Origin: an uncultured Gammaproteobacteria bacterium
GTDB lineage: Bacteria > Pseudomonadota > Gammaproteobacteria > Pseudomonadales > Pseudohongiellaceae
Assembly (NCBI GenBank): GCA_913060695.1
Contig: CAJXUA010000023.1
Location: 1-48,727 of the forward strand
Direction: 5' to 3'
DNA length: 48,727 nucleotides
The notes under the pieces: model-generated
Told to the model about the DNA's origin: nothing
What the model saw: the letters and a program-made list of their open reading frames with translations, nothing else
Database searches by the model: none
Shown here: in pieces, positions 1 through 48,727 of the stretch
Numbering within the stretch: position 1 is the stretch's first letter
Layout: each line of letters opens with the position of its first letter
Program-made: the position numbers and the translations under genes

Positions 1-137
1 TCGGCGAGGAAGGTGGTTTCTTAATAAGCGAATTCTGGTCTCCTGTAGCTCAGGGCGGTGCATTGGCCGGACACCCTGCTCTCGGTGCCGCTTATCGTGA
101 TCGCAGCATCCCGCTTAACAAGGCAGGCTGGAGTGCT
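1..137 (+). repeat. Left-edge copy of an 855-codon internal repeat
   Basis: Bases 1-137 match 2566-2702 with seven mismatches, and the first 55 bases are identical. The offset of 2565 bp is exactly 855 codons, so the large LRR+PPC unit of the first gene is itself tandemly repeated. The contig begins inside the identical stretch, which suggests an assembly break at the repeat. Confidence 0.9.
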
Positions 138-3100
138 AATTTGGTCACAGAGAGTGCCTCGCAACGAGATATTCTGGTCGATCTTTATAACTCTACCGGT
201 GGTGATAACTGGACTGACAATACCAACTGGCTGGGTGCTGAGGGCACAGAGTGCAGTTGGTATGGGGTGCAGTGTGATGGTGACGAAAATGTCACGCAGC
301 TAAGTCTTGAACGGAACAATCTGGTGGGCAGTATTCCCGCAGAGATCGGTGACCTAAGTACACTGCAGCTATTGTTGATGGGTGGCAACCAACTCAGTGG
401 CACCATTCCAAGTAGCATTGCTCAGTTAGATAACCTGACCAATCTTCAACTATGGAATAATCAGTACAATGGCGCCTTACCCTCATTTATTAGTGAGATG
501 ACGCAGCTTCAATACCTAGGTCTAGGCGGTAATCAATTTAGCGGCACTATTCCAGCTTCCTACGGCAATCTTGTAAACATGCGGGATCTGCAACTTTCTT
601 ACACGCAGTTGAGTGGCAGTATTCCCGAGGAACTCGCAAACCTAGTCAATGCCACTACTATCAACTTAAGCAACAACCAACTAAGTGGACCAGTTCCAGA
701 TTCAGTGCTGTCTTTAGGCGTAGTGAACCTCTGGGCTAATCCCAATCTTACTGGTATCGAGTTCGGCAATCCGGTTGCCTGCGAAAACCAGGCGGCATTA
801 GCGCTGGGGGCACAAATAGAAGGCGCATTGACCCCATTCGAAGATTGCTACATAGAAGAAGAGCGCATTATGGCGGACTTCTTCCGTCTAGATCTGAGTG
901 GTGAGTCTGGTACTACCTTATTCAAGATTGAGGCTTACTCCGATTTCTACTACCCCCATGTGGGAGTGTTGGATGCGAGCGGTGTCGAAGGTCAGGACAT
1001 CGTGGATACACAGATTCAGCAGAATGGGCTGTCTTTTGAGGTTGCACTGGTACCAGGTGAGTATGTGCTGTACATCCATGGCGGCAGCTACCAACCTCGA
1101 AACGTAGCCGCTACAGGTGCTTACACTCTAAGTACTACAGTAATTGGGCAGGCACAGGTTGACTGTGTTGCTCCTACTTGGGTTAACAAGGGTGTAGAGC
1201 TTGATGCCGCGCTGAGCAGCGATGATTGCCTAGATACCTATAACGATCCGGACAGGCTCTACGACAGCTACAATATTTGGCTGGAGGAAGGAGAGAGCCT
1301 AATTACAACGCTGACGGCAGACTTTGAGTCGCAGGTCTTACATTTTGCTGGCAACGATTTTATTTCCTCCACCCCGAGCACTGCAGCTGGACAACAACAA
1401 GTGCTTACATACTCCGCACCGTATTCTGGATGGCACCGTTATGCGGTCTACGCGAGCAACAATACTCCATTAGCTGAAGGCGACTATACAATCGCGTTTT
1501 TCGAGCCGCCAGTATTTGGTAGTGCACAAGCCTGTACCGAGGGTCTTCCCACGCTTGCCTTGGGAGGCAGCACCAGCGCTGCAGCGCTTGATCGGAACAC
1601 TGACTGCTACATAGCGGGAAGAATGTCTGACCGTTACGCTCTGAGCTTAGACAGTGACACATTGTTTAGAGCCACTATGGATGCAGATGGCTTTACACCT
1701 CTCCTGTCAATATACAACGCTGGCGCTGCAGAGCCGATTACCCTAAACGGCAATAGCCAATCCAACTTCACTGCTGAGTTCTATCTAGCAGCAGGTGAGT
1801 ATTGGTTGGCCGCAAGTAGTGGCGCTAGCAATGGATTGGCTCCAATTGAAGGTAGCTACGAGCTGTCATTAACTGCTGCGTTGCCAATCAGTCAGTTACA
1901 AGATTCTTGTATGGTAACAACGACTGTTTTCGCCGGTGCCTCGCTAGCTGGGGAAGTTAACACTAACGATTGCCGAAACAGTTTTGTTGCCGATGTAGAG
2001 GCCAGACCATACTTTGATGGTTACGAGTTTACGGTGGGCGCAGGTGAGCTTGTGTACCCTGCACTAACGGTCGATTTCCCTGTCAAGCTTGCTCACTGGT
2101 TCAACGGAGCGTTCCAGCAACAATATTTGCTGGGTGCCGGAGAAGATGTTCGAATCTCTATCAACACAGCGGGTACGCACGAACTCTATGTGCTCGGTCA
2201 GAGTGTTAATGATCTGGGTAGCTATCAGCTAGACCTGTTCCAGAGCCAGCCGGATCTCGAGACTATACCAATAGCGTTCTCCTTCGCGTTCACCGATTTC
2301 CGCAATGTTGTTGACGGTGTAGTGCAAACTGGTCCGTCAGATCACGTGCTGACCGGCGTCGTCGATGCGGTGATGGCTGATGATGATGTGTTTGAAGTAA
2401 TCAGTCTTCGCCAGGCTGCACTTGATGGCAATGCGTATTTGCTTGGCGATGAACCTGGCATCGTTGCGTTGCGAGCGAATCAGCCAGCCTTACTGAGTCT
2501 TTCAGGAAATCTGCTAGATGTCCTGGTATGCCCAGCTGGCTTTGGCGCCACAAACGATTGTCCGTTCGGCGAGGAAGGTGGTTTCTTAATAAGCGAATTC
2601 TGGTCTCCTGTAGCTCAGGGTGGTGCATTGGCAGGGCACCCGGCTCTCGGTGTCGCTTATCGTGATCGCAGCATTCCGCTTAACAAGGCAGGTTGGAGTG
2701 CTTACATCGTCGTTGACAGTGAAGCGCAGCGTGAAAATCTGATCAGTCTGTATAACGCCACCGGTGGTGCCAACTGGACCAATAACACAGGCTGGCTAGG
2801 CGCAGAGGGTACTGAATGTAGTTGGTTCGGTGTGAGTTGTGAAAACGGGAATGTTGTAAGCATTAACCTGTCTAGTAATGGACTGGTGGGCACTATACCG
2901 TCATCTCTCTCTCAATTTAGTGAGCTCAGAAACTTACTACTAAATAACAACCAGTTGAGTGGAAGTATTCCAGTTGAGCTTGCTCAGCTAAGCAAACTTA
3001 GCTATCTGAGTCTGGCTACTAACCAGCTTACTAGCGCTATTCCTGAGCAGTTAAGTCAGCTTGCTAATCTAACTAGGCTCTTCCTTCAGCAGAATCTGTT

Positions 3101-4391
3101 AACTGGGGCTATACCTTCAGAGCTAGGTCAGCTGAACAATCTTACACACTTGTATTTGCATCAGAATGAACTCAGCGGTGCCATACCTACATCGCTAGGT
3201 CAGTTGAGCAATCTGATTCAGCTATTCGTGCACGAGAATCAGTTGACGGGCTCTATCCCGTCGTCACTAGGACAGCTGAACAAGATGACGCACCTGGTTC
3301 TGTCCTTCAACTCGCTAAGTGGAGAAATTCCAACTGAGTTAGGTCAACTGACTAGCCTTCAGAAACTGTTCGCTCGGGGTAACCAATTTACTGGGGCAAT
3401 CCCTGCCGAGTTCGCGCAGTTGAGTAATCTGACAGAACTATACCTAGCCGATAATCAGCTAAGTGGTTCGATACCTGCGGTGCTTACACAGCTAAACAAG
3501 CTGACCATACTGGATCTTGAGAACAATAATCTGACAGGTGCATTACCAGCGTTTGCTGCTTCGGTTGCAGTCAATGTTGATGGCAATTCATTGGATGTAC
3601 CACCAACGCAGCAGGTCTACCTGAACGGCTTAGGCAAGGTATTTAAAGGCGTGTTGAATAATCTGCCTATTTTCTACGACGTCACCGACGGGAATTCGGC
3701 CCTTACAGGGCTTGGATTCCACATCTATTTTGACTCCACACAAGTAGACAGTATTGCCTTTGCCAATGTGCTGAATACCTCTTTGCTCACCTCAGACGAC
3801 TCGGGTACTGAAGACAGCAACGACTCGGATAACGACCCGAGTACCGACCGTTTTATCACTATCGGCTGGACGGATATCTCGGGTAATTGGCCGGGAAGCT
3901 TGCCGGTAAAATTGTTCGATTTGCGTGTACAACTTGATGACGCAATGAGTGCGAGTGATCAACTTATTCTGAACTTTGTAGGCTCCGCGAATACCACTGG
4001 GTATGAGTTGGAGTTGCCTCAACTAAGTTTAGCAGTCAGCACCGAAACACTGGATGTCGATGGCAACGGCAAGGCGGAAGCCCTGACGGATGGTTTGCTC
4101 ATTATACGCAGGCTGTTTGGTTTCAGTGGTGCTGTGTTGATTGATAGGGCGATTGCTAACGACGCAGTATTGACCACGGCGGAAGCGATAGTGGCGCGCG
4201 TGCAGCAGATGGACTCAATACTCGATGTCGATGGTGATGGAAAGGTAGAAGCCTTGACCGATGGGCTGCTGATTATTCGCTATCTGTTCGGGTTCCGCGG
4301 CAACGTGTTGGTGGCCAATGCCATCGGCAGTGGGGCTACAAGGACTACGGCATCTCAGATCGAAGAGTATCTTGCGGCACTTGTGCCCTAA
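1..4391 (+). CDS. Giant secreted LRR protein with PPC-like, cohesin-like and dockerin-like modules (5' partial)
   Basis: The frame is open at the first base, so the start lies outside the window; about 1462 codons are visible. In order it has the tail of a beta module, an LRR cap with the GGDNW...CSWYGVQC pattern and plant-type LRRs (xLxGxIP, ~150-760), four Cys-bounded pre-peptidase C-terminal-like modules (~776-2250), a beta module (~2250-2710), a second LRR cap plus about ten LRRs (~2715-3600), a cohesin-like domain (~3610-4040) and two dockerin/EF-hand-like repeats starting LDVDGNGK and LDVDGDGK (~4050-4390). It is probably a calcium-dependent extracellular adhesion or matrix protein; no enzymatic motif is seen. 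It is followed after 42 bp by the small cohesin-like gene and heads the visible cluster. The domain calls for LRR and EF-hand loops are firm. The PPC-like and cohesin-like labels are by pattern only. Confidence 0.85.
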   Translation, partial: GEEGGFLISEFWSPVAQGGALAGHPALGAAYRDRSIPLNKAGWSANLVTESASQRDILVDLYNSTGGDNWTDNTNWLGAEGTECSWYGVQCDGDENVTQLSLERNNLVGSIPAEIGDLSTLQLLLMGGNQLSGTIPSSIAQLDNLTNLQLWNNQYNGALPSFISEMTQLQYLGLGGNQFSGTIPASYGNLVNMRDLQLSYTQLSGSIPEELANLVNATTINLSNNQLSGPVPDSVLSLGVVNLWANPNLTGIEFGNPVACENQAALALGAQIEGALTPFEDCYIEEERIMADFFRLDLSGESGTTLFKIEAYSDFYYPHVGVLDASGVEGQDIVDTQIQQNGLSFEVALVPGEYVLYIHGGSYQPRNVAATGAYTLSTTVIGQAQVDCVAPTWVNKGVELDAALSSDDCLDTYNDPDRLYDSYNIWLEEGESLITTLTADFESQVLHFAGNDFISSTPSTAAGQQQVLTYSAPYSGWHRYAVYASNNTPLAEGDYTIAFFEPPVFGSAQACTEGLPTLALGGSTSAAALDRNTDCYIAGRMSDRYALSLDSDTLFRATMDADGFTPLLSIYNAGAAEPITLNGNSQSNFTAEFYLAAGEYWLAASSGASNGLAPIEGSYELSLTAALPISQLQDSCMVTTTVFAGASLAGEVNTNDCRNSFVADVEARPYFDGYEFTVGAGELVYPALTVDFPVKLAHWFNGAFQQQYLLGAGEDVRISINTAGTHELYVLGQSVNDLGSYQLDLFQSQPDLETIPIAFSFAFTDFRNVVDGVVQTGPSDHVLTGVVDAVMADDDVFEVISLRQAALDGNAYLLGDEPGIVALRANQPALLSLSGNLLDVLVCPAGFGATNDCPFGEEGGFLISEFWSPVAQGGALAGHPALGVAYRDRSIPLNKAGWSAYIVVDSEAQRENLISLYNATGGANWTNNTGWLGAEGTECSWFGVSCENGNVVSINLSSNGLVGTIPSSLSQFSELRNLLLNNNQLSGSIPVELAQLSKLSYLSLATNQLTSAIPEQLSQLANLTRLFLQQNLLTGAIPSELGQLNNLTHLYLHQNELSGAIPTSLGQLSNLIQLFVHENQLTGSIPSSLGQLNKMTHLVLSFNSLSGEIPTELGQLTSLQKLFARGNQFTGAIPAEFAQLSNLTELYLADNQLSGSIPAVLTQLNKLTILDLENNNLTGALPAFAASVAVNVDGNSLDVPPTQQVYLNGLGKVFKGVLNNLPIFYDVTDGNSALTGLGFHIYFDSTQVDSIAFANVLNTSLLTSDDSGTEDSNDSDNDPSTDRFITIGWTDISGNWPGSLPVKLFDLRVQLDDAMSASDQLILNFVGSANTTGYELELPQLSLAVSTETLDVDGNGKAEALTDGLLIIRRLFGFSGAVLIDRAIANDAVLTTAEAIVARVQQMDSILDVDGDGKVEALTDGLLIIRYLFGFRGNVLVANAIGSGATRTTASQIEEYLAALVP
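2566..2702 (+). repeat. Second copy of the 855-codon unit junction
   Basis: This is the internal copy of the sequence at bases 1-137. It encodes the EEGGFLISEFWSPVAQGG segment that joins the beta module to the next LRR cap. Most differences from the edge copy are third-codon-position changes, which indicates selection on the protein after duplication. Confidence 0.9.
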
Positions 4392-4433
4392 TTAAAATAT
4401 TAATGCACTGTTTCAATAGGGAAGGGCTTTTTA

Positions 4434-4925
4434 ATGATTAAACACAGAGAAATAAAGTTCACCGGTGTTTTTTTGACGTTAGGCATGCTGCTCTCTGGCT
4501 TTGTGATTGCACAAGAACAGAAGATTTCGTTGCTGGAGGAAAGTACTCCGAAAGGTGAGCGGGAAGCCATAGTTTACTATCAGGTCAGTGACGATGAGTT
4601 GACTACTGGCATTGGGTTTCGCGTGCATTTCTCCAGCGGCAAAGTGAATGTACTCGAGGTGGAAAGTTATCTCGAACTCTCCAATGTTGGCATCGACATC
4701 ATGGCAGACACGCAAGATCTAGATCAGGATCCGAATACGGACTTCTACATTAATGCAGCCTGGGTTGATCTAAACGGTGAATGGCCCTTGGCTACAACTA
4801 TGCCTGTAAAGCTTTACAGTTTTACTTTTGACGCATTAACTGTGCCAGCGTCTGAGTTGTTCACAATAAGTCAGTCTTCGACGCCAGTCGGATTCGATTT
4901 CGTCTCCGCTATAACCAACAAGTAA
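4434..4925 (+). CDS. Small secreted single cohesin-like domain protein
   Basis: This 163-aa protein has an N-terminal signal peptide (basic start, hydrophobic core, likely cleavage after VIA near residue 26). The rest is essentially one copy of the beta-rich domain found at the C-terminal part of both LRR giants and at the N-terminus of the next two proteins. Shared marks are YYQVSDDELTTGIGFRVHF, an acidic calcium-loop-like DQDPNTDFY, AWVDLNGEWP, and a final strand ending near GFDF. The start at 4434 is supported by a GGAAGGG ribosome site just upstream. It lies 42 bp after the first LRR gene and 13 bp before the cadherin-like gene, so co-transcription is likely. It could be a soluble binding partner or linker of the giants. 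No named family was recognised. Confidence 0.85.
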   Translation: MIKHREIKFTGVFLTLGMLLSGFVIAQEQKISLLEESTPKGEREAIVYYQVSDDELTTGIGFRVHFSSGKVNVLEVESYLELSNVGIDIMADTQDLDQDPNTDFYINAAWVDLNGEWPLATTMPVKLYSFTFDALTVPASELFTISQSSTPVGFDFVSAITNK

Positions 4926-4938
4926 AAGAGAGGCCATA

Positions 4939-7900
4939 ATGAAAAAAGCAAAATTGGGATTAGCGGTTGCGGCAGCACTATTTGCACAGAACGCATTAGC
5001 ACAATCAGCAGAACAACAAGTCAGAGTTTCGGTTGAGAAAGTTGAAGGGAATAATTACCAGGCGAAGATTTATTATCAATCTTCAGACGGCAGCGGAACT
5101 ACTGGGCTCGGGCTTCGTTTTCATTACCCGTCTTCGTTGGTGACAATGGCAGCTCCCACTTTAGCTTTGTCAGAGGCGAATTTAGGAGTTGCAGACGCGC
5201 CGGATTCAGATGTTGGCAATGATTATGACAGTAATCCGTTGACCGACAAATTTTACACTGCGGCTTGGGCTGTATTTTCAGGCGCAAATTGGCCGACGCA
5301 AAGGGATCTAGAAACTCTGCTACTCACATTCGATTTTGAGTTGAAGGATGGCGTAAACCCTGCCCAAATTCCTTTCAATTTCACCGCGTCTTCCGTGTCA
5401 ACGGGTTACACATTTGCACCCACTAATTATTTGCAACGCCTGCCAGATATCAATGTGGCTCCTGCAGGCGCGGATAAGGTAGTTAGCCTTAATGAAGAGC
5501 AAGCTTATACCCTAAGTCAAACGGACTTTGGCTTCACTGATGAGGACAGCAACACTTTCATTGCCGTTAAAATCAGCAGTTTGCCAAGCGCAGGCAGCCT
5601 ACAGCTTAATGGTGCAGATGTAGAGGTAGGCCAGCTTGTAGAGATTGCAAATCTCTCTAGCCTGGTTTTTACCCCTGCTGCCAACGCCAGTGGCAATGCC
5701 TACAGCGCCTTTACTTTCCAGGTGAAGGACAATGGTGCAGACCCCACAACGGGGAAGAGCGGCAGTATCGATCTCGATCCCGTGCCCAATTCGATCACTT
5801 TCAACGTGGCCGCGGTCAATGACGCTCCCTCTGGAAGCAATAACACAGTTCAGCTCAACGAGGATGGTGACTATACCTTCGCCGCAGCCGACTTTGGTTT
5901 TAGCGATACTAATGATACGCCGGCGAATAATTTTTCGTCCCTCACCCTTACTAGCCTTCCATCTGTAGGGGCACTGACTTTGAATGGCGCTGGCGTGTCA
6001 ATTGGGCAGCAAGTTCCCGTGGCGCAGATATCAACTCTTGTATATACACCTTCAGCAAATCTCAATGGAGCGGCGGCGGCTAGTTTTACTTTCCAAGTTG
6101 GCGATGATGGCGGGACCGACAGTGGTGGTATTGCCGTCGATGCAACGCCGAAAACCATGACGCTGTCAGTGAACTCTATTAATGATGCTCCAGTAGGTGC
6201 AGATAAAGGTATATCAATTCTCGAGGGCAATACTCGTAGTTTTGCGATCGCGGACTTTGGCCTTACGGATCCTAACGATGCTACGCCTAACGCGTTGCTC
6301 AACGTCATTGTTCAATCAATACCCGCGCAAGGCTCTCTGAAATTCAATAACGTTGATGTTGCTATTAACGACATCATTCCTGCTGCTAGTTTGAACAATT
6401 TGGTCTATACGCCGCCAGTAGGCGTAACGGGCGCAGCCATTGCAAATTTCAGCTTCAAGGTGCAGGACAACGGTGGTACTAGTAATAACGGCGCTGATAC
6501 TGCAGTTGCCAGCAATACAATTTCGTTGAGCGTGACCGATATCAATAGCGCCCCAAGCGGTGCAAGCAACACAGTTAGTTTGAATGAGAACGCTTTCTAC
6601 GATTTTGCTGCCAATGACTTCGGTTTCACCGACAGCGCAGATACCCCAGCCAATGCGTTATCGGCAGTAAGAATTTCTAGCCTGCCGAGTTCAGGAGCGT
6701 TGACGCTGAACGGCGGTACTGTGAGCGTGGGGCAAGAAGTAGGAGTAAGCCAGATTTCAAATCTGCGTTTTACTCCGGCAGCCCACGGCAACGGCGCCAC
6801 TTATGCTAGCTTTAGCTTCCAGGTTAAGGACGATGGTGGTACGCAAGAAGGCGGTGTTGATCTCGACCCAACACCTCGCACTATCACGCTGAATGTCGCG
6901 TCAATTAACAGTGCGCCAGCAGGCGCCAACAACTCTGTAAGCGTGTTGGAAGATGAGGCGCATACTTTCTCCTCAGCAGACTTCGGTTTCTCGGATTCGA
7001 ATGACACGCCAGCCAATACCTTGTCCGCTGTGATCATCGATTCGCTGCCAGGGGCGGGCACGTTGAAGTTAAATGGTAATGCCGTGACGGTAGGTCAATC
7101 GGTACCCGCAGCTTCGCTCGGCCAACTAATCTATGCCCCTGCTGCAAATAAGTTTGGGGATGCCTATGCCAGCTTTACCTTCCGTGTACAGGACAATGGA
7201 GGCCTTGCTAATGGTGGTCTGGATACCGATGCTAGCGCCCGGACAATTACCGTCAATGTTAGCGCAGTTAATGACTGGCCAGCGGGTAGCGATAAACTGC
7301 TAACCGTGAATGAGAATGCCAGCCTGAATCTACAAGTAGATGACTTCGGGTTCAAGGATGTTGTAGACGGCGCAAACGCGGGTCAATTGAAGGCGGTGCA
7401 GATCGTCAGCTTACCCGATGTCGGTTCACTAACACTTGATGGAAATGCAGTTGTCGAGGATGATTTCATTCAAGTAGCGGATTTGCCAGAACTAGCATTT
7501 ACCCCTGTCGCTCATGAAAATGGCGAAGACTATGCGCAACTCGTATTCCGAGTTCAGGACGATGGAGGGACCGCACAGGGAGGCGTCGACCTTCAGGTAA
7601 CGACATCTACCCTTACCTTTGATGTGCGCGCAGTTAATAGTGCGCCAGTGGGTGTAAGTAACGAAACCACTATTCTCGAAGGGGCCAGTTATACCTTCAG
7701 TGCTGCCGATTTTGGCTTTAGCGATACGCTCGACAAACCGCAAAACACGCTTCTAGCGGTTAAAATTGCTAGTCTGCCCCCTAAAGGCGAGTTGCTACTC
7801 GATGACACTGCAGTGGTAGCGGAGCAGTCGATTCCAACGGCGAGTTTGGCGCAACTTGTATTCAAACCTGCCGCACACGGCAATGGCGATGACTACGCCA

Positions 7901-10035
7901 ATTTCACTTTCCAAGTTCAGGATAATGGCGGGACCGAGTTTGGTGGAAAAGATCTAGACCAAGTAGCCAGGACCTTCAATTTTGATGTTACGGCTGTAAA
8001 CAGTGCACCTGCTGGTAGCAATTTGAGTGTAAACATCGCTCCGAACGGCAGTTATACATTCAGTCAAAGTAGCTTCGGTTTTAGTGATGTTAACGATGCG
8101 CCGGCACCGAACAATTTCCTATCGGTCACTCTAGATACAGTGCCCGGTAACGAGCAAGGCGAGTTATTACTCAACGACGCTCCAGTAACTGCAGGTAGCA
8201 TTATCCCTGTGGCTGACTTAGTGAACCTCGTGTACACGCCACCAGAAGGTGAGACCGCTAACAATTTCGCTAGCATCACCTTCCGTGTGAAAGACAATGG
8301 TGGTGTCGAAAACGAAGGCAAAGATACTGACATCACTGCCCGCACAATCAGCTTCAATGTTGGCTTTATTCCACCCGATGAAACTCCTCCTTCAAGCACT
8401 CCTCCTGCAGTGACGGATCAAGTGAATGATTTGAATGGAGACATCGATGCTATAGAAGCAATCGAGATTGTGGAAGGTCAGGCCCCTAGTGACGAGGTAG
8501 TGAATCAAGTTGGCAATGCACTGGATAAGACTAATGCCTTGGCACAACAGGTCACTGAGACATTGCCAGAAGGCGAAGCCGGTGTAGGTGTGGCTTTAAC
8601 GGCTCTCGATTCGATGTCTAGAACTCTAAGCGCTTCAGCGAAGGTGTCTTCAGGTGGAGGCGCAGTGTCCAATACAGCGGCCACGAACTCGATCAATAGT
8701 GTAGCCACTGTTCTCAATGCCCTGTCGACTCGTACAGAGAGCATTACGCCGCAGCAGCGCGCCACCGTTCAGGCATTAGCATCGACTACTGTTAGCAATT
8801 CCAGCAACCTGATTCGGGCTGGTGCCACTAACGATGAGCTAGTCTCCATGGTTGCTGCCACGAGTGCTGTGATTAACGCCGCTTCTGCGGCTGGCGGTGA
8901 GCTCAGTACAGAGCTGGTTGCTCAGGCTGAGGCCTTGGTAACTAAAGCCGTGAAAACGGGTATGTCTTCGTTCGCGCCGGGTGTCGATGTCGAGGATCCC
9001 GTGCAACTAGGCAACCTGCTGAGAACCAATCCCGATGCGTTGCAGTTTGCAATCGATGCTTCTGTTGCGGTGAAATCTCGCATCAAGCCCGATGCCGCTG
9101 CGGTAGATCAAGAGTTGGCAAGCCGCGGTATTGAAGGAGCTGCAAGTGCTAACCTGACAAGTGTCTTAAACGCTGTGTCAAATCCCGATGGCATCTCCGT
9201 AGGCGGTTCTAGCGCGAGCGAGGTGCTCCTTTCGGCCCTCGTGCAATTCCTAACGGGTGGCACACAAGCGCTGACTACAGAAGGAGGCCTACAGACTCTT
9301 GCCCTGAGTACGGGCGGTATAGACCTAGCAATCGATTCGTTGACCGGTACCGTTATCATCACCGCTCCGGGCGAGAAGTACTCCGCGGCGATTGCGAACA
9401 CAAAAATTGTGTCTGCAAGTGTCCCCGAGGGCTTATCGTTCATGCGTGATGGAAGAGCGCTGATAGTAGCGAACGGCGTCGCCATGGAGTTGGCACCAAT
9501 CGCGCTGGACTTGATTGGCTTCACCAACGCAGTCGAGAAGGCCGGTTTCAACATGACTCTGCGTGACGGTGGTCTAGTCGACATTACAATAAGTGCGAAC
9601 GAGCGCTTTGTGGGTGTGTTTGCCTACGACAACATCAGCAATAGCACTGGAAGCTGTGGCGCGACCACGATAGTGGAGCCAACTGGCGCCTTGAATGCAC
9701 CGTCATACGCATTTGGATTGAACTGTGCCAATGGCGTACAACAACGCATAGTGCCGTTTGTCCATGATGCCGTGTTCTACCGATCTGTTGCTGCCTTCGG
9801 TCATACTATGACCACTGATCGCAACACCGGCATAGTGACGATCTCGGCTACAGGCAAATACAAGCCCAGCTTCTTTGTTAATAAATTGACAGAAAGTGAG
9901 CAAGCCTTCCTAGCTGAAAATAAGGACGCTCGTGGCTCTGCCTTCGGGGAGATGGACTTGAATGGTGATGGGCTTGCAGACATCGTCTTCTACACTGCTG
10001 CTGGAGCGCAAGTGCTGTACAAGGTCGCGCAGTGA
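4939..10035 (+). CDS. Large secreted protein: cohesin-like domain, eight cadherin-like repeats, novel C-terminal domain
   Basis: This 1698-aa protein has a clear signal peptide (cleavage after ALA near residue 21). Residues ~25-165 are the cohesin-like domain shared across the cluster. Residues ~170-1145 are eight ~115-aa cadherin/VCBS-like repeats, each opening NxAPxG and containing DFGFxD, LPxxGxLxLNG, FTPAAN and SFTFQVxDxGG. Residues ~1145-1330 are an Ala/Ser/Thr-rich, probably helical linker. Residues ~1335-1698 are a C-terminal domain also present in the next gene, ending in an EF-hand/FG-GAP-like DLNGDGLADI. An AGAGAGG-like ribosome site (AGAGAGG) precedes the ATG. The next gene overlaps its stop by 4 bp. 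It is most likely an adhesin or extracellular matrix component; no catalytic motif was seen. No RTX-type or autotransporter secretion signal is obvious, so surface anchoring is unknown. Confidence 0.88.
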   Translation: MKKAKLGLAVAAALFAQNALAQSAEQQVRVSVEKVEGNNYQAKIYYQSSDGSGTTGLGLRFHYPSSLVTMAAPTLALSEANLGVADAPDSDVGNDYDSNPLTDKFYTAAWAVFSGANWPTQRDLETLLLTFDFELKDGVNPAQIPFNFTASSVSTGYTFAPTNYLQRLPDINVAPAGADKVVSLNEEQAYTLSQTDFGFTDEDSNTFIAVKISSLPSAGSLQLNGADVEVGQLVEIANLSSLVFTPAANASGNAYSAFTFQVKDNGADPTTGKSGSIDLDPVPNSITFNVAAVNDAPSGSNNTVQLNEDGDYTFAAADFGFSDTNDTPANNFSSLTLTSLPSVGALTLNGAGVSIGQQVPVAQISTLVYTPSANLNGAAAASFTFQVGDDGGTDSGGIAVDATPKTMTLSVNSINDAPVGADKGISILEGNTRSFAIADFGLTDPNDATPNALLNVIVQSIPAQGSLKFNNVDVAINDIIPAASLNNLVYTPPVGVTGAAIANFSFKVQDNGGTSNNGADTAVASNTISLSVTDINSAPSGASNTVSLNENAFYDFAANDFGFTDSADTPANALSAVRISSLPSSGALTLNGGTVSVGQEVGVSQISNLRFTPAAHGNGATYASFSFQVKDDGGTQEGGVDLDPTPRTITLNVASINSAPAGANNSVSVLEDEAHTFSSADFGFSDSNDTPANTLSAVIIDSLPGAGTLKLNGNAVTVGQSVPAASLGQLIYAPAANKFGDAYASFTFRVQDNGGLANGGLDTDASARTITVNVSAVNDWPAGSDKLLTVNENASLNLQVDDFGFKDVVDGANAGQLKAVQIVSLPDVGSLTLDGNAVVEDDFIQVADLPELAFTPVAHENGEDYAQLVFRVQDDGGTAQGGVDLQVTTSTLTFDVRAVNSAPVGVSNETTILEGASYTFSAADFGFSDTLDKPQNTLLAVKIASLPPKGELLLDDTAVVAEQSIPTASLAQLVFKPAAHGNGDDYANFTFQVQDNGGTEFGGKDLDQVARTFNFDVTAVNSAPAGSNLSVNIAPNGSYTFSQSSFGFSDVNDAPAPNNFLSVTLDTVPGNEQGELLLNDAPVTAGSIIPVADLVNLVYTPPEGETANNFASITFRVKDNGGVENEGKDTDITARTISFNVGFIPPDETPPSSTPPAVTDQVNDLNGDIDAIEAIEIVEGQAPSDEVVNQVGNALDKTNALAQQVTETLPEGEAGVGVALTALDSMSRTLSASAKVSSGGGAVSNTAATNSINSVATVLNALSTRTESITPQQRATVQALASTTVSNSSNLIRAGATNDELVSMVAATSAVINAASAAGGELSTELVAQAEALVTKAVKTGMSSFAPGVDVEDPVQLGNLLRTNPDALQFAIDASVAVKSRIKPDAAAVDQELASRGIEGAASANLTSVLNAVSNPDGISVGGSSASEVLLSALVQFLTGGTQALTTEGGLQTLALSTGGIDLAIDSLTGTVIITAPGEKYSAAIANTKIVSASVPEGLSFMRDGRALIVANGVAMELAPIALDLIGFTNAVEKAGFNMTLRDGGLVDITISANERFVGVFAYDNISNSTGSCGATTIVEPTGALNAPSYAFGLNCANGVQQRIVPFVHDAVFYRSVAAFGHTMTTDRNTGIVTISATGKYKPSFFVNKLTESEQAFLAENKDARGSAFGEMDLNGDGLADIVFYTAAGAQVLYKVAQ
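5450..8365 (+). repeat. Eight tandem cadherin-like protein repeats
   Basis: Eight coding repeats of about 340-380 bp begin near 5450 with the NVAPAGADK unit and end before the proline-rich linker near 8365. All eight have an ND/NS-x-P opening and most a GG-containing tail. They are diverged at the DNA level, so they are old protein repeats and not recent slippage products. Confidence 0.85.
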
Positions 10036-11597
10036 AGTATGTAGTTCTTGTCGTTACATTGATTCTGCTACTGGGCTGTATTTCTATGACTTACGCCCAG
10101 TCGCAGCAAGTCAGGGTGGCTGTGGAGGGCACGGCACAGGGGCAGTATCGGGCCAATGTGTACTATCGGTCCTCGGACGGGCGCAAGACTACTGGCCTTG
10201 GCATTCGGGTGCATTATCAAGACAGCATTATCCGAGTGACCAGCACCAGTGATGTACTGGCGAATAGCACTGGCCTACAGGATCAAGTAGATCAAACGAA
10301 TTATGATCAGGATATTGCTACTAACCGATTCCTGAACGCAGCTTGGTTCGATTTGAACGGCAATTGGCCTTCAATTAGTGATGCTGAAGTACGCTTATTC
10401 AGCATCAACTTTGAACTGCGTAACCCGCAAAATTCACAGCAGGTGCTTTTTAACCTTAGCTCAGTGTCTACCGCGAGCGGTTACGAATTGAGTGCTACTA
10501 ACTACCGTTCAAATCTAGTCAGTGAACCGCAACAACAAGACGGGAGCCACGAAGCGCTTCGTCAACAAACAACAGCAACTGTGCGTGCTGGTATTGCAAA
10601 TTTCTCGTCGTCAATCGATATAGAGTCAGACACTCAAGTACGAGAACTTTTGAGTCAGAATTCTGCTGCTTTTAGATTCGCCCTAGATGCCTCGCAAAAA
10701 CTCTCATCGGATTGGTCGCCAGACGCCGTTGCGTTGGAGGCGGCCATGAAAGAGCGCGGCCTACCTGTCCAGTTAGCTCCTCTACTCGCACAACTGTTAG
10801 GAAAAGCACTTGCCCTCGATTCTGTCAACATCGGGGAAGGGAGTGCTGCTGGGGTCTTACGGGATGCCTTAGGTAGTGCAGCAGATCTACGTCAGGACGC
10901 GTTGACGGCAACTCTGGACATTACTCTGCCCGGTGAACGTTATCAGGGCATGGTGTCTGCTGTGCGAGTGGTCAGTGACCTGCTGCCTACCGGCCTGCGT
11001 TTTCTGCCGGACGGACAGGCAGTGCTTGTCCATCAGGGCTATGCCTTTGAGATTGCGCCAGTAGTCACAGATCTACCAGGCTTCGTGGCGCTCGTCGAGA
11101 ACGCGGGCTTCGATATGACACTACGCGATGACGGGGCAATAGACCTCGATCTCGGTGGAGGAGAGCATTTCGTAGGCGTAGTGGCCTACGACAACCTAAT
11201 TGGGTCTACGGGCGCATGTGGCGATATGGATATCGCCGCGCCTGCGGGCCCAATCAACTCACCTAGCTATACCTTCACTGTTCGCTGTGCCAATGGTGCA
11301 CAGCAACGCATCGTGCCCTACGTGCATGACAACGCCTTCTATCAAGCCATGGCCGATCTCGGCAACGCAGTGACAACCGATCGCAATACTGGGGTGGTCT
11401 CTATCGAGGGCATGGGCATGTACAAACCCAGTTATTTTGTGAGCCCACTTACGCCTAGTGAGAGTGAATATTTGGCTGCGAATAAAAATAGCAAAGGGGT
11501 GTCGATTCGTTACTCCGATGTGAATAGCGATGGGGAAGAGGATATTGTTCTGCTCACGTCAGTGGGCGCACAACTAATATACCGAGTGCTGCCTTAG
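10032..11597 (+). CDS. Secreted cohesin-like domain plus shared C-terminal domain
   Basis: This 521-aa protein starts at GTG 10032, overlapping the preceding stop by GTGA, so translation is probably coupled. It has a signal peptide (cleavage after TYA near residue 22) and a cohesin-like domain (~25-160) with TTGLGIRVHY and AWFDLNGNWP; the acidic loop is degenerate here (ATNRF replaces the usual PxTD). Residues ~175-521 align along their whole length with the C-terminus of the preceding 1698-aa protein. Shared marks are FDMTLRDDG, FVGVVAYDN, RCANGAQQRIVPYVHD, VTTDRNTG and YKPSYF, with a final DVNSDGEEDI calcium-loop-like motif. It is thus a version of its neighbour without the eight cadherin-like repeats. 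It may be the other half of a pair that assembles on the surface; function unknown. Confidence 0.87.
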   Translation: MKYVVLVVTLILLLGCISMTYAQSQQVRVAVEGTAQGQYRANVYYRSSDGRKTTGLGIRVHYQDSIIRVTSTSDVLANSTGLQDQVDQTNYDQDIATNRFLNAAWFDLNGNWPSISDAEVRLFSINFELRNPQNSQQVLFNLSSVSTASGYELSATNYRSNLVSEPQQQDGSHEALRQQTTATVRAGIANFSSSIDIESDTQVRELLSQNSAAFRFALDASQKLSSDWSPDAVALEAAMKERGLPVQLAPLLAQLLGKALALDSVNIGEGSAAGVLRDALGSAADLRQDALTATLDITLPGERYQGMVSAVRVVSDLLPTGLRFLPDGQAVLVHQGYAFEIAPVVTDLPGFVALVENAGFDMTLRDDGAIDLDLGGGEHFVGVVAYDNLIGSTGACGDMDIAAPAGPINSPSYTFTVRCANGAQQRIVPYVHDNAFYQAMADLGNAVTTDRNTGVVSIEGMGMYKPSYFVSPLTPSESEYLAANKNSKGVSIRYSDVNSDGEEDIVLLTSVGAQLIYRVLP

Positions 11598-11635
11598 ATT
11601 AGCTCCTATGAACGTGTGTACTTGAGAAGGGATAG

Positions 11636-11659
11636 CGCCGCGTAATATCGATTACGGCG
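11636..11659 (+). promoter_or_regulatory. Imperfect hairpin before the ligase-like gene
   Basis: The 62-bp gap between the secreted protein and the ligase-like gene contains CGCC-(GC)-GTAAT / ATTAC-GGCG with a 4-nt loop, ending 6 nt before the likely ATG at 11666. It could modulate translation of the ligase-like gene relative to its abundant neighbours. There is no T-run, so it is not a classic terminator. The regulatory role is speculative. Confidence 0.3.
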
Positions 11660-11665
11660 TTGATT

Positions 11666-12943
11666 ATGAAAGCAAATATAAAAAATAATATTATTGTTTC
11701 GAGGAAAGAGAATACCTCAGTTGCGGCATTGGCTGTCGCGGCGTATTTCCTGACGTTCAGTGTCGACTCGTCAGTAGATGTTTCATTATTGGTTCTAATG
11801 GCGGGGGCAGTGTGGATGCAATTCGCTGGAAATTCTCGCAAGGTGAAATTCAATTCGATTGATGCGCTTGTTATTGGTTTCGTCATAGTGCTTTTGTTTT
11901 GCGCTCTCCTTTCAGAGAGCATAGAGAAAAGCTTCATTCTGAGTGCCGCGTTTGTACCTGCACTTTTACTCTATTACCTGATTCGACATTGCCGAGGAGA
12001 TTCAGACATCAATGTTGTGATCTTGTCATTGCTTATTCAGGTAATGGGGCTCGCTGCGCTATCTGTGTATAGGACTACAGTTGACGATCTTCTTCCTGCA
12101 GACATAGTTAGGCAGATCGGTAGCCATATTCTGATAGTGCCAAATGATGTCGTGCTTTTTGTCCTTTCAATTCCGTTGTTCTTAGCGTTGCACGAAACCT
12201 CTAGGAATCGTGCGATATCGGCTGCGGTAGGGTTATCCATAATACTAATTGCAGTGGCGGTCATCAGCTTACAGAGTCGACTAGCAGTGCTGACAGGTGG
12301 TTTGAGTATTTCGTGTTACTACTTATCTAGGTCACGAAGTATTTCTGCCATGTCCATTTTAAGCGTTCTTGCAGTAATAGTGTTGATCGATTCATTTTTT
12401 GAGTTCGCCTTGATTCAGAAAATTCTTAGCTTTAGTGATAGTCGCCTACCACTTTGGTATGCCGCATGGGAAATGTTCAAGGAAAAGCAATTCGTTGGGT
12501 TCGGCCCGCATACCTACGGTGATTTCTCCCAGGCCTATTTTGTCTTCGAAGGCTTCGCAGAAAATATTGTCGTTGATCATCGGCACACCCCATGGCCGCA
12601 CAGTCTCTATCTTGAATTATTAGCTGAGTATGGTTTGCTCGGTTTCTCGGCCTTCTTGGCGATCGTTGCAGCGGTCTCCAGGCAGCTAATAAGAAGAGTG
12701 CCTAAACAGGATGATGATTGGCAGGCAGTTAATTCTGGTCTTTTAGCGGCATTTACAGGGTTCCTGTTTGCAGCTTTCTTCGAGCTAACCTTGCTTCGTT
12801 TGTGGGTGGTGGTCTTCATGTTTGCGCTGTTGGGCTTTAGCGCCTTGATGCTCGAGCAAGGAATTCCCGCAAAAGATAAAGAGAACTCGATTAGAAAACC
12901 TCTAAAAATTAAAAATAGATCACGCACTGTGAGTAGCGTTTAA
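11666..12943 (+). CDS. O-antigen ligase/polymerase-family (Wzy_C/WaaL/PglL-like) membrane protein
   Basis: This ~425-aa protein has about ten hydrophobic spans. It carries the family's large periplasmic loop signature: SRLPLWYAAWEMFKEKQFVG followed by GFGPHTYGDF, then PHSLYLELLAEYGLLG. The family transfers or polymerises lipid-linked glycans at the periplasmic face, either onto lipid A (WaaL), into O-antigen (Wzy) or onto proteins (PglL/TfpO). Sequence alone does not separate these. No other polysaccharide gene is in the window; it sits between exported-giant genes, 68 bp after one and 15 bp before the next. That favours a role tied to those proteins. I prefer ATG 11666 to an upstream in-frame TTG at 11660, as neither has a strong ribosome site. 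The C-terminus is a short basic cytoplasmic tail. Confidence 0.8.
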   Translation: MKANIKNNIIVSRKENTSVAALAVAAYFLTFSVDSSVDVSLLVLMAGAVWMQFAGNSRKVKFNSIDALVIGFVIVLLFCALLSESIEKSFILSAAFVPALLLYYLIRHCRGDSDINVVILSLLIQVMGLAALSVYRTTVDDLLPADIVRQIGSHILIVPNDVVLFVLSIPLFLALHETSRNRAISAAVGLSIILIAVAVISLQSRLAVLTGGLSISCYYLSRSRSISAMSILSVLAVIVLIDSFFEFALIQKILSFSDSRLPLWYAAWEMFKEKQFVGFGPHTYGDFSQAYFVFEGFAENIVVDHRHTPWPHSLYLELLAEYGLLGFSAFLAIVAAVSRQLIRRVPKQDDDWQAVNSGLLAAFTGFLFAAFFELTLLRLWVVVFMFALLGFSALMLEQGIPAKDKENSIRKPLKIKNRSRTVSSV

Positions 12944-12958
12944 CGCGAGGGACTAAAA

Positions 12959-15900
12959 ATGCGTCAGCTTATTGGGTCACTAAAGATATTGTTCATGGTG
13001 CTGAGTTTAGGAGTGCTTTTTTTGTTTCCGCAATGGAAGCAGGTGATGGCCTCTGCTGGCATTTATGATACGCCAGAAGAAGAGTTGGCGGCCCAGCACT
13101 TTGCGCTAACGGTTTTCTATGAGGCGACGGGCGGCGACAATTGGACAAATAAGACTGGCTGGTTAGGCGAGGCGGGGACCGAGTGTAGTTGGTACGGTAT
13201 TTCTTGTTCTGGTCAGAAAGTTACAAGCATCAGTTTTCCAATCTCTGTAGTGAATAATATGCCGGTTGGCAATAATTTGTCGGGAGTTATTCCCTCCGAA
13301 CTTGGAATCCTGTCTGAGTTAACGACAATTTACCTCCCATGGAATCATATAGGCGGAACTATTCCAGAAGCAATTTGGAGTCTGACGAATCTCACATTTC
13401 TAGATTTGCAGAGTAATCAGCTCTCTGGGGTGATATCGGGCAACATTGGTAATTTGACTAATCTTATCCAGCTGAGTCTTAGTGGAAATGCCTTTTCTGG
13501 TGCTATTCCTGATGAACTATGGCAACTTTCAGCCCTGTATAGTTTGTACTTGTCCAACAACTCTCTGAGTGGAATTATTCCGTCGGCGATTGGGAATCTG
13601 ACGAAGCTAACTCACCTGGATCTAGGTTCAAATAGCCTGTCAGGCACAATCCCAGATGAGCTTTGGCAACTTACAACTTTGAATAGTTTGTATCTGTATA
13701 GCAACGGACTTAGCGGACCGATCTCGTCGGAGATTGGCAATCTAGTAAATTTATCGAATCTTGGCCTATGGTCCAATCAATTTTCTGGAGTCATTCCCGC
13801 GTCTCTAGGTTCATTGAGTCAGTTGCGACAACTTGAACTAGGTTCGAATCAACTCTCCGGGCAGATCCCTATGTCACTTGGCGGGCTAAGTTTTTTAGAA
13901 CGACTTAGTGTCCATAGTAATCAACTAAGTGGCCCCATCCCTGTCGAATTGACTCAACTCTCCACTCTGAAATATCTCAATTTGCAGAATAATTTGCTGA
14001 CGGGACTAGTCCCCGAAGGTTTGGCAGATCTGCCGCTGTTAACTTCTTTTAATACCTCAGGAAACCCTGGTCTATTGTCACCGCTGGCCGTACCGGCCGA
14101 GCGCTCTGCACTAATTGCGTTCTATAACGCACTGGGGGGAGACAACTGGACCAATAATAGCGGTTGGCTAGGGGAGTCAGGGACCGAATGTAACTGGTAC
14201 GGCATCACATGCACAAACCGACGTGTTACTGGCATTTACTTTCCTACAACAATAGTCAATGGAGTGGATGTAGGCAATAACTTGATAGGCACGTTCCCTT
14301 CCGATATTGGAGTGTTCTCTGAGTTGCGTACAATTGGTTTTCGTAGCAATCAGATAGTGGGGGATATACCAGATACCCTGTGGAATCTAACAAATCTGAC
14401 ATCTCTCGATTTGCATCGCAATGGGATTTCCGGAATGATATCCAGTAGCGTAGGGGGTCTGTCAAACTTGACTTATTTGAATCTTGGCTTGAATTCTCTT
14501 TCTGGCACTATCCCTGATGAACTTTGGCAATTAACCTCACTAAGTTCTTTATATCTATACGGAAACTCACTGAGTGGAACGATCTCTTCAGAGATCGGGA
14601 ATCTAATCAATTTAAGATATCTCACTTTATCGTCCAATCAATTCTCCGGTGCTATTCCTAGTATATTGGGTTCATTGAACCAGCTTCGACAAATTGAGCT
14701 AGGTTCGAATCAACTCTCTGGACAGATTCCACGTGAGCTTGGAAGCTTAAGCTTGTTAGAAAATCTTAGCGTCTACAGTAATCAACTCAGCGGGTCTATT
14801 CCTGTCGAATTACTTCAGCTTACGGCACTGAGAAATCTAAATTTGCAGAATAATTTGTTGACCGGTCTAGTCCCTGAAGGTTTGGCAGATCTGCCACTTT
14901 TAACTTCATTCTATACTTCAGGAAATCCTGGTTTATTGTCACCGCTGGCCGTACCGGCCGAGCGAGCTGCACTAATTGCGTTCTACAACGCACTGGGGGG
15001 AGACAACTGGACCAACAACAGCGGCTGGCTCGGGGAGTCAGGTACCGAATGTAGCTGGTATGGTATCTCGTGCGGTAATGGTCGAATTACTGGTATTAAT
15101 TTTCCGAGCACATTTGTAAATGGCGTTTTGGTAGGCAATAACTTGGTAGGTTCTATCCCTGCGGAGATAGGCGTGTTCACTGAGTTAACATACCTTAGTT
15201 TAAACAGCAATCAAATAAGTGGAAATATTCCAGATACACTTTGGAATTTGACCAATCTTACATTTCTGAATCTGTCTGGTAATCAACTCGCTGGATTAGT
15301 ATCAAGTAGCATTGGTAATTTGACGAAGCTTACTTACCTGAATATTGGCACGAACTCTCTTTCTGGCACTATCCCGGATGATCTCTGGAATCTGTCTAGT
15401 CTGACATCACTTTATTTAGCAGATAATCAGCTCACTGGGACAATTTCGACGAGTATCGGGAATCTTACGAAATTGACTAACCTGAATCTTGGCTCGAATG
15501 CCCTTTCAGGAACTATTCCAGATCAGTTATGGCAACTCACCTCTTTAAGTAGTTTGTATATGTATAGCAATACTCTAACTGGAGCGATCTCGTCGAATAT
15601 AGGGAATCTAGTAAATCTCCGCTATCTCGGCTTATGGTCCAATCAGTTTTCTGGAGTGATACCTGTATCCCTAGGCTCCTTGAGTCAGCTAAGACATCTT
15701 GAACTAGGTTTGAATCAACTCTCCGGGCAGATTCCTAGTGAGCTTGGTGGCTTAAGTCTGTTAGAAAGCCTTGGTCTCTATAGTAATCAACTCAGCGGCT
15801 CTATTCCTGTTGAATTGCTTCAGCTCACTGCACTGAGAAATCTAAATTTGCAGAATAATTTACTAACGGGTCAGGTTCCTGAAGGCTTGGCAGATCTGCC

Positions 15901-18814
15901 GTTGTTAACTACTTTTAATACCTCGGGAAACCCTGGTCTATTGTCACCGCTGGCTGTACCGGCAGAACGCGCCGCTCTCATTGCATTCTATAACGCGCTG
16001 GGCGGAGACAACTGGACCAATAAAAGCGGCTGGCTCGGTGAGTCGGGCACTGAATGTAGCTGGTATGGTATTTCCTGCAGCAATGGCCGTGTTACTGGTA
16101 TTAGTTTTCCCAACTCCTTAGTCAATGGAGTGGTGGTAGGCAATAACTTGATCGGTTCTATACCTGTCGAGATTGGCGTGTTTTCTGAGTTAAGATCAAT
16201 TAGCCTCGCATCAAATCAAATTAGTGGAACAATTCCAGAGGCGCTTTGGAGCCTGACGAACCTGACATCTCTCCATATGTACGATAATCAACTCTCTGGG
16301 GCAATTTCGAGCAGTATAGGCAATCTTACGAAGTTGTCGTTTTTGAATCTGGGTTCGAATAACCTTTCAGGCACAATCCCAGATGAGCTATGGCAGCTTA
16401 GTTCGTTAACTGGTTTGTATCTGTACAGCAATGGATTTAGCGGAACTATCTCGCCGGCGATTGGGGATCTAGTTAACCTGCAGAGTCTTGGTCTATCGTC
16501 CAATCAATTTTCTGGGGTCATTCCCGCATCCTTAGGTTCCTTGAGTCAGTTGCGACAACTTCAATTAGGTTCGAATCAACTCTCCGGGCAGATTCCAACT
16601 GAACTCGGTGGGCTAAGTTTGTTAGAAGAACTTAGTGTCTTTAGTAATCAACTGAGCGGCTCCATTCCTGTCGAATTGCTTCAGCTTACGGCGCTGAAAA
16701 GTCTCAATTTGCACAATAATTTGCTGACCGGTGTAGTTCCAGCTGGTTTGGCAGATTTGCCGTTGTTAACTACTTTTAATACGTCAGGGAACCCTGGTTT
16801 ATCGGCTCCGCTGGCAGTGCCGGCTGAACGCGCAGCGCTGATTGCGTTCTATAATGCACTGGGTGGTGACAACTGGATCAATAATAGCGGCTGGCTTGGG
16901 GAGTCTGGTACCGAATGTAGTTGGTATGGAATCTCGTGCAGCAATGGCCGTGTAAATATCATTAACTTTCCCTCATCGGTCGTAGATGGTGTGCCTACAG
17001 GTAATAACTTGGTTGGCTCTATCCCTGCCGAGATAGGTGTGTTTACTGGGTTAAACGTGCTGGTTCTCGGTAATAATCAAATCTCCGGCGCCATCCCAGA
17101 TGAACTATGGCAACTTACCTCTTTGAATGCTTTGTACTTGTATGACAACGCTCTAAGCGGAACGATCTCGTCCGAAATAGGTAATCTGACGAATCTAAGC
17201 ACTCTGAGCCTAAGTTTGAATTCCCTTTCTGGTTTTATACCAATGGAAATTGGGAATCTAACAAAACTGCGTTCCTTGGGTCTTAGTTCAAATACCTTTT
17301 CCGGCACAATTCCAGATGAACTATGGCAACTCACTTCATTAAGGTTCATGTACCTCTACGGCAATGCTTTTTCTGGGACTATTCCCACGGAGCTTTGGAA
17401 TCTTACGGATTTGATATATATCAACCTGCGAAACAATCAATTTACTGGTGGAATTTCCGGTGTTGGTCTTGAGAATATGACTAACTTAACAACACTTGAT
17501 CTGTCATTTAACCAGCTAACAGGCACATTGCCATCCTCACTTGGTGCATTGGACGCGCTCCAATATTTATCTGTAGCAGGCAACGAGTTTAGTGGGGTTG
17601 TCCCGGCCAGTATTGCCAATCTGAGTAATCTGAATGAGTTGTATTTGTTCGATAATCAGTTTCAAAAGCCTTATCCCTCGCAGATACTCGCGCTGGAATC
17701 GCTGTTAGAGATTGATGCTCTGCGCGCCCTTTACCATGCGGCCGGAGGTGAAGATTGGAGCACGAGTTGGCTTACGGGCACCTATACAACACGCTGCACG
17801 ACATGGTTTGGAGTGACTTGCGACAACGAAGGTTATGTTACTTCGCTAGATTTATCCGATAACAATCTAGTTGGCACTTTACCTGTTGAACTTGGGCAAT
17901 TGACAAGGTTGCAGTCACTTAATGTATCCGATAATCAACTGACGGGAACAGTGCCGGATGTCTTCGCATCAGGTGTCGCGATTAACATTGAGAACACCCA
18001 ACTTGATAGTGGTGGCGAAGACTTGCCTAGTCAGATCGTTTACTTAAGTGGGAATCCCGTTTTCAGACTTGGGGCTCAGAATACCTTATCTTTTTATTAC
18101 GACACATCCGATGCCAGTGCATCGCTAACCGGTTTAGGTATACGAGTGCATATTGATTCAACAAGCATAGATGTCGCCGAGATCAGCAACGTACTGACGA
18201 CAGGGTTCACTGCAATCGATGATAACTGGTTGCCGGATACTAACGACTATGATGAGAATCCTAACACGGATAGCTATGTGACGATCGCGTGGGTAGATAT
18301 CAGTGGTAACTGGCCCGGAACAGTTCCTAAGAAGCTGTTTGATCTGCATCTAACGGCAGATGAATCTGTGACCACGGACGACACTATCTATGTTGGATTT
18401 TCCGCAGTATCTACTACGTCAGGTTACGAGGCAGACCTGCCTCGCATCGCGCTTACGCCAAGCAACCAAAGCCTCGATGTCGATGGCAATGGTAAAGTCG
18501 AGGCATTGACAGATGCATTGATGATTGTACGCAATCTGTTTGGGTTCAGCGGCAATGCCTTGATCGATCGAGCCGTTGCCTCGGATGCTAGCTTTACAAC
18601 TGCGGTACAGATCCAGCAACGACTTAGCGATATGCGACCGATTCTCGATGTCGATGGCAATGGCACCTATGATGCGCTAACGGATGGTTTGCTGATCATT
18701 CGTTATGCGTTTGGTTTCCGTGGCAGTGTCTTAATAAGTAATGCGGTGTCAAACGGATCGACAAGAAATAGCGCAGCGCAGATAGAGGCGTATCTGGCGG
18801 GAATAGTACATTGA
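12959..18814 (+). CDS. Giant secreted plant-type LRR protein with cohesin-like and dockerin-like C-terminus
   Basis: This 1951-aa protein follows a GAGGGA ribosome site. It has a signal peptide (~1-33) and six LRR blocks, each opened by a cap with GGDNWTNxSGWLGExGTEC and CSWYGISC. The repeats are 24-residue plant-type LRRs (LxxLxLxxNxLSGxIPxxLGxL). The sixth block is short and divergent (AAGGEDWSTSWL). The C-terminus carries the cohesin-like domain (~18030-18455; TGLGIRVHI, DENPNTDSY, AWVDISGNWPG) and two dockerin/EF-hand-like repeats (LDVDGNGK ... ALTDALMIVRNLFGF, LDVDGNGT ... ALTDGLLIIRYAFGF). The architecture is parallel to the first gene of the cluster without its PPC-like part. N-x-T/S sequons are abundant in the LRRs. 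It probably mediates protein or glycan binding outside the cell. An REP palindrome follows the stop. Confidence 0.9.
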   Translation: MRQLIGSLKILFMVLSLGVLFLFPQWKQVMASAGIYDTPEEELAAQHFALTVFYEATGGDNWTNKTGWLGEAGTECSWYGISCSGQKVTSISFPISVVNNMPVGNNLSGVIPSELGILSELTTIYLPWNHIGGTIPEAIWSLTNLTFLDLQSNQLSGVISGNIGNLTNLIQLSLSGNAFSGAIPDELWQLSALYSLYLSNNSLSGIIPSAIGNLTKLTHLDLGSNSLSGTIPDELWQLTTLNSLYLYSNGLSGPISSEIGNLVNLSNLGLWSNQFSGVIPASLGSLSQLRQLELGSNQLSGQIPMSLGGLSFLERLSVHSNQLSGPIPVELTQLSTLKYLNLQNNLLTGLVPEGLADLPLLTSFNTSGNPGLLSPLAVPAERSALIAFYNALGGDNWTNNSGWLGESGTECNWYGITCTNRRVTGIYFPTTIVNGVDVGNNLIGTFPSDIGVFSELRTIGFRSNQIVGDIPDTLWNLTNLTSLDLHRNGISGMISSSVGGLSNLTYLNLGLNSLSGTIPDELWQLTSLSSLYLYGNSLSGTISSEIGNLINLRYLTLSSNQFSGAIPSILGSLNQLRQIELGSNQLSGQIPRELGSLSLLENLSVYSNQLSGSIPVELLQLTALRNLNLQNNLLTGLVPEGLADLPLLTSFYTSGNPGLLSPLAVPAERAALIAFYNALGGDNWTNNSGWLGESGTECSWYGISCGNGRITGINFPSTFVNGVLVGNNLVGSIPAEIGVFTELTYLSLNSNQISGNIPDTLWNLTNLTFLNLSGNQLAGLVSSSIGNLTKLTYLNIGTNSLSGTIPDDLWNLSSLTSLYLADNQLTGTISTSIGNLTKLTNLNLGSNALSGTIPDQLWQLTSLSSLYMYSNTLTGAISSNIGNLVNLRYLGLWSNQFSGVIPVSLGSLSQLRHLELGLNQLSGQIPSELGGLSLLESLGLYSNQLSGSIPVELLQLTALRNLNLQNNLLTGQVPEGLADLPLLTTFNTSGNPGLLSPLAVPAERAALIAFYNALGGDNWTNKSGWLGESGTECSWYGISCSNGRVTGISFPNSLVNGVVVGNNLIGSIPVEIGVFSELRSISLASNQISGTIPEALWSLTNLTSLHMYDNQLSGAISSSIGNLTKLSFLNLGSNNLSGTIPDELWQLSSLTGLYLYSNGFSGTISPAIGDLVNLQSLGLSSNQFSGVIPASLGSLSQLRQLQLGSNQLSGQIPTELGGLSLLEELSVFSNQLSGSIPVELLQLTALKSLNLHNNLLTGVVPAGLADLPLLTTFNTSGNPGLSAPLAVPAERAALIAFYNALGGDNWINNSGWLGESGTECSWYGISCSNGRVNIINFPSSVVDGVPTGNNLVGSIPAEIGVFTGLNVLVLGNNQISGAIPDELWQLTSLNALYLYDNALSGTISSEIGNLTNLSTLSLSLNSLSGFIPMEIGNLTKLRSLGLSSNTFSGTIPDELWQLTSLRFMYLYGNAFSGTIPTELWNLTDLIYINLRNNQFTGGISGVGLENMTNLTTLDLSFNQLTGTLPSSLGALDALQYLSVAGNEFSGVVPASIANLSNLNELYLFDNQFQKPYPSQILALESLLEIDALRALYHAAGGEDWSTSWLTGTYTTRCTTWFGVTCDNEGYVTSLDLSDNNLVGTLPVELGQLTRLQSLNVSDNQLTGTVPDVFASGVAINIENTQLDSGGEDLPSQIVYLSGNPVFRLGAQNTLSFYYDTSDASASLTGLGIRVHIDSTSIDVAEISNVLTTGFTAIDDNWLPDTNDYDENPNTDSYVTIAWVDISGNWPGTVPKKLFDLHLTADESVTTDDTIYVGFSAVSTTSGYEADLPRIALTPSNQSLDVDGNGKVEALTDALMIVRNLFGFSGNALIDRAVASDASFTTAVQIQQRLSDMRPILDVDGNGTYDALTDGLLIIRYAFGFRGSVLISNAVSNGSTRNSAAQIEAYLAGIVH
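13115..17728 (+). repeat. LRR super-repeat with alternating 335- and 287-codon modules
   Basis: The conserved FYxALGGDNW cap codons start at 13115, 14120, 14981, 15986 and 16847, giving spacings of 1005, 861, 1005 and 861 bp. The difference of 144 bp equals two 24-residue LRRs. The alternation points to duplication of a two-module unit of 1866 bp. The last divergent cap begins near 17729. Confidence 0.85.
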
Positions 18815-18879
18815 GACTGAGTTGTGGGGCATGGAAGAAATTGGGCATAGGGATGTGCCCACCTTATTCACTGTAAAAC

Positions 18880-18920
18880 GATCAAAGGGGTCGATCAAAG
18901 GGGTCAGAGTAATTTGATCG
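18880..18920. repeat. REP palindrome, convergent junction
   Basis: A direct double of GATCAAAGGGGTC is followed by an inverted arm: GATCAAA (18893-18899) pairs with TTTGATC (18913-18919) around GGGGTCAGAGTAA. It lies between the convergent LRR gene and GFA-like gene. It belongs to the same family as those at 21634 and 26614 and may serve as a bidirectional transcript end. Confidence 0.8.
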
Positions 18921-18921
18921 C

Positions 18922-19488
18922 TTAACTAAGAATTTTAGGTGTAGCCACAGCCCCACCATTAGCGTCAAAAAAGGCTGAAGGCTTATTCAGACCGCGCATT
19001 TTCCAAACGAATAGTTTAGAGAACATTCTTAAGACGATTTTGGGGTAGGAGCCTAACAGATTCTCTGGTATCTCCTTTCGAGCAAATTTGATCATCAGAT
19101 GACCCCTGCTTTTGCCTAGGTCCTCGTCTCGGGTAGACGCGTTAGCCATGAAGTTGTGAATTACGCCGATGAAGGGAACGCCAGCGCCCATGGTATTGCC
19201 TATTGGGGTGTTGCAGCATTGTGTGTACCAGCGATATAGGCCCTTGTCGCTCAGCCTAATGCATGCAATCTGCTCATTGCCTTCGCTAATTCTGAGATGT
19301 GAGATCGGCATCTGGAATATGTCGGTGCCGCCGTATTGATCCAATACGCTATTCTCTTGACCTAGATACTGAGCAAACTTCTGGCAGTCATCACAACAAC
19401 AATCGATCCGAGTGCCTGAGTTCGCATTCACCTCTTCTGTGCTGCCTTTCACTTTTCCGCAAGAGCATTCTAGTTTTATTCTTGGCAT
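18922..19488 (-). CDS. GFA/CENP-V-fold zinc protein (DUF6151-like)
   Basis: This 188-aa protein resembles the glutathione-dependent formaldehyde-activating enzyme (GFA)/CENP-V fold. Zinc-ligand-type cysteines are visible: C8-x-C10 at the start, C30-C31-C32-x2-C35, and C91-C92 in QCCNTPIG. Length is typical for the DUF6151 branch. Members bind zinc, but most, including this branch, have no demonstrated reaction; formaldehyde activation should not be assumed. It is a single gene, convergent with the LRR giant and separated from it by a REP palindrome. It is co-directional with the oxidoreductase upstream, 74 bp away. The start MPRIKLECSCG fits the family. Confidence 0.75.
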   Translation of the reverse strand: MPRIKLECSCGKVKGSTEEVNANSGTRIDCCCDDCQKFAQYLGQENSVLDQYGGTDIFQMPISHLRISEGNEQIACIRLSDKGLYRWYTQCCNTPIGNTMGAGVPFIGVIHNFMANASTRDEDLGKSRGHLMIKFARKEIPENLLGSYPKIVLRMFSKLFVWKMRGLNKPSAFFDANGGAVATPKILS

Positions 19489-19562
19489 TTGCTTAGCTCT
19501 CTAAAACTACTCACCGCCCGGAACACTTGTCGAGGAGGGCGATGAGTAGATGTAGTTAAAAC

Positions 19563-20561
19563 TTAGAGCTTAACAATCAATTTACCTTTGTTGCCACCGG
19601 TAAATAGAAGATTCAAACCATCGATAGACGATTCTAGCCCTTCGATTACATGGGCGCGATGTTTGATTTTGCCCGCCATCACATAGGGGGCTAGTTTTGC
19701 CACTAGGGCTGGTACTTCACCGAAGTGGTCGGGCATGGTAAAGCCTTGAATCGTTAAGCGCTTCTTGATAATCGAGACCCAGTTGGGGCCGGCACTTGGC
19801 ACAGCGGCGCTATAGTCCGCGATCATGCCGCACACGACGATACGGCCATGGGCATTCATATGGTTCATCACATGTTGTTGAATCGGGCCGCCGGTGTTCT
19901 CGAAATACATGTCGATTCCCTTAGGCGCCAGCTCGGTCAGTTTCGCGTCTAGATCATCGGTCTTGTAATTGATAGCGCCATCGAAGCCAAGCTCCTTTGT
20001 TAGCCATTGGCATTTCTCATCACTGCCGGCAACACCAACAACGTTCAAGCCGTCTGCTTTGGCTAGTTGCCCCACTATTGAGCCTACCGAACCAGCCGCG
20101 CCACTGACGACGATGGTCTCGCCCACTTTAGGCTGACTGAAGCCATATAAGCCCTGCGTGGCGGTCAAACCTGGTAGGGCGAATACAGATAGTGCCATCT
20201 CAGCACTAAGGCCTTCCTGCACCTGCCTGAGGCCTTCTCCGGAGCCAAGATAATATTCGGTCCATCCCATCATGCCCATGACGCGATCGCCAACTTTGAA
20301 GTCTGGGCTATTACTCTCTACAACTTCGCCTAAACCCGAAGAGCGCATCACTTCGCCCAAGCCTACTGGCGGTACATAGCTGTCGAGATCTGGGCTCATC
20401 CAGCCGCGCATCGCTGGGTCGAGTGACATATGGGTTTGCTTGACCAGAATCTCGCCTGGGCCTGCCTTCGGGATATCCTTTTTAACTACTTCGAAGAGGT
20501 TCGGCGTGATAGGGCCTGGTTCGGGGCGGGCAACTAGATTGATCGCTGTATAGGTCGTCAT
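19563..20561 (-). CDS. NADP-dependent MDR-family oxidoreductase (CurA/YfmJ, zinc-independent)
   Basis: This 332-aa medium-chain reductase belongs to the leukotriene B4 12-hydroxydehydrogenase/CurA group that reduces enone double bonds with NADPH. Visible marks are HMSLDPAMRGWM near residue 45, the Rossmann motif GAAGSVGSIVGQLAK, YFENTGGPIQQHVMNHM and GRIVVCGMIADYS. The catalytic zinc cysteine pattern is absent, as expected for this group. I start at ATG 20561 because GCGGAGAA sits about 5 nt upstream; an in-frame GTG at 20576 would add five residues. It is divergent from a LysR regulator across a 159-bp region, the usual arrangement for a regulated target. The physiological substrate is unknown. 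Confidence 0.88.
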   Translation of the reverse strand: MTTYTAINLVARPEPGPITPNLFEVVKKDIPKAGPGEILVKQTHMSLDPAMRGWMSPDLDSYVPPVGLGEVMRSSGLGEVVESNSPDFKVGDRVMGMMGWTEYYLGSGEGLRQVQEGLSAEMALSVFALPGLTATQGLYGFSQPKVGETIVVSGAAGSVGSIVGQLAKADGLNVVGVAGSDEKCQWLTKELGFDGAINYKTDDLDAKLTELAPKGIDMYFENTGGPIQQHVMNHMNAHGRIVVCGMIADYSAAVPSAGPNWVSIIKKRLTIQGFTMPDHFGEVPALVAKLAPYVMAGKIKHRAHVIEGLESSIDGLNLLFTGGNKGKLIVKL

Positions 20562-20612
20562 GGTAATTCTCCGCACTTGCTTACAATGAATGAATAGGTT
20601 CTTAGGAGCTTG

Positions 20613-20696
20613 ATGTCTTTAGATGCTGGCATTATTACTGTAATAAATACGCTGATATAGGGGGCTATATGCTAATCTTTATTGTCATAAAGACAT
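20613..20696. promoter_or_regulatory. Divergent promoter region with a perfect 9-bp inverted repeat
   Basis: Between the divergent reductase and LysR genes, ATGTCTTTA (20613-20621) recurs inverted as TAAAGACAT (20688-20696). The latter overlaps the local palindrome TGTC-ATAAA-GACA. This is a plausible LysR operator pair covering both promoters. No clear -35/-10 pairs were assigned. Confidence 0.45.
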
Positions 20697-20720
20697 TAAT
20701 AGGATGGGTAGGACGCAGCA

Positions 20721-21626
20721 ATGGATCAACTTCGAGCACTTAAGTATTTCGCGGCAGTGGCCCAGACCGGCAGCTTCACCAAGGCGGCCAAGCAATTCGA
20801 TGTGCCGTCCTCATCCCTGTCACGCAGGGTGGCCGACCTAGAGAAGAGCCTAGGTGCCAGCCTATTGAAGCGCACGACAAGAAGCGTGCAGTTGACCGAG
20901 ATAGGGCGTACCTATTTCAGCCAGGTGCAGGACATTCTGCTGCAGTTGGAACAGAGTAACGAGTCGGTTCGCAGTTATCAGGCCAAGCCCATGGGGCTGC
21001 TGCGCATCAGTGCGATGGTGGGTTTTGGCGAGCGCATACTGCTGCCTCTGCTCGAGGAGTTCAGCGAACTCTACCCAGATGTTGTTCTCGATATTAGCCT
21101 TAGTGATGAGCTCTCCGCCCTTGGGCGTGACGATGTGGATATTGCGATACGCGGCGGCTATGCGCCTAACGAGCGTGTGTTGGCCATTCGCCTGATGGAT
21201 AACGAGTTCATTCCTGTGGCCGCCCCAGCCTACTTAGCTAAGAACGGCACGCCCAAACACCCCCTCGAATTGCGCGACCATAAGGGGCTGTATTTCCGTA
21301 CGCCGGCGGGCGCACAAAACTGGTACTACCAGCAGGAGGAGCAATGGCATACCGCGTCCGTTGCCCACGTAGCAATCTCCAATAATGGCAAATGGCTTGC
21401 GAAGAAGGCGGCCAACGGTGAAGGGATTATGATGGCGCCGCGCTGGATGTTGGCAGACTATCTGCAGCGCGGCGAGTTGCAAGAGTTGCCCTTAGAACCC
21501 GCGCTCAAGGTCACTCAGAACGCAGAACTGGCGGTGTATCTTCTCTATCAGAAACAACGCTATTTAGTGCCCAAGGTTAAAGTGGCGGTGGATTTTCTAG
21601 TCGCTAGGGTCAAGGGGAAGTACTGA
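20721..21626 (+). CDS. LysR-family transcriptional regulator
   Basis: This 301-aa protein has the family's N-terminal winged helix-turn-helix (residues ~1-60): MDQLRALKYFAAVAQTGSFT, then KAAKQFDVPSSSLSRRVADL and LGASLLKRTTRSVQLTEIG. A periplasmic-binding-protein-like effector domain follows (~90-295). The length is standard and the start is at the conserved motif. It belongs to the subgroup with a short linker and a GLLRIS-like strand (GLLRISAMVGFGERILLPLL), common among regulators of divergently transcribed oxidoreductases. The adjacent reductase is the likely target. The inverted repeat between them is the likely binding region. The effector is unknown. Confidence 0.92.
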   Translation: MDQLRALKYFAAVAQTGSFTKAAKQFDVPSSSLSRRVADLEKSLGASLLKRTTRSVQLTEIGRTYFSQVQDILLQLEQSNESVRSYQAKPMGLLRISAMVGFGERILLPLLEEFSELYPDVVLDISLSDELSALGRDDVDIAIRGGYAPNERVLAIRLMDNEFIPVAAPAYLAKNGTPKHPLELRDHKGLYFRTPAGAQNWYYQQEEQWHTASVAHVAISNNGKWLAKKAANGEGIMMAPRWMLADYLQRGELQELPLEPALKVTQNAELAVYLLYQKQRYLVPKVKVAVDFLVARVKGKY

Positions 21627-21633
21627 CTTAGAG

Positions 21634-21672
21634 TATCAAAGGGGTTATCAAAGGGGTCAGAGTAATTTGATC
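21634..21672. repeat. REP palindrome, convergent junction
   Basis: A partial copy (ATCAAAGGGG) is followed by a full unit: ATCAAA (21647-21652) pairs with TTTGAT (21666-21671) around GGGGTCAGAGTAA. It begins 8 bp after the LysR stop and lies between convergent genes. The sequence is nearly identical to the REP at 18880. Confidence 0.8.
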
Positions 21673-21755
21673 TTGAGTTGCTTAGTTTCAAAGGAACGAA
21701 AAATTCGCCTAGCAGCTCTTACAGTCGGCGGCTAGTTGAGATGACTGAGGAAGAT

Positions 21756-23339
21756 CTATTGCTCGACATCCAGATCTAGGGCGAAACGTTTTGCCCGATC
21801 TGTGACGTGCTCTGGGTAGCCCATACTCGCCATTAATTTGAGTGCGTTTCTGCTTGTACATACGCCGGGTTTTAATTTGTAGTCGAAAGGTTTATCTATG
21901 TTGCCGGTTTCTTCGAAATGCCATTGTTCGAACTGGCTGCCTAGCATGCTGGCCAGCTCGATATCATGAGTGGTGACGAGTACTAGGTTCCCTTTCGCTA
22001 GCTCTTGCAACACTGTCGCCGCGCCCGCGATTCGCTCTATGGTATTGGTGCCGCGGTATATCTCATCGATTAGAAACAAGCATTTCTTACCCGCGCCGGC
22101 CATCTCGATAAAGGTTTTTAGTCGCTCCAATTCTGAGAAATAGAAACTCTTGCCATCTATTAGTCCGTCCTCTGTTTTGATTGAGGAATACACGTCGACG
22201 AGAGGTATTCGCGCCTGAGTCGCATGGCATATCCATAGGCTGCGCGCGAAAATCACATTCACCCCTATGGTTTTTATGAACGTTGTCTTACCTGCCATAT
22301 TGGAGCCAGTTACGAGAACGGATGGACCCTTTGTTGAAAAGGAGTTCGCAACATAGTTGTCCACTAATGGGTGATAGGCGTCTTCCAGTTCCATAGCGTC
22401 GCCGCTAGCCAATGTGGGGTTACATAGATGGTCGTTGCGATTGATATATGATGCTGTGGATATGCTGGAGTCGATGGAGGCAACGGCTAAGTAACAGGCT
22501 TTCATTAATTCCGTTTCACTCACAATCGACTTTATAGAGAGCGAATAGACTAGAAAGTCGTAAGGAAACGTGAGATTCAGCAAATACATTGCATTGTTAA
22601 CGAGTAGATTTTCACTGCTCTGGCTTATCGCAATGCGCCTCATCACCTTCTTAACTTTCGCTATTGAGCTGCGGCGATCCTCCAAATCTTTGCAAGCTGG
22701 AATTTTTCTAGAGAGCTCTAACTTGGCAATTCGTTCGGAGATCGAGACCAAGTTATAAAGGTAATACAGGATGTCTGCGATGCCATCACTTATTCCTTCG
22801 AAGTAGCGAGAAATAGAAAAATTAGCGATGACTATGGGCAGTATCAAGAATAGATAAGCACCGCCCAAATAGGCTGCGAAGAATAAAGTGGCAAGGGACA
22901 GTAAAGACCATATGAATATTGCAAGTTTTGGGAAGGTGTAGGCGGGGATAGTGTCGAACAGGGTTTTGCTTACTAACTTCGCATCGCCCTGTTTTAACAT
23001 GCTCAAGTTAAGTTGTAGTGCTTCTCTAAGATCCCGATCTTCCTTCAATGTAGTGGCTACTTTGAAGTCATCTTCCAAACGGCTATTGGAGTCTTGGAGT
23101 AAGCGCAACTTACGATACAGATACTGCTGGCCTACGCTCGTAATAGTGCTGTCCACTTTACGAAATACCGAGTCCATGTCGAGGTCGTGCCAAGTCTTAT
23201 CGTCCACTACCGCCTGGTCGGAACTTGGGCGAGTCAGATCGAAAAGGATGCGAATAGAGGAGAACTCTCTATCCCATGTTTTCGGGCTTTGCCACTGCGC
23301 GCGTAGTTGTTTAAGTTTTCGGTTTCGAAAATAACCCAC
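21756..23339 (-). CDS. Membrane-associated MutS-like (domain V) ATPase
   Basis: This 527-aa protein carries the MutS core (clamp/lever-like helical region) and the C-terminal ABC-type ATPase. Walker A is GSNMAGKTT (345-353), Walker B LFLIDE (421-426), followed by GTNTIER. Two adjacent hydrophobic spans (~137-157 and ~159-175) predict membrane insertion. The mismatch-recognition domain of MutS, with its Phe-x-Glu motif, is absent, and the length is well below the ~850 aa of true MutS. It belongs to the MutS-related branch of unknown function, so canonical mismatch repair is unlikely. It is co-directional with and 27 bp downstream of the PEBP-like gene. No mutL is present. Confidence 0.8.
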   Translation of the reverse strand: MGYFRNRKLKQLRAQWQSPKTWDREFSSIRILFDLTRPSSDQAVVDDKTWHDLDMDSVFRKVDSTITSVGQQYLYRKLRLLQDSNSRLEDDFKVATTLKEDRDLREALQLNLSMLKQGDAKLVSKTLFDTIPAYTFPKLAIFIWSLLSLATLFFAAYLGGAYLFLILPIVIANFSISRYFEGISDGIADILYYLYNLVSISERIAKLELSRKIPACKDLEDRRSSIAKVKKVMRRIAISQSSENLLVNNAMYLLNLTFPYDFLVYSLSIKSIVSETELMKACYLAVASIDSSISTASYINRNDHLCNPTLASGDAMELEDAYHPLVDNYVANSFSTKGPSVLVTGSNMAGKTTFIKTIGVNVIFARSLWICHATQARIPLVDVYSSIKTEDGLIDGKSFYFSELERLKTFIEMAGAGKKCLFLIDEIYRGTNTIERIAGAATVLQELAKGNLVLVTTHDIELASMLGSQFEQWHFEETGNIDKPFDYKLKPGVCTSRNALKLMASMGYPEHVTDRAKRFALDLDVEQ

Positions 23340-23366
23340 TATGCCTACTTGCCTAAGAGCTGATTC

Positions 23367-23942
23367 TCATTCCGTGTATTGAAAATTCCCGGTCAGCAGC
23401 CCTGTGGCCAATATATGGCCGCGCATTGCATCGAGCAGAGAAGCTTTATTGAGCCCATCGGCCAAATTCAATTCGTGGTCTAGCGCATAGATGCGGAAAT
23501 TATAGGTATGCACTTTGCCATCGACGGGTGGGCGAGGGCCGAAATAGCCTGAGCGCCGAATGCCATTGGCACCATTGATCATGCCTTCCAGCCCGGGATG
23601 GGTGACGATGGCATCTGGAGAGAGGCCTTCGGGCAGGCCAGAGGCGGTTGCGGGGATGTTATAGGCTATCCAATGGACGAAGGGCTGCAGGGTGCCCACT
23701 ACCGGGTCATCGAGAATCAGTGCGAGCTGACGGGTGCCCTGTGGGAGATTGCTCCAGGATATGGCAGGGGAGATTCCCTCGCCATATGCCGAATATTGCC
23801 ATGGGATGTCGGTGTCGTGGGCGAAAGCAGTGCTGCTGACGACTATGGTCTCTGGTATTGGCTCCGCGGACCAAGCGGGAAGGCAGGCAATCATCAACGC
23901 CATTGCCCCTAGGTATTTCGTGAATTCTTGTCGCGATATCAT
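23367..23942 (-). CDS. YbhB/YbcL-type PEBP (Raf kinase inhibitor-like) protein, exported
   Basis: This 191-aa protein has an N-terminal signal (residues ~1-25, cleavage near WSA). It shows the phosphatidylethanolamine-binding-protein motifs LILDDPVVGTLQPFVHWIAY and GYFGPRPPVDGKVHTYNFRI followed by YALD. Bacterial family members are small binding proteins of unclear ligand; the kinase-inhibitor name is only historical. The family's usual DPDAP motif is altered to DDPVVG. It is separated by 27 bp from the MutS-like gene downstream and is divergent from the Tat-exported dehydrogenase operon across 233 bp, in which I see no further gene. Confidence 0.88.
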   Translation of the reverse strand: MISRQEFTKYLGAMALMIACLPAWSAEPIPETIVVSSTAFAHDTDIPWQYSAYGEGISPAISWSNLPQGTRQLALILDDPVVGTLQPFVHWIAYNIPATASGLPEGLSPDAIVTHPGLEGMINGANGIRRSGYFGPRPPVDGKVHTYNFRIYALDHELNLADGLNKASLLDAMRGHILATGLLTGNFQYTE

Positions 23943-24175
23943 TCTTTCTCTCCGGGTTTTGTTCTGATTCTTGTAAATGTCCCAGTTACGGCGAGAACTT
24001 TATAGCGTGCGGCAGGCTCTGTATACATCTTCGAATGCGGTTTTCGATAAAGCTTATGATGATGCGTTATTAGGAGATTTCCTTTTCTCTGGATAGTGAT
24101 AAGGTTACGCCTGAACAAGTAGTTACTCTAATAAGAATAAGCAGTGGGCAAGCCCGCATGCTAGGAGCATGAACC

Positions 24176-24919
24176 ATGAGTGATGATAAGAAGACCCGCG
24201 CAGACGAGGTCGAAGCGTCAAAGGCGCATTCGCTATCGCGCCGCAACCTACTCAAGGGGGTGGGCTTAACTGGGGCAGCGCTGATGACAGCTGGCAGCGG
24301 TTCACTCTCTGCGGAAGCAGCCGCCGCACCAGCCGGCCCGCAGCTCATCCCTGTCAGAGAAGCCTTCGAGACACTGACAGCGCTCGAGAGCGCAACACTC
24401 GATGCCTTCGCATCCCGCATTATCCCCAGCGATGAGAATGGCCCAGGCGCCCATGAGGCACGGGCGGTGCACTATATCGACCGCGCCCTCGCAGGCGCAA
24501 TGTCGAGCTCGCGCGAACAATACGGCGCGGGGCTCTCCTCGCTAGAAGACTATTCCTTGCAGGAGAAGGGGATGTCGTTTCATCTTCTTCCAGAGTCCGA
24601 GCAAGACGCCATCATCGAGGCGATGACAGAGAACGCCCTCACTGGCTACTCGGTGCTCAATGCTGGCTTCTTCAATATGGTCAGAACCCACACCATCGAT
24701 GGCACCTTCAGTGATCCGTATTATGGCGGCAATCGGGACTTTATTGGCTGGGACTTGCTGGGCTATCCCGGCGTTCGTGCCATTGCGACCCCAGATGATG
24801 TAAGCCAAGGCTCGCGCCTGGCACCTAGCCGACAATCGGCCTATGACATGCCGACTCACCTCAAGGACCCAGTCGGCACCGGTTCATCATCTACTGGAGG
24901 TGCTGCCAATGGCCACTAA
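24176..24919 (+). CDS. Gluconate 2-dehydrogenase subunit 3 family protein (Tat substrate)
   Basis: This 247-aa protein has a twin-arginine signal: SRRNLLKGVGLTG near residues 21-33, then a hydrophobic core and an Ala-rich cleavage region. The body matches the subunit-3 fold, with FETLTALESATLDAFASRII and PSDENGPGAHEA near the start and GGNRDFIGWDLLGYPG near the end. In this family, the small subunit carries the folded flavoprotein through the Tat pore. Its stop overlaps the start of the GMC gene by 11 bp, which supports coupled translation and complex formation. No cytochrome c subunit follows, so the electron acceptor is not defined here. Confidence 0.88.
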   Translation: MSDDKKTRADEVEASKAHSLSRRNLLKGVGLTGAALMTAGSGSLSAEAAAAPAGPQLIPVREAFETLTALESATLDAFASRIIPSDENGPGAHEARAVHYIDRALAGAMSSSREQYGAGLSSLEDYSLQEKGMSFHLLPESEQDAIIEAMTENALTGYSVLNAGFFNMVRTHTIDGTFSDPYYGGNRDFIGWDLLGYPGVRAIATPDDVSQGSRLAPSRQSAYDMPTHLKDPVGTGSSSTGGAANGH

Positions 24920-26615
24920 TCTTCCTAAAACTGACGTAGTAGTGATCGGCCTTGGCGCGGTAGGCGGTGTTGCCGTGCTGCCGCTTGTTAACGCCGGTTT
25001 GAACGTGATTGGCCTAGAGGCTGGCGGCTGGTTCTCTAATCGCGACTTCGCCCCGGATGAGGTGCGCAATAATCTACGGGACTGGCCGCAACAGGTTGCC
25101 AAGGCTAAGAATGAGATTCCCACCGTGCGCGCCAATATCAATTTCGAGGCAGTGCAGGGCGGCGGTCACCCAATGATGAACGGCGTGGGGGGCACCTCAC
25201 TGCACTATTGGGCGCAGAGTTGGCGGCTCAACCCATGGGACTTTAAGACAGTCAGCGAGACGACCGCGCGCTACGGCGCGCATCGCATTCCCGAGAACTC
25301 CACGGTCGAAGACTGGCCAATCTCTTATGAAGACTTAGAGCCCTATTACGACCGCGTGGAATACGCCATCGGCGTTTCCGGCAATGCCGGCAATATTAAC
25401 GGCAGTAAACAAGCCAATGGCAACCCTTTCGAAGGCCCAAGAGCGCGTGCATATCCGATGCCTGGTCTGCGCAGCTCTGGTTACACCGACATGATGAGTG
25501 AGGCGGCGCGTGGCTTAGGTTGGACTCCTTTCCAAGGCCCAGCGGCAATCAACACAGAGGTCTATGGCGACCGTCCTGGCTGCTTCTATCATGGCTATTG
25601 CGATCGTGGTGGATGCCACGTCAATGCCAAGAGCTCTACCGCTGTGACCACCATTCCTGAAGCGCTCAAGTCTGGCCTTCTGAAGGTTGTGACCCACGCG
25701 CGGGTACTCAAGATACTCAACGATGCCGATGGTCGCGTGACTGGGGTGGAGTATCTGATGGGCAATCAGGTGATGTTTCAGCCCGCAGACGCCGTGATGC
25801 TAGCCAGCCACACCTACGAGAATGTGCGCCTGCTAATGTTGTCGACCTCGCAGCAATTCCCGAACGGGCTTGCTAACAACAGTGGTCAAGTGGGCCAGCA
25901 CTATCTGAGTCATCACCAGGGCGCACCTGTTATCGCCCTGTTCCCTAAGAATTTGAACAACTGGTATGGATTGCCGGCGCAAGGGGTTGCCATCGACGAG
26001 TGGGCCGACGACAACTTCGATCACAGCGACCTAGACTTTATTGGCGGCGGCAACCTGTGGACCTACACAGACCGCAAGCCTATCGCTGCTGCGAAGATGT
26101 CGACCTTCGACAAGGTGCCTAACTGGGGCTCGAAGTGGAAGGCCTTCGTTAGTGAGAACGCCGACCGCACCAATGTGTCCTATATACAGAAAACGACACT
26201 GCCATACCGCGGCAACCAACTCGATCTTGACCCGCAAGTGAAGGACAAGCTTGGCTTCCCTGTTATTCGCATTACGGCGGAGTACAAAGACAACGAGCTG
26301 CGCATTGCACAGTTCACCCAAGACCGCATGGAGGAGTGGTACCGCGCAGCAGGTGCGACCGACATTATTCGCGCGGGCCTCGGCAATGCCATGGGAGCAT
26401 CGACGCACGCCTACGGCGGTACACGCATGGGCAATGACCCGACCACTAACGTCACCAATGCCTTTGGCTTCGCGCACGAGTCGCCAAACTTAGGCATACT
26501 CGGCTCGTCGGTGATGGGCACTAGTGGCGCCAGGAACCCCACGCTAACCGCACAGGCCCTAGCCTGGCGAACGGCCGAGCATCTGGTGGAGAACTGGGAC
26601 ACTATCACCCGCTAG
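24909..26615 (+). CDS. GMC-family FAD oxidoreductase (large dehydrogenase subunit)
   Basis: This 568-aa flavoprotein has an N-terminal FAD-binding motif (GLGAVGG, residues 14-20, then LEAGGW) and C-terminal GMC_oxred_C with STHAYGGTRMGNDP, where the His is catalytic-type, and NPTLTAQALAWRTAEHL. It belongs to the gluconate/polyol dehydrogenase group and likely oxidises a sugar or alcohol in the periplasm. It lacks its own signal peptide and is probably exported with subunit 3. ATG 24909 is chosen because GGAGGT lies 7 nt upstream and the alignment begins there; a longer frame from 24843 would run inside the previous gene. A REP palindrome begins directly after the stop. The substrate is unknown. 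Confidence 0.9.
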   Translation: MATNLPKTDVVVIGLGAVGGVAVLPLVNAGLNVIGLEAGGWFSNRDFAPDEVRNNLRDWPQQVAKAKNEIPTVRANINFEAVQGGGHPMMNGVGGTSLHYWAQSWRLNPWDFKTVSETTARYGAHRIPENSTVEDWPISYEDLEPYYDRVEYAIGVSGNAGNINGSKQANGNPFEGPRARAYPMPGLRSSGYTDMMSEAARGLGWTPFQGPAAINTEVYGDRPGCFYHGYCDRGGCHVNAKSSTAVTTIPEALKSGLLKVVTHARVLKILNDADGRVTGVEYLMGNQVMFQPADAVMLASHTYENVRLLMLSTSQQFPNGLANNSGQVGQHYLSHHQGAPVIALFPKNLNNWYGLPAQGVAIDEWADDNFDHSDLDFIGGGNLWTYTDRKPIAAAKMSTFDKVPNWGSKWKAFVSENADRTNVSYIQKTTLPYRGNQLDLDPQVKDKLGFPVIRITAEYKDNELRIAQFTQDRMEEWYRAAGATDIIRAGLGNAMGASTHAYGGTRMGNDPTTNVTNAFGFAHESPNLGILGSSVMGTSGARNPTLTAQALAWRTAEHLVENWDTITR

Positions 26616-26666
26616 TATCAAAGGGGTCAGAGTACTTGAAATTCAACTGTTCTGACCCCTTGATTC
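26614..26666. repeat. REP/bidirectional hairpin, convergent junction
   Basis: ATCAAAGGGGTCAGAG pairs with TTCTGACCCCTTGATT across an 18-nt loop. It starts at the GMC stop and its right arm encodes the last residues of the sensor on the other strand. It is long and stable enough to act as a two-way terminator, though the element family is REP. Confidence 0.75.
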
Positions 26667-28883
26667 GCGGCTGGTGAGGGCTTGTAGTTCTAGTAAGGAG
26701 TAGGTCAGCGCTTCTTGAGTTTCGCTTGGCAGGTGTCGCTTGTCTTTGATTGCGGAGAGCACAAAGTATCCAGTCCGTGCGACCTGTCGCCAGCGCGGGC
26801 GTTTGGGAAAACTCTCATCACTGAGATAACGATCAAGTGTTCGTGTGCGTAGTCGGCCGTTGTCAACCACGATGGCCCACAGTTTACTCTCTTGTGCGAG
26901 ATCCACTTTGGTCTTGCCGGTATACATTTCCCAGCATTCTACGGAAAGTCGGGTGGTCTCAATCAGGCGTGATTGTAGGGAATTGTCGGGCTCAGGGTTG
27001 ATCGAATGCCCTGATAAAAAGTTTAGTTTCTCGAATACATCCCGCAGTTCTCGGCGTGCGTCTGGCACTGCATCAATCAGCAGGGGCTCTAGTGTCTGAA
27101 GCTGTTTCGAAATCATGCGTAATTTGTCTTTGGCTTCGGCCATCATGCGGAATGCGGACAACGGGTCCTGTGCCCCGTCCTCTGACAGCGGGTCGCTCAG
27201 TACAAGCAAATAGAAAGTGTCTTCCACCCCTATTTGTGCCAACTTACCTTGAGTAGTAATTTCTTGATCCTTGCCTTTCCACTTCAAATTCTCAAGGATG
27301 AGTGGCAAGTCATCGTCGCTTTCCTGATTGGCCAGTGTTTCAAGTGTAAAAGAGGGGGCATCGGGGGTGCCAGCGAGCAACTGATTGATGTCGATATCTT
27401 GCAATTCAGCTTTACTCAAACCCAATAGATTGCAAAACCCATTAGATGTAAATGTGATGTAGCCGGCTTCATTCAATGCCACGAGGCTAAGATCACTGTG
27501 CTCGAGCGTTTGTTGCAAACGCCCCTGAGAAAGCTTTAGTTGCCGCTCTGAAAGTTGGAAATGCTCTATTTCAGCTTCCAATCGCACTTTTTCCCGTTGC
27601 ACTTTTTCCTTCTCCAGCTCTTGCAATTTGAAGCGCCAGGCAAGCGCGAAGGAGAACAGCATAGTTTCCGCCATCAAGCCTAGGAATAGGGCATTGTCAG
27701 TGAACCAATTGTGAGGAAATACGCTCAGTACTAGTGTTCCAAACCCAATAATCAAGCCGATCTCGCCAACCAGTGTCACTAACATATAGAGCTTGGCCAG
27801 AGCATGCCCTCGGACTATGCCATCTACCATGGCGTATAGGATGGCGGCAAATGCGAAAAAGCTGAAGGTCAAGGAGCTGAGCTGGAACAAGCCGAAATCC
27901 TCAGGGATGATCGCCAGAATTAAAAGTATTGTTGCGCCAGCGATTAGCACATTAAATATCTGGGCAAGCACTCTATGGTAGGAGTCGATATCCAGGAAGG
28001 CACGAGTAAATTGTAATCGCGTGAGCGTGAGCAGGGCGATAGACGCACCGCTCAAATGGCGCATAAAATAGTTGTCGTTACTGTTTAAAAATACCATATG
28101 ACCGTTGATGCCTAGGTAAACCAACAGAACGGCGGTGGCATAGGCTACATAGTAGAGATAGTTGCTGTCTCGCACCGTCAAGTAAAGAAACAGGTTATAT
28201 AAAATCATGATCCCGATTGCGCCGTAAAACAGCCCCATTAAGAGTATTCCAAAGGCTTCATTGCGCTTGAATGCTGTTTCTGACCATATCGTTAGGGGGA
28301 CATGAAAGTTGCGAAAGGAGGTGGCACGAATATAAACGCTGCTGTCGCTTTCGGGCTGTAAGCGCACCACGAATCCCCCGGGTAAAGTTCTAACCTCCCT
28401 GGCATGGAGCTCGGTTTGGTTATTGTGCAAGTGCAGGCTTTCCGACACCTCGCCGTTTTCATCCATCACCCAAACAAAGACATCATTGGTGGGCTTGGGT
28501 GGGCCGATCTCAAGAAAATAGGGTGTGCCAGAATCCTGTAATTGACCCGCCCAATCGAGGTCTAGCTTGAACCAAAGTGCCGAGTCGGTATAGCCGAAAT
28601 CGAGATCCGCGGGCACGTCTCGCGTGAAGCGAAAGCGTGATTCGGCGCTGGAGACTTCTTCAAAAGTCAGGTTGGCCGATGCATCTTCTAGCAATAGCAC
28701 TTGACCCGCCAATGGCAATGACTCAAGCCCACGGTCAATTCTGATCGGTTCAGACCGAATGCTGGCCGCTGCGATTGTCAGTATGAAACTGACAAACCAT
28801 ATAACAATGCGAATGTGGATTTTCAAAAAAGGGTATTTGTGAATTGACATTTTTCTTTTAGCAACAAAGCCTTGCATTAACAT
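26643..28883 (-). CDS. 7TMR-DISM sensor with PAS-like domain and unclassified C-terminus
   Basis: This 746-aa protein has a signal/anchor helix, an extracellular 7TMR-DISMED2-like beta domain (~45-190, with DFGYTDSALWFKLDLDW), seven transmembrane helices (~215-420, with GLFYGAIGIMILYNLFLYL), a coiled coil (~425-465) and a PAS-like domain (~465-570, EAGYITFTSNGFCNLLGLSK). No GGDEF, EAL, HisKA or PP2C motif follows. The last ~130 residues contain LWAIVVDNGRLRTRTLDRYL and PKRPRWRQVARTGYFVL, a conserved-looking unit I cannot name. It is probably a periplasmic ligand sensor acting through a partner. The last codons (ESRGQNS) and stop come from the REP arm. The start is either 28883 (AAGG nearby) or Met at 28850. 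It is divergent from the TpsA gene. Confidence 0.8.
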   Translation of the reverse strand: MLMQGFVAKRKMSIHKYPFLKIHIRIVIWFVSFILTIAAASIRSEPIRIDRGLESLPLAGQVLLLEDASANLTFEEVSSAESRFRFTRDVPADLDFGYTDSALWFKLDLDWAGQLQDSGTPYFLEIGPPKPTNDVFVWVMDENGEVSESLHLHNNQTELHAREVRTLPGGFVVRLQPESDSSVYIRATSFRNFHVPLTIWSETAFKRNEAFGILLMGLFYGAIGIMILYNLFLYLTVRDSNYLYYVAYATAVLLVYLGINGHMVFLNSNDNYFMRHLSGASIALLTLTRLQFTRAFLDIDSYHRVLAQIFNVLIAGATILLILAIIPEDFGLFQLSSLTFSFFAFAAILYAMVDGIVRGHALAKLYMLVTLVGEIGLIIGFGTLVLSVFPHNWFTDNALFLGLMAETMLFSFALAWRFKLQELEKEKVQREKVRLEAEIEHFQLSERQLKLSQGRLQQTLEHSDLSLVALNEAGYITFTSNGFCNLLGLSKAELQDIDINQLLAGTPDAPSFTLETLANQESDDDLPLILENLKWKGKDQEITTQGKLAQIGVEDTFYLLVLSDPLSEDGAQDPLSAFRMMAEAKDKLRMISKQLQTLEPLLIDAVPDARRELRDVFEKLNFLSGHSINPEPDNSLQSRLIETTRLSVECWEMYTGKTKVDLAQESKLWAIVVDNGRLRTRTLDRYLSDESFPKRPRWRQVARTGYFVLSAIKDKRHLPSETQEALTYSLLELQALTSRESRGQNS

Positions 28884-28993
28884 TGGCCTTATTTTAGCCC
28901 CATTGTTTCCTGTTTGTCAGCTTCGCTGTTCGGTAGCTTCCTGTTATGACCTAAATATCCATCAAGTAGCCCAATTAACAACAGGAAGTACCC

Positions 28994-31900
28994 GTGCCCC
29001 CTAGTCGATACAAACGTCTTGAATTGGCCGTTGCCATATGTGCGGCCAGCCTCTCCATGCATTCCAGCCGCGCCCAAGAACTGCCTCAGGGCGCTGATGT
29101 CATTCATGGGAGCGTGGATATCAATATCCAGGGCCAGAGCATGCAAGTGCAGCAGGGCAGCCAATACGGTATCGTCAATTGGGACAGCTTCAGTATTGGC
29201 TCTGGCAGTCAGGTTAATTTCCAAAATGGGTCTGGTGCCACACTCAATCGAGTGACTGGCACGGAAGTGTCACAGATTTACGGCCAACTTACTGCTAGTG
29301 GCAGTGTTTATCTACTGAACAGCAACGGCATTGTAATTGGCGAAGGCGGTCGTGTTCTGACCGGTGGACATTTCATTGGTTCTACGCTCGATATTAAGAA
29401 CAGTGACTTTCTTGATGGTGGTGCCTTCACTTTGACGGGTGAGGCGTATAGCGGCGTCACTAATCTTGGCAAAATCTCTTCTTCCGGTGGCAATGTTTTA
29501 TTGGCGGGCTATACCGTCGAGAACCGTGGTGACATCAGCGCACAGCAGGGGCATGCGGGTTTAATTGCCGGCACTCGCGTAGAGGTACTAACTGACACTA
29601 GCTGGGCGCATGGCGCGTTCGCCGTTAAGCTAGGCGATCATGATAGCTCTGTTAGTAATGAAGGTCGTATCGACGCCATGGTGGCGGAACTGCGCACCCA
29701 CAACGGCAATATCTATGCACTAGCTGGTAACAATAGCGGTTTGATTCAGGCCACAGGGGTCCGTAACGAGGGGGGCAAAGTCTTCCTCACCTCGAGTGCT
29801 GGTACGGTGCAAAGTAGCGGAGCCATCTCAGCTGTCAACGCTGATGGAACTGGCGGCGCAGTTGAGATTTCCGCGCAAGCCATTGAAAACTACGGTGGCG
29901 TGCAGGATGTGAGTGGCAGCTCGGGTGGGCATATAACGCTGACGGCTGAGGCCATTATTAGTGATACTACTTTGCGCGCCAACGGTTTGGCAGGTGATGG
30001 CGGGGTAATTGTCTTAGAGGCAGAGCAAGAGGCAATGCTGACCTCCGCGGGGGAGTTAAGTGCACAAGGCACGCAATCCGGTGGTGAAATCGCCGTGGAT
30101 GGTGGCGATGGCCGAACGATTCTCTCTGGCGTCATTAACGCATCGGGCGGATTACAAGGCGGGCGTGTCAGTCTTTGGGGCGAAAGTGTCTCGATGTTCG
30201 GCGGTAGCATCATCGCCGAAGGCGGCGCACTTGGAGGCGAAGTGTATTTAGGGGGTGGCTGGCAGGGCAGCACGATCTGGCCTAGTGCACCGCTGTTGAA
30301 AACAAGCAACTCTCAATCGACTTATCTTAGTGAGAAAAGCCACATCAGCGTGGATGCTGGCCTATTGGGCAAGGGCGGCACGGTAGCCGCTTGGTCCGAT
30401 GGCTCGACGCAATTTGCAGGGACCATTACCGCTCGAGGCGGTCTACTGGGGGGGAATGGTGGCCGCGTCGAAACCTCAGGATTGCAAGGCTTGGGCGTGG
30501 ATGGCGATGTCGATGCCAGTGCTCGAGCCGCTTATGGTGTCAATGGTACTTGGTTACTGGATCCGAAGAACATCAGTATTATCGAAACCGCCGCCCCGCT
30601 AAGTGAATTTCAACGAGTGTTAAGCCAGCCTGGTTTCAGAGCCTCGGGAACTGCGTGGAACTTTGGCCAAAGTGTCGATGTCAGCGGCAACACCTTCATC
30701 GTGTCCACTGACGATAGAACCGATGGGGGGAGATCCTCTGGCGGTGTCTATGTGTTCGAAGACGGCCAATTCGCCGCAACCTTGACCAGTGGTCTATCCA
30801 GTGCAGTAGGGTTCGGCAAGACTATCGCCATTGCTGACGACTTTATTGCGGTTTCGGCACCAAACGACTACAAAACGGTGACGAATTCGACCGCGCAATA
30901 TAAGGGCGCAATTTCCTTCTATCATCGTGGTAATGGTTGGAAAAATGGCAGCACTAATCTCATAACTAAGGAATACAATCCTTATTCTAAAGAACCTTGG
31001 GACTTTTCTACCGATGATTGGGGCGCCGCTTTGGTTGCCGGGCAGATCTCAAGTAGTAATGTTTACTTCTATATCAGCAATCCTCTGGCAGACCTGAACA
31101 GCCTTCAAGACGCAGGAGTTGTCCACGCCTATAATTGTTACTCGTCGAGTTTGTGCGGAGCGTCTGGAAGTCTCACTGCTGCCACCCAAGTAGCGAATCA
31201 ACAATATGGCACTACTTTGGCCGCCGACGGTGATGTGCTCGCAGTGGGTAACACCACGGGCTACCATGCCTCGCTAGCCGCTAACCAGATGGATGTCTAT
31301 CTTGGCTTTAATCGTTTGGGCCTGACTATTTCTGATTTCTCCAACATCAGCAGTTTTGATGTCGACGACAGAGCCTTGATAGTGAATGCCGGTAATTCAT
31401 TTCGTCAGATTGATTTGTCTGTTTCGGCGGCAGACAACACTGTCCAAGCTCAGCAAAGCGCCGCGTGGACGATTGCCGCACCGCTTAACGAACTTTGGGC
31501 CGGTAGTAAAATCGCTTATTCTGACGGAGCTCTCTTAGTTGAGAACGCCTACACTAGCGCCAACCACAGTCACGCAATCTATCAAAAGCCGGCTAGTGGT
31601 TGGGGAGCTTGCTCAGTCTCGGGATGTGCAATCGAGCAAGGAATTACACTCAGCGGACTTCATCCCTACGATATTGCCCTAGATGGTGATCTTGCCATCA
31701 TCGGCCAAAAAAATTGGGCAACACCAGATGTTCAAGCCGGCAGGGCAAGTATCTTCGTGCGAGCCAACGGCAGTTGGCAATATGGAGATACCTACTCCTT
31801 GTCGACCTTGGAGAACAACACAGATTTTGGCGATGCGGTCGCCATTGACGGTGACACTTGGGTCGTGGGTGATCAAGGCCCCGGTTACAACGAACAAGGG

Positions 31901-34900
31901 AGCGAAGGAGCCGCCTATATTTTTGAAAATGGCAGCCTAGCTGCCCGACTAGGTCGACGTTACCCACGGAAGATTAGCGGCGCCGGCACACAGTTCGGCT
32001 GGGATGTTGATATCGACGGTAATACAGTGGCGGTGTTGAGCTCAGGCGATGTATATATATTTGAAAAGGGCAGCGGCTGGCAGAACGGCACTAGCAATCT
32101 ATCGGCCTATAAATTTTTTGGGAACAATTCAGTCACGAGTTTGGCGCTGGACAACTCGACGTTAGCCATCGGTTTTACGCGCCATGATCAGAGCGCACCG
32201 GGTCAGGTCAAACTATTCAAAAATACTGCTAACAACTGGCAGAGTGCTCTGGACAATGTTCTCGCTAGCCTAAGCCCTAGCACCTCTGAAAATAGCGATG
32301 GTTTCGGCATCGATCTTGACTTGGATGGCAACACCTTGCTGGTCGGCCAATCCTCTACGAATACTGGGGTCACACAGCGCGCGTTCATTTTCGAGAATAC
32401 GTCTAATGACTGGTCCTCTGCTACCCAGACCATTCTCAGCCGTGGCGCAGGAGCCGCTAGTGATGTGTCGACTGGTTTGTTCGGCGGTGCAGTGGCGCTA
32501 GACGGTGATCTTGCAGTGGTAGGATTTGGCGCACAGTACGGCAGTATTCAGAACTCCAGCACAACCGGTGCTTACGTTTTTGAAAAGCAAGGCTCGTGGT
32601 CAGCCTCTACTGAGCCCGCAGTGCGCTTGCAGGTCAATCATAGCGGGTTTGGCGCTGCGGTGGCCGTGGACAATGGCCTAGTGGGAGTCAGTGCTTTCCC
32701 GGGCGATTATAATGTAGGCGGGGCGGTCTATTTGTTTAAGAAGCAAGGCGCTTGGCAAGACGGCGACAATAATGTGATCGCGACATTGGCTGCCGAGAAC
32801 GGTGGAGGCAGCGATAGATCCAGTGCCGGTTATAGCCTCGCCATCTCGGGTAACAAAGTAGTCTCCGGTGGTACGCCAGTCTCCGCGGCAAGTTCAACAG
32901 AGCCTTGGCGCGCAGCCTACTTATTTGAGGGGCCGTTCGATCTTGCTAGCCGTTTCGCCTTTGGCAGCCAATCGGGCGATACCTTAAGTCTCAAGGCGAG
33001 TTCCTTAGCTGGGTCTTTGTCATTAGGCACAGATGTATTGCTACAGGCTAACAATGACATCAATGTGGTTGACCCAATCACTGTTGACAATAGCGATGGC
33101 GATGGTGGCAAGTTAACGCTGGAGGCGGGCCGTTCAATTCTGGTCAATGCCTCTATCACTACCGACAATGGCGACCTGCACCTGCTGGCTGGCTCTGCAA
33201 ATGCGAATTCAGCCTACCGAGACAGCGGCGAAGCGCGAGTGTTAGTGGGCACCGATGCAAGTAATAATTCGGCGACGCTTAACTTAGGCACTGGCGATCT
33301 GCTGATCAGCGCGCCGGACCGCTTTGAAAACCGAGCGTTGACCAATAATATCTTCCTGTTCGCCAATGACGATCCGGGTGTATTCCGTGTGTTCTCTACA
33401 ACACCGGATAATACTGGCGCCATCTCGCCTAGTAATCTGCGTAATGATCTTGATATCAGCGGCCGTGATTTTGTGTACTACAACCGAGCCTTCGACGCCG
33501 CCAATCCAATTCCTAGTGATCTTCCTGAAGGCAGCGGCTTTTTCTACACTGTGCAGCCGTCAATACAAGTGTCGGTGGGCGATGCCACCATTACATTTGG
33601 GGAAGAGGCGAGCACCACGCTAAACTTAGACTCTGCAACGCTGGGAGGCAACGCTATCGATGCGGCCGCCTATGGCATTACGCCCGCTAGCCTCTCTAGT
33701 GTGGTCTTGGCCGGCCCAGCGAGTAGCGTGAGCACCTCGGCTGGAGGGTTTGCAGAGGTAGGCAGTTACACCGATGGATTGGTGGCGACTGTGCGCCAGA
33801 ATGCTAGTTCAGGCAGCCTATTTGGCTTAGATGTTACGGCAGGCGCACCCGGGGATCTCACGGTAAACAAAAAACCTATTCGCGCCATTGTCGATAATGT
33901 GACACGCGAATACGGCACGGCCAACCCGAGCTTTACTTTCACCTTCAAGAACTTGACTGACGATGGCAGTGGCTTGGTGACAGGTGACACAGCTTCGGTA
34001 TTCGACACACCTATTACTGTGACTACTGACGCTGCTCAGGATACCGATGTTCGAGCTCAGCCTTATGACTTAGTGCTCGGCGGCGGTTCGGATAACAATT
34101 ATGAAGTGACCTTAGTTGACGGTTTGTTGACCATTGAACAAAAACAACTACAGCTAACTGGCCTTACTACTGCTGATAGAGTCTATAACGCCACAACGGA
34201 CGCAACGCTTTCCGGTACCGCCGCCATCTCGCCTTTAGCAGGGGATGATATTTCTCTTGGTGGCACGCTTACGGCGACGGCTAGTTTTGTCGACAAAAAT
34301 GTCGGCAGCGATAAAGTTGTCACCATCAGTGGCCTACAGCTCAATGGTGCCGACGCGCCTAATTATGCGTTAGTGCTACCTCAATTGATTGCCAATATTA
34401 CTGCGCTGGCTTTGAGCCCTGAAGGTCTGGCCGCTGGCAATAGAACGTATGACGGTACTACGCAAGTCGCCCTTAGCGGCACTCCTAGCATCACGGCGCT
34501 GCAAGGGGATAATCTCAGCTTGAATGGAACAGTTAGTGGCAGTTTCAGTGATAAACATGCCGCCAATAACAAGCCTGTCATGCTTGCCGGTTTGACATTG
34601 AATGGAGCGGATGCTGCTAACTATACTCTGAACCTTACTAATTCAGTGTTTGCCACTATCAGCCCTCTCGACCTTCAAGTCACCGGGCTTGTGGCGCAGG
34701 ACAAGGTTTATGACGCCAACACCGAGGCAAACACAACAGGCACCGCCGCAGTTTCACCTATAGGCGCAGACGACGCACAACTCGGTGGCACGGGTCAGTT
34801 CGAATTTGCAGATCGTCATGTGGGGGCAGGCAAGGCAGTCACCGCCAGCGGCTATACGCTTAGCGGAACGGATGCTGGCAACTATACTCTATTGCAGCCT

Positions 34901-37900
34901 ACAGGTTTGACCGCCAGTATCACGGCGAAAGATTTGTTGATCACAGGCCTTAGTGGGCAGAACCGAGTCTACGATGGCACGATCGATGCGAAGATGGTTG
35001 GAAATGCGTTAATCGCTGTGTTGGGTGAAGATGACGTTAGCCTGCAGGGCAGTGGCTTGGCGCAGTTCGCTGACAAAAATACCGGTTCAGACAAAGCCAT
35101 TAGCGTAAGCGGGTTTGCTTTGTCTGGTGCGCAAGCGGGCAACTATCAATTGTTGCAGCCCACAGGGCTTAGCGCTGATATCACTGCGCGGCCTTTGACA
35201 GTGACTGGCCTCACAGTTAACCCACGTGTCTACGACGGGACAAGCAACGTATCCTCTACTGGCACCGCGGTTTTTGGTGGCACAGTCAATGGCGATGACC
35301 TGAGCATAGACAGCAGCAATTTTAGCTTGAGCTTTCTTGACAAGCGTGTGGGGAGCGATAAACAAATAAGTGTCGGAGGCATCGTCCTTACAGGGGCTGA
35401 TGCTAGCAATTACGATGCTACCGATACTGGGCTTGTAGCGTCAATCACACCACGCTTTTTGGATTTATTAAACGTCAGTGTCGCCGATAAAGTATATGAC
35501 AGCACGGCGCTGGCCACTTTGTCTGGTGGTAGCCTCACGGGAGTTCTGACAGGCGACAACGTCAGCCTTAATACCGCTGGTCGAACAGGCAGCTTTGCCG
35601 ATAAGCAAGTGGGGCAGAGCAAGAACGTCAGTGTTTCAGGCTTTTCCCTGGCTGGTATCGATGCGGCGAACTACGCGATCAATCCGTTAAGCTTAAGTGC
35701 CAATATCACACCGTTTACCCTTAATATTTCTGGATTGAATGGCGATAAAATATACGATGGAACCACTTCTACCGTTTTGCAGCACAGCGGTTTGGATGCC
35801 ATATTTGCAGGAGACGAGATTAGCTTAGTGGATTCGGCAGTGACCGCTAGCTATGCCGATAAAAATGTGGGTGCCAGCAAGGCAATCACTCTGAACGGTA
35901 ACTTCAGCCTTAGTGGCAATGATGCAACTAACTATACCCTGAATCTTCCTGCTGCGTTGACTGGGACTATCAGCAAACGCAATATCACAGTCGATGGCCT
36001 GACCATCGCAGACAAAGTATACGATGGCACAACGGAGGCGCAAATCTCTGGCGCTGGCACCTTCGGAGGCGCTATCGCCGGAGACGAATTGTCCATTAAT
36101 GTGGGGCAAGTTAGTCTTCAGTTTGCCGATAAGAATGCTGGTGAAAATAAATCAGTGGCTATGTCCGGTGTGACGCTTACTGGCGCTGATGCGCAAAACT
36201 ATTCTGCCGCCACGCCTACAGGTTTGACTGCCTCGATTACGCCAAAATCTCTCACCGTAAGCGGTATTGCAGCTGCAGACAAAGTATATGATTTAACGAC
36301 AACAGCGACCCTGACGGGGGCCGGTGTGCTAGCGGGCAGCATTAACAGTGATCAGGTTTCTCTCGATGAGTCCTCACGCAGTGGCAGCTTTGCGACGCGA
36401 CATGTGGGCGAGGGAAAAGCCGTGAGTGTCTCTGGGCTTAGCTTAACGGGCACTGACAGCAGCAATTATGTCATTGCCGATATCTCTGGCCTTACTGCGA
36501 CTATTACTCCAGCCAATGTGTCCCTTACAGGGCTCACTGCAGTAGATCGTCTATACGATGCGACAACCCTAGTAAATCTTACAGGTCAAAGCCTTTTGGA
36601 TTTTGGGACGCTAGGCACCTTGAGTAGTATTCAAGATGATCTGTCGCTTGTTGGGACTCCAGTGGCGAATTTGGCGAACAAACATGTAGGGGAAAACAAG
36701 GGACTAACAATCAGTGGTGTTAGTTTGGGCGGACAGGATGCAGGTAATTTCAATCTCTTGTTACCGACGAATCTTACCGCCACCATCACTGCGATGAATG
36801 TTAAAGTCACTGGTGTCAGTGTAGCTGATCGCCAATACGACTCCAGCATAGTGGCTACACTGAATGGGACGCCGATTGCCGAGTTCAAAACGGGAGATGA
36901 TGTAAACATTGGAGGCTCTCCAGAGGCCACGTTTAGTAGTAAAAATGTTGGAAGTCGCCTTGCCACCATCAAAGGCTATGGCTTAACAGGCAGTGATGCG
37001 GGCAATTACTTGCTGCAACAACCTGATCCAATCAGCGCTTCGATTTCTCCGTTTGAACTGATCCTGCAAGGCGTAGTCGCCAATGACAAGGCTTATGATG
37101 GCACAACAGTTGCCCCGCTTAGTGGCAGCCTTTCGGTTTCGGCACTAGGCCAAGACTCGGTGCTTGTGAGCGGACAACCGGTAGCCTCGTTTGCCAGCAA
37201 GGCTGTGGGATCTCAGTTGGTAACGCTGAGTGGAGTGAGCCTTGGCGGTGCCGATAGCAGCAATTATTCTTTCACTATTCCCGACCTTACGGCTGCCATT
37301 ACTCCTCTTACTTTGAGCGTAGCGGGCATTACCGTTCTGGATAAAGTGTACGACGGAACTACCGCTGCGACATTTGGAGGCAGTGCGGTGCTGGCCAATG
37401 TTGTCGCGGGGGATTCCGTAGACTTCGATGCATCATTAATCGGTGGCAGTTTCCGCGATAAAAATGTGGGTAACGGAAAATTAGTCAGTGTAGAGGGAGG
37501 CGGCCTAAGTGGCGCCGATGCTGGCAATTACCTACTGCAACTGCCCGGTAGCCTGACCGCTTCTATAACTCCCAAAGCCCTTAGTATTACGGGTATTTCA
37601 GCGCAGGGTAGAGAATACAATGGGGATACTTCAGTGGAGGTTACAGGTGGCACACTCGATGGCCTCGTTGGCGGTGATGCCGTAGCGCTGGTCACGGGCA
37701 GCGTCAGTGGCACGATGGCTGATCCCAATGCGGGCAATGCTAAGCCGGTCAATGTGTCTGGTTTTTCATTGTCTGGTGAGGGGTTCACCAACTACACACT
37801 GAGTCCTGTGCAGGGAGTGAGCGTCGACATTGCACAGCGGCAGCTCGAAATTGCTGGCGTTCAAGTCGCGGATAAATTCTTTGATGGCAATACGTCAGCC

Positions 37901-40900
37901 ACCGTCAGTGGCGGAAATCTGCAAGGGGTGCTTAGTGGTGACGATGTTGGTTTGATTGGCTCTGGCATCAGCGGAGAGTTCCTAGACCCCAGTGTCGGAG
38001 ATAATAAGCCGGTACTGCTCTCAGGGTTCGCTTTGACCGGGGGAGCTGCTGGCAATTACACCTTGGGGGATGCGCCCACAGCCACAGGTAATATCAAGCG
38101 TGAACTGGCGTTGATTACAGACGTCGTTCCGCCGGAGGTGCTGCGTGCCCAGTCTGAAAATAGTCTAGATGCCCAACGTGAAACGCTCACCGAAATGGTC
38201 AACTCGCAAGCCGATGCAGTGACGGTTGTAGAATATGAGGCTGCCGCTGCAAGCGTATTTCAAGGAGTGACGTCTGCCCCGGTGAACAATGTGATACTTG
38301 CAACTCCTCCTGAGCAACGCGACACCTTTGCTCAAGCCTATGTCGCAGCAGCGCAAACTCTACAACAACGTCAGCAAGAATACCGGCAACAGGAATCTGC
38401 TTATCGCAGCGAAGCGCGTTACCTGAAGTCTCTGACGCAAACTTACAATCAGGCGCAGCGGGATATGCAGGTGGCCGCGGCCTTGTTACCGGTCATTGAG
38501 TCGTCCATTGCCGGCGCCAATGCTGCACTGGTCAGCCTAGATGCCAATCTGTTGGAGATTCAAGAAGCACGGCAGAGGCTTGCTGAATACACACAATTGG
38601 AAGAAGAGGCGTTGAACACCGGACGTGGTGCTGAGGCCCAGCAATACCGCGATCTGCAAGCAGGTCTACAAGAATTGATCGATCAGGAGGATGCGATCTT
38701 GCAGCAACGCGCCGAGACCGCAGCGCTTATTGCGTCCCAGCAACAAGAGCTGGATACAACTCGCCAGAGTATTGCTGAGCTCGAGGCGCAAAGCGAAGTG
38801 CTAAGCCAAGAAATGAGTGAAACAGAGTCCGAAGTGCAGTTAGCGGCAGAGCGTGCGAGCGGGCTACGAGAAGCGATTGCTGAGGCAAGTGACGAAATGG
38901 AGTCGGCCCGTGAGGCAGGTGCCGCGGCATACGAGCAACGTGCTGCGAATATCGCACAATCGCGACAAGAGGCCGAAGCCAAGCTCAATAATTTGCAAGC
39001 GGTGGCGCAGTCAGATTTGGCACAACGCACAGCCAGCAGTCTTGTCGATACTGACCCGATGGTCGTGGCCACTCTGGCGGGCCGTGAACAAGCCAGTGCA
39101 GCTAAGAATGCAGTAGGCGCGACGATTACCCAGACTTTGGGTGCCGGTGCCTTAAGCTATGCGGAGCAATTGGCACAACAAGCCAGCTCCGGGCAAGGTT
39201 TAGGTGTCAATCAACAGCAGTTACGCGATGGTTTAGTCAGTAGTGTTCCAGAACTATCGCAGATCCAAAACCAATACGAGACGGCGATGGCTGCTCAGGA
39301 GTCAGCCATGGGTGGGATTGAAAGCCTATTCGTGGATGGGGCTCGCGCTGCGACAGAAATCTTTGGTGCAAGCGGTGCTGACGTAGAAAGTAGCGTGCTC
39401 GTTGTAGCTGCTAGGGAGCGGATGAATAGTCGTATCGCACAATTGGCCGGAATTGATCTGAGCAGTGTTCCCGAGACGGACAGTAATGGCAATCCTATTC
39501 CGATGGTGGAACGGGTAGCACTTGGCATGCTCATCAGCCAAGGCGCCACTGATCTAGCCGGAGCGGCGAACGTTGGCACCGTGGGCTCTGCAGCGTCAGG
39601 TTACCAAGCGCGAATCGATGCTGCCGTGGGCCGGGAGTTCGGAATCACGCCAACGCAGGCGCTGACCGACCCGAATGCAGCGTTGGGCACAGCGGGGGAT
39701 TTAATTCCTACTGATCGCGATAGTGCCATCGATCTGGCTGCGCAAATGGCCGTGGCCCGAGTCCGGCTGGATGGGGTGCTGCAAGATGCCGCTATGCAAG
39801 AGGCGGCCGCGCAAGACCCTACAGGGACTTTAGCGGATGTCAATAACATCGAAGTGGCGGCGATGGATGCGTTCGCTGAGACTTACGGACAAACGCCAGA
39901 AGATTTACTTGTTAGCTATATCAACGGCCTTGCAGAAGATGCGAGTGCTGCCCAAACCCCTGAGGAAATGCTCAACCTGTTTCTGGAGACCAATGTCCCG
40001 CAGGTTGGTATTGCTCAAGATGTGATTGCTGGGATTCAGGACGGGGTGCCGCCAGAAGAACTGCTCGCCATGGTGGCAAACTCCAACCAAAATAGAAACA
40101 GAGTAGTGCCCTTAGGCAGCCGTGAGGAAATAGCGACTGCCGGTCGCACTGGCCTTGCCATGCAAGATGCCGCCATGACACAAGCAGAAGTGGCGGACCG
40201 CACTGGCACTTTGCGGGCGGCGAATGATATTACCGGTGCAGTCGATGCCGAATTTGCGGCAGTCTTTGGGGGGAGTCCGCAAGAACTGGCTCTGGACGCG
40301 TTGGAGGACCCCGAGGCAGCTGCTGGCCGTTTACTGGAGTTGGGTGAAGACCTATTCACCAACCCAGAAGGGGCCACACTCGAGGCAGTCAATGTCGTGG
40401 GCACTGGCGCAGTCAGTGCCGCCAATAGCGCACTGAATACCGCGCGTAATCAACTGGAGGTGTTAGCGGGACCATTAGGTGGAGTCGGTGAAGCCTTGAC
40501 CACCATCGCTAGTTGGGGTGGCGATATTGTAGGGGGCACTATTGATTTCGCGGGGGATATATTCGGTTTTGGCAGCAGTGGCCCGTCCGATGCGGAGATT
40601 GCTGCGGCACAAGCGTTCGTGGCTCAGCAGGCGCAAGTGGCCGCTATGGAACAGCAGCAGGCAGAAGATCAAGCGATACTTGCCTATCTAGAGCAAGCTC
40701 GCGTTGTGGCTGAGTCTAAGTATCGGCTGGCGATAGGGGTCGAGAAAGCGAAGGACCAGGTTAGCCAATATGTGCTCAATGCCAAAGTAGAATCCCAACG
40801 TCAGCAGGAGTACGAGGTGACGCGGCAAGCCAGTGGCGAGGTCATCCGCGAATACGTCCAGAACAATCTGGACAGCGAGGCTGGTGCAGCCCAACGACAA

Positions 40901-40969
40901 GTGGAGGTATTGTCAGGCACCCCAGAAGAACTCGCCGCAAGAGCCAACGCTTGGAGGGCTGGGTCATGA
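28994..40969 (+). CDS. Giant two-partner secretion exoprotein (filamentous haemagglutinin-type TpsA) with YDG repeats
   Basis: This 3991-aa protein starts at GTG 28994 behind AGGAAG. It has a signal (~1-27), then a TPS domain with NRVTGT and the variant motif NSNGI (109-113; NPNGI in classic FHA). A filament region carries GTWLLDPKNISI (~nt 30548). FG-GAP-like beta-propeller repeats follow (~nt 30640-32960, with GFGxxVAxDGD patterns), then an MBG-like domain (~nt 33860-34135), fifteen YDG repeats (~34140-38100) and a ~950-aa Gln/Glu/Ala-rich helical C-terminus with coiled coil (~nt 38330-39030). It is probably exported through the outer membrane by the adjacent FhaC-type transporter and used for adhesion or biofilm. 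No VENN motif or CdiA-type toxin module is seen. Four bases overlap with the transporter gene. Confidence 0.92.
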   Translation: MPPSRYKRLELAVAICAASLSMHSSRAQELPQGADVIHGSVDINIQGQSMQVQQGSQYGIVNWDSFSIGSGSQVNFQNGSGATLNRVTGTEVSQIYGQLTASGSVYLLNSNGIVIGEGGRVLTGGHFIGSTLDIKNSDFLDGGAFTLTGEAYSGVTNLGKISSSGGNVLLAGYTVENRGDISAQQGHAGLIAGTRVEVLTDTSWAHGAFAVKLGDHDSSVSNEGRIDAMVAELRTHNGNIYALAGNNSGLIQATGVRNEGGKVFLTSSAGTVQSSGAISAVNADGTGGAVEISAQAIENYGGVQDVSGSSGGHITLTAEAIISDTTLRANGLAGDGGVIVLEAEQEAMLTSAGELSAQGTQSGGEIAVDGGDGRTILSGVINASGGLQGGRVSLWGESVSMFGGSIIAEGGALGGEVYLGGGWQGSTIWPSAPLLKTSNSQSTYLSEKSHISVDAGLLGKGGTVAAWSDGSTQFAGTITARGGLLGGNGGRVETSGLQGLGVDGDVDASARAAYGVNGTWLLDPKNISIIETAAPLSEFQRVLSQPGFRASGTAWNFGQSVDVSGNTFIVSTDDRTDGGRSSGGVYVFEDGQFAATLTSGLSSAVGFGKTIAIADDFIAVSAPNDYKTVTNSTAQYKGAISFYHRGNGWKNGSTNLITKEYNPYSKEPWDFSTDDWGAALVAGQISSSNVYFYISNPLADLNSLQDAGVVHAYNCYSSSLCGASGSLTAATQVANQQYGTTLAADGDVLAVGNTTGYHASLAANQMDVYLGFNRLGLTISDFSNISSFDVDDRALIVNAGNSFRQIDLSVSAADNTVQAQQSAAWTIAAPLNELWAGSKIAYSDGALLVENAYTSANHSHAIYQKPASGWGACSVSGCAIEQGITLSGLHPYDIALDGDLAIIGQKNWATPDVQAGRASIFVRANGSWQYGDTYSLSTLENNTDFGDAVAIDGDTWVVGDQGPGYNEQGSEGAAYIFENGSLAARLGRRYPRKISGAGTQFGWDVDIDGNTVAVLSSGDVYIFEKGSGWQNGTSNLSAYKFFGNNSVTSLALDNSTLAIGFTRHDQSAPGQVKLFKNTANNWQSALDNVLASLSPSTSENSDGFGIDLDLDGNTLLVGQSSTNTGVTQRAFIFENTSNDWSSATQTILSRGAGAASDVSTGLFGGAVALDGDLAVVGFGAQYGSIQNSSTTGAYVFEKQGSWSASTEPAVRLQVNHSGFGAAVAVDNGLVGVSAFPGDYNVGGAVYLFKKQGAWQDGDNNVIATLAAENGGGSDRSSAGYSLAISGNKVVSGGTPVSAASSTEPWRAAYLFEGPFDLASRFAFGSQSGDTLSLKASSLAGSLSLGTDVLLQANNDINVVDPITVDNSDGDGGKLTLEAGRSILVNASITTDNGDLHLLAGSANANSAYRDSGEARVLVGTDASNNSATLNLGTGDLLISAPDRFENRALTNNIFLFANDDPGVFRVFSTTPDNTGAISPSNLRNDLDISGRDFVYYNRAFDAANPIPSDLPEGSGFFYTVQPSIQVSVGDATITFGEEASTTLNLDSATLGGNAIDAAAYGITPASLSSVVLAGPASSVSTSAGGFAEVGSYTDGLVATVRQNASSGSLFGLDVTAGAPGDLTVNKKPIRAIVDNVTREYGTANPSFTFTFKNLTDDGSGLVTGDTASVFDTPITVTTDAAQDTDVRAQPYDLVLGGGSDNNYEVTLVDGLLTIEQKQLQLTGLTTADRVYNATTDATLSGTAAISPLAGDDISLGGTLTATASFVDKNVGSDKVVTISGLQLNGADAPNYALVLPQLIANITALALSPEGLAAGNRTYDGTTQVALSGTPSITALQGDNLSLNGTVSGSFSDKHAANNKPVMLAGLTLNGADAANYTLNLTNSVFATISPLDLQVTGLVAQDKVYDANTEANTTGTAAVSPIGADDAQLGGTGQFEFADRHVGAGKAVTASGYTLSGTDAGNYTLLQPTGLTASITAKDLLITGLSGQNRVYDGTIDAKMVGNALIAVLGEDDVSLQGSGLAQFADKNTGSDKAISVSGFALSGAQAGNYQLLQPTGLSADITARPLTVTGLTVNPRVYDGTSNVSSTGTAVFGGTVNGDDLSIDSSNFSLSFLDKRVGSDKQISVGGIVLTGADASNYDATDTGLVASITPRFLDLLNVSVADKVYDSTALATLSGGSLTGVLTGDNVSLNTAGRTGSFADKQVGQSKNVSVSGFSLAGIDAANYAINPLSLSANITPFTLNISGLNGDKIYDGTTSTVLQHSGLDAIFAGDEISLVDSAVTASYADKNVGASKAITLNGNFSLSGNDATNYTLNLPAALTGTISKRNITVDGLTIADKVYDGTTEAQISGAGTFGGAIAGDELSINVGQVSLQFADKNAGENKSVAMSGVTLTGADAQNYSAATPTGLTASITPKSLTVSGIAAADKVYDLTTTATLTGAGVLAGSINSDQVSLDESSRSGSFATRHVGEGKAVSVSGLSLTGTDSSNYVIADISGLTATITPANVSLTGLTAVDRLYDATTLVNLTGQSLLDFGTLGTLSSIQDDLSLVGTPVANLANKHVGENKGLTISGVSLGGQDAGNFNLLLPTNLTATITAMNVKVTGVSVADRQYDSSIVATLNGTPIAEFKTGDDVNIGGSPEATFSSKNVGSRLATIKGYGLTGSDAGNYLLQQPDPISASISPFELILQGVVANDKAYDGTTVAPLSGSLSVSALGQDSVLVSGQPVASFASKAVGSQLVTLSGVSLGGADSSNYSFTIPDLTAAITPLTLSVAGITVLDKVYDGTTAATFGGSAVLANVVAGDSVDFDASLIGGSFRDKNVGNGKLVSVEGGGLSGADAGNYLLQLPGSLTASITPKALSITGISAQGREYNGDTSVEVTGGTLDGLVGGDAVALVTGSVSGTMADPNAGNAKPVNVSGFSLSGEGFTNYTLSPVQGVSVDIAQRQLEIAGVQVADKFFDGNTSATVSGGNLQGVLSGDDVGLIGSGISGEFLDPSVGDNKPVLLSGFALTGGAAGNYTLGDAPTATGNIKRELALITDVVPPEVLRAQSENSLDAQRETLTEMVNSQADAVTVVEYEAAAASVFQGVTSAPVNNVILATPPEQRDTFAQAYVAAAQTLQQRQQEYRQQESAYRSEARYLKSLTQTYNQAQRDMQVAAALLPVIESSIAGANAALVSLDANLLEIQEARQRLAEYTQLEEEALNTGRGAEAQQYRDLQAGLQELIDQEDAILQQRAETAALIASQQQELDTTRQSIAELEAQSEVLSQEMSETESEVQLAAERASGLREAIAEASDEMESAREAGAAAYEQRAANIAQSRQEAEAKLNNLQAVAQSDLAQRTASSLVDTDPMVVATLAGREQASAAKNAVGATITQTLGAGALSYAEQLAQQASSGQGLGVNQQQLRDGLVSSVPELSQIQNQYETAMAAQESAMGGIESLFVDGARAATEIFGASGADVESSVLVVAARERMNSRIAQLAGIDLSSVPETDSNGNPIPMVERVALGMLISQGATDLAGAANVGTVGSAASGYQARIDAAVGREFGITPTQALTDPNAALGTAGDLIPTDRDSAIDLAAQMAVARVRLDGVLQDAAMQEAAAQDPTGTLADVNNIEVAAMDAFAETYGQTPEDLLVSYINGLAEDASAAQTPEEMLNLFLETNVPQVGIAQDVIAGIQDGVPPEELLAMVANSNQNRNRVVPLGSREEIATAGRTGLAMQDAAMTQAEVADRTGTLRAANDITGAVDAEFAAVFGGSPQELALDALEDPEAAAGRLLELGEDLFTNPEGATLEAVNVVGTGAVSAANSALNTARNQLEVLAGPLGGVGEALTTIASWGGDIVGGTIDFAGDIFGFGSSGPSDAEIAAAQAFVAQQAQVAAMEQQQAEDQAILAYLEQARVVAESKYRLAIGVEKAKDQVSQYVLNAKVESQRQQEYEVTRQASGEVIREYVQNNLDSEAGAAQRQVEVLSGTPEELAARANAWRAGS
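34140..38100 (+). repeat. Fifteen tandem YDG (MBG-like) protein repeats
   Basis: Fifteen ~88-codon units follow the scheme TGLxxxDKVYDGTT ... LSG ... GDDVSL ... FADKNVGxxK ... VSGxxLxGADAxNY ... ITP. Copy 7 lacks one residue in the opening and copy 10 has a short insertion around its SLLDFGTLGTLSSIQDD segment. Copies are diverged at the DNA level and are not a CRISPR. Confidence 0.9.
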
Positions 40970-42783
40970 GAAACTGTTTATACGCAGTCAGTGGCATCAT
41001 CTTGTTAACGACAACAATGTCCACGTTTGCGCAACAGCAAGATTCAGGTGTTCAGGTGATCGGCCCGCAATCCACTGTAGAGCGCTATGACGCCCCTGTA
41101 TTGCCCGCTGGGTCGGCCGAGGGCCTAATCGATTTTCCATCGCTGATCAGCGCCCCAGGTGCCGATGACGGAATTCAGATAATGTCTGCCTTTGATGCGC
41201 TGACTGTAGAGTTACTAGAAACCGGTGATGAACGCGATGCGGGAGAGTTTGTCAGTTTTGTGGGGCGCAGCAGGGTGCAAGACTCCGAGCGTGGCGTACT
41301 TTATGGGGCAATTCGCGAGTCTTTGTCGGTGTATCAAGGCCTGCCGCTGACGTTGGGAGATGTGCGCTTCATACAACAAGACATCACCGATGCCTACCGC
41401 AGCAGTGGCTATCCATTGTTGTCTGTTATCGTGCCGCCGCAAGAGATTGTAGACAATAGTTTGCGTGTACAAGTCAACGAGTTTCGTTTGGCCGATGTGC
41501 GAGTGAGCTTTGGGCGTGGCGATGGCAACTATAGTGAGAGTGATCCTTTATGGAACGATGCCGATAAAATAAATGCTCGTTTCGAGCCAGTGTTGGAAGA
41601 GCGCATCCTGAGTCAGCGATCTTTGGACGAAGTGGTGTTGCAGCTGAACCGCAGCCCTTTTCGTAGGGCGCGTGTTGTATTTGAGCCAGGCGCCGAACTA
41701 GGGCAGAGCATAGCCAATGTCCAGATCGACGAGGAGCGCCCTTGGAGTATGCAGGCAGGGTATAATAACCATGCGACCGAAAGCTCTGGCACGAATCGTT
41801 ATTCGATCAGCGGCACATTGGGAAATATCTTGGGGGAGAATAACCAGCTCTCACTCAATGGCACTTTTGGTGATCGAATGGATGAGTTCAGCAATTATTC
41901 GGCTGTGCTCACGGTTCCTAATCGTTGGAATCACACCTTTACCTTTAATGCTAATTTTTCGGACACGGCTTCAAGTACTATCCCAGGCATCGACTCAGCC
42001 AGTACTTCGCTGCAACTAACAGCAGATTATCGAGCGCCATTGCGCAGCGGTGACAGTTGGGAGCTAGTGGGCAATATGTCGTTTTCGCTTAAACAGTTCG
42101 AACGGGCTAGTTTATTTGGCGGTACCGAAGTAGGGGGAGCCGAGTATGATGGCGCCCAGCTTAGCACTGGTTTGACACTGAATTTGCAACGAGAATTTAG
42201 TTCCAATCAGATTACTGCGACTGTGCTCAACAGCTTAGAGGGTTTAACTGACCTAAATGATACAGAGAATTTTCGTAGGTTCTATAACAGTGTAGAAGGG
42301 AACCCAGAGTATTCCCACGTCAGCGTTAGCTTTGCCCATATGCAGCAGCTGGGAATCTTTGGCGAGCGCTGGGATGGCTGGCGCAGTGAAACGCAACTCT
42401 CAATGCAGTTTGCAGGAACCGAGTTGGCAGGAAGTGATAATTTTGCATTGGGCGGCCCGAGTATCTTGCGGGCCTATCAAGCCAGTGAGGGAGCTGGAGA
42501 CAGTGGCTGGTTTTTTAACCAGACCTTGCACCTCCCAGCATACAGTGATCCTATACTGTATGGCTTGATACAAAATGTTCAGTGGTCAACCTTCTTAGAG
42601 ACTGGCACAGCGGAATTCGAGAACGGTGGCAATCTAAGCCTGTGGGACGCAGGATTAAGTTTTAGTTTGCAGTTGCGCGGCAATACGAGCTGTAGTTTTA
42701 GCGTGGCCGTGGCCGGAGAAACCACCCTGCAAACTGAATCGGGAGACAGCCGTCTGTTCGCCAGTTGCAACCTCTCTTATTAA
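40966..42783 (+). CDS. ShlB/FhaC/HecB-family TpsB outer-membrane transporter
   Basis: This 605-aa protein has a signal peptide (cleavage near TFA/QQQ), a POTRA-2-like domain (LPLTLGDVRFIQQDITDAYR, then GYPLLSVIVPPQEI), a second POTRA-like stretch (SQRSLDEVVLQLNRSPFRRA) and a C-terminal 16-strand-type barrel (YSISGTLGNILGENNQLSLN onward, with the final aromatic Tyr typical of outer-membrane proteins). It recognises the TPS domain of its cognate exoprotein and exports it. ATG 40966 overlaps the TpsA stop as ATGA, and GGAGG sits 8 nt upstream, so the pair is translationally coupled. The gene order tpsA then tpsB is reversed compared with the fhaC/shlB-first arrangement of many systems. Confidence 0.92.
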   Translation: MRNCLYAVSGIILLTTTMSTFAQQQDSGVQVIGPQSTVERYDAPVLPAGSAEGLIDFPSLISAPGADDGIQIMSAFDALTVELLETGDERDAGEFVSFVGRSRVQDSERGVLYGAIRESLSVYQGLPLTLGDVRFIQQDITDAYRSSGYPLLSVIVPPQEIVDNSLRVQVNEFRLADVRVSFGRGDGNYSESDPLWNDADKINARFEPVLEERILSQRSLDEVVLQLNRSPFRRARVVFEPGAELGQSIANVQIDEERPWSMQAGYNNHATESSGTNRYSISGTLGNILGENNQLSLNGTFGDRMDEFSNYSAVLTVPNRWNHTFTFNANFSDTASSTIPGIDSASTSLQLTADYRAPLRSGDSWELVGNMSFSLKQFERASLFGGTEVGGAEYDGAQLSTGLTLNLQREFSSNQITATVLNSLEGLTDLNDTENFRRFYNSVEGNPEYSHVSVSFAHMQQLGIFGERWDGWRSETQLSMQFAGTELAGSDNFALGGPSILRAYQASEGAGDSGWFFNQTLHLPAYSDPILYGLIQNVQWSTFLETGTAEFENGGNLSLWDAGLSFSLQLRGNTSCSFSVAVAGETTLQTESGDSRLFASCNLSY

Positions 42784-42805
42784 AATCAAGAAAATCAAGG
42801 CGAAA

Positions 42806-42873
42806 ATCAAGGGGTCAGGTTCGTTGATCGGCAAGCCAAAAATTTCATAATCAATTCGCCAATTGTATTTTCA
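42806..42873. repeat. Left-half MITE/REP element beside the RAYT
   Basis: Bases 42806-42873 match the left 68 bases of the 117-119-bp elements at 43381 and 45119 (ATCAAGGGGTCAGGTTCG ... CAATTGTATTTTCA). It is preceded by two degenerate ATCAAG(G) starts. It lies 22 bp after the TpsB stop and forms the upstream border of the RAYT locus. Confidence 0.75.
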
Positions 42874-42940
42874 AACGATTAACGGGACACTGATAACTTT
42901 ACATGCTGGTAGATTAAAAAATACCGACTATTCTGAAAAC

Positions 42941-43402
42941 ATGCCAAGGATCGGTCGCCTCTTTATTCCAGGCGGATGCTATCACCTCATTGGGCGAGGT
43001 TTGGAGAAACGCAATATCTTCGGGAGTTCCGTCGATAAGCGGGATTTCCTGGCTCGGATTGGTGAGCATCTGCAACGAGCGAACTATCAGTGCCTAGCGT
43101 AGGCGCTGATGTCAAATCATTATCATTTTCTTGTGCGTGCTGGCACTAGCCCACTTAGGACGTTATTGGCGCCAGTGCTAGGCGGTTTCGCTGGCCCCTA
43201 CAATCGCCGGCATGGGCGAAGTGGCTATGTTTTTCAGAATCGCTTCACGTCTATTCTTTGTGATGAAGACAACTATCTACTAGAACTGACTAGATATATC
43301 CATTTGAATCCTGTCAGAGCAGGGATCGTCGATACGCTCGAGGCGCTCGACCACTACCGTTGGAGATCAAGGGGTCAGAGATCAAGGGGTCAGGTTCGTT
43401 GA
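42941..43402 (+). pseudogene. REP-associated tyrosine transposase (RAYT, TnpA_REP/Y1 family), interrupted by an in-frame amber codon
   Basis: The reading frame from MPRIGRLFIPGGCYHLIGRG to RYIHLNPVRAGIVDTLEALD is a RAYT: an HUH-type Y1 transposase that acts on REP hairpins. The HUH motif is NHYHFLV and the catalytic-type Tyr lies in the YIHLNPVRAG region. TAG at 43100-43102 splits it, and the same frame resumes at once (CLA-stop-ALMSNHYHF). Related proteins have Trp there, so TGG to TAG is the simplest lesion. The 3' end reads into the flanking palindrome and takes its last residues (SRGQ repeats) and stop from it. It is about 154 codons, full length or slightly short. It is probably inactive unless the amber is suppressed. 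It is flanked by MITE/REP copies on both sides. Confidence 0.85.
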
Positions 43403-43497
43403 TCGGCAAGCTAAAAAATTGATAATAAGTTCGCCAATTGTATTTTCATGCTTAGCTGCTTATCTTGTTCAAAATCAAGGAACCTGACCCCTTGATT
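43381..43497. mobile_element. 117-bp MITE-like element, copy 1
   Basis: Its terminal inverted repeats are ATCAAGGGGTCAGGTTC and GAACCTGACCCCTTGAT. It is preceded by an extra ATCAAGGGGTCAGAG unit (43366-43380) and followed by an extra CCTTGATT. It is almost identical to the copy at 45119 apart from scattered substitutions. It is probably mobilised in trans by a RAYT. Confidence 0.8.
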
Positions 43498-43528
43498 CCC
43501 CCTTGATTCCCAATAACGCGGATATTCA

Positions 43529-45091
43529 TCAGCCGCCGGAAGCCCCACCCAAAACAAACGGATTGAAATCCCGGAGCATAAGAATCATCCAGCCATTGGT
43601 CGCGCCGGTGTGCTGGATGCGTCTCGCCATCCAGCCAAATCCTGTTGGGCCATCCATATTGGCGTATAAATAACCGATCGAACCGTCGGGGTTCGTAACT
43701 TTCAGCGCCTGGACATCGAGCAACATCGAATCGGCATCCCTAGTCAACTCCTGTGCCCAATCCGGATGGCTGGTCCGATAAGCTTTGGCCATTTCTTTGG
43801 CCATAAGCACCGCACCCAACGTCCATTCGCCGGAAAGCATGCCGGTGCCATCGGTGTAACCGACACCTTGCAGCACTCCATCTTGCACCATGCCCGCACG
43901 CTCCTTTGTGTTGTTCCAAATTTTGAATGCGGCACCCTCACCGAACTGCTTATCCACCCACCCTGCTCCCAGCACAGTCAGGCCCCAGGTTTGCACATCC
44001 ACAGCTAGATTTTCATAAGCCACATAGTGAGAGCTTCCATCTGTCCCACGGCTTACAAAGCCTCCAGAGCTGAATATTCCTTGGGCAGGATTGTAAATAC
44101 GCTCTCTAAAATAATCTTCGATGCCCGGGCCTTTGGCGTCGCGGGTGATGAGTTCATCAATGAGCCTGGTTGTGGTCGGCTCTCTTGTGCCAATCGCCTC
44201 TCGCAACATGCGCAGCGCTGCTAAAAGCGAGATATTGTTCTCAGCGGATATTCCTCCTTCCTGCATTCCAGAAGTGCCTGTGGGCGCATAGAAAACTCCT
44301 CCGGTGAGGGCATCCTGCATGACCTCGAAAGTTCTTAATTTACTGACGGCGATACGCATTTCCGGTGCATCCTTCGGAATATGCGCGCCATATTTCAGGT
44401 AGGCAGTTTGCAGCGGGCCGATAATGGTCGCCCATGCATTTTCTCCTAAGACCGGCCGGAAATCGGCTTTATGTAAACCATGTTCAGCTTGAGGAAATCC
44501 TGCTGGCGCCACCGAGCTGTTGCTCAGAGGGTCTATCATGGGTCCGTACATTTCGGATATTGAACGCAAGATAAACGAACCGTCGCCTGTAACACTTTGC
44601 CCGTTATAGGTAAACGCCGGTGATTGGGCCAGGATGCCCAAATCGCCTGACTTTCCGCTTAACAGGCGCTGTGTCTGCGCGTCCACCAATTGTTGATAGG
44701 CAGGATTTGTTTGCAGAGACAGCGCGATCTGCCACACGGCGCCGTCATAGATATTCAAATCATAACGAATCATCAATCTTTCGATAACAGATTCGGGAGC
44801 GTTCTCTCGGCCCTTGTAGATCTCGCGATAATAATCATTGGAGGGCTCTGCATAACTCTTGGGCATCCCGGAGGGCGTGACATTCTGTGCCATCGCTTTG
44901 GCTATAGCCGGGATATCGGCAACAGTAGCCGGTTGAACCTGCGGCGAAGGAGAAATTTGTTGAGGGGCAGCCAATTGGCTTGCTAGTATCGCTGAAAGCC
45001 CAATCGCGATAGCCAGTGTAGGACTGTGAATGTGAGGGATGATTTTGTTCCTTGCCTTGATTCGACTAATATTCCGGCCAGTGTAGCGCAC
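43529..45091 (-). CDS. Secreted protein of unknown function, possibly alpha/alpha-toroid (six-hairpin) fold
   Basis: This protein is up to 520 aa and I do not recognise a characterised family. A hydrophobic segment near residues 28-45 (LAIAIGLSAILASQLA) followed by a Pro/Gln-rich stretch predicts export. The body is helix-rich with evenly spaced aromatic and acidic segments, such as SAENNISLLAALRMLREAIG, YENLAVDVQTWGLTVLGAGW and GEWTLGAVLMAKEMAKAY. This looks like six-hairpin glycosidase-like barrels, but no catalytic residues can be assigned. The listed GTG start has no ribosome site; a start closer to the hydrophobic segment, after AAGGAAC, is possible. The gene is bracketed by MITE copies at 43381 and 45119 and is convergent with the RAYT. 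Confidence 0.65.
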   Translation of the reverse strand: MRYTGRNISRIKARNKIIPHIHSPTLAIAIGLSAILASQLAAPQQISPSPQVQPATVADIPAIAKAMAQNVTPSGMPKSYAEPSNDYYREIYKGRENAPESVIERLMIRYDLNIYDGAVWQIALSLQTNPAYQQLVDAQTQRLLSGKSGDLGILAQSPAFTYNGQSVTGDGSFILRSISEMYGPMIDPLSNSSVAPAGFPQAEHGLHKADFRPVLGENAWATIIGPLQTAYLKYGAHIPKDAPEMRIAVSKLRTFEVMQDALTGGVFYAPTGTSGMQEGGISAENNISLLAALRMLREAIGTREPTTTRLIDELITRDAKGPGIEDYFRERIYNPAQGIFSSGGFVSRGTDGSSHYVAYENLAVDVQTWGLTVLGAGWVDKQFGEGAAFKIWNNTKERAGMVQDGVLQGVGYTDGTGMLSGEWTLGAVLMAKEMAKAYRTSHPDWAQELTRDADSMLLDVQALKVTNPDGSIGYLYANMDGPTGFGWMARRIQHTGATNGWMILMLRDFNPFVLGGASGG

Positions 45092-45118
45092 GAGTTACAG
45101 CTACGCACCAACTGCCTG

Positions 45119-45237
45119 AATCAAGGGGGTCAGGTTCGTTGATCGGCAAGCCAAAAATTTGAAAATAAGTTCGCCAATTGTATTTGCATGCGTAGCTGCT
45201 TATCTTGTTCAAAATCAAGGAACCTGACCCCTTGATT
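45119..45237. mobile_element. ~118-bp MITE-like element, copy 2
   Basis: Its ends are AATCAAGGGGGTCAGG and CCTGACCCCTTGATT, with the same interior as copy 1 (GATCGGCAAGCCAAAAATTT, TTCGCCAATTGTATTTGCAT, TAGCTGCTTATCTTGTTC). It lies just upstream of the secreted-protein gene and just downstream of the cassette-like gene, perhaps within the latter's lost attC site. Confidence 0.8.
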
Positions 45238-45287
45238 CTATGGGTAATCTTCAAGATTCATTTGCGCTGCTCGATGAGAGGTGTGCG

Positions 45288-45497
45288 TTAAAGCATTCCA
45301 AGCCGCCGCATGGATGCTTCAATTAAGGGCCGAACTTCAGGAGGACAAGGTACCTGCCGCGAGCTGGATGATTTTCTGTTATTAGCTTGACGTACAGGAA
45401 GCCCGTTAAGCTCCTTTACGTGCGCTATCCAGCACGTCTTAACAGAGAGATTGTTAGTTTCTTTTACATCATCTTGGATTTGGGAGTATGTGGCCAT
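45288..45497 (-). CDS. Small cassette-type conserved hypothetical protein
   Basis: This 69-aa protein starts MATYSQIQDDVKETNNLSVK and contains KTCWIAHVKELNGLP and PCPPEVRPLIEASMRRLGML. I recognise the pattern from short uncharacterised proteins that recur in bacterial genomes and integron cassettes (CWIAHVKEL, PCPP near the end). The function is unknown. Met at 45497 is chosen as it opens the conserved part; GAGAGGGAATAAGGAA lies upstream. On the minus strand it follows an attC-like site and the gene at 45622, as expected for consecutive cassettes. Confidence 0.75.
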   Translation of the reverse strand: MATYSQIQDDVKETNNLSVKTCWIAHVKELNGLPVRQANNRKSSSSRQVPCPPEVRPLIEASMRRLGML

Positions 45498-45548
45498 TTC
45501 CTTATTCCCTCTCATTTCGTGACGCTGAAGCTGGAGCTCAGCGATGCG

Positions 45549-45614
45549 TACTAACGCTCTTGTTAATGGGCAAACTGCTCAGCAGTTTGTCCGTGATTGA
45601 ACTGATTGTTAGGT
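45549..45614 (-). mobile_element. Integron attC-like recombination site
   Basis: Read on the minus strand, it opens ACCTAAC (RYYYAAC), contains the stem GGACAAACTGC / GCAGTTTGCCC around a TGA loop, then TTAACAAGAGC, and closes GTTAGTA, near-consensus GTTRRRY. At 66 bp it is typical of chromosomal attC sites. It sits between two short co-directional genes, exactly where a cassette junction belongs. No integron integrase lies in the window. Confidence 0.7.
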
Positions 45615-45621
45615 TGCATAT

Positions 45622-45993
45622 TTATTGTGGGCCACCTTTTGAAGATGGATAGGCCATTGGAACTTTGAATGCAATTCTGGATACATTGCTTTGTGATCCA
45701 CTAGATTTGCCCTCTGTGCCGATTCCGATAGTCGCCACGGATATTTTTAATCCACCACCTGTTTCAGTTCCTGACTCAGAGGTAACTGCTACGTCAAACT
45801 CTACGAGTTCCACAAGTGCATCTTTATCGTCGAACGCGGAATTAAGCCTCCCATAGGCTTTCGCATCGTTTGAATACGCTTGTACATTATGCGGATTGAC
45901 TACAGCACCCGTGCCAGCCAGAGCCGTGTTTGCCTCACTGATGCCAGTTGCGATTTGAACCAGTGACTCTCGAACAAACTCTTTTAGATCCAT
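45622..45993 (-). CDS. Cassette-type hypothetical protein, Trypco2-like pattern
   Basis: This 123-aa protein starts MDLKEFVRESLVQIATGISE. It has a central GAVVNPHN and a C-terminal half of alternating strands (LVELVEFDVAVTSESGTETG, GGLKISVATIGIG, VSRIAFKVPMAYP). The layout, an N-terminal helix then a VEFDVxV strand, a GG turn and a final xFxVP strand, resembles trypsin-co-occurring-type domains, but this is only a pattern match and the function is unknown. Met at 45993 is preceded by GGAGGGTCAT, a strong ribosome site; the longer frame to 46011 is unlikely. It lies immediately before the attC-like site on the minus strand. Confidence 0.7.
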   Translation of the reverse strand: MDLKEFVRESLVQIATGISEANTALAGTGAVVNPHNVQAYSNDAKAYGRLNSAFDDKDALVELVEFDVAVTSESGTETGGGLKISVATIGIGTEGKSSGSQSNVSRIAFKVPMAYPSSKGGPQ

Positions 45994-46017
45994 ATGACCC
46001 TCCGTGTGCACTTCGTC

Positions 46018-46087
46018 AACCTAACATTTGTATAACAGGCATGCTCGGTTTCTCAGATATGCGTGCGGGCACACATCTCCCGTTATT
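46018..46087 (-). mobile_element. Possible degenerate attC site
   Basis: On the minus strand it ends CTGTTATACAAATGTTAGGT, matching the right end of attC sites (GTTRRRY core). It contains the arms ATGTGTG and CGCACGCAT. The opening side (AAATAAC) is off consensus. Its position just upstream of the cassette-type gene fits a cassette border. The call is tentative. Confidence 0.35.
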
Positions 46088-46092
46088 TGAAT

Positions 46093-46225
46093 GGGATCTA
46101 ATGATATTTAGGGATGAAATACAACAACTAATTCCACAACACTCGGGATGACACCTCGCCCATGTGTGCGTGCACATAATTGGGTAAATCAGACTGCTCG
46201 GTTTCGAAATTCAGAATGCCCGGCC
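46093..46225. repeat. ~135-bp diverged direct repeat, copy A
   Basis: It aligns with 48548-48682 over its length. Shared blocks are GGGA/ATCTAAT, AATTACAA/AATACAACAA with TATTCCAC/AATTCCAC, TCGCCCATG, and ATCAGACTGCTCGGT. A further partial match (GCTCGGTTTCTCAGATATGC) starts near 46040. It lies downstream of the DUF885 gene. Its nature is unknown. Confidence 0.65.
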
Positions 46226-46390
46226 GTGGCGGCGGTGGAGGGGGGCGAAAAGGGGGCGTTTCAACTCTCGCCCCCACTCGACGACCCGACGCACCCGTCG
46301 CCGGCCGGCCCCCTCGAATCACATGGCCCGGTGTCGAGTCGTCGAGTGCGTCGAGTGCCCCCCAAAGTTTCCCCGGGCGAAAAATGGCCA
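46210..46390. other. GC-rich anomalous segment in a gene-free interval
   Basis: The gene-free stretch 45994-46550 holds the possible attC, repeat A and this segment, which is visibly GC-rich. It has G-runs, C-runs, CCGGCCGGCC and repeated TCGAGT/GTCGAG words, unlike the ~50% GC surroundings. Open frames across it on both strands look like composition artefacts and match nothing I know. Short foreign insertion or a chimeric assembly join are both possible. From ~46390 to 46550 I see nothing. Confidence 0.5.
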
Positions 46391-46550
46391 CTCCCTGCGC
46401 TCCAGAACCGGACTATAGAGAACCCCTGTCCGGCACCTTTGACTTTAAAACTATAGATATTTCAGAGAGCAATCCTTTGCGTCTCGGGGAAATGTGGTTG
46501 CGATTTGACCGTTAACTTGTCGATACCATCGAATCAATGAACGCTCAAGC

Positions 46551-48404
46551 TTACCCTTTCGTTTCAGCAATCCAATTATCAACAACGCGTTCTAATATTG
46601 CTAGTGGCAGTGCTCCGCCCCCCAATACCGTGTCGTGAAACGCACGGATATCGAATTTCTCTCCTAGTCCGTTCTTGGCTTTTTCTCGTAACTCAAGAAT
46701 TTTCAACATTCCGATTTTATAACTCGTCGCCTGCCCAGGCGTGACAATATAGCGTTGTATCTCTGATCGAATACTTCCTTCAGACCTCGAAGAATTTTCC
46801 GTAAAGTAATCGAATGCCTGCTGCTCTGTCCAACCTTTGGCGTGAATGCCGGTATCCACTACAAGGCGAACAGCGCGGAACATCTCGTCGTTCAGCCTCC
46901 CAAAGTCTTTGTAGGGATCTTCAAAGCCACCCATCTCCTTCGCTAGGCGCTCGGCATACAAAGCCCAACCTTCGGTATAACTGGTGAATCCAGAAATCTT
47001 GCGAAACTCTGGGACTCCTTCTAACTCTTTTTGGATGGATTTTTGCAAATGGTGGCCAGGAATGCCTTCGTGATAGGCGACGGTCTCCATGGCATATTTC
47101 GGCATGGCATTCATATCTGATAGGTGTGCATAGTAGACGCCAGGCCGTGACCCATCGGCAGTACCTTCCCTATAGTGCTGTGCAGCCCCATCCTGTTCAC
47201 GAAAAGCCTCAACACGTTTTACGACCAATTCGGCCTTAGGCAGCATGCCAAAATAATCTGGCAGTTTGCTCCGCATTGTCGAGATAAACGCCGCGGAATC
47301 ATCCAGATAGCCTTGCCTGCCTTCATCGTCGTTAGCGTAGAGGAAGTCCTTGTCGGTATTGACGTAGTTGAAAAATTCGGGCAATGAGCCTTGGAACCCA
47401 ATCTTTTCTTTAAGGGCTTCCATTTCTTGTTTTATTCGCGCGACCTCGTTTAGTCCAAGAGTGTAAATCTCTTCAGCACTCAGGCTGGTTGTGGTCATGT
47501 TGGCTAATGCGGCTTTATAGTATTCCGCCCCATTGTTCAGCGCTACTACGCCGCGGGGTTGTTGATCGGCGTTCTTAAAGTCGTCTTGCATCCAACTTAT
47601 TAGAGATTGATAGGATGGTTCGAGCGTTTCCAGTAAGGCCGCTTCTACTTCAGACAATAGTTCACTGGCTTTGTCTTCGCCGATTTCATCGGCCTCAAGC
47701 AGGGCCTCAATTTTTCCTTTGGCATCGGCCCATAATGGTGAATCTGTTTCGCTGTCTTGCTCAAAAGGAGCGCCAGAAATTATGTTGGCCGATTCCTGCA
47801 GCACAATCTCATAGGAAAATTGCGGAGGGCGCACGCCCTGTTCCGCGCCGAGTTGCGCGCGCACTAGCAATTGATCAAGCCTTCGCGAGATCCCACCTAT
47901 GCGCGTGATGTAGGCTCGCATTTCGGTTTCGTTTGCAACACTATGAATACTCATCAAGAAATCAGGGAGAAACGAATGCTCTCCATTCATCTGATCGAAT
48001 ATATATGCATGCCTGCGGAACGGCGCCATCGCTAAATCGTTTTCATACTGATAAACCCAAATGTCGTAGGAAATTTTCGCGGAGTTTGTTAAGGCCTCGT
48101 AATCGAAATTGGCTCGTAGATCCTCAACTGTCTGCCCCCAAAAACGAAGCTCCTCGTCCATTGCAGCTTCGCTCGCATCATCGATTTCATCGTACTTTTC
48201 TTTGCGCCCTAGAAAGGTCAAATTCATCGGAGACTTCATCAGAAATTCTTCGTTGCGTTCATCGAACCATAGATTCAAGCGCTCCGTTTCAGTGAGCGCT
48301 ACGCGTGATTCTTGTGCAGTAGTGTTAGTCGCCGTTGGCACAGAGTCTTGCCCGCATGACGACAGCAACACGCTGAGTAGAAAGATCGAAAATGCTGTTT
48401 TCAT
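46551..48404 (-). CDS. DUF885-family lipoprotein metallopeptidase
   Basis: This 617-aa protein has a lipoprotein signal (LLSSC lipobox, Cys near residue 17), so it is probably membrane-anchored in the periplasm. The body matches the DUF885 family of zinc peptidase-like proteins. The zinc motif is HEGIPGHH (His at 445 and Glu 446, within YHEGIPGHHLQ), with a downstream acidic ligand candidate in TSYTEGWALYAERLAKEMG and a conserved YIVTPGQATSYKIG near the C-terminus. The length is typical. ATG 48404 is preceded by AAGGACGAG; an upstream ATG-like frame to 48422 lacks support. It is flanked by ~135-bp direct repeats. The substrate, probably small peptides, is unproven. Confidence 0.9.
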   Translation of the reverse strand: MKTAFSIFLLSVLLSSCGQDSVPTATNTTAQESRVALTETERLNLWFDERNEEFLMKSPMNLTFLGRKEKYDEIDDASEAAMDEELRFWGQTVEDLRANFDYEALTNSAKISYDIWVYQYENDLAMAPFRRHAYIFDQMNGEHSFLPDFLMSIHSVANETEMRAYITRIGGISRRLDQLLVRAQLGAEQGVRPPQFSYEIVLQESANIISGAPFEQDSETDSPLWADAKGKIEALLEADEIGEDKASELLSEVEAALLETLEPSYQSLISWMQDDFKNADQQPRGVVALNNGAEYYKAALANMTTTSLSAEEIYTLGLNEVARIKQEMEALKEKIGFQGSLPEFFNYVNTDKDFLYANDDEGRQGYLDDSAAFISTMRSKLPDYFGMLPKAELVVKRVEAFREQDGAAQHYREGTADGSRPGVYYAHLSDMNAMPKYAMETVAYHEGIPGHHLQKSIQKELEGVPEFRKISGFTSYTEGWALYAERLAKEMGGFEDPYKDFGRLNDEMFRAVRLVVDTGIHAKGWTEQQAFDYFTENSSRSEGSIRSEIQRYIVTPGQATSYKIGMLKILELREKAKNGLGEKFDIRAFHDTVLGGGALPLAILERVVDNWIAETKG

Positions 48405-48547
48405 TGTCTCGTCCTTATACACTTTTTATAACTAACTAGCGGGGTCACTGGAGTCTCAGGTCTACACGGTGAACCAGCGAAACTGAATCTGTTAAAAATC
48501 ACATCGAATATCTTTAGCAGGTTTTCTCAAGCAAATTAACACTACAA

Positions 48548-48682
48548 GGGAATCTAATAGTACATAGGGAAAAATTACAATAACTTATTCCACTCGCTCT
48601 GATCGAGCTCTCGCCCATGGGTGCAAGCAGGATAAGTTGGTTTATCAGACTGCTCGGTGTCGAATTCCAGAGAGACTGGCCG
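48548..48682. repeat. ~135-bp diverged direct repeat, copy B, at the contig end
   Basis: This is the second copy of the repeat at 46093-46225, in the same orientation, about 2.45 kb away and upstream of the DUF885 gene. It ends exactly where the sequencing adapter begins. No gene is seen between the DUF885 start and the window end. Confidence 0.65.
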
Positions 48683-48727
48683 CTGTCTCTTATACACATC
48701 TCCGAGCCCACGAGACAGGCAGAAATC
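48683..48727. other. Illumina Nextera adapter read-through (not genomic)
   Basis: CTGTCTCTTATACACATCT is the Tn5 mosaic end used in Nextera libraries. It is followed by the read-2 tail (CCGAGCCCACGAGAC), an 8-nt index AGGCAGAA and the first bases (ATC) of the P7 arm. The minus-strand frame across it gives MGSEMCIRDS, a known adapter-derived peptide. These 45 bases should be trimmed. Confidence 0.97.

Follow-up and report, generated by a model that had tools for sequence, protein, structure and literature searches.

A cluster of six genes at the start of the 48,727 nt window (the whole stretch of DNA analysed here) probably specifies surface proteins with LRRs or cadherin repeats that assemble through calcium-dependent cohesin-dockerin pairing of a non-cellulosomal kind. 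Five homologous domains of approximately 130 aa and two EF-hand-type doublets all lie within this single + strand cluster, and no further copies of either were found elsewhere in the 99%-complete host genome. From its predicted structure and from sequence comparison the domain is classed as a divergent cohesin, and the doublets are identified at the sequence level as dockerin-like pairs of calcium-loop repeats.

Organisation of the gene cluster

The cluster occupies positions 3-18814 of the window and consists of closely spaced genes on the same strand which encode secreted-looking, repeat-rich proteins. Since the counts of promoters and terminators within it are at the level of shuffled sequence, its operon structure is deduced from gaps and strand only. 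The window represents an entire contig (C23) that begins inside ORF1, within a 277 nt repeat, and the N-terminus of ORF1 is consequently missing. The following features were assigned:

3..4391, + strand: ORF1, truncated at its 5' end where the contig starts; LRR protein with a cohesin-like domain and a C-terminal dockerin-like doublet, 1462 aa visible
3603..4037 (3600-4064 in the wider delimitation), + strand: cohesin-like domain d1 of ORF1, assigned by homology to the other four copies
4044..4388, + strand: dockerin-like doublet of ORF1
4434..4925, + strand: ORF2; signal-peptide-like N-terminus (by eye), then a lone cohesin-like domain (4512-4922); AF2 model
4939..10035, + strand: ORF3; signal-peptide-like N-terminus (by eye), cohesin-like domain at 5002-5463
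about 5452-8358, + strand: cadherin-like repeats of ORF3
8941-10026, + strand: C-terminal region of ORF3 in common with ORF4
10032..11597, + strand: ORF4; GTG start, signal-peptide-like N-terminus (by eye), cohesin-like domain at 10098-10538
10572-11588, + strand: C-terminal region of ORF4 in common with ORF3
11666..12943, + strand: ORF5; member of the cluster resembling Wzy_C / O-antigen ligases, 11 hydrophobic segments
12959..18814, + strand: ORF6; 1951 aa LRR protein with a cohesin-like domain and a C-terminal dockerin-like doublet
18026..18460 (18026-18487 in the wider delimitation), + strand: cohesin-like domain d6 of ORF6, assigned by homology to the other copies; AF2 model
18467..18811, + strand: dockerin-like doublet of ORF6; AF2 model of domain plus doublet

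The first-pass annotation had described five copies of one domain of approximately 130 aa, and all are present where it had placed them or within a few codons, being mutually homologous in an all-against-all BLASTP comparison (five-sequence database, E 1e-15 to 1e-51). The motifs it quoted do occur but vary between copies (TGLGFHIYF in copy 1, AWAVFSGANWP in copy 3, DQDIATN in copy 4). Both of the paired repeats it had reported were located (4044-4388 and 18467-18811), and the LRR and cadherin-like repeats of the cluster proteins are real, with Pfam LRR_8 and Cadherin_4 scores of 427.9 and 82.8 bits, respectively. It had missed the polytopic Wzy_C protein (11666-12943) of the cluster. Of the five exported proteins that it had claimed, four show by eye a signal-peptide-like N-terminus, the start of ORF1 being cut off by the contig edge. 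An anchor was recognised in none of the cluster proteins, and its 'no anchor' is correct for this window only, as an anchor is present in some of the domain protein's relatives. The start of ORF4 overlaps the stop of ORF3 by 4 nt, and the two proteins have a second region of approximately 340 aa in common (BLASTP, E 6e-93), for which neither a Pfam match nor a convincing PDB relative was obtained.

The cohesin-like domain

The cohesin fold is a nine-stranded beta-sandwich, and the AF2 model of mature ORF2 (pLDDT 91.6, pTM 0.87) likewise comprises nine strands, thereby presenting, as a predicted structure, the cohesin fold of PF00963. Among the best 42 PDB rows retrieved with this model by Foldseek, 36 have cohesin in the title and six are cellulosomal scaffoldin complexes (4fl4, 3kcp), in which cohesins are present. 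Cohesin is named in every one of the 15 rows with E<=0.001. The TM-scores to cohesins are moderate (query-normalised 0.35-0.61). The domain-plus-doublet model of ORF6 (mean pLDDT 93.7, pTM 0.78) retrieved cohesin or scaffoldin entries in 23 of its best 24 PDB rows, the isopeptide stalk domain CLIPPER (9ifr) standing at rank 20 with the highest target-normalised TM-score (0.69), and other sandwich or unrelated proteins at ranks 25-34, still with E<=0.001. In the ORF2 search CLIPPER appeared at rank 44. The term cohesin-like had originally been given on the letters alone; structure prediction and comparison yielded a fold that is not unrelated to cohesin, with cohesin or scaffoldin entries as the best PDB rows, and the term is further supported by profile comparison and intermediate sequences.

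The curated cut-off of Pfam Cohesin (PF00963) is 24.1 bits, and none of the five whole domain proteins of the window, nor isolated ORF2, matched this model even at E<=10. A profile built from the window only did find copies in Prochlorococcus at 57-81 bits, and four such places in two Prochlorococcus genomes exceed the Pfam Cohesin cut-off (25.0-38.3 bits). Within the domain family 10 of 27 rows matched Pfam Cohesin at E<=10 (best 8.8e-9), more than matched any other family (two rows each for the next), and the seven families that these rows match at this threshold do not include DUF11, the CLIPPER model. The Cohesin model also matched two of 14 control genomes, above the cut-off in one. When the 27-row profile was compared to PDB sequences the two best matches were cohesins, with weak E-values of 0.093 and 0.44. 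An hhalign score of 28.2 was obtained against rumen cohesins, while 200 column shuffles reached at most 16.2. With a profile restricted to the five domains of the window, hhalign gave 0.3% to cohesins and a PDB search no convincing match. Of the 22 rows listed, six that are near-copies or cover the domain in part (L049, L051, L058, the second L060 copy, L061 and L063) were kept out of row set A5. A generic kinship with cadherins was considered and rejected, as the cadherin repeats of the window reached 1.4% in hhalign. In the domain tree the ORF1 and ORF6 copies group together (99/97) and those of ORF2-4 make up another branch (93/82), with weak support for the deep split (53/78).

The dockerin-like doublets

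Each doublet consists of an LDVDGNGK..TDGLLIIR-type repeat occurring twice, i.e. two predicted tandem F-hand calcium-loop repeats, and the doublets of ORF1 and ORF6 are 64% identical. Comparison with rumen dockerins by hhalign, for which the rumen loci were partly fetched with the peptide DVDGNGKV and hence form a favourable sample, gave a probability of 98.6% (E 6e-16), and the earlier designation as dockerin-like is supported accordingly. Row set A7 omitted one partial place of the eight over the cut-off in two rumen genomes. Relative to the curated cut-off of Pfam Dockerin_1 (PF00404), 22.9 bits, the window remains below threshold (ORF1 18.9 and ORF6 11.9 bits as whole proteins, the isolated ORF6 doublet 21.0 bits), and six of eight doublet family rows match the Pfam dockerin model at E<=1 (best 4.7e-7). 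None of the 50 PDB rows from the ORF6 model search aligns to the doublet as a dockerin.

Canonical type I dockerins are compact modules of approximately 60-70 residues. The doublet is approximately 115 aa long, its calcium loop has a one-residue insertion relative to dockerin, and each repeat has extra length, being followed by a further helical segment; in view of this length and these segments it is named dockerin-like and is not counted among the canonical type I dockerins. Dockerins are typically found at protein termini, and the doublet was terminal in all 19 ORFs examined in genomes of the same order (11 N-terminal, eight C-terminal), which cover 19 of the 34 doublet places outside the host genome. 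A role as C-terminal secretion signal was rejected since the doublet also lies near N-termini, directly after signal-peptide-like stretches.

Pairing of domain and doublet in other genomes

Beyond the host genome but within its order or class, a doublet lies within 10 kb of the domain at six of eight loci, for which chance is about 4e-11 if the loci are assumed to be independent; at one of the eight (L030) none occurs within the 20 kb read. Across 390 genomes of the order the domain was detected in six, the doublet in 11 and both in five (P 3.7e-8; 2e-5 by genus), six of the 11 doublet-bearing genomes being without a detectable domain. In these order and class genomes domain and doublet mostly reside in separate adjoining proteins, and several loci place an anchored-type domain protein beside a doublet-bearing peptidase or collagen-like protein (two neighbours of each kind). 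The JDVT-CTERM anchor, scanned for in five domain proteins, scored above its cut-off in one, just below in three and was absent from one. In picocyanobacteria the two modules are often fused in one protein, and the domain directly precedes the doublet in many of these proteins, as it does in ORF1 and ORF6; some picocyanobacterial proteins lack the domain and have only a doublet (two ORFs in L154). Two Prochlorococcus genomes hold eleven and nine copies of the connector family, respectively.

Conservation in relatives, which the first-pass annotation had named among its tests, is seen for the pairing of domain and doublet but not for the exact cluster, the domain being found in none of 136 other members of the host's family. 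A contig scan of other genomes using the ORF6 domain plus doublet confirmed 12 loci of 347 stretches, two of which (L017 and L018) cover both parts; with the ORF4 domain none of 26 candidates was confirmed. Plasmid-borne spread was rejected: 72,556 plasmid records gave one 37-residue match to the ORF6 domain plus doublet (Pseudanabaena, E 8e-4) and none to ORF4.

Discussion

In the assembly that we favour, the cluster proteins would be exported, as suggested by Sec-type signals discerned by eye in four of the five, and extracellular calcium would fold the doublets, whereupon ORF2, ORF3 and ORF4 could receive the doublets of ORF1 and ORF6 in their cohesin-type domains. The role of receptor or spacer would fall to ORF3, the long protein with cadherin repeats, and to the shorter ORF4 related to it, whereas ORF1 and ORF6, with their LRRs, would be the ligand-binding cargo on display and free ORF2 a cap or linker. 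Because domain and doublet lie side by side in each, ORF1 and ORF6 might also form chains with one another. As the weakest step of the proposal, ORF5 with its Wzy_C similarity may glycosylate the coat.

X modules adjoin and stabilise dockerins in X-dockerin dyads, and the domain might similarly steady its own doublet, the receptor of which would lie elsewhere while the stand-alone domains bind something else. The position of the domain directly before the doublet, seen in ORF1 and ORF6 as well as in many proteins of picocyanobacteria, the confident model of the ORF6 chain and the separate branch of the ORF1 and ORF6 domains, as if specialised, are all consistent with such an intramolecular module, but the deep split of that tree is weak and an intramolecular role cannot explain the separate adjoining proteins of the order and class genomes; we consider it unlikely. 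The doublets may alternatively be genuine dockerins with another, unrecognised surface receptor, the cohesin-type domain being a mere frequent companion in such surface clusters. This would suit the six of 11 doublet genomes of the order in which no domain was detected, and those picocyanobacterial proteins that have a doublet alone, but five of the six domain genomes of the order also have the doublet, which lies close by at six of eight domain loci, making this reading very improbable.

It is also rather improbable that these are generic adhesin parts with no specific pair, namely a domain of Ig-like or CLIPPER-like type forming a stalk or tip, together with a doublet acting as calcium-binding folding cap or secretion signal. 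The surrounding LRR, cadherin, HYR and collagen repeats are ordinary adhesin material and CLIPPER does appear in both structural searches, with the best target-normalised TM-score in that of ORF6, but the best 42 PDB rows for ORF2 are all cohesin or scaffoldin entries, Cohesin is the most-matched Pfam family, and the doublet is found at N- as well as C-termini and within 10 kb of most domain loci. CLIPPER (DUF11) is described as a domain of a Gram-negative fibrillar adhesin (PMC12617251). It is likewise a sandwich domain of surface proteins and matches the ORF6 domain in structure, but it ranks lower than cohesins in Foldseek, DUF11 does not occur among the Pfam families matched by the 27 rows, and in the available portion of that report CLIPPER is not linked to EF-hand doublets.

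The cohesin-dockerin surface assembly has in common with the type I pair of the cellulosome (Clostridium, Ruminococcus) a predicted nine-stranded cohesin-type domain and paired dockerin-type calcium-loop repeats at protein ends, but differs in the one-residue loop insertion and the extra length per repeat. A cellulosome as such is rejected: Pfam matches in the six cluster proteins include neither glycoside hydrolases nor a CBM, and the cluster has no scaffoldin with several cohesins, since each domain protein of the window has one cohesin-like domain, five in the genome. Another likeness is to the 'planctosome' proposed for freshwater Planctomycetes, hypothetical according to its authors, in which cohesin and dockerin modules are described for surface proteins that are anchored and contain HYR and TSP repeats, together with peptidases, an adaptor bearing both modules and no cellulose degradation (PMC6461901). 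The present cluster differs from that account in its LRR and cadherin proteins, its five single domains in one cluster and a domain below Pfam detection. Non-cellulosomal dockerin and cohesin proteins are also reported for ANME archaea (PMC9012536), and for Saccharophagus degradans two ORFs of dockerin-like type and six that are distantly related and cohesin-like (PMC2386152), similarly without a classical cellulosome; those accounts enumerate the modules from annotation and defer binding to later studies, whereas here their pairing is indicated by gene neighbourhood across several lineages. Judged by titles and the openings of abstracts, no paper describing the present system was found.

A wider reading, offered tentatively, is that of a calcium-switched, self-polymerising coat in which LRR proteins link head to tail and dock on cadherin-repeat receptors via the same domain, forming an extracellular modular matrix. 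The same family might then be a general-purpose extracellular snap connector, used in picocyanobacteria and, in the host's order and class, for peptidases and collagen-like proteins on anchored receptors, with the cellulosome as one specialised use. The divergent modules of the cluster suggest that a cellulosome-type snap connector is used for a cell-surface coat unrelated to cellulose. Cohesin-dockerin pairs are among the strongest protein clips known (PMC6030884), and should this divergent branch bind as predicted, the host lineage and Prochlorococcus would build surface coats with such a clip, a set of possibly orthogonal pairs would become available, and the function of non-cellulosomal cohesins could be tested directly. 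The small stand-alone ORF2 domain and the two doublets make such binding easy to test.

Gene organisation of the cluster

Contig C23, which constitutes the entire window, derives from a 3.73-Mb genome with an estimated completeness of 99.26% and carries six consecutive forward-strand genes separated by intergenic gaps of 42, 13, -4, 68 and 15 nt. A ShlB-type transporter and an O-antigen-ligase-like protein, both encoded on it, point to a probably Gram-negative host.

Genes of the cluster (domain, ~130-aa cohesin-like domain; doublet, dockerin-like EF-hand-type pair)
3-4391, +: ORF1, LRR protein ending in domain and doublet; truncated at the contig edge
4434-4925, +: ORF2, domain by itself
4939-10035, +: ORF3, domain and cadherin-like repeats
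10032-11597, +: ORF4, ORF3-like, without the cadherin-like repeats
11666-12943, +: ORF5, polytopic Wzy_C/O-antigen-ligase-like protein between the cluster's surface-protein genes; possible dedicated glycosyltransferase
12959-18814, +: ORF6, LRR protein ending in domain and doublet

The first-pass annotation had described five exported proteins sharing one domain. BLASTP against a five-sequence database bears out the sharing, as all five copies are mutually homologous (E 1e-15 to 1e-51), and a genome-wide search at E≤1 retrieved only these five domains and two doublets, all within the cluster. Signal-peptide-like N-termini, judged by eye, are present in ORF2, ORF3, ORF4 and ORF6, while the 5' end of ORF1 is cut by the contig edge. 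The contig start falls within a 277-nt repeat (1-277) that is 82% identical to a copy inside ORF1 (2566-2842); the true ORF1 is therefore likely to be longer, and the repeat may be where the assembly broke. ORF3 and ORF4 have in common a C-terminal region of ~340 aa (8941-10026 and 10572-11588; 43% identity, E 6e-93), for which neither a covering Pfam or NCBIfam match nor a convincing PDB relative was found.

The shared domain as a divergent cohesin

Pfam Cohesin yielded no match to the whole window proteins at E≤10 or to the source genome at E≤1, and the five window copies alone, employed as a profile, gave nothing useful against the PDB or against cohesins. This five-copy profile reached two Prochlorococcus single-cell genomes (G874 and G875) at 57-81 bits (loci L053, L055, L056 and L060), and four Prochlorococcus places found in this way exceed the Cohesin cut-off of 24.1 bits (38.3, 29.8, 26.4 and 25.0 bits), the L060 copies lying slightly under it (22.6-22.7 bits). 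A Cohesin match of 16.8 bits in genome G346 coincides exactly with the domain of locus L030; the model also matched two of 14 control genomes, one of them above the cut-off. At E≤10, Cohesin matches were obtained for 10 of the 27 rows of the family alignment, the strongest at 8.8e-9; no other family matched more than two rows. Comparison with seven rumen cohesins using hhalign gave a score of 28.2 (probability 32.5%), against at most 16.2 over 200 column shuffles, 10.4 for the reversed profile and 17.5 for the window's cadherin repeats. Among 177,635 PDB sequences, the top two matches of the 27-row profile were cohesins, with weak E-values (4dh2, 0.093; 5lxv, 0.44).

The AlphaFold2 model of mature ORF2 has nine strands (pLDDT 91.6, pTM 0.87), and all 15 of its Foldseek rows at E≤0.001 have cohesin in the title. 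Ranks 1-42 (query-normalised TM 0.35-0.61) comprise 36 cohesin titles and six cellulosomal scaffoldin complexes (4fl4, 3kcp), which we take to contain cohesins, and include the non-cellulosomal Archaeoglobus cohesin 2xdh. The model of the ORF6 domain plus doublet (pLDDT 93.7, pTM 0.78) matched cohesin or scaffoldin entries at ranks 1-24 save rank 20, the CLIPPER domain 9ifr (PMC12617251), which had the top target-normalised TM among the 50 rows listed (0.69; best cohesin 0.67); ranks 25-34, also at E≤0.001, were non-cohesin proteins, mostly Ig-like or pilin sandwiches. Based on the intermediate sequences, the profile comparison and the predicted fold, we conclude that the cohesin-like domain of the first-pass annotation is in all likelihood a divergent cohesin.

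The terminal doublet

Each repeat of the doublet conforms to the type LDVDGNGKVEALTDGLLIIRYLFGF and continues into an additional helical segment, and the two repeats within one doublet align across almost their whole length. Comparison with six rumen dockerins using hhalign gave 98.6% (E 6e-16; 98.0% with the eight-row doublet family), which upholds the description of these tails as dockerin-like, in a sample that favours the doublet because the rumen loci were retrieved partly by a scan using the peptide DVDGNGKV among others. The doublet loop has one extra residue relative to the rumen dockerins (EALTD versus EATD), and the doublet spans ~115 aa, canonical dockerins having 60-70 aa. Dockerin_1 scores lie under the cut-off of 22.9, at 18.9 and 11.9 for the whole window proteins and at 21.0 when the ORF6 doublet is scored in isolation. 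All 50 rows listed for the ORF6 domain-plus-doublet model align at least 148 columns to targets that are sandwich-type or larger; the fold comparison, which matched the domain to cohesins, therefore matched the doublet to no dockerin among them. The doublet is thus dockerin-like and not a canonical type I dockerin.

Outside the source genome, 19 ORFs from 18 loci (of 34 places) carry the doublet near the N-terminus (11) or at the extreme C-terminus (8), and none internally; one C-terminal case (L069) is an ORF with little besides the doublet.

Co-occurrence of domain and doublet

The domain was found in one of 137 genomes of the family (the source genome itself), in three of 369 of the class (source genome counted) and in six of 390 of the order, where the doublet occurs in 11 and both in five, source genome included (hypergeometric P 3.7e-8; 1.1e-6 with the source genome excluded; 2e-5 by genera, related genomes not being independent). 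In the other six doublet-bearing genomes of the order no domain was detected even by the 27-row profile at E≤0.1; these genomes (G293, G382, G462, G464, G480 and G509) carry one to nine dockerin-like doublets each.

In the order and class surveys, domain-only profiles identified eight further domain loci, spread over seven genomes besides the source genome; at six of these loci a doublet lies within 10 kb, in five different arrangements (chance P about 4e-11 if the loci are independent). The survey for co-occurrence proposed in the first-pass annotation thus shows the pairing to recur in relatives.

Domain loci with a doublet within 10 kb (JDVT-CTERM cut-off, 27 bits)
L029: HYR-repeat domain protein carrying JDVT-CTERM (28.2 bits); adjoins a 950-aa protein whose doublet lies close to the N-terminus
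L031, L032: domain proteins ending in JDVT-CTERM-like stretches slightly under the cut-off (26.5, 25.5); the adjoining collagen-like proteins have a single N-terminal repeat
L034: domain gene that overlaps the end of an RTX/clostripain-family peptidase ORF with a terminal doublet; JDVT-CTERM absent
L043: domain protein with a trypsin-like protein immediately after it, the latter ending in the doublet
L042: domain with a doublet 8.6 kb further downstream

At L033 a different dockerin-like stretch lies in the domain ORF itself (rumen profile E 6e-4; no Pfam match), and L030 has no doublet within 20 kb.

In the two Prochlorococcus genomes the domain is matched 11 and 9 times and the doublet 12 and 10 times, the doublet tally including fragments and one match interrupted by a stop. 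Of 300 genomes drawn from their family, seven have the domain, these two among them; among ten additional stretches taken from the remaining five, seven carry domain and doublet in a single ORF, the exceptions being L147, L150 and L156, of which L147 and L156 run into a contig end.

Proposed assembly

Given the fold class (by model), the repeat type, the gene clustering and the recurring pairing, it is fairly probable that the cluster proteins are exported, that their doublets fold in a calcium-dependent way and that those of ORF1 and ORF6 dock into the domains of ORF2-4, with the fusion of domain and doublet possibly allowing chaining and ORF5 putatively glycosylating. The main rival explanation is that the domain, where fused to the doublet, plays an intramolecular, X-module-like role; this cannot account for relatives with domain and doublet in separate proteins. 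Judged from sequence, several such relatives encode an anchored-type domain protein next to a doublet protein of the secreted type, the arrangement in which a cohesin-dockerin pair works. In the 27-row tree the ORF1 and ORF6 domains join (99/97), as do those of ORF2-4 (93/82), including ORF3 with ORF4 (98/89). The deeper split, between the fused type plus Prochlorococcus and the N-terminal/anchored type, is weak (53/78) and offers only a lead, in that it would fit adaptor-type versus receptor-type cohesins.

Non-cellulosomal cohesins and dockerins are already a known theme, as in the proposed planctosome (PMC6461901), ANME archaea (PMC9012536) and Saccharophagus (PMC2386152), with TMEM132 cited under the same theme (PMC6030884). 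In a search of titles and abstract openings from the mainly open-access literature, the divergent branch, the longer doublet, the LRR/cadherin cluster and the picocyanobacterial spread were undescribed among the matches listed.

Other features of the contig

A second large surface system, a two-partner secretion pair, occupies positions 28994-42783. Its first member is a TpsA-type protein of 3991 aa containing a TPS domain, an MBG_2 domain and 15 YDG-domain stretches, and its second is a ShlB/FhaC-type transporter. Positions 43529-45091 of the reverse strand encode a 520-aa protein with no Pfam match at E≤0.001, which by eye appears to be exported.
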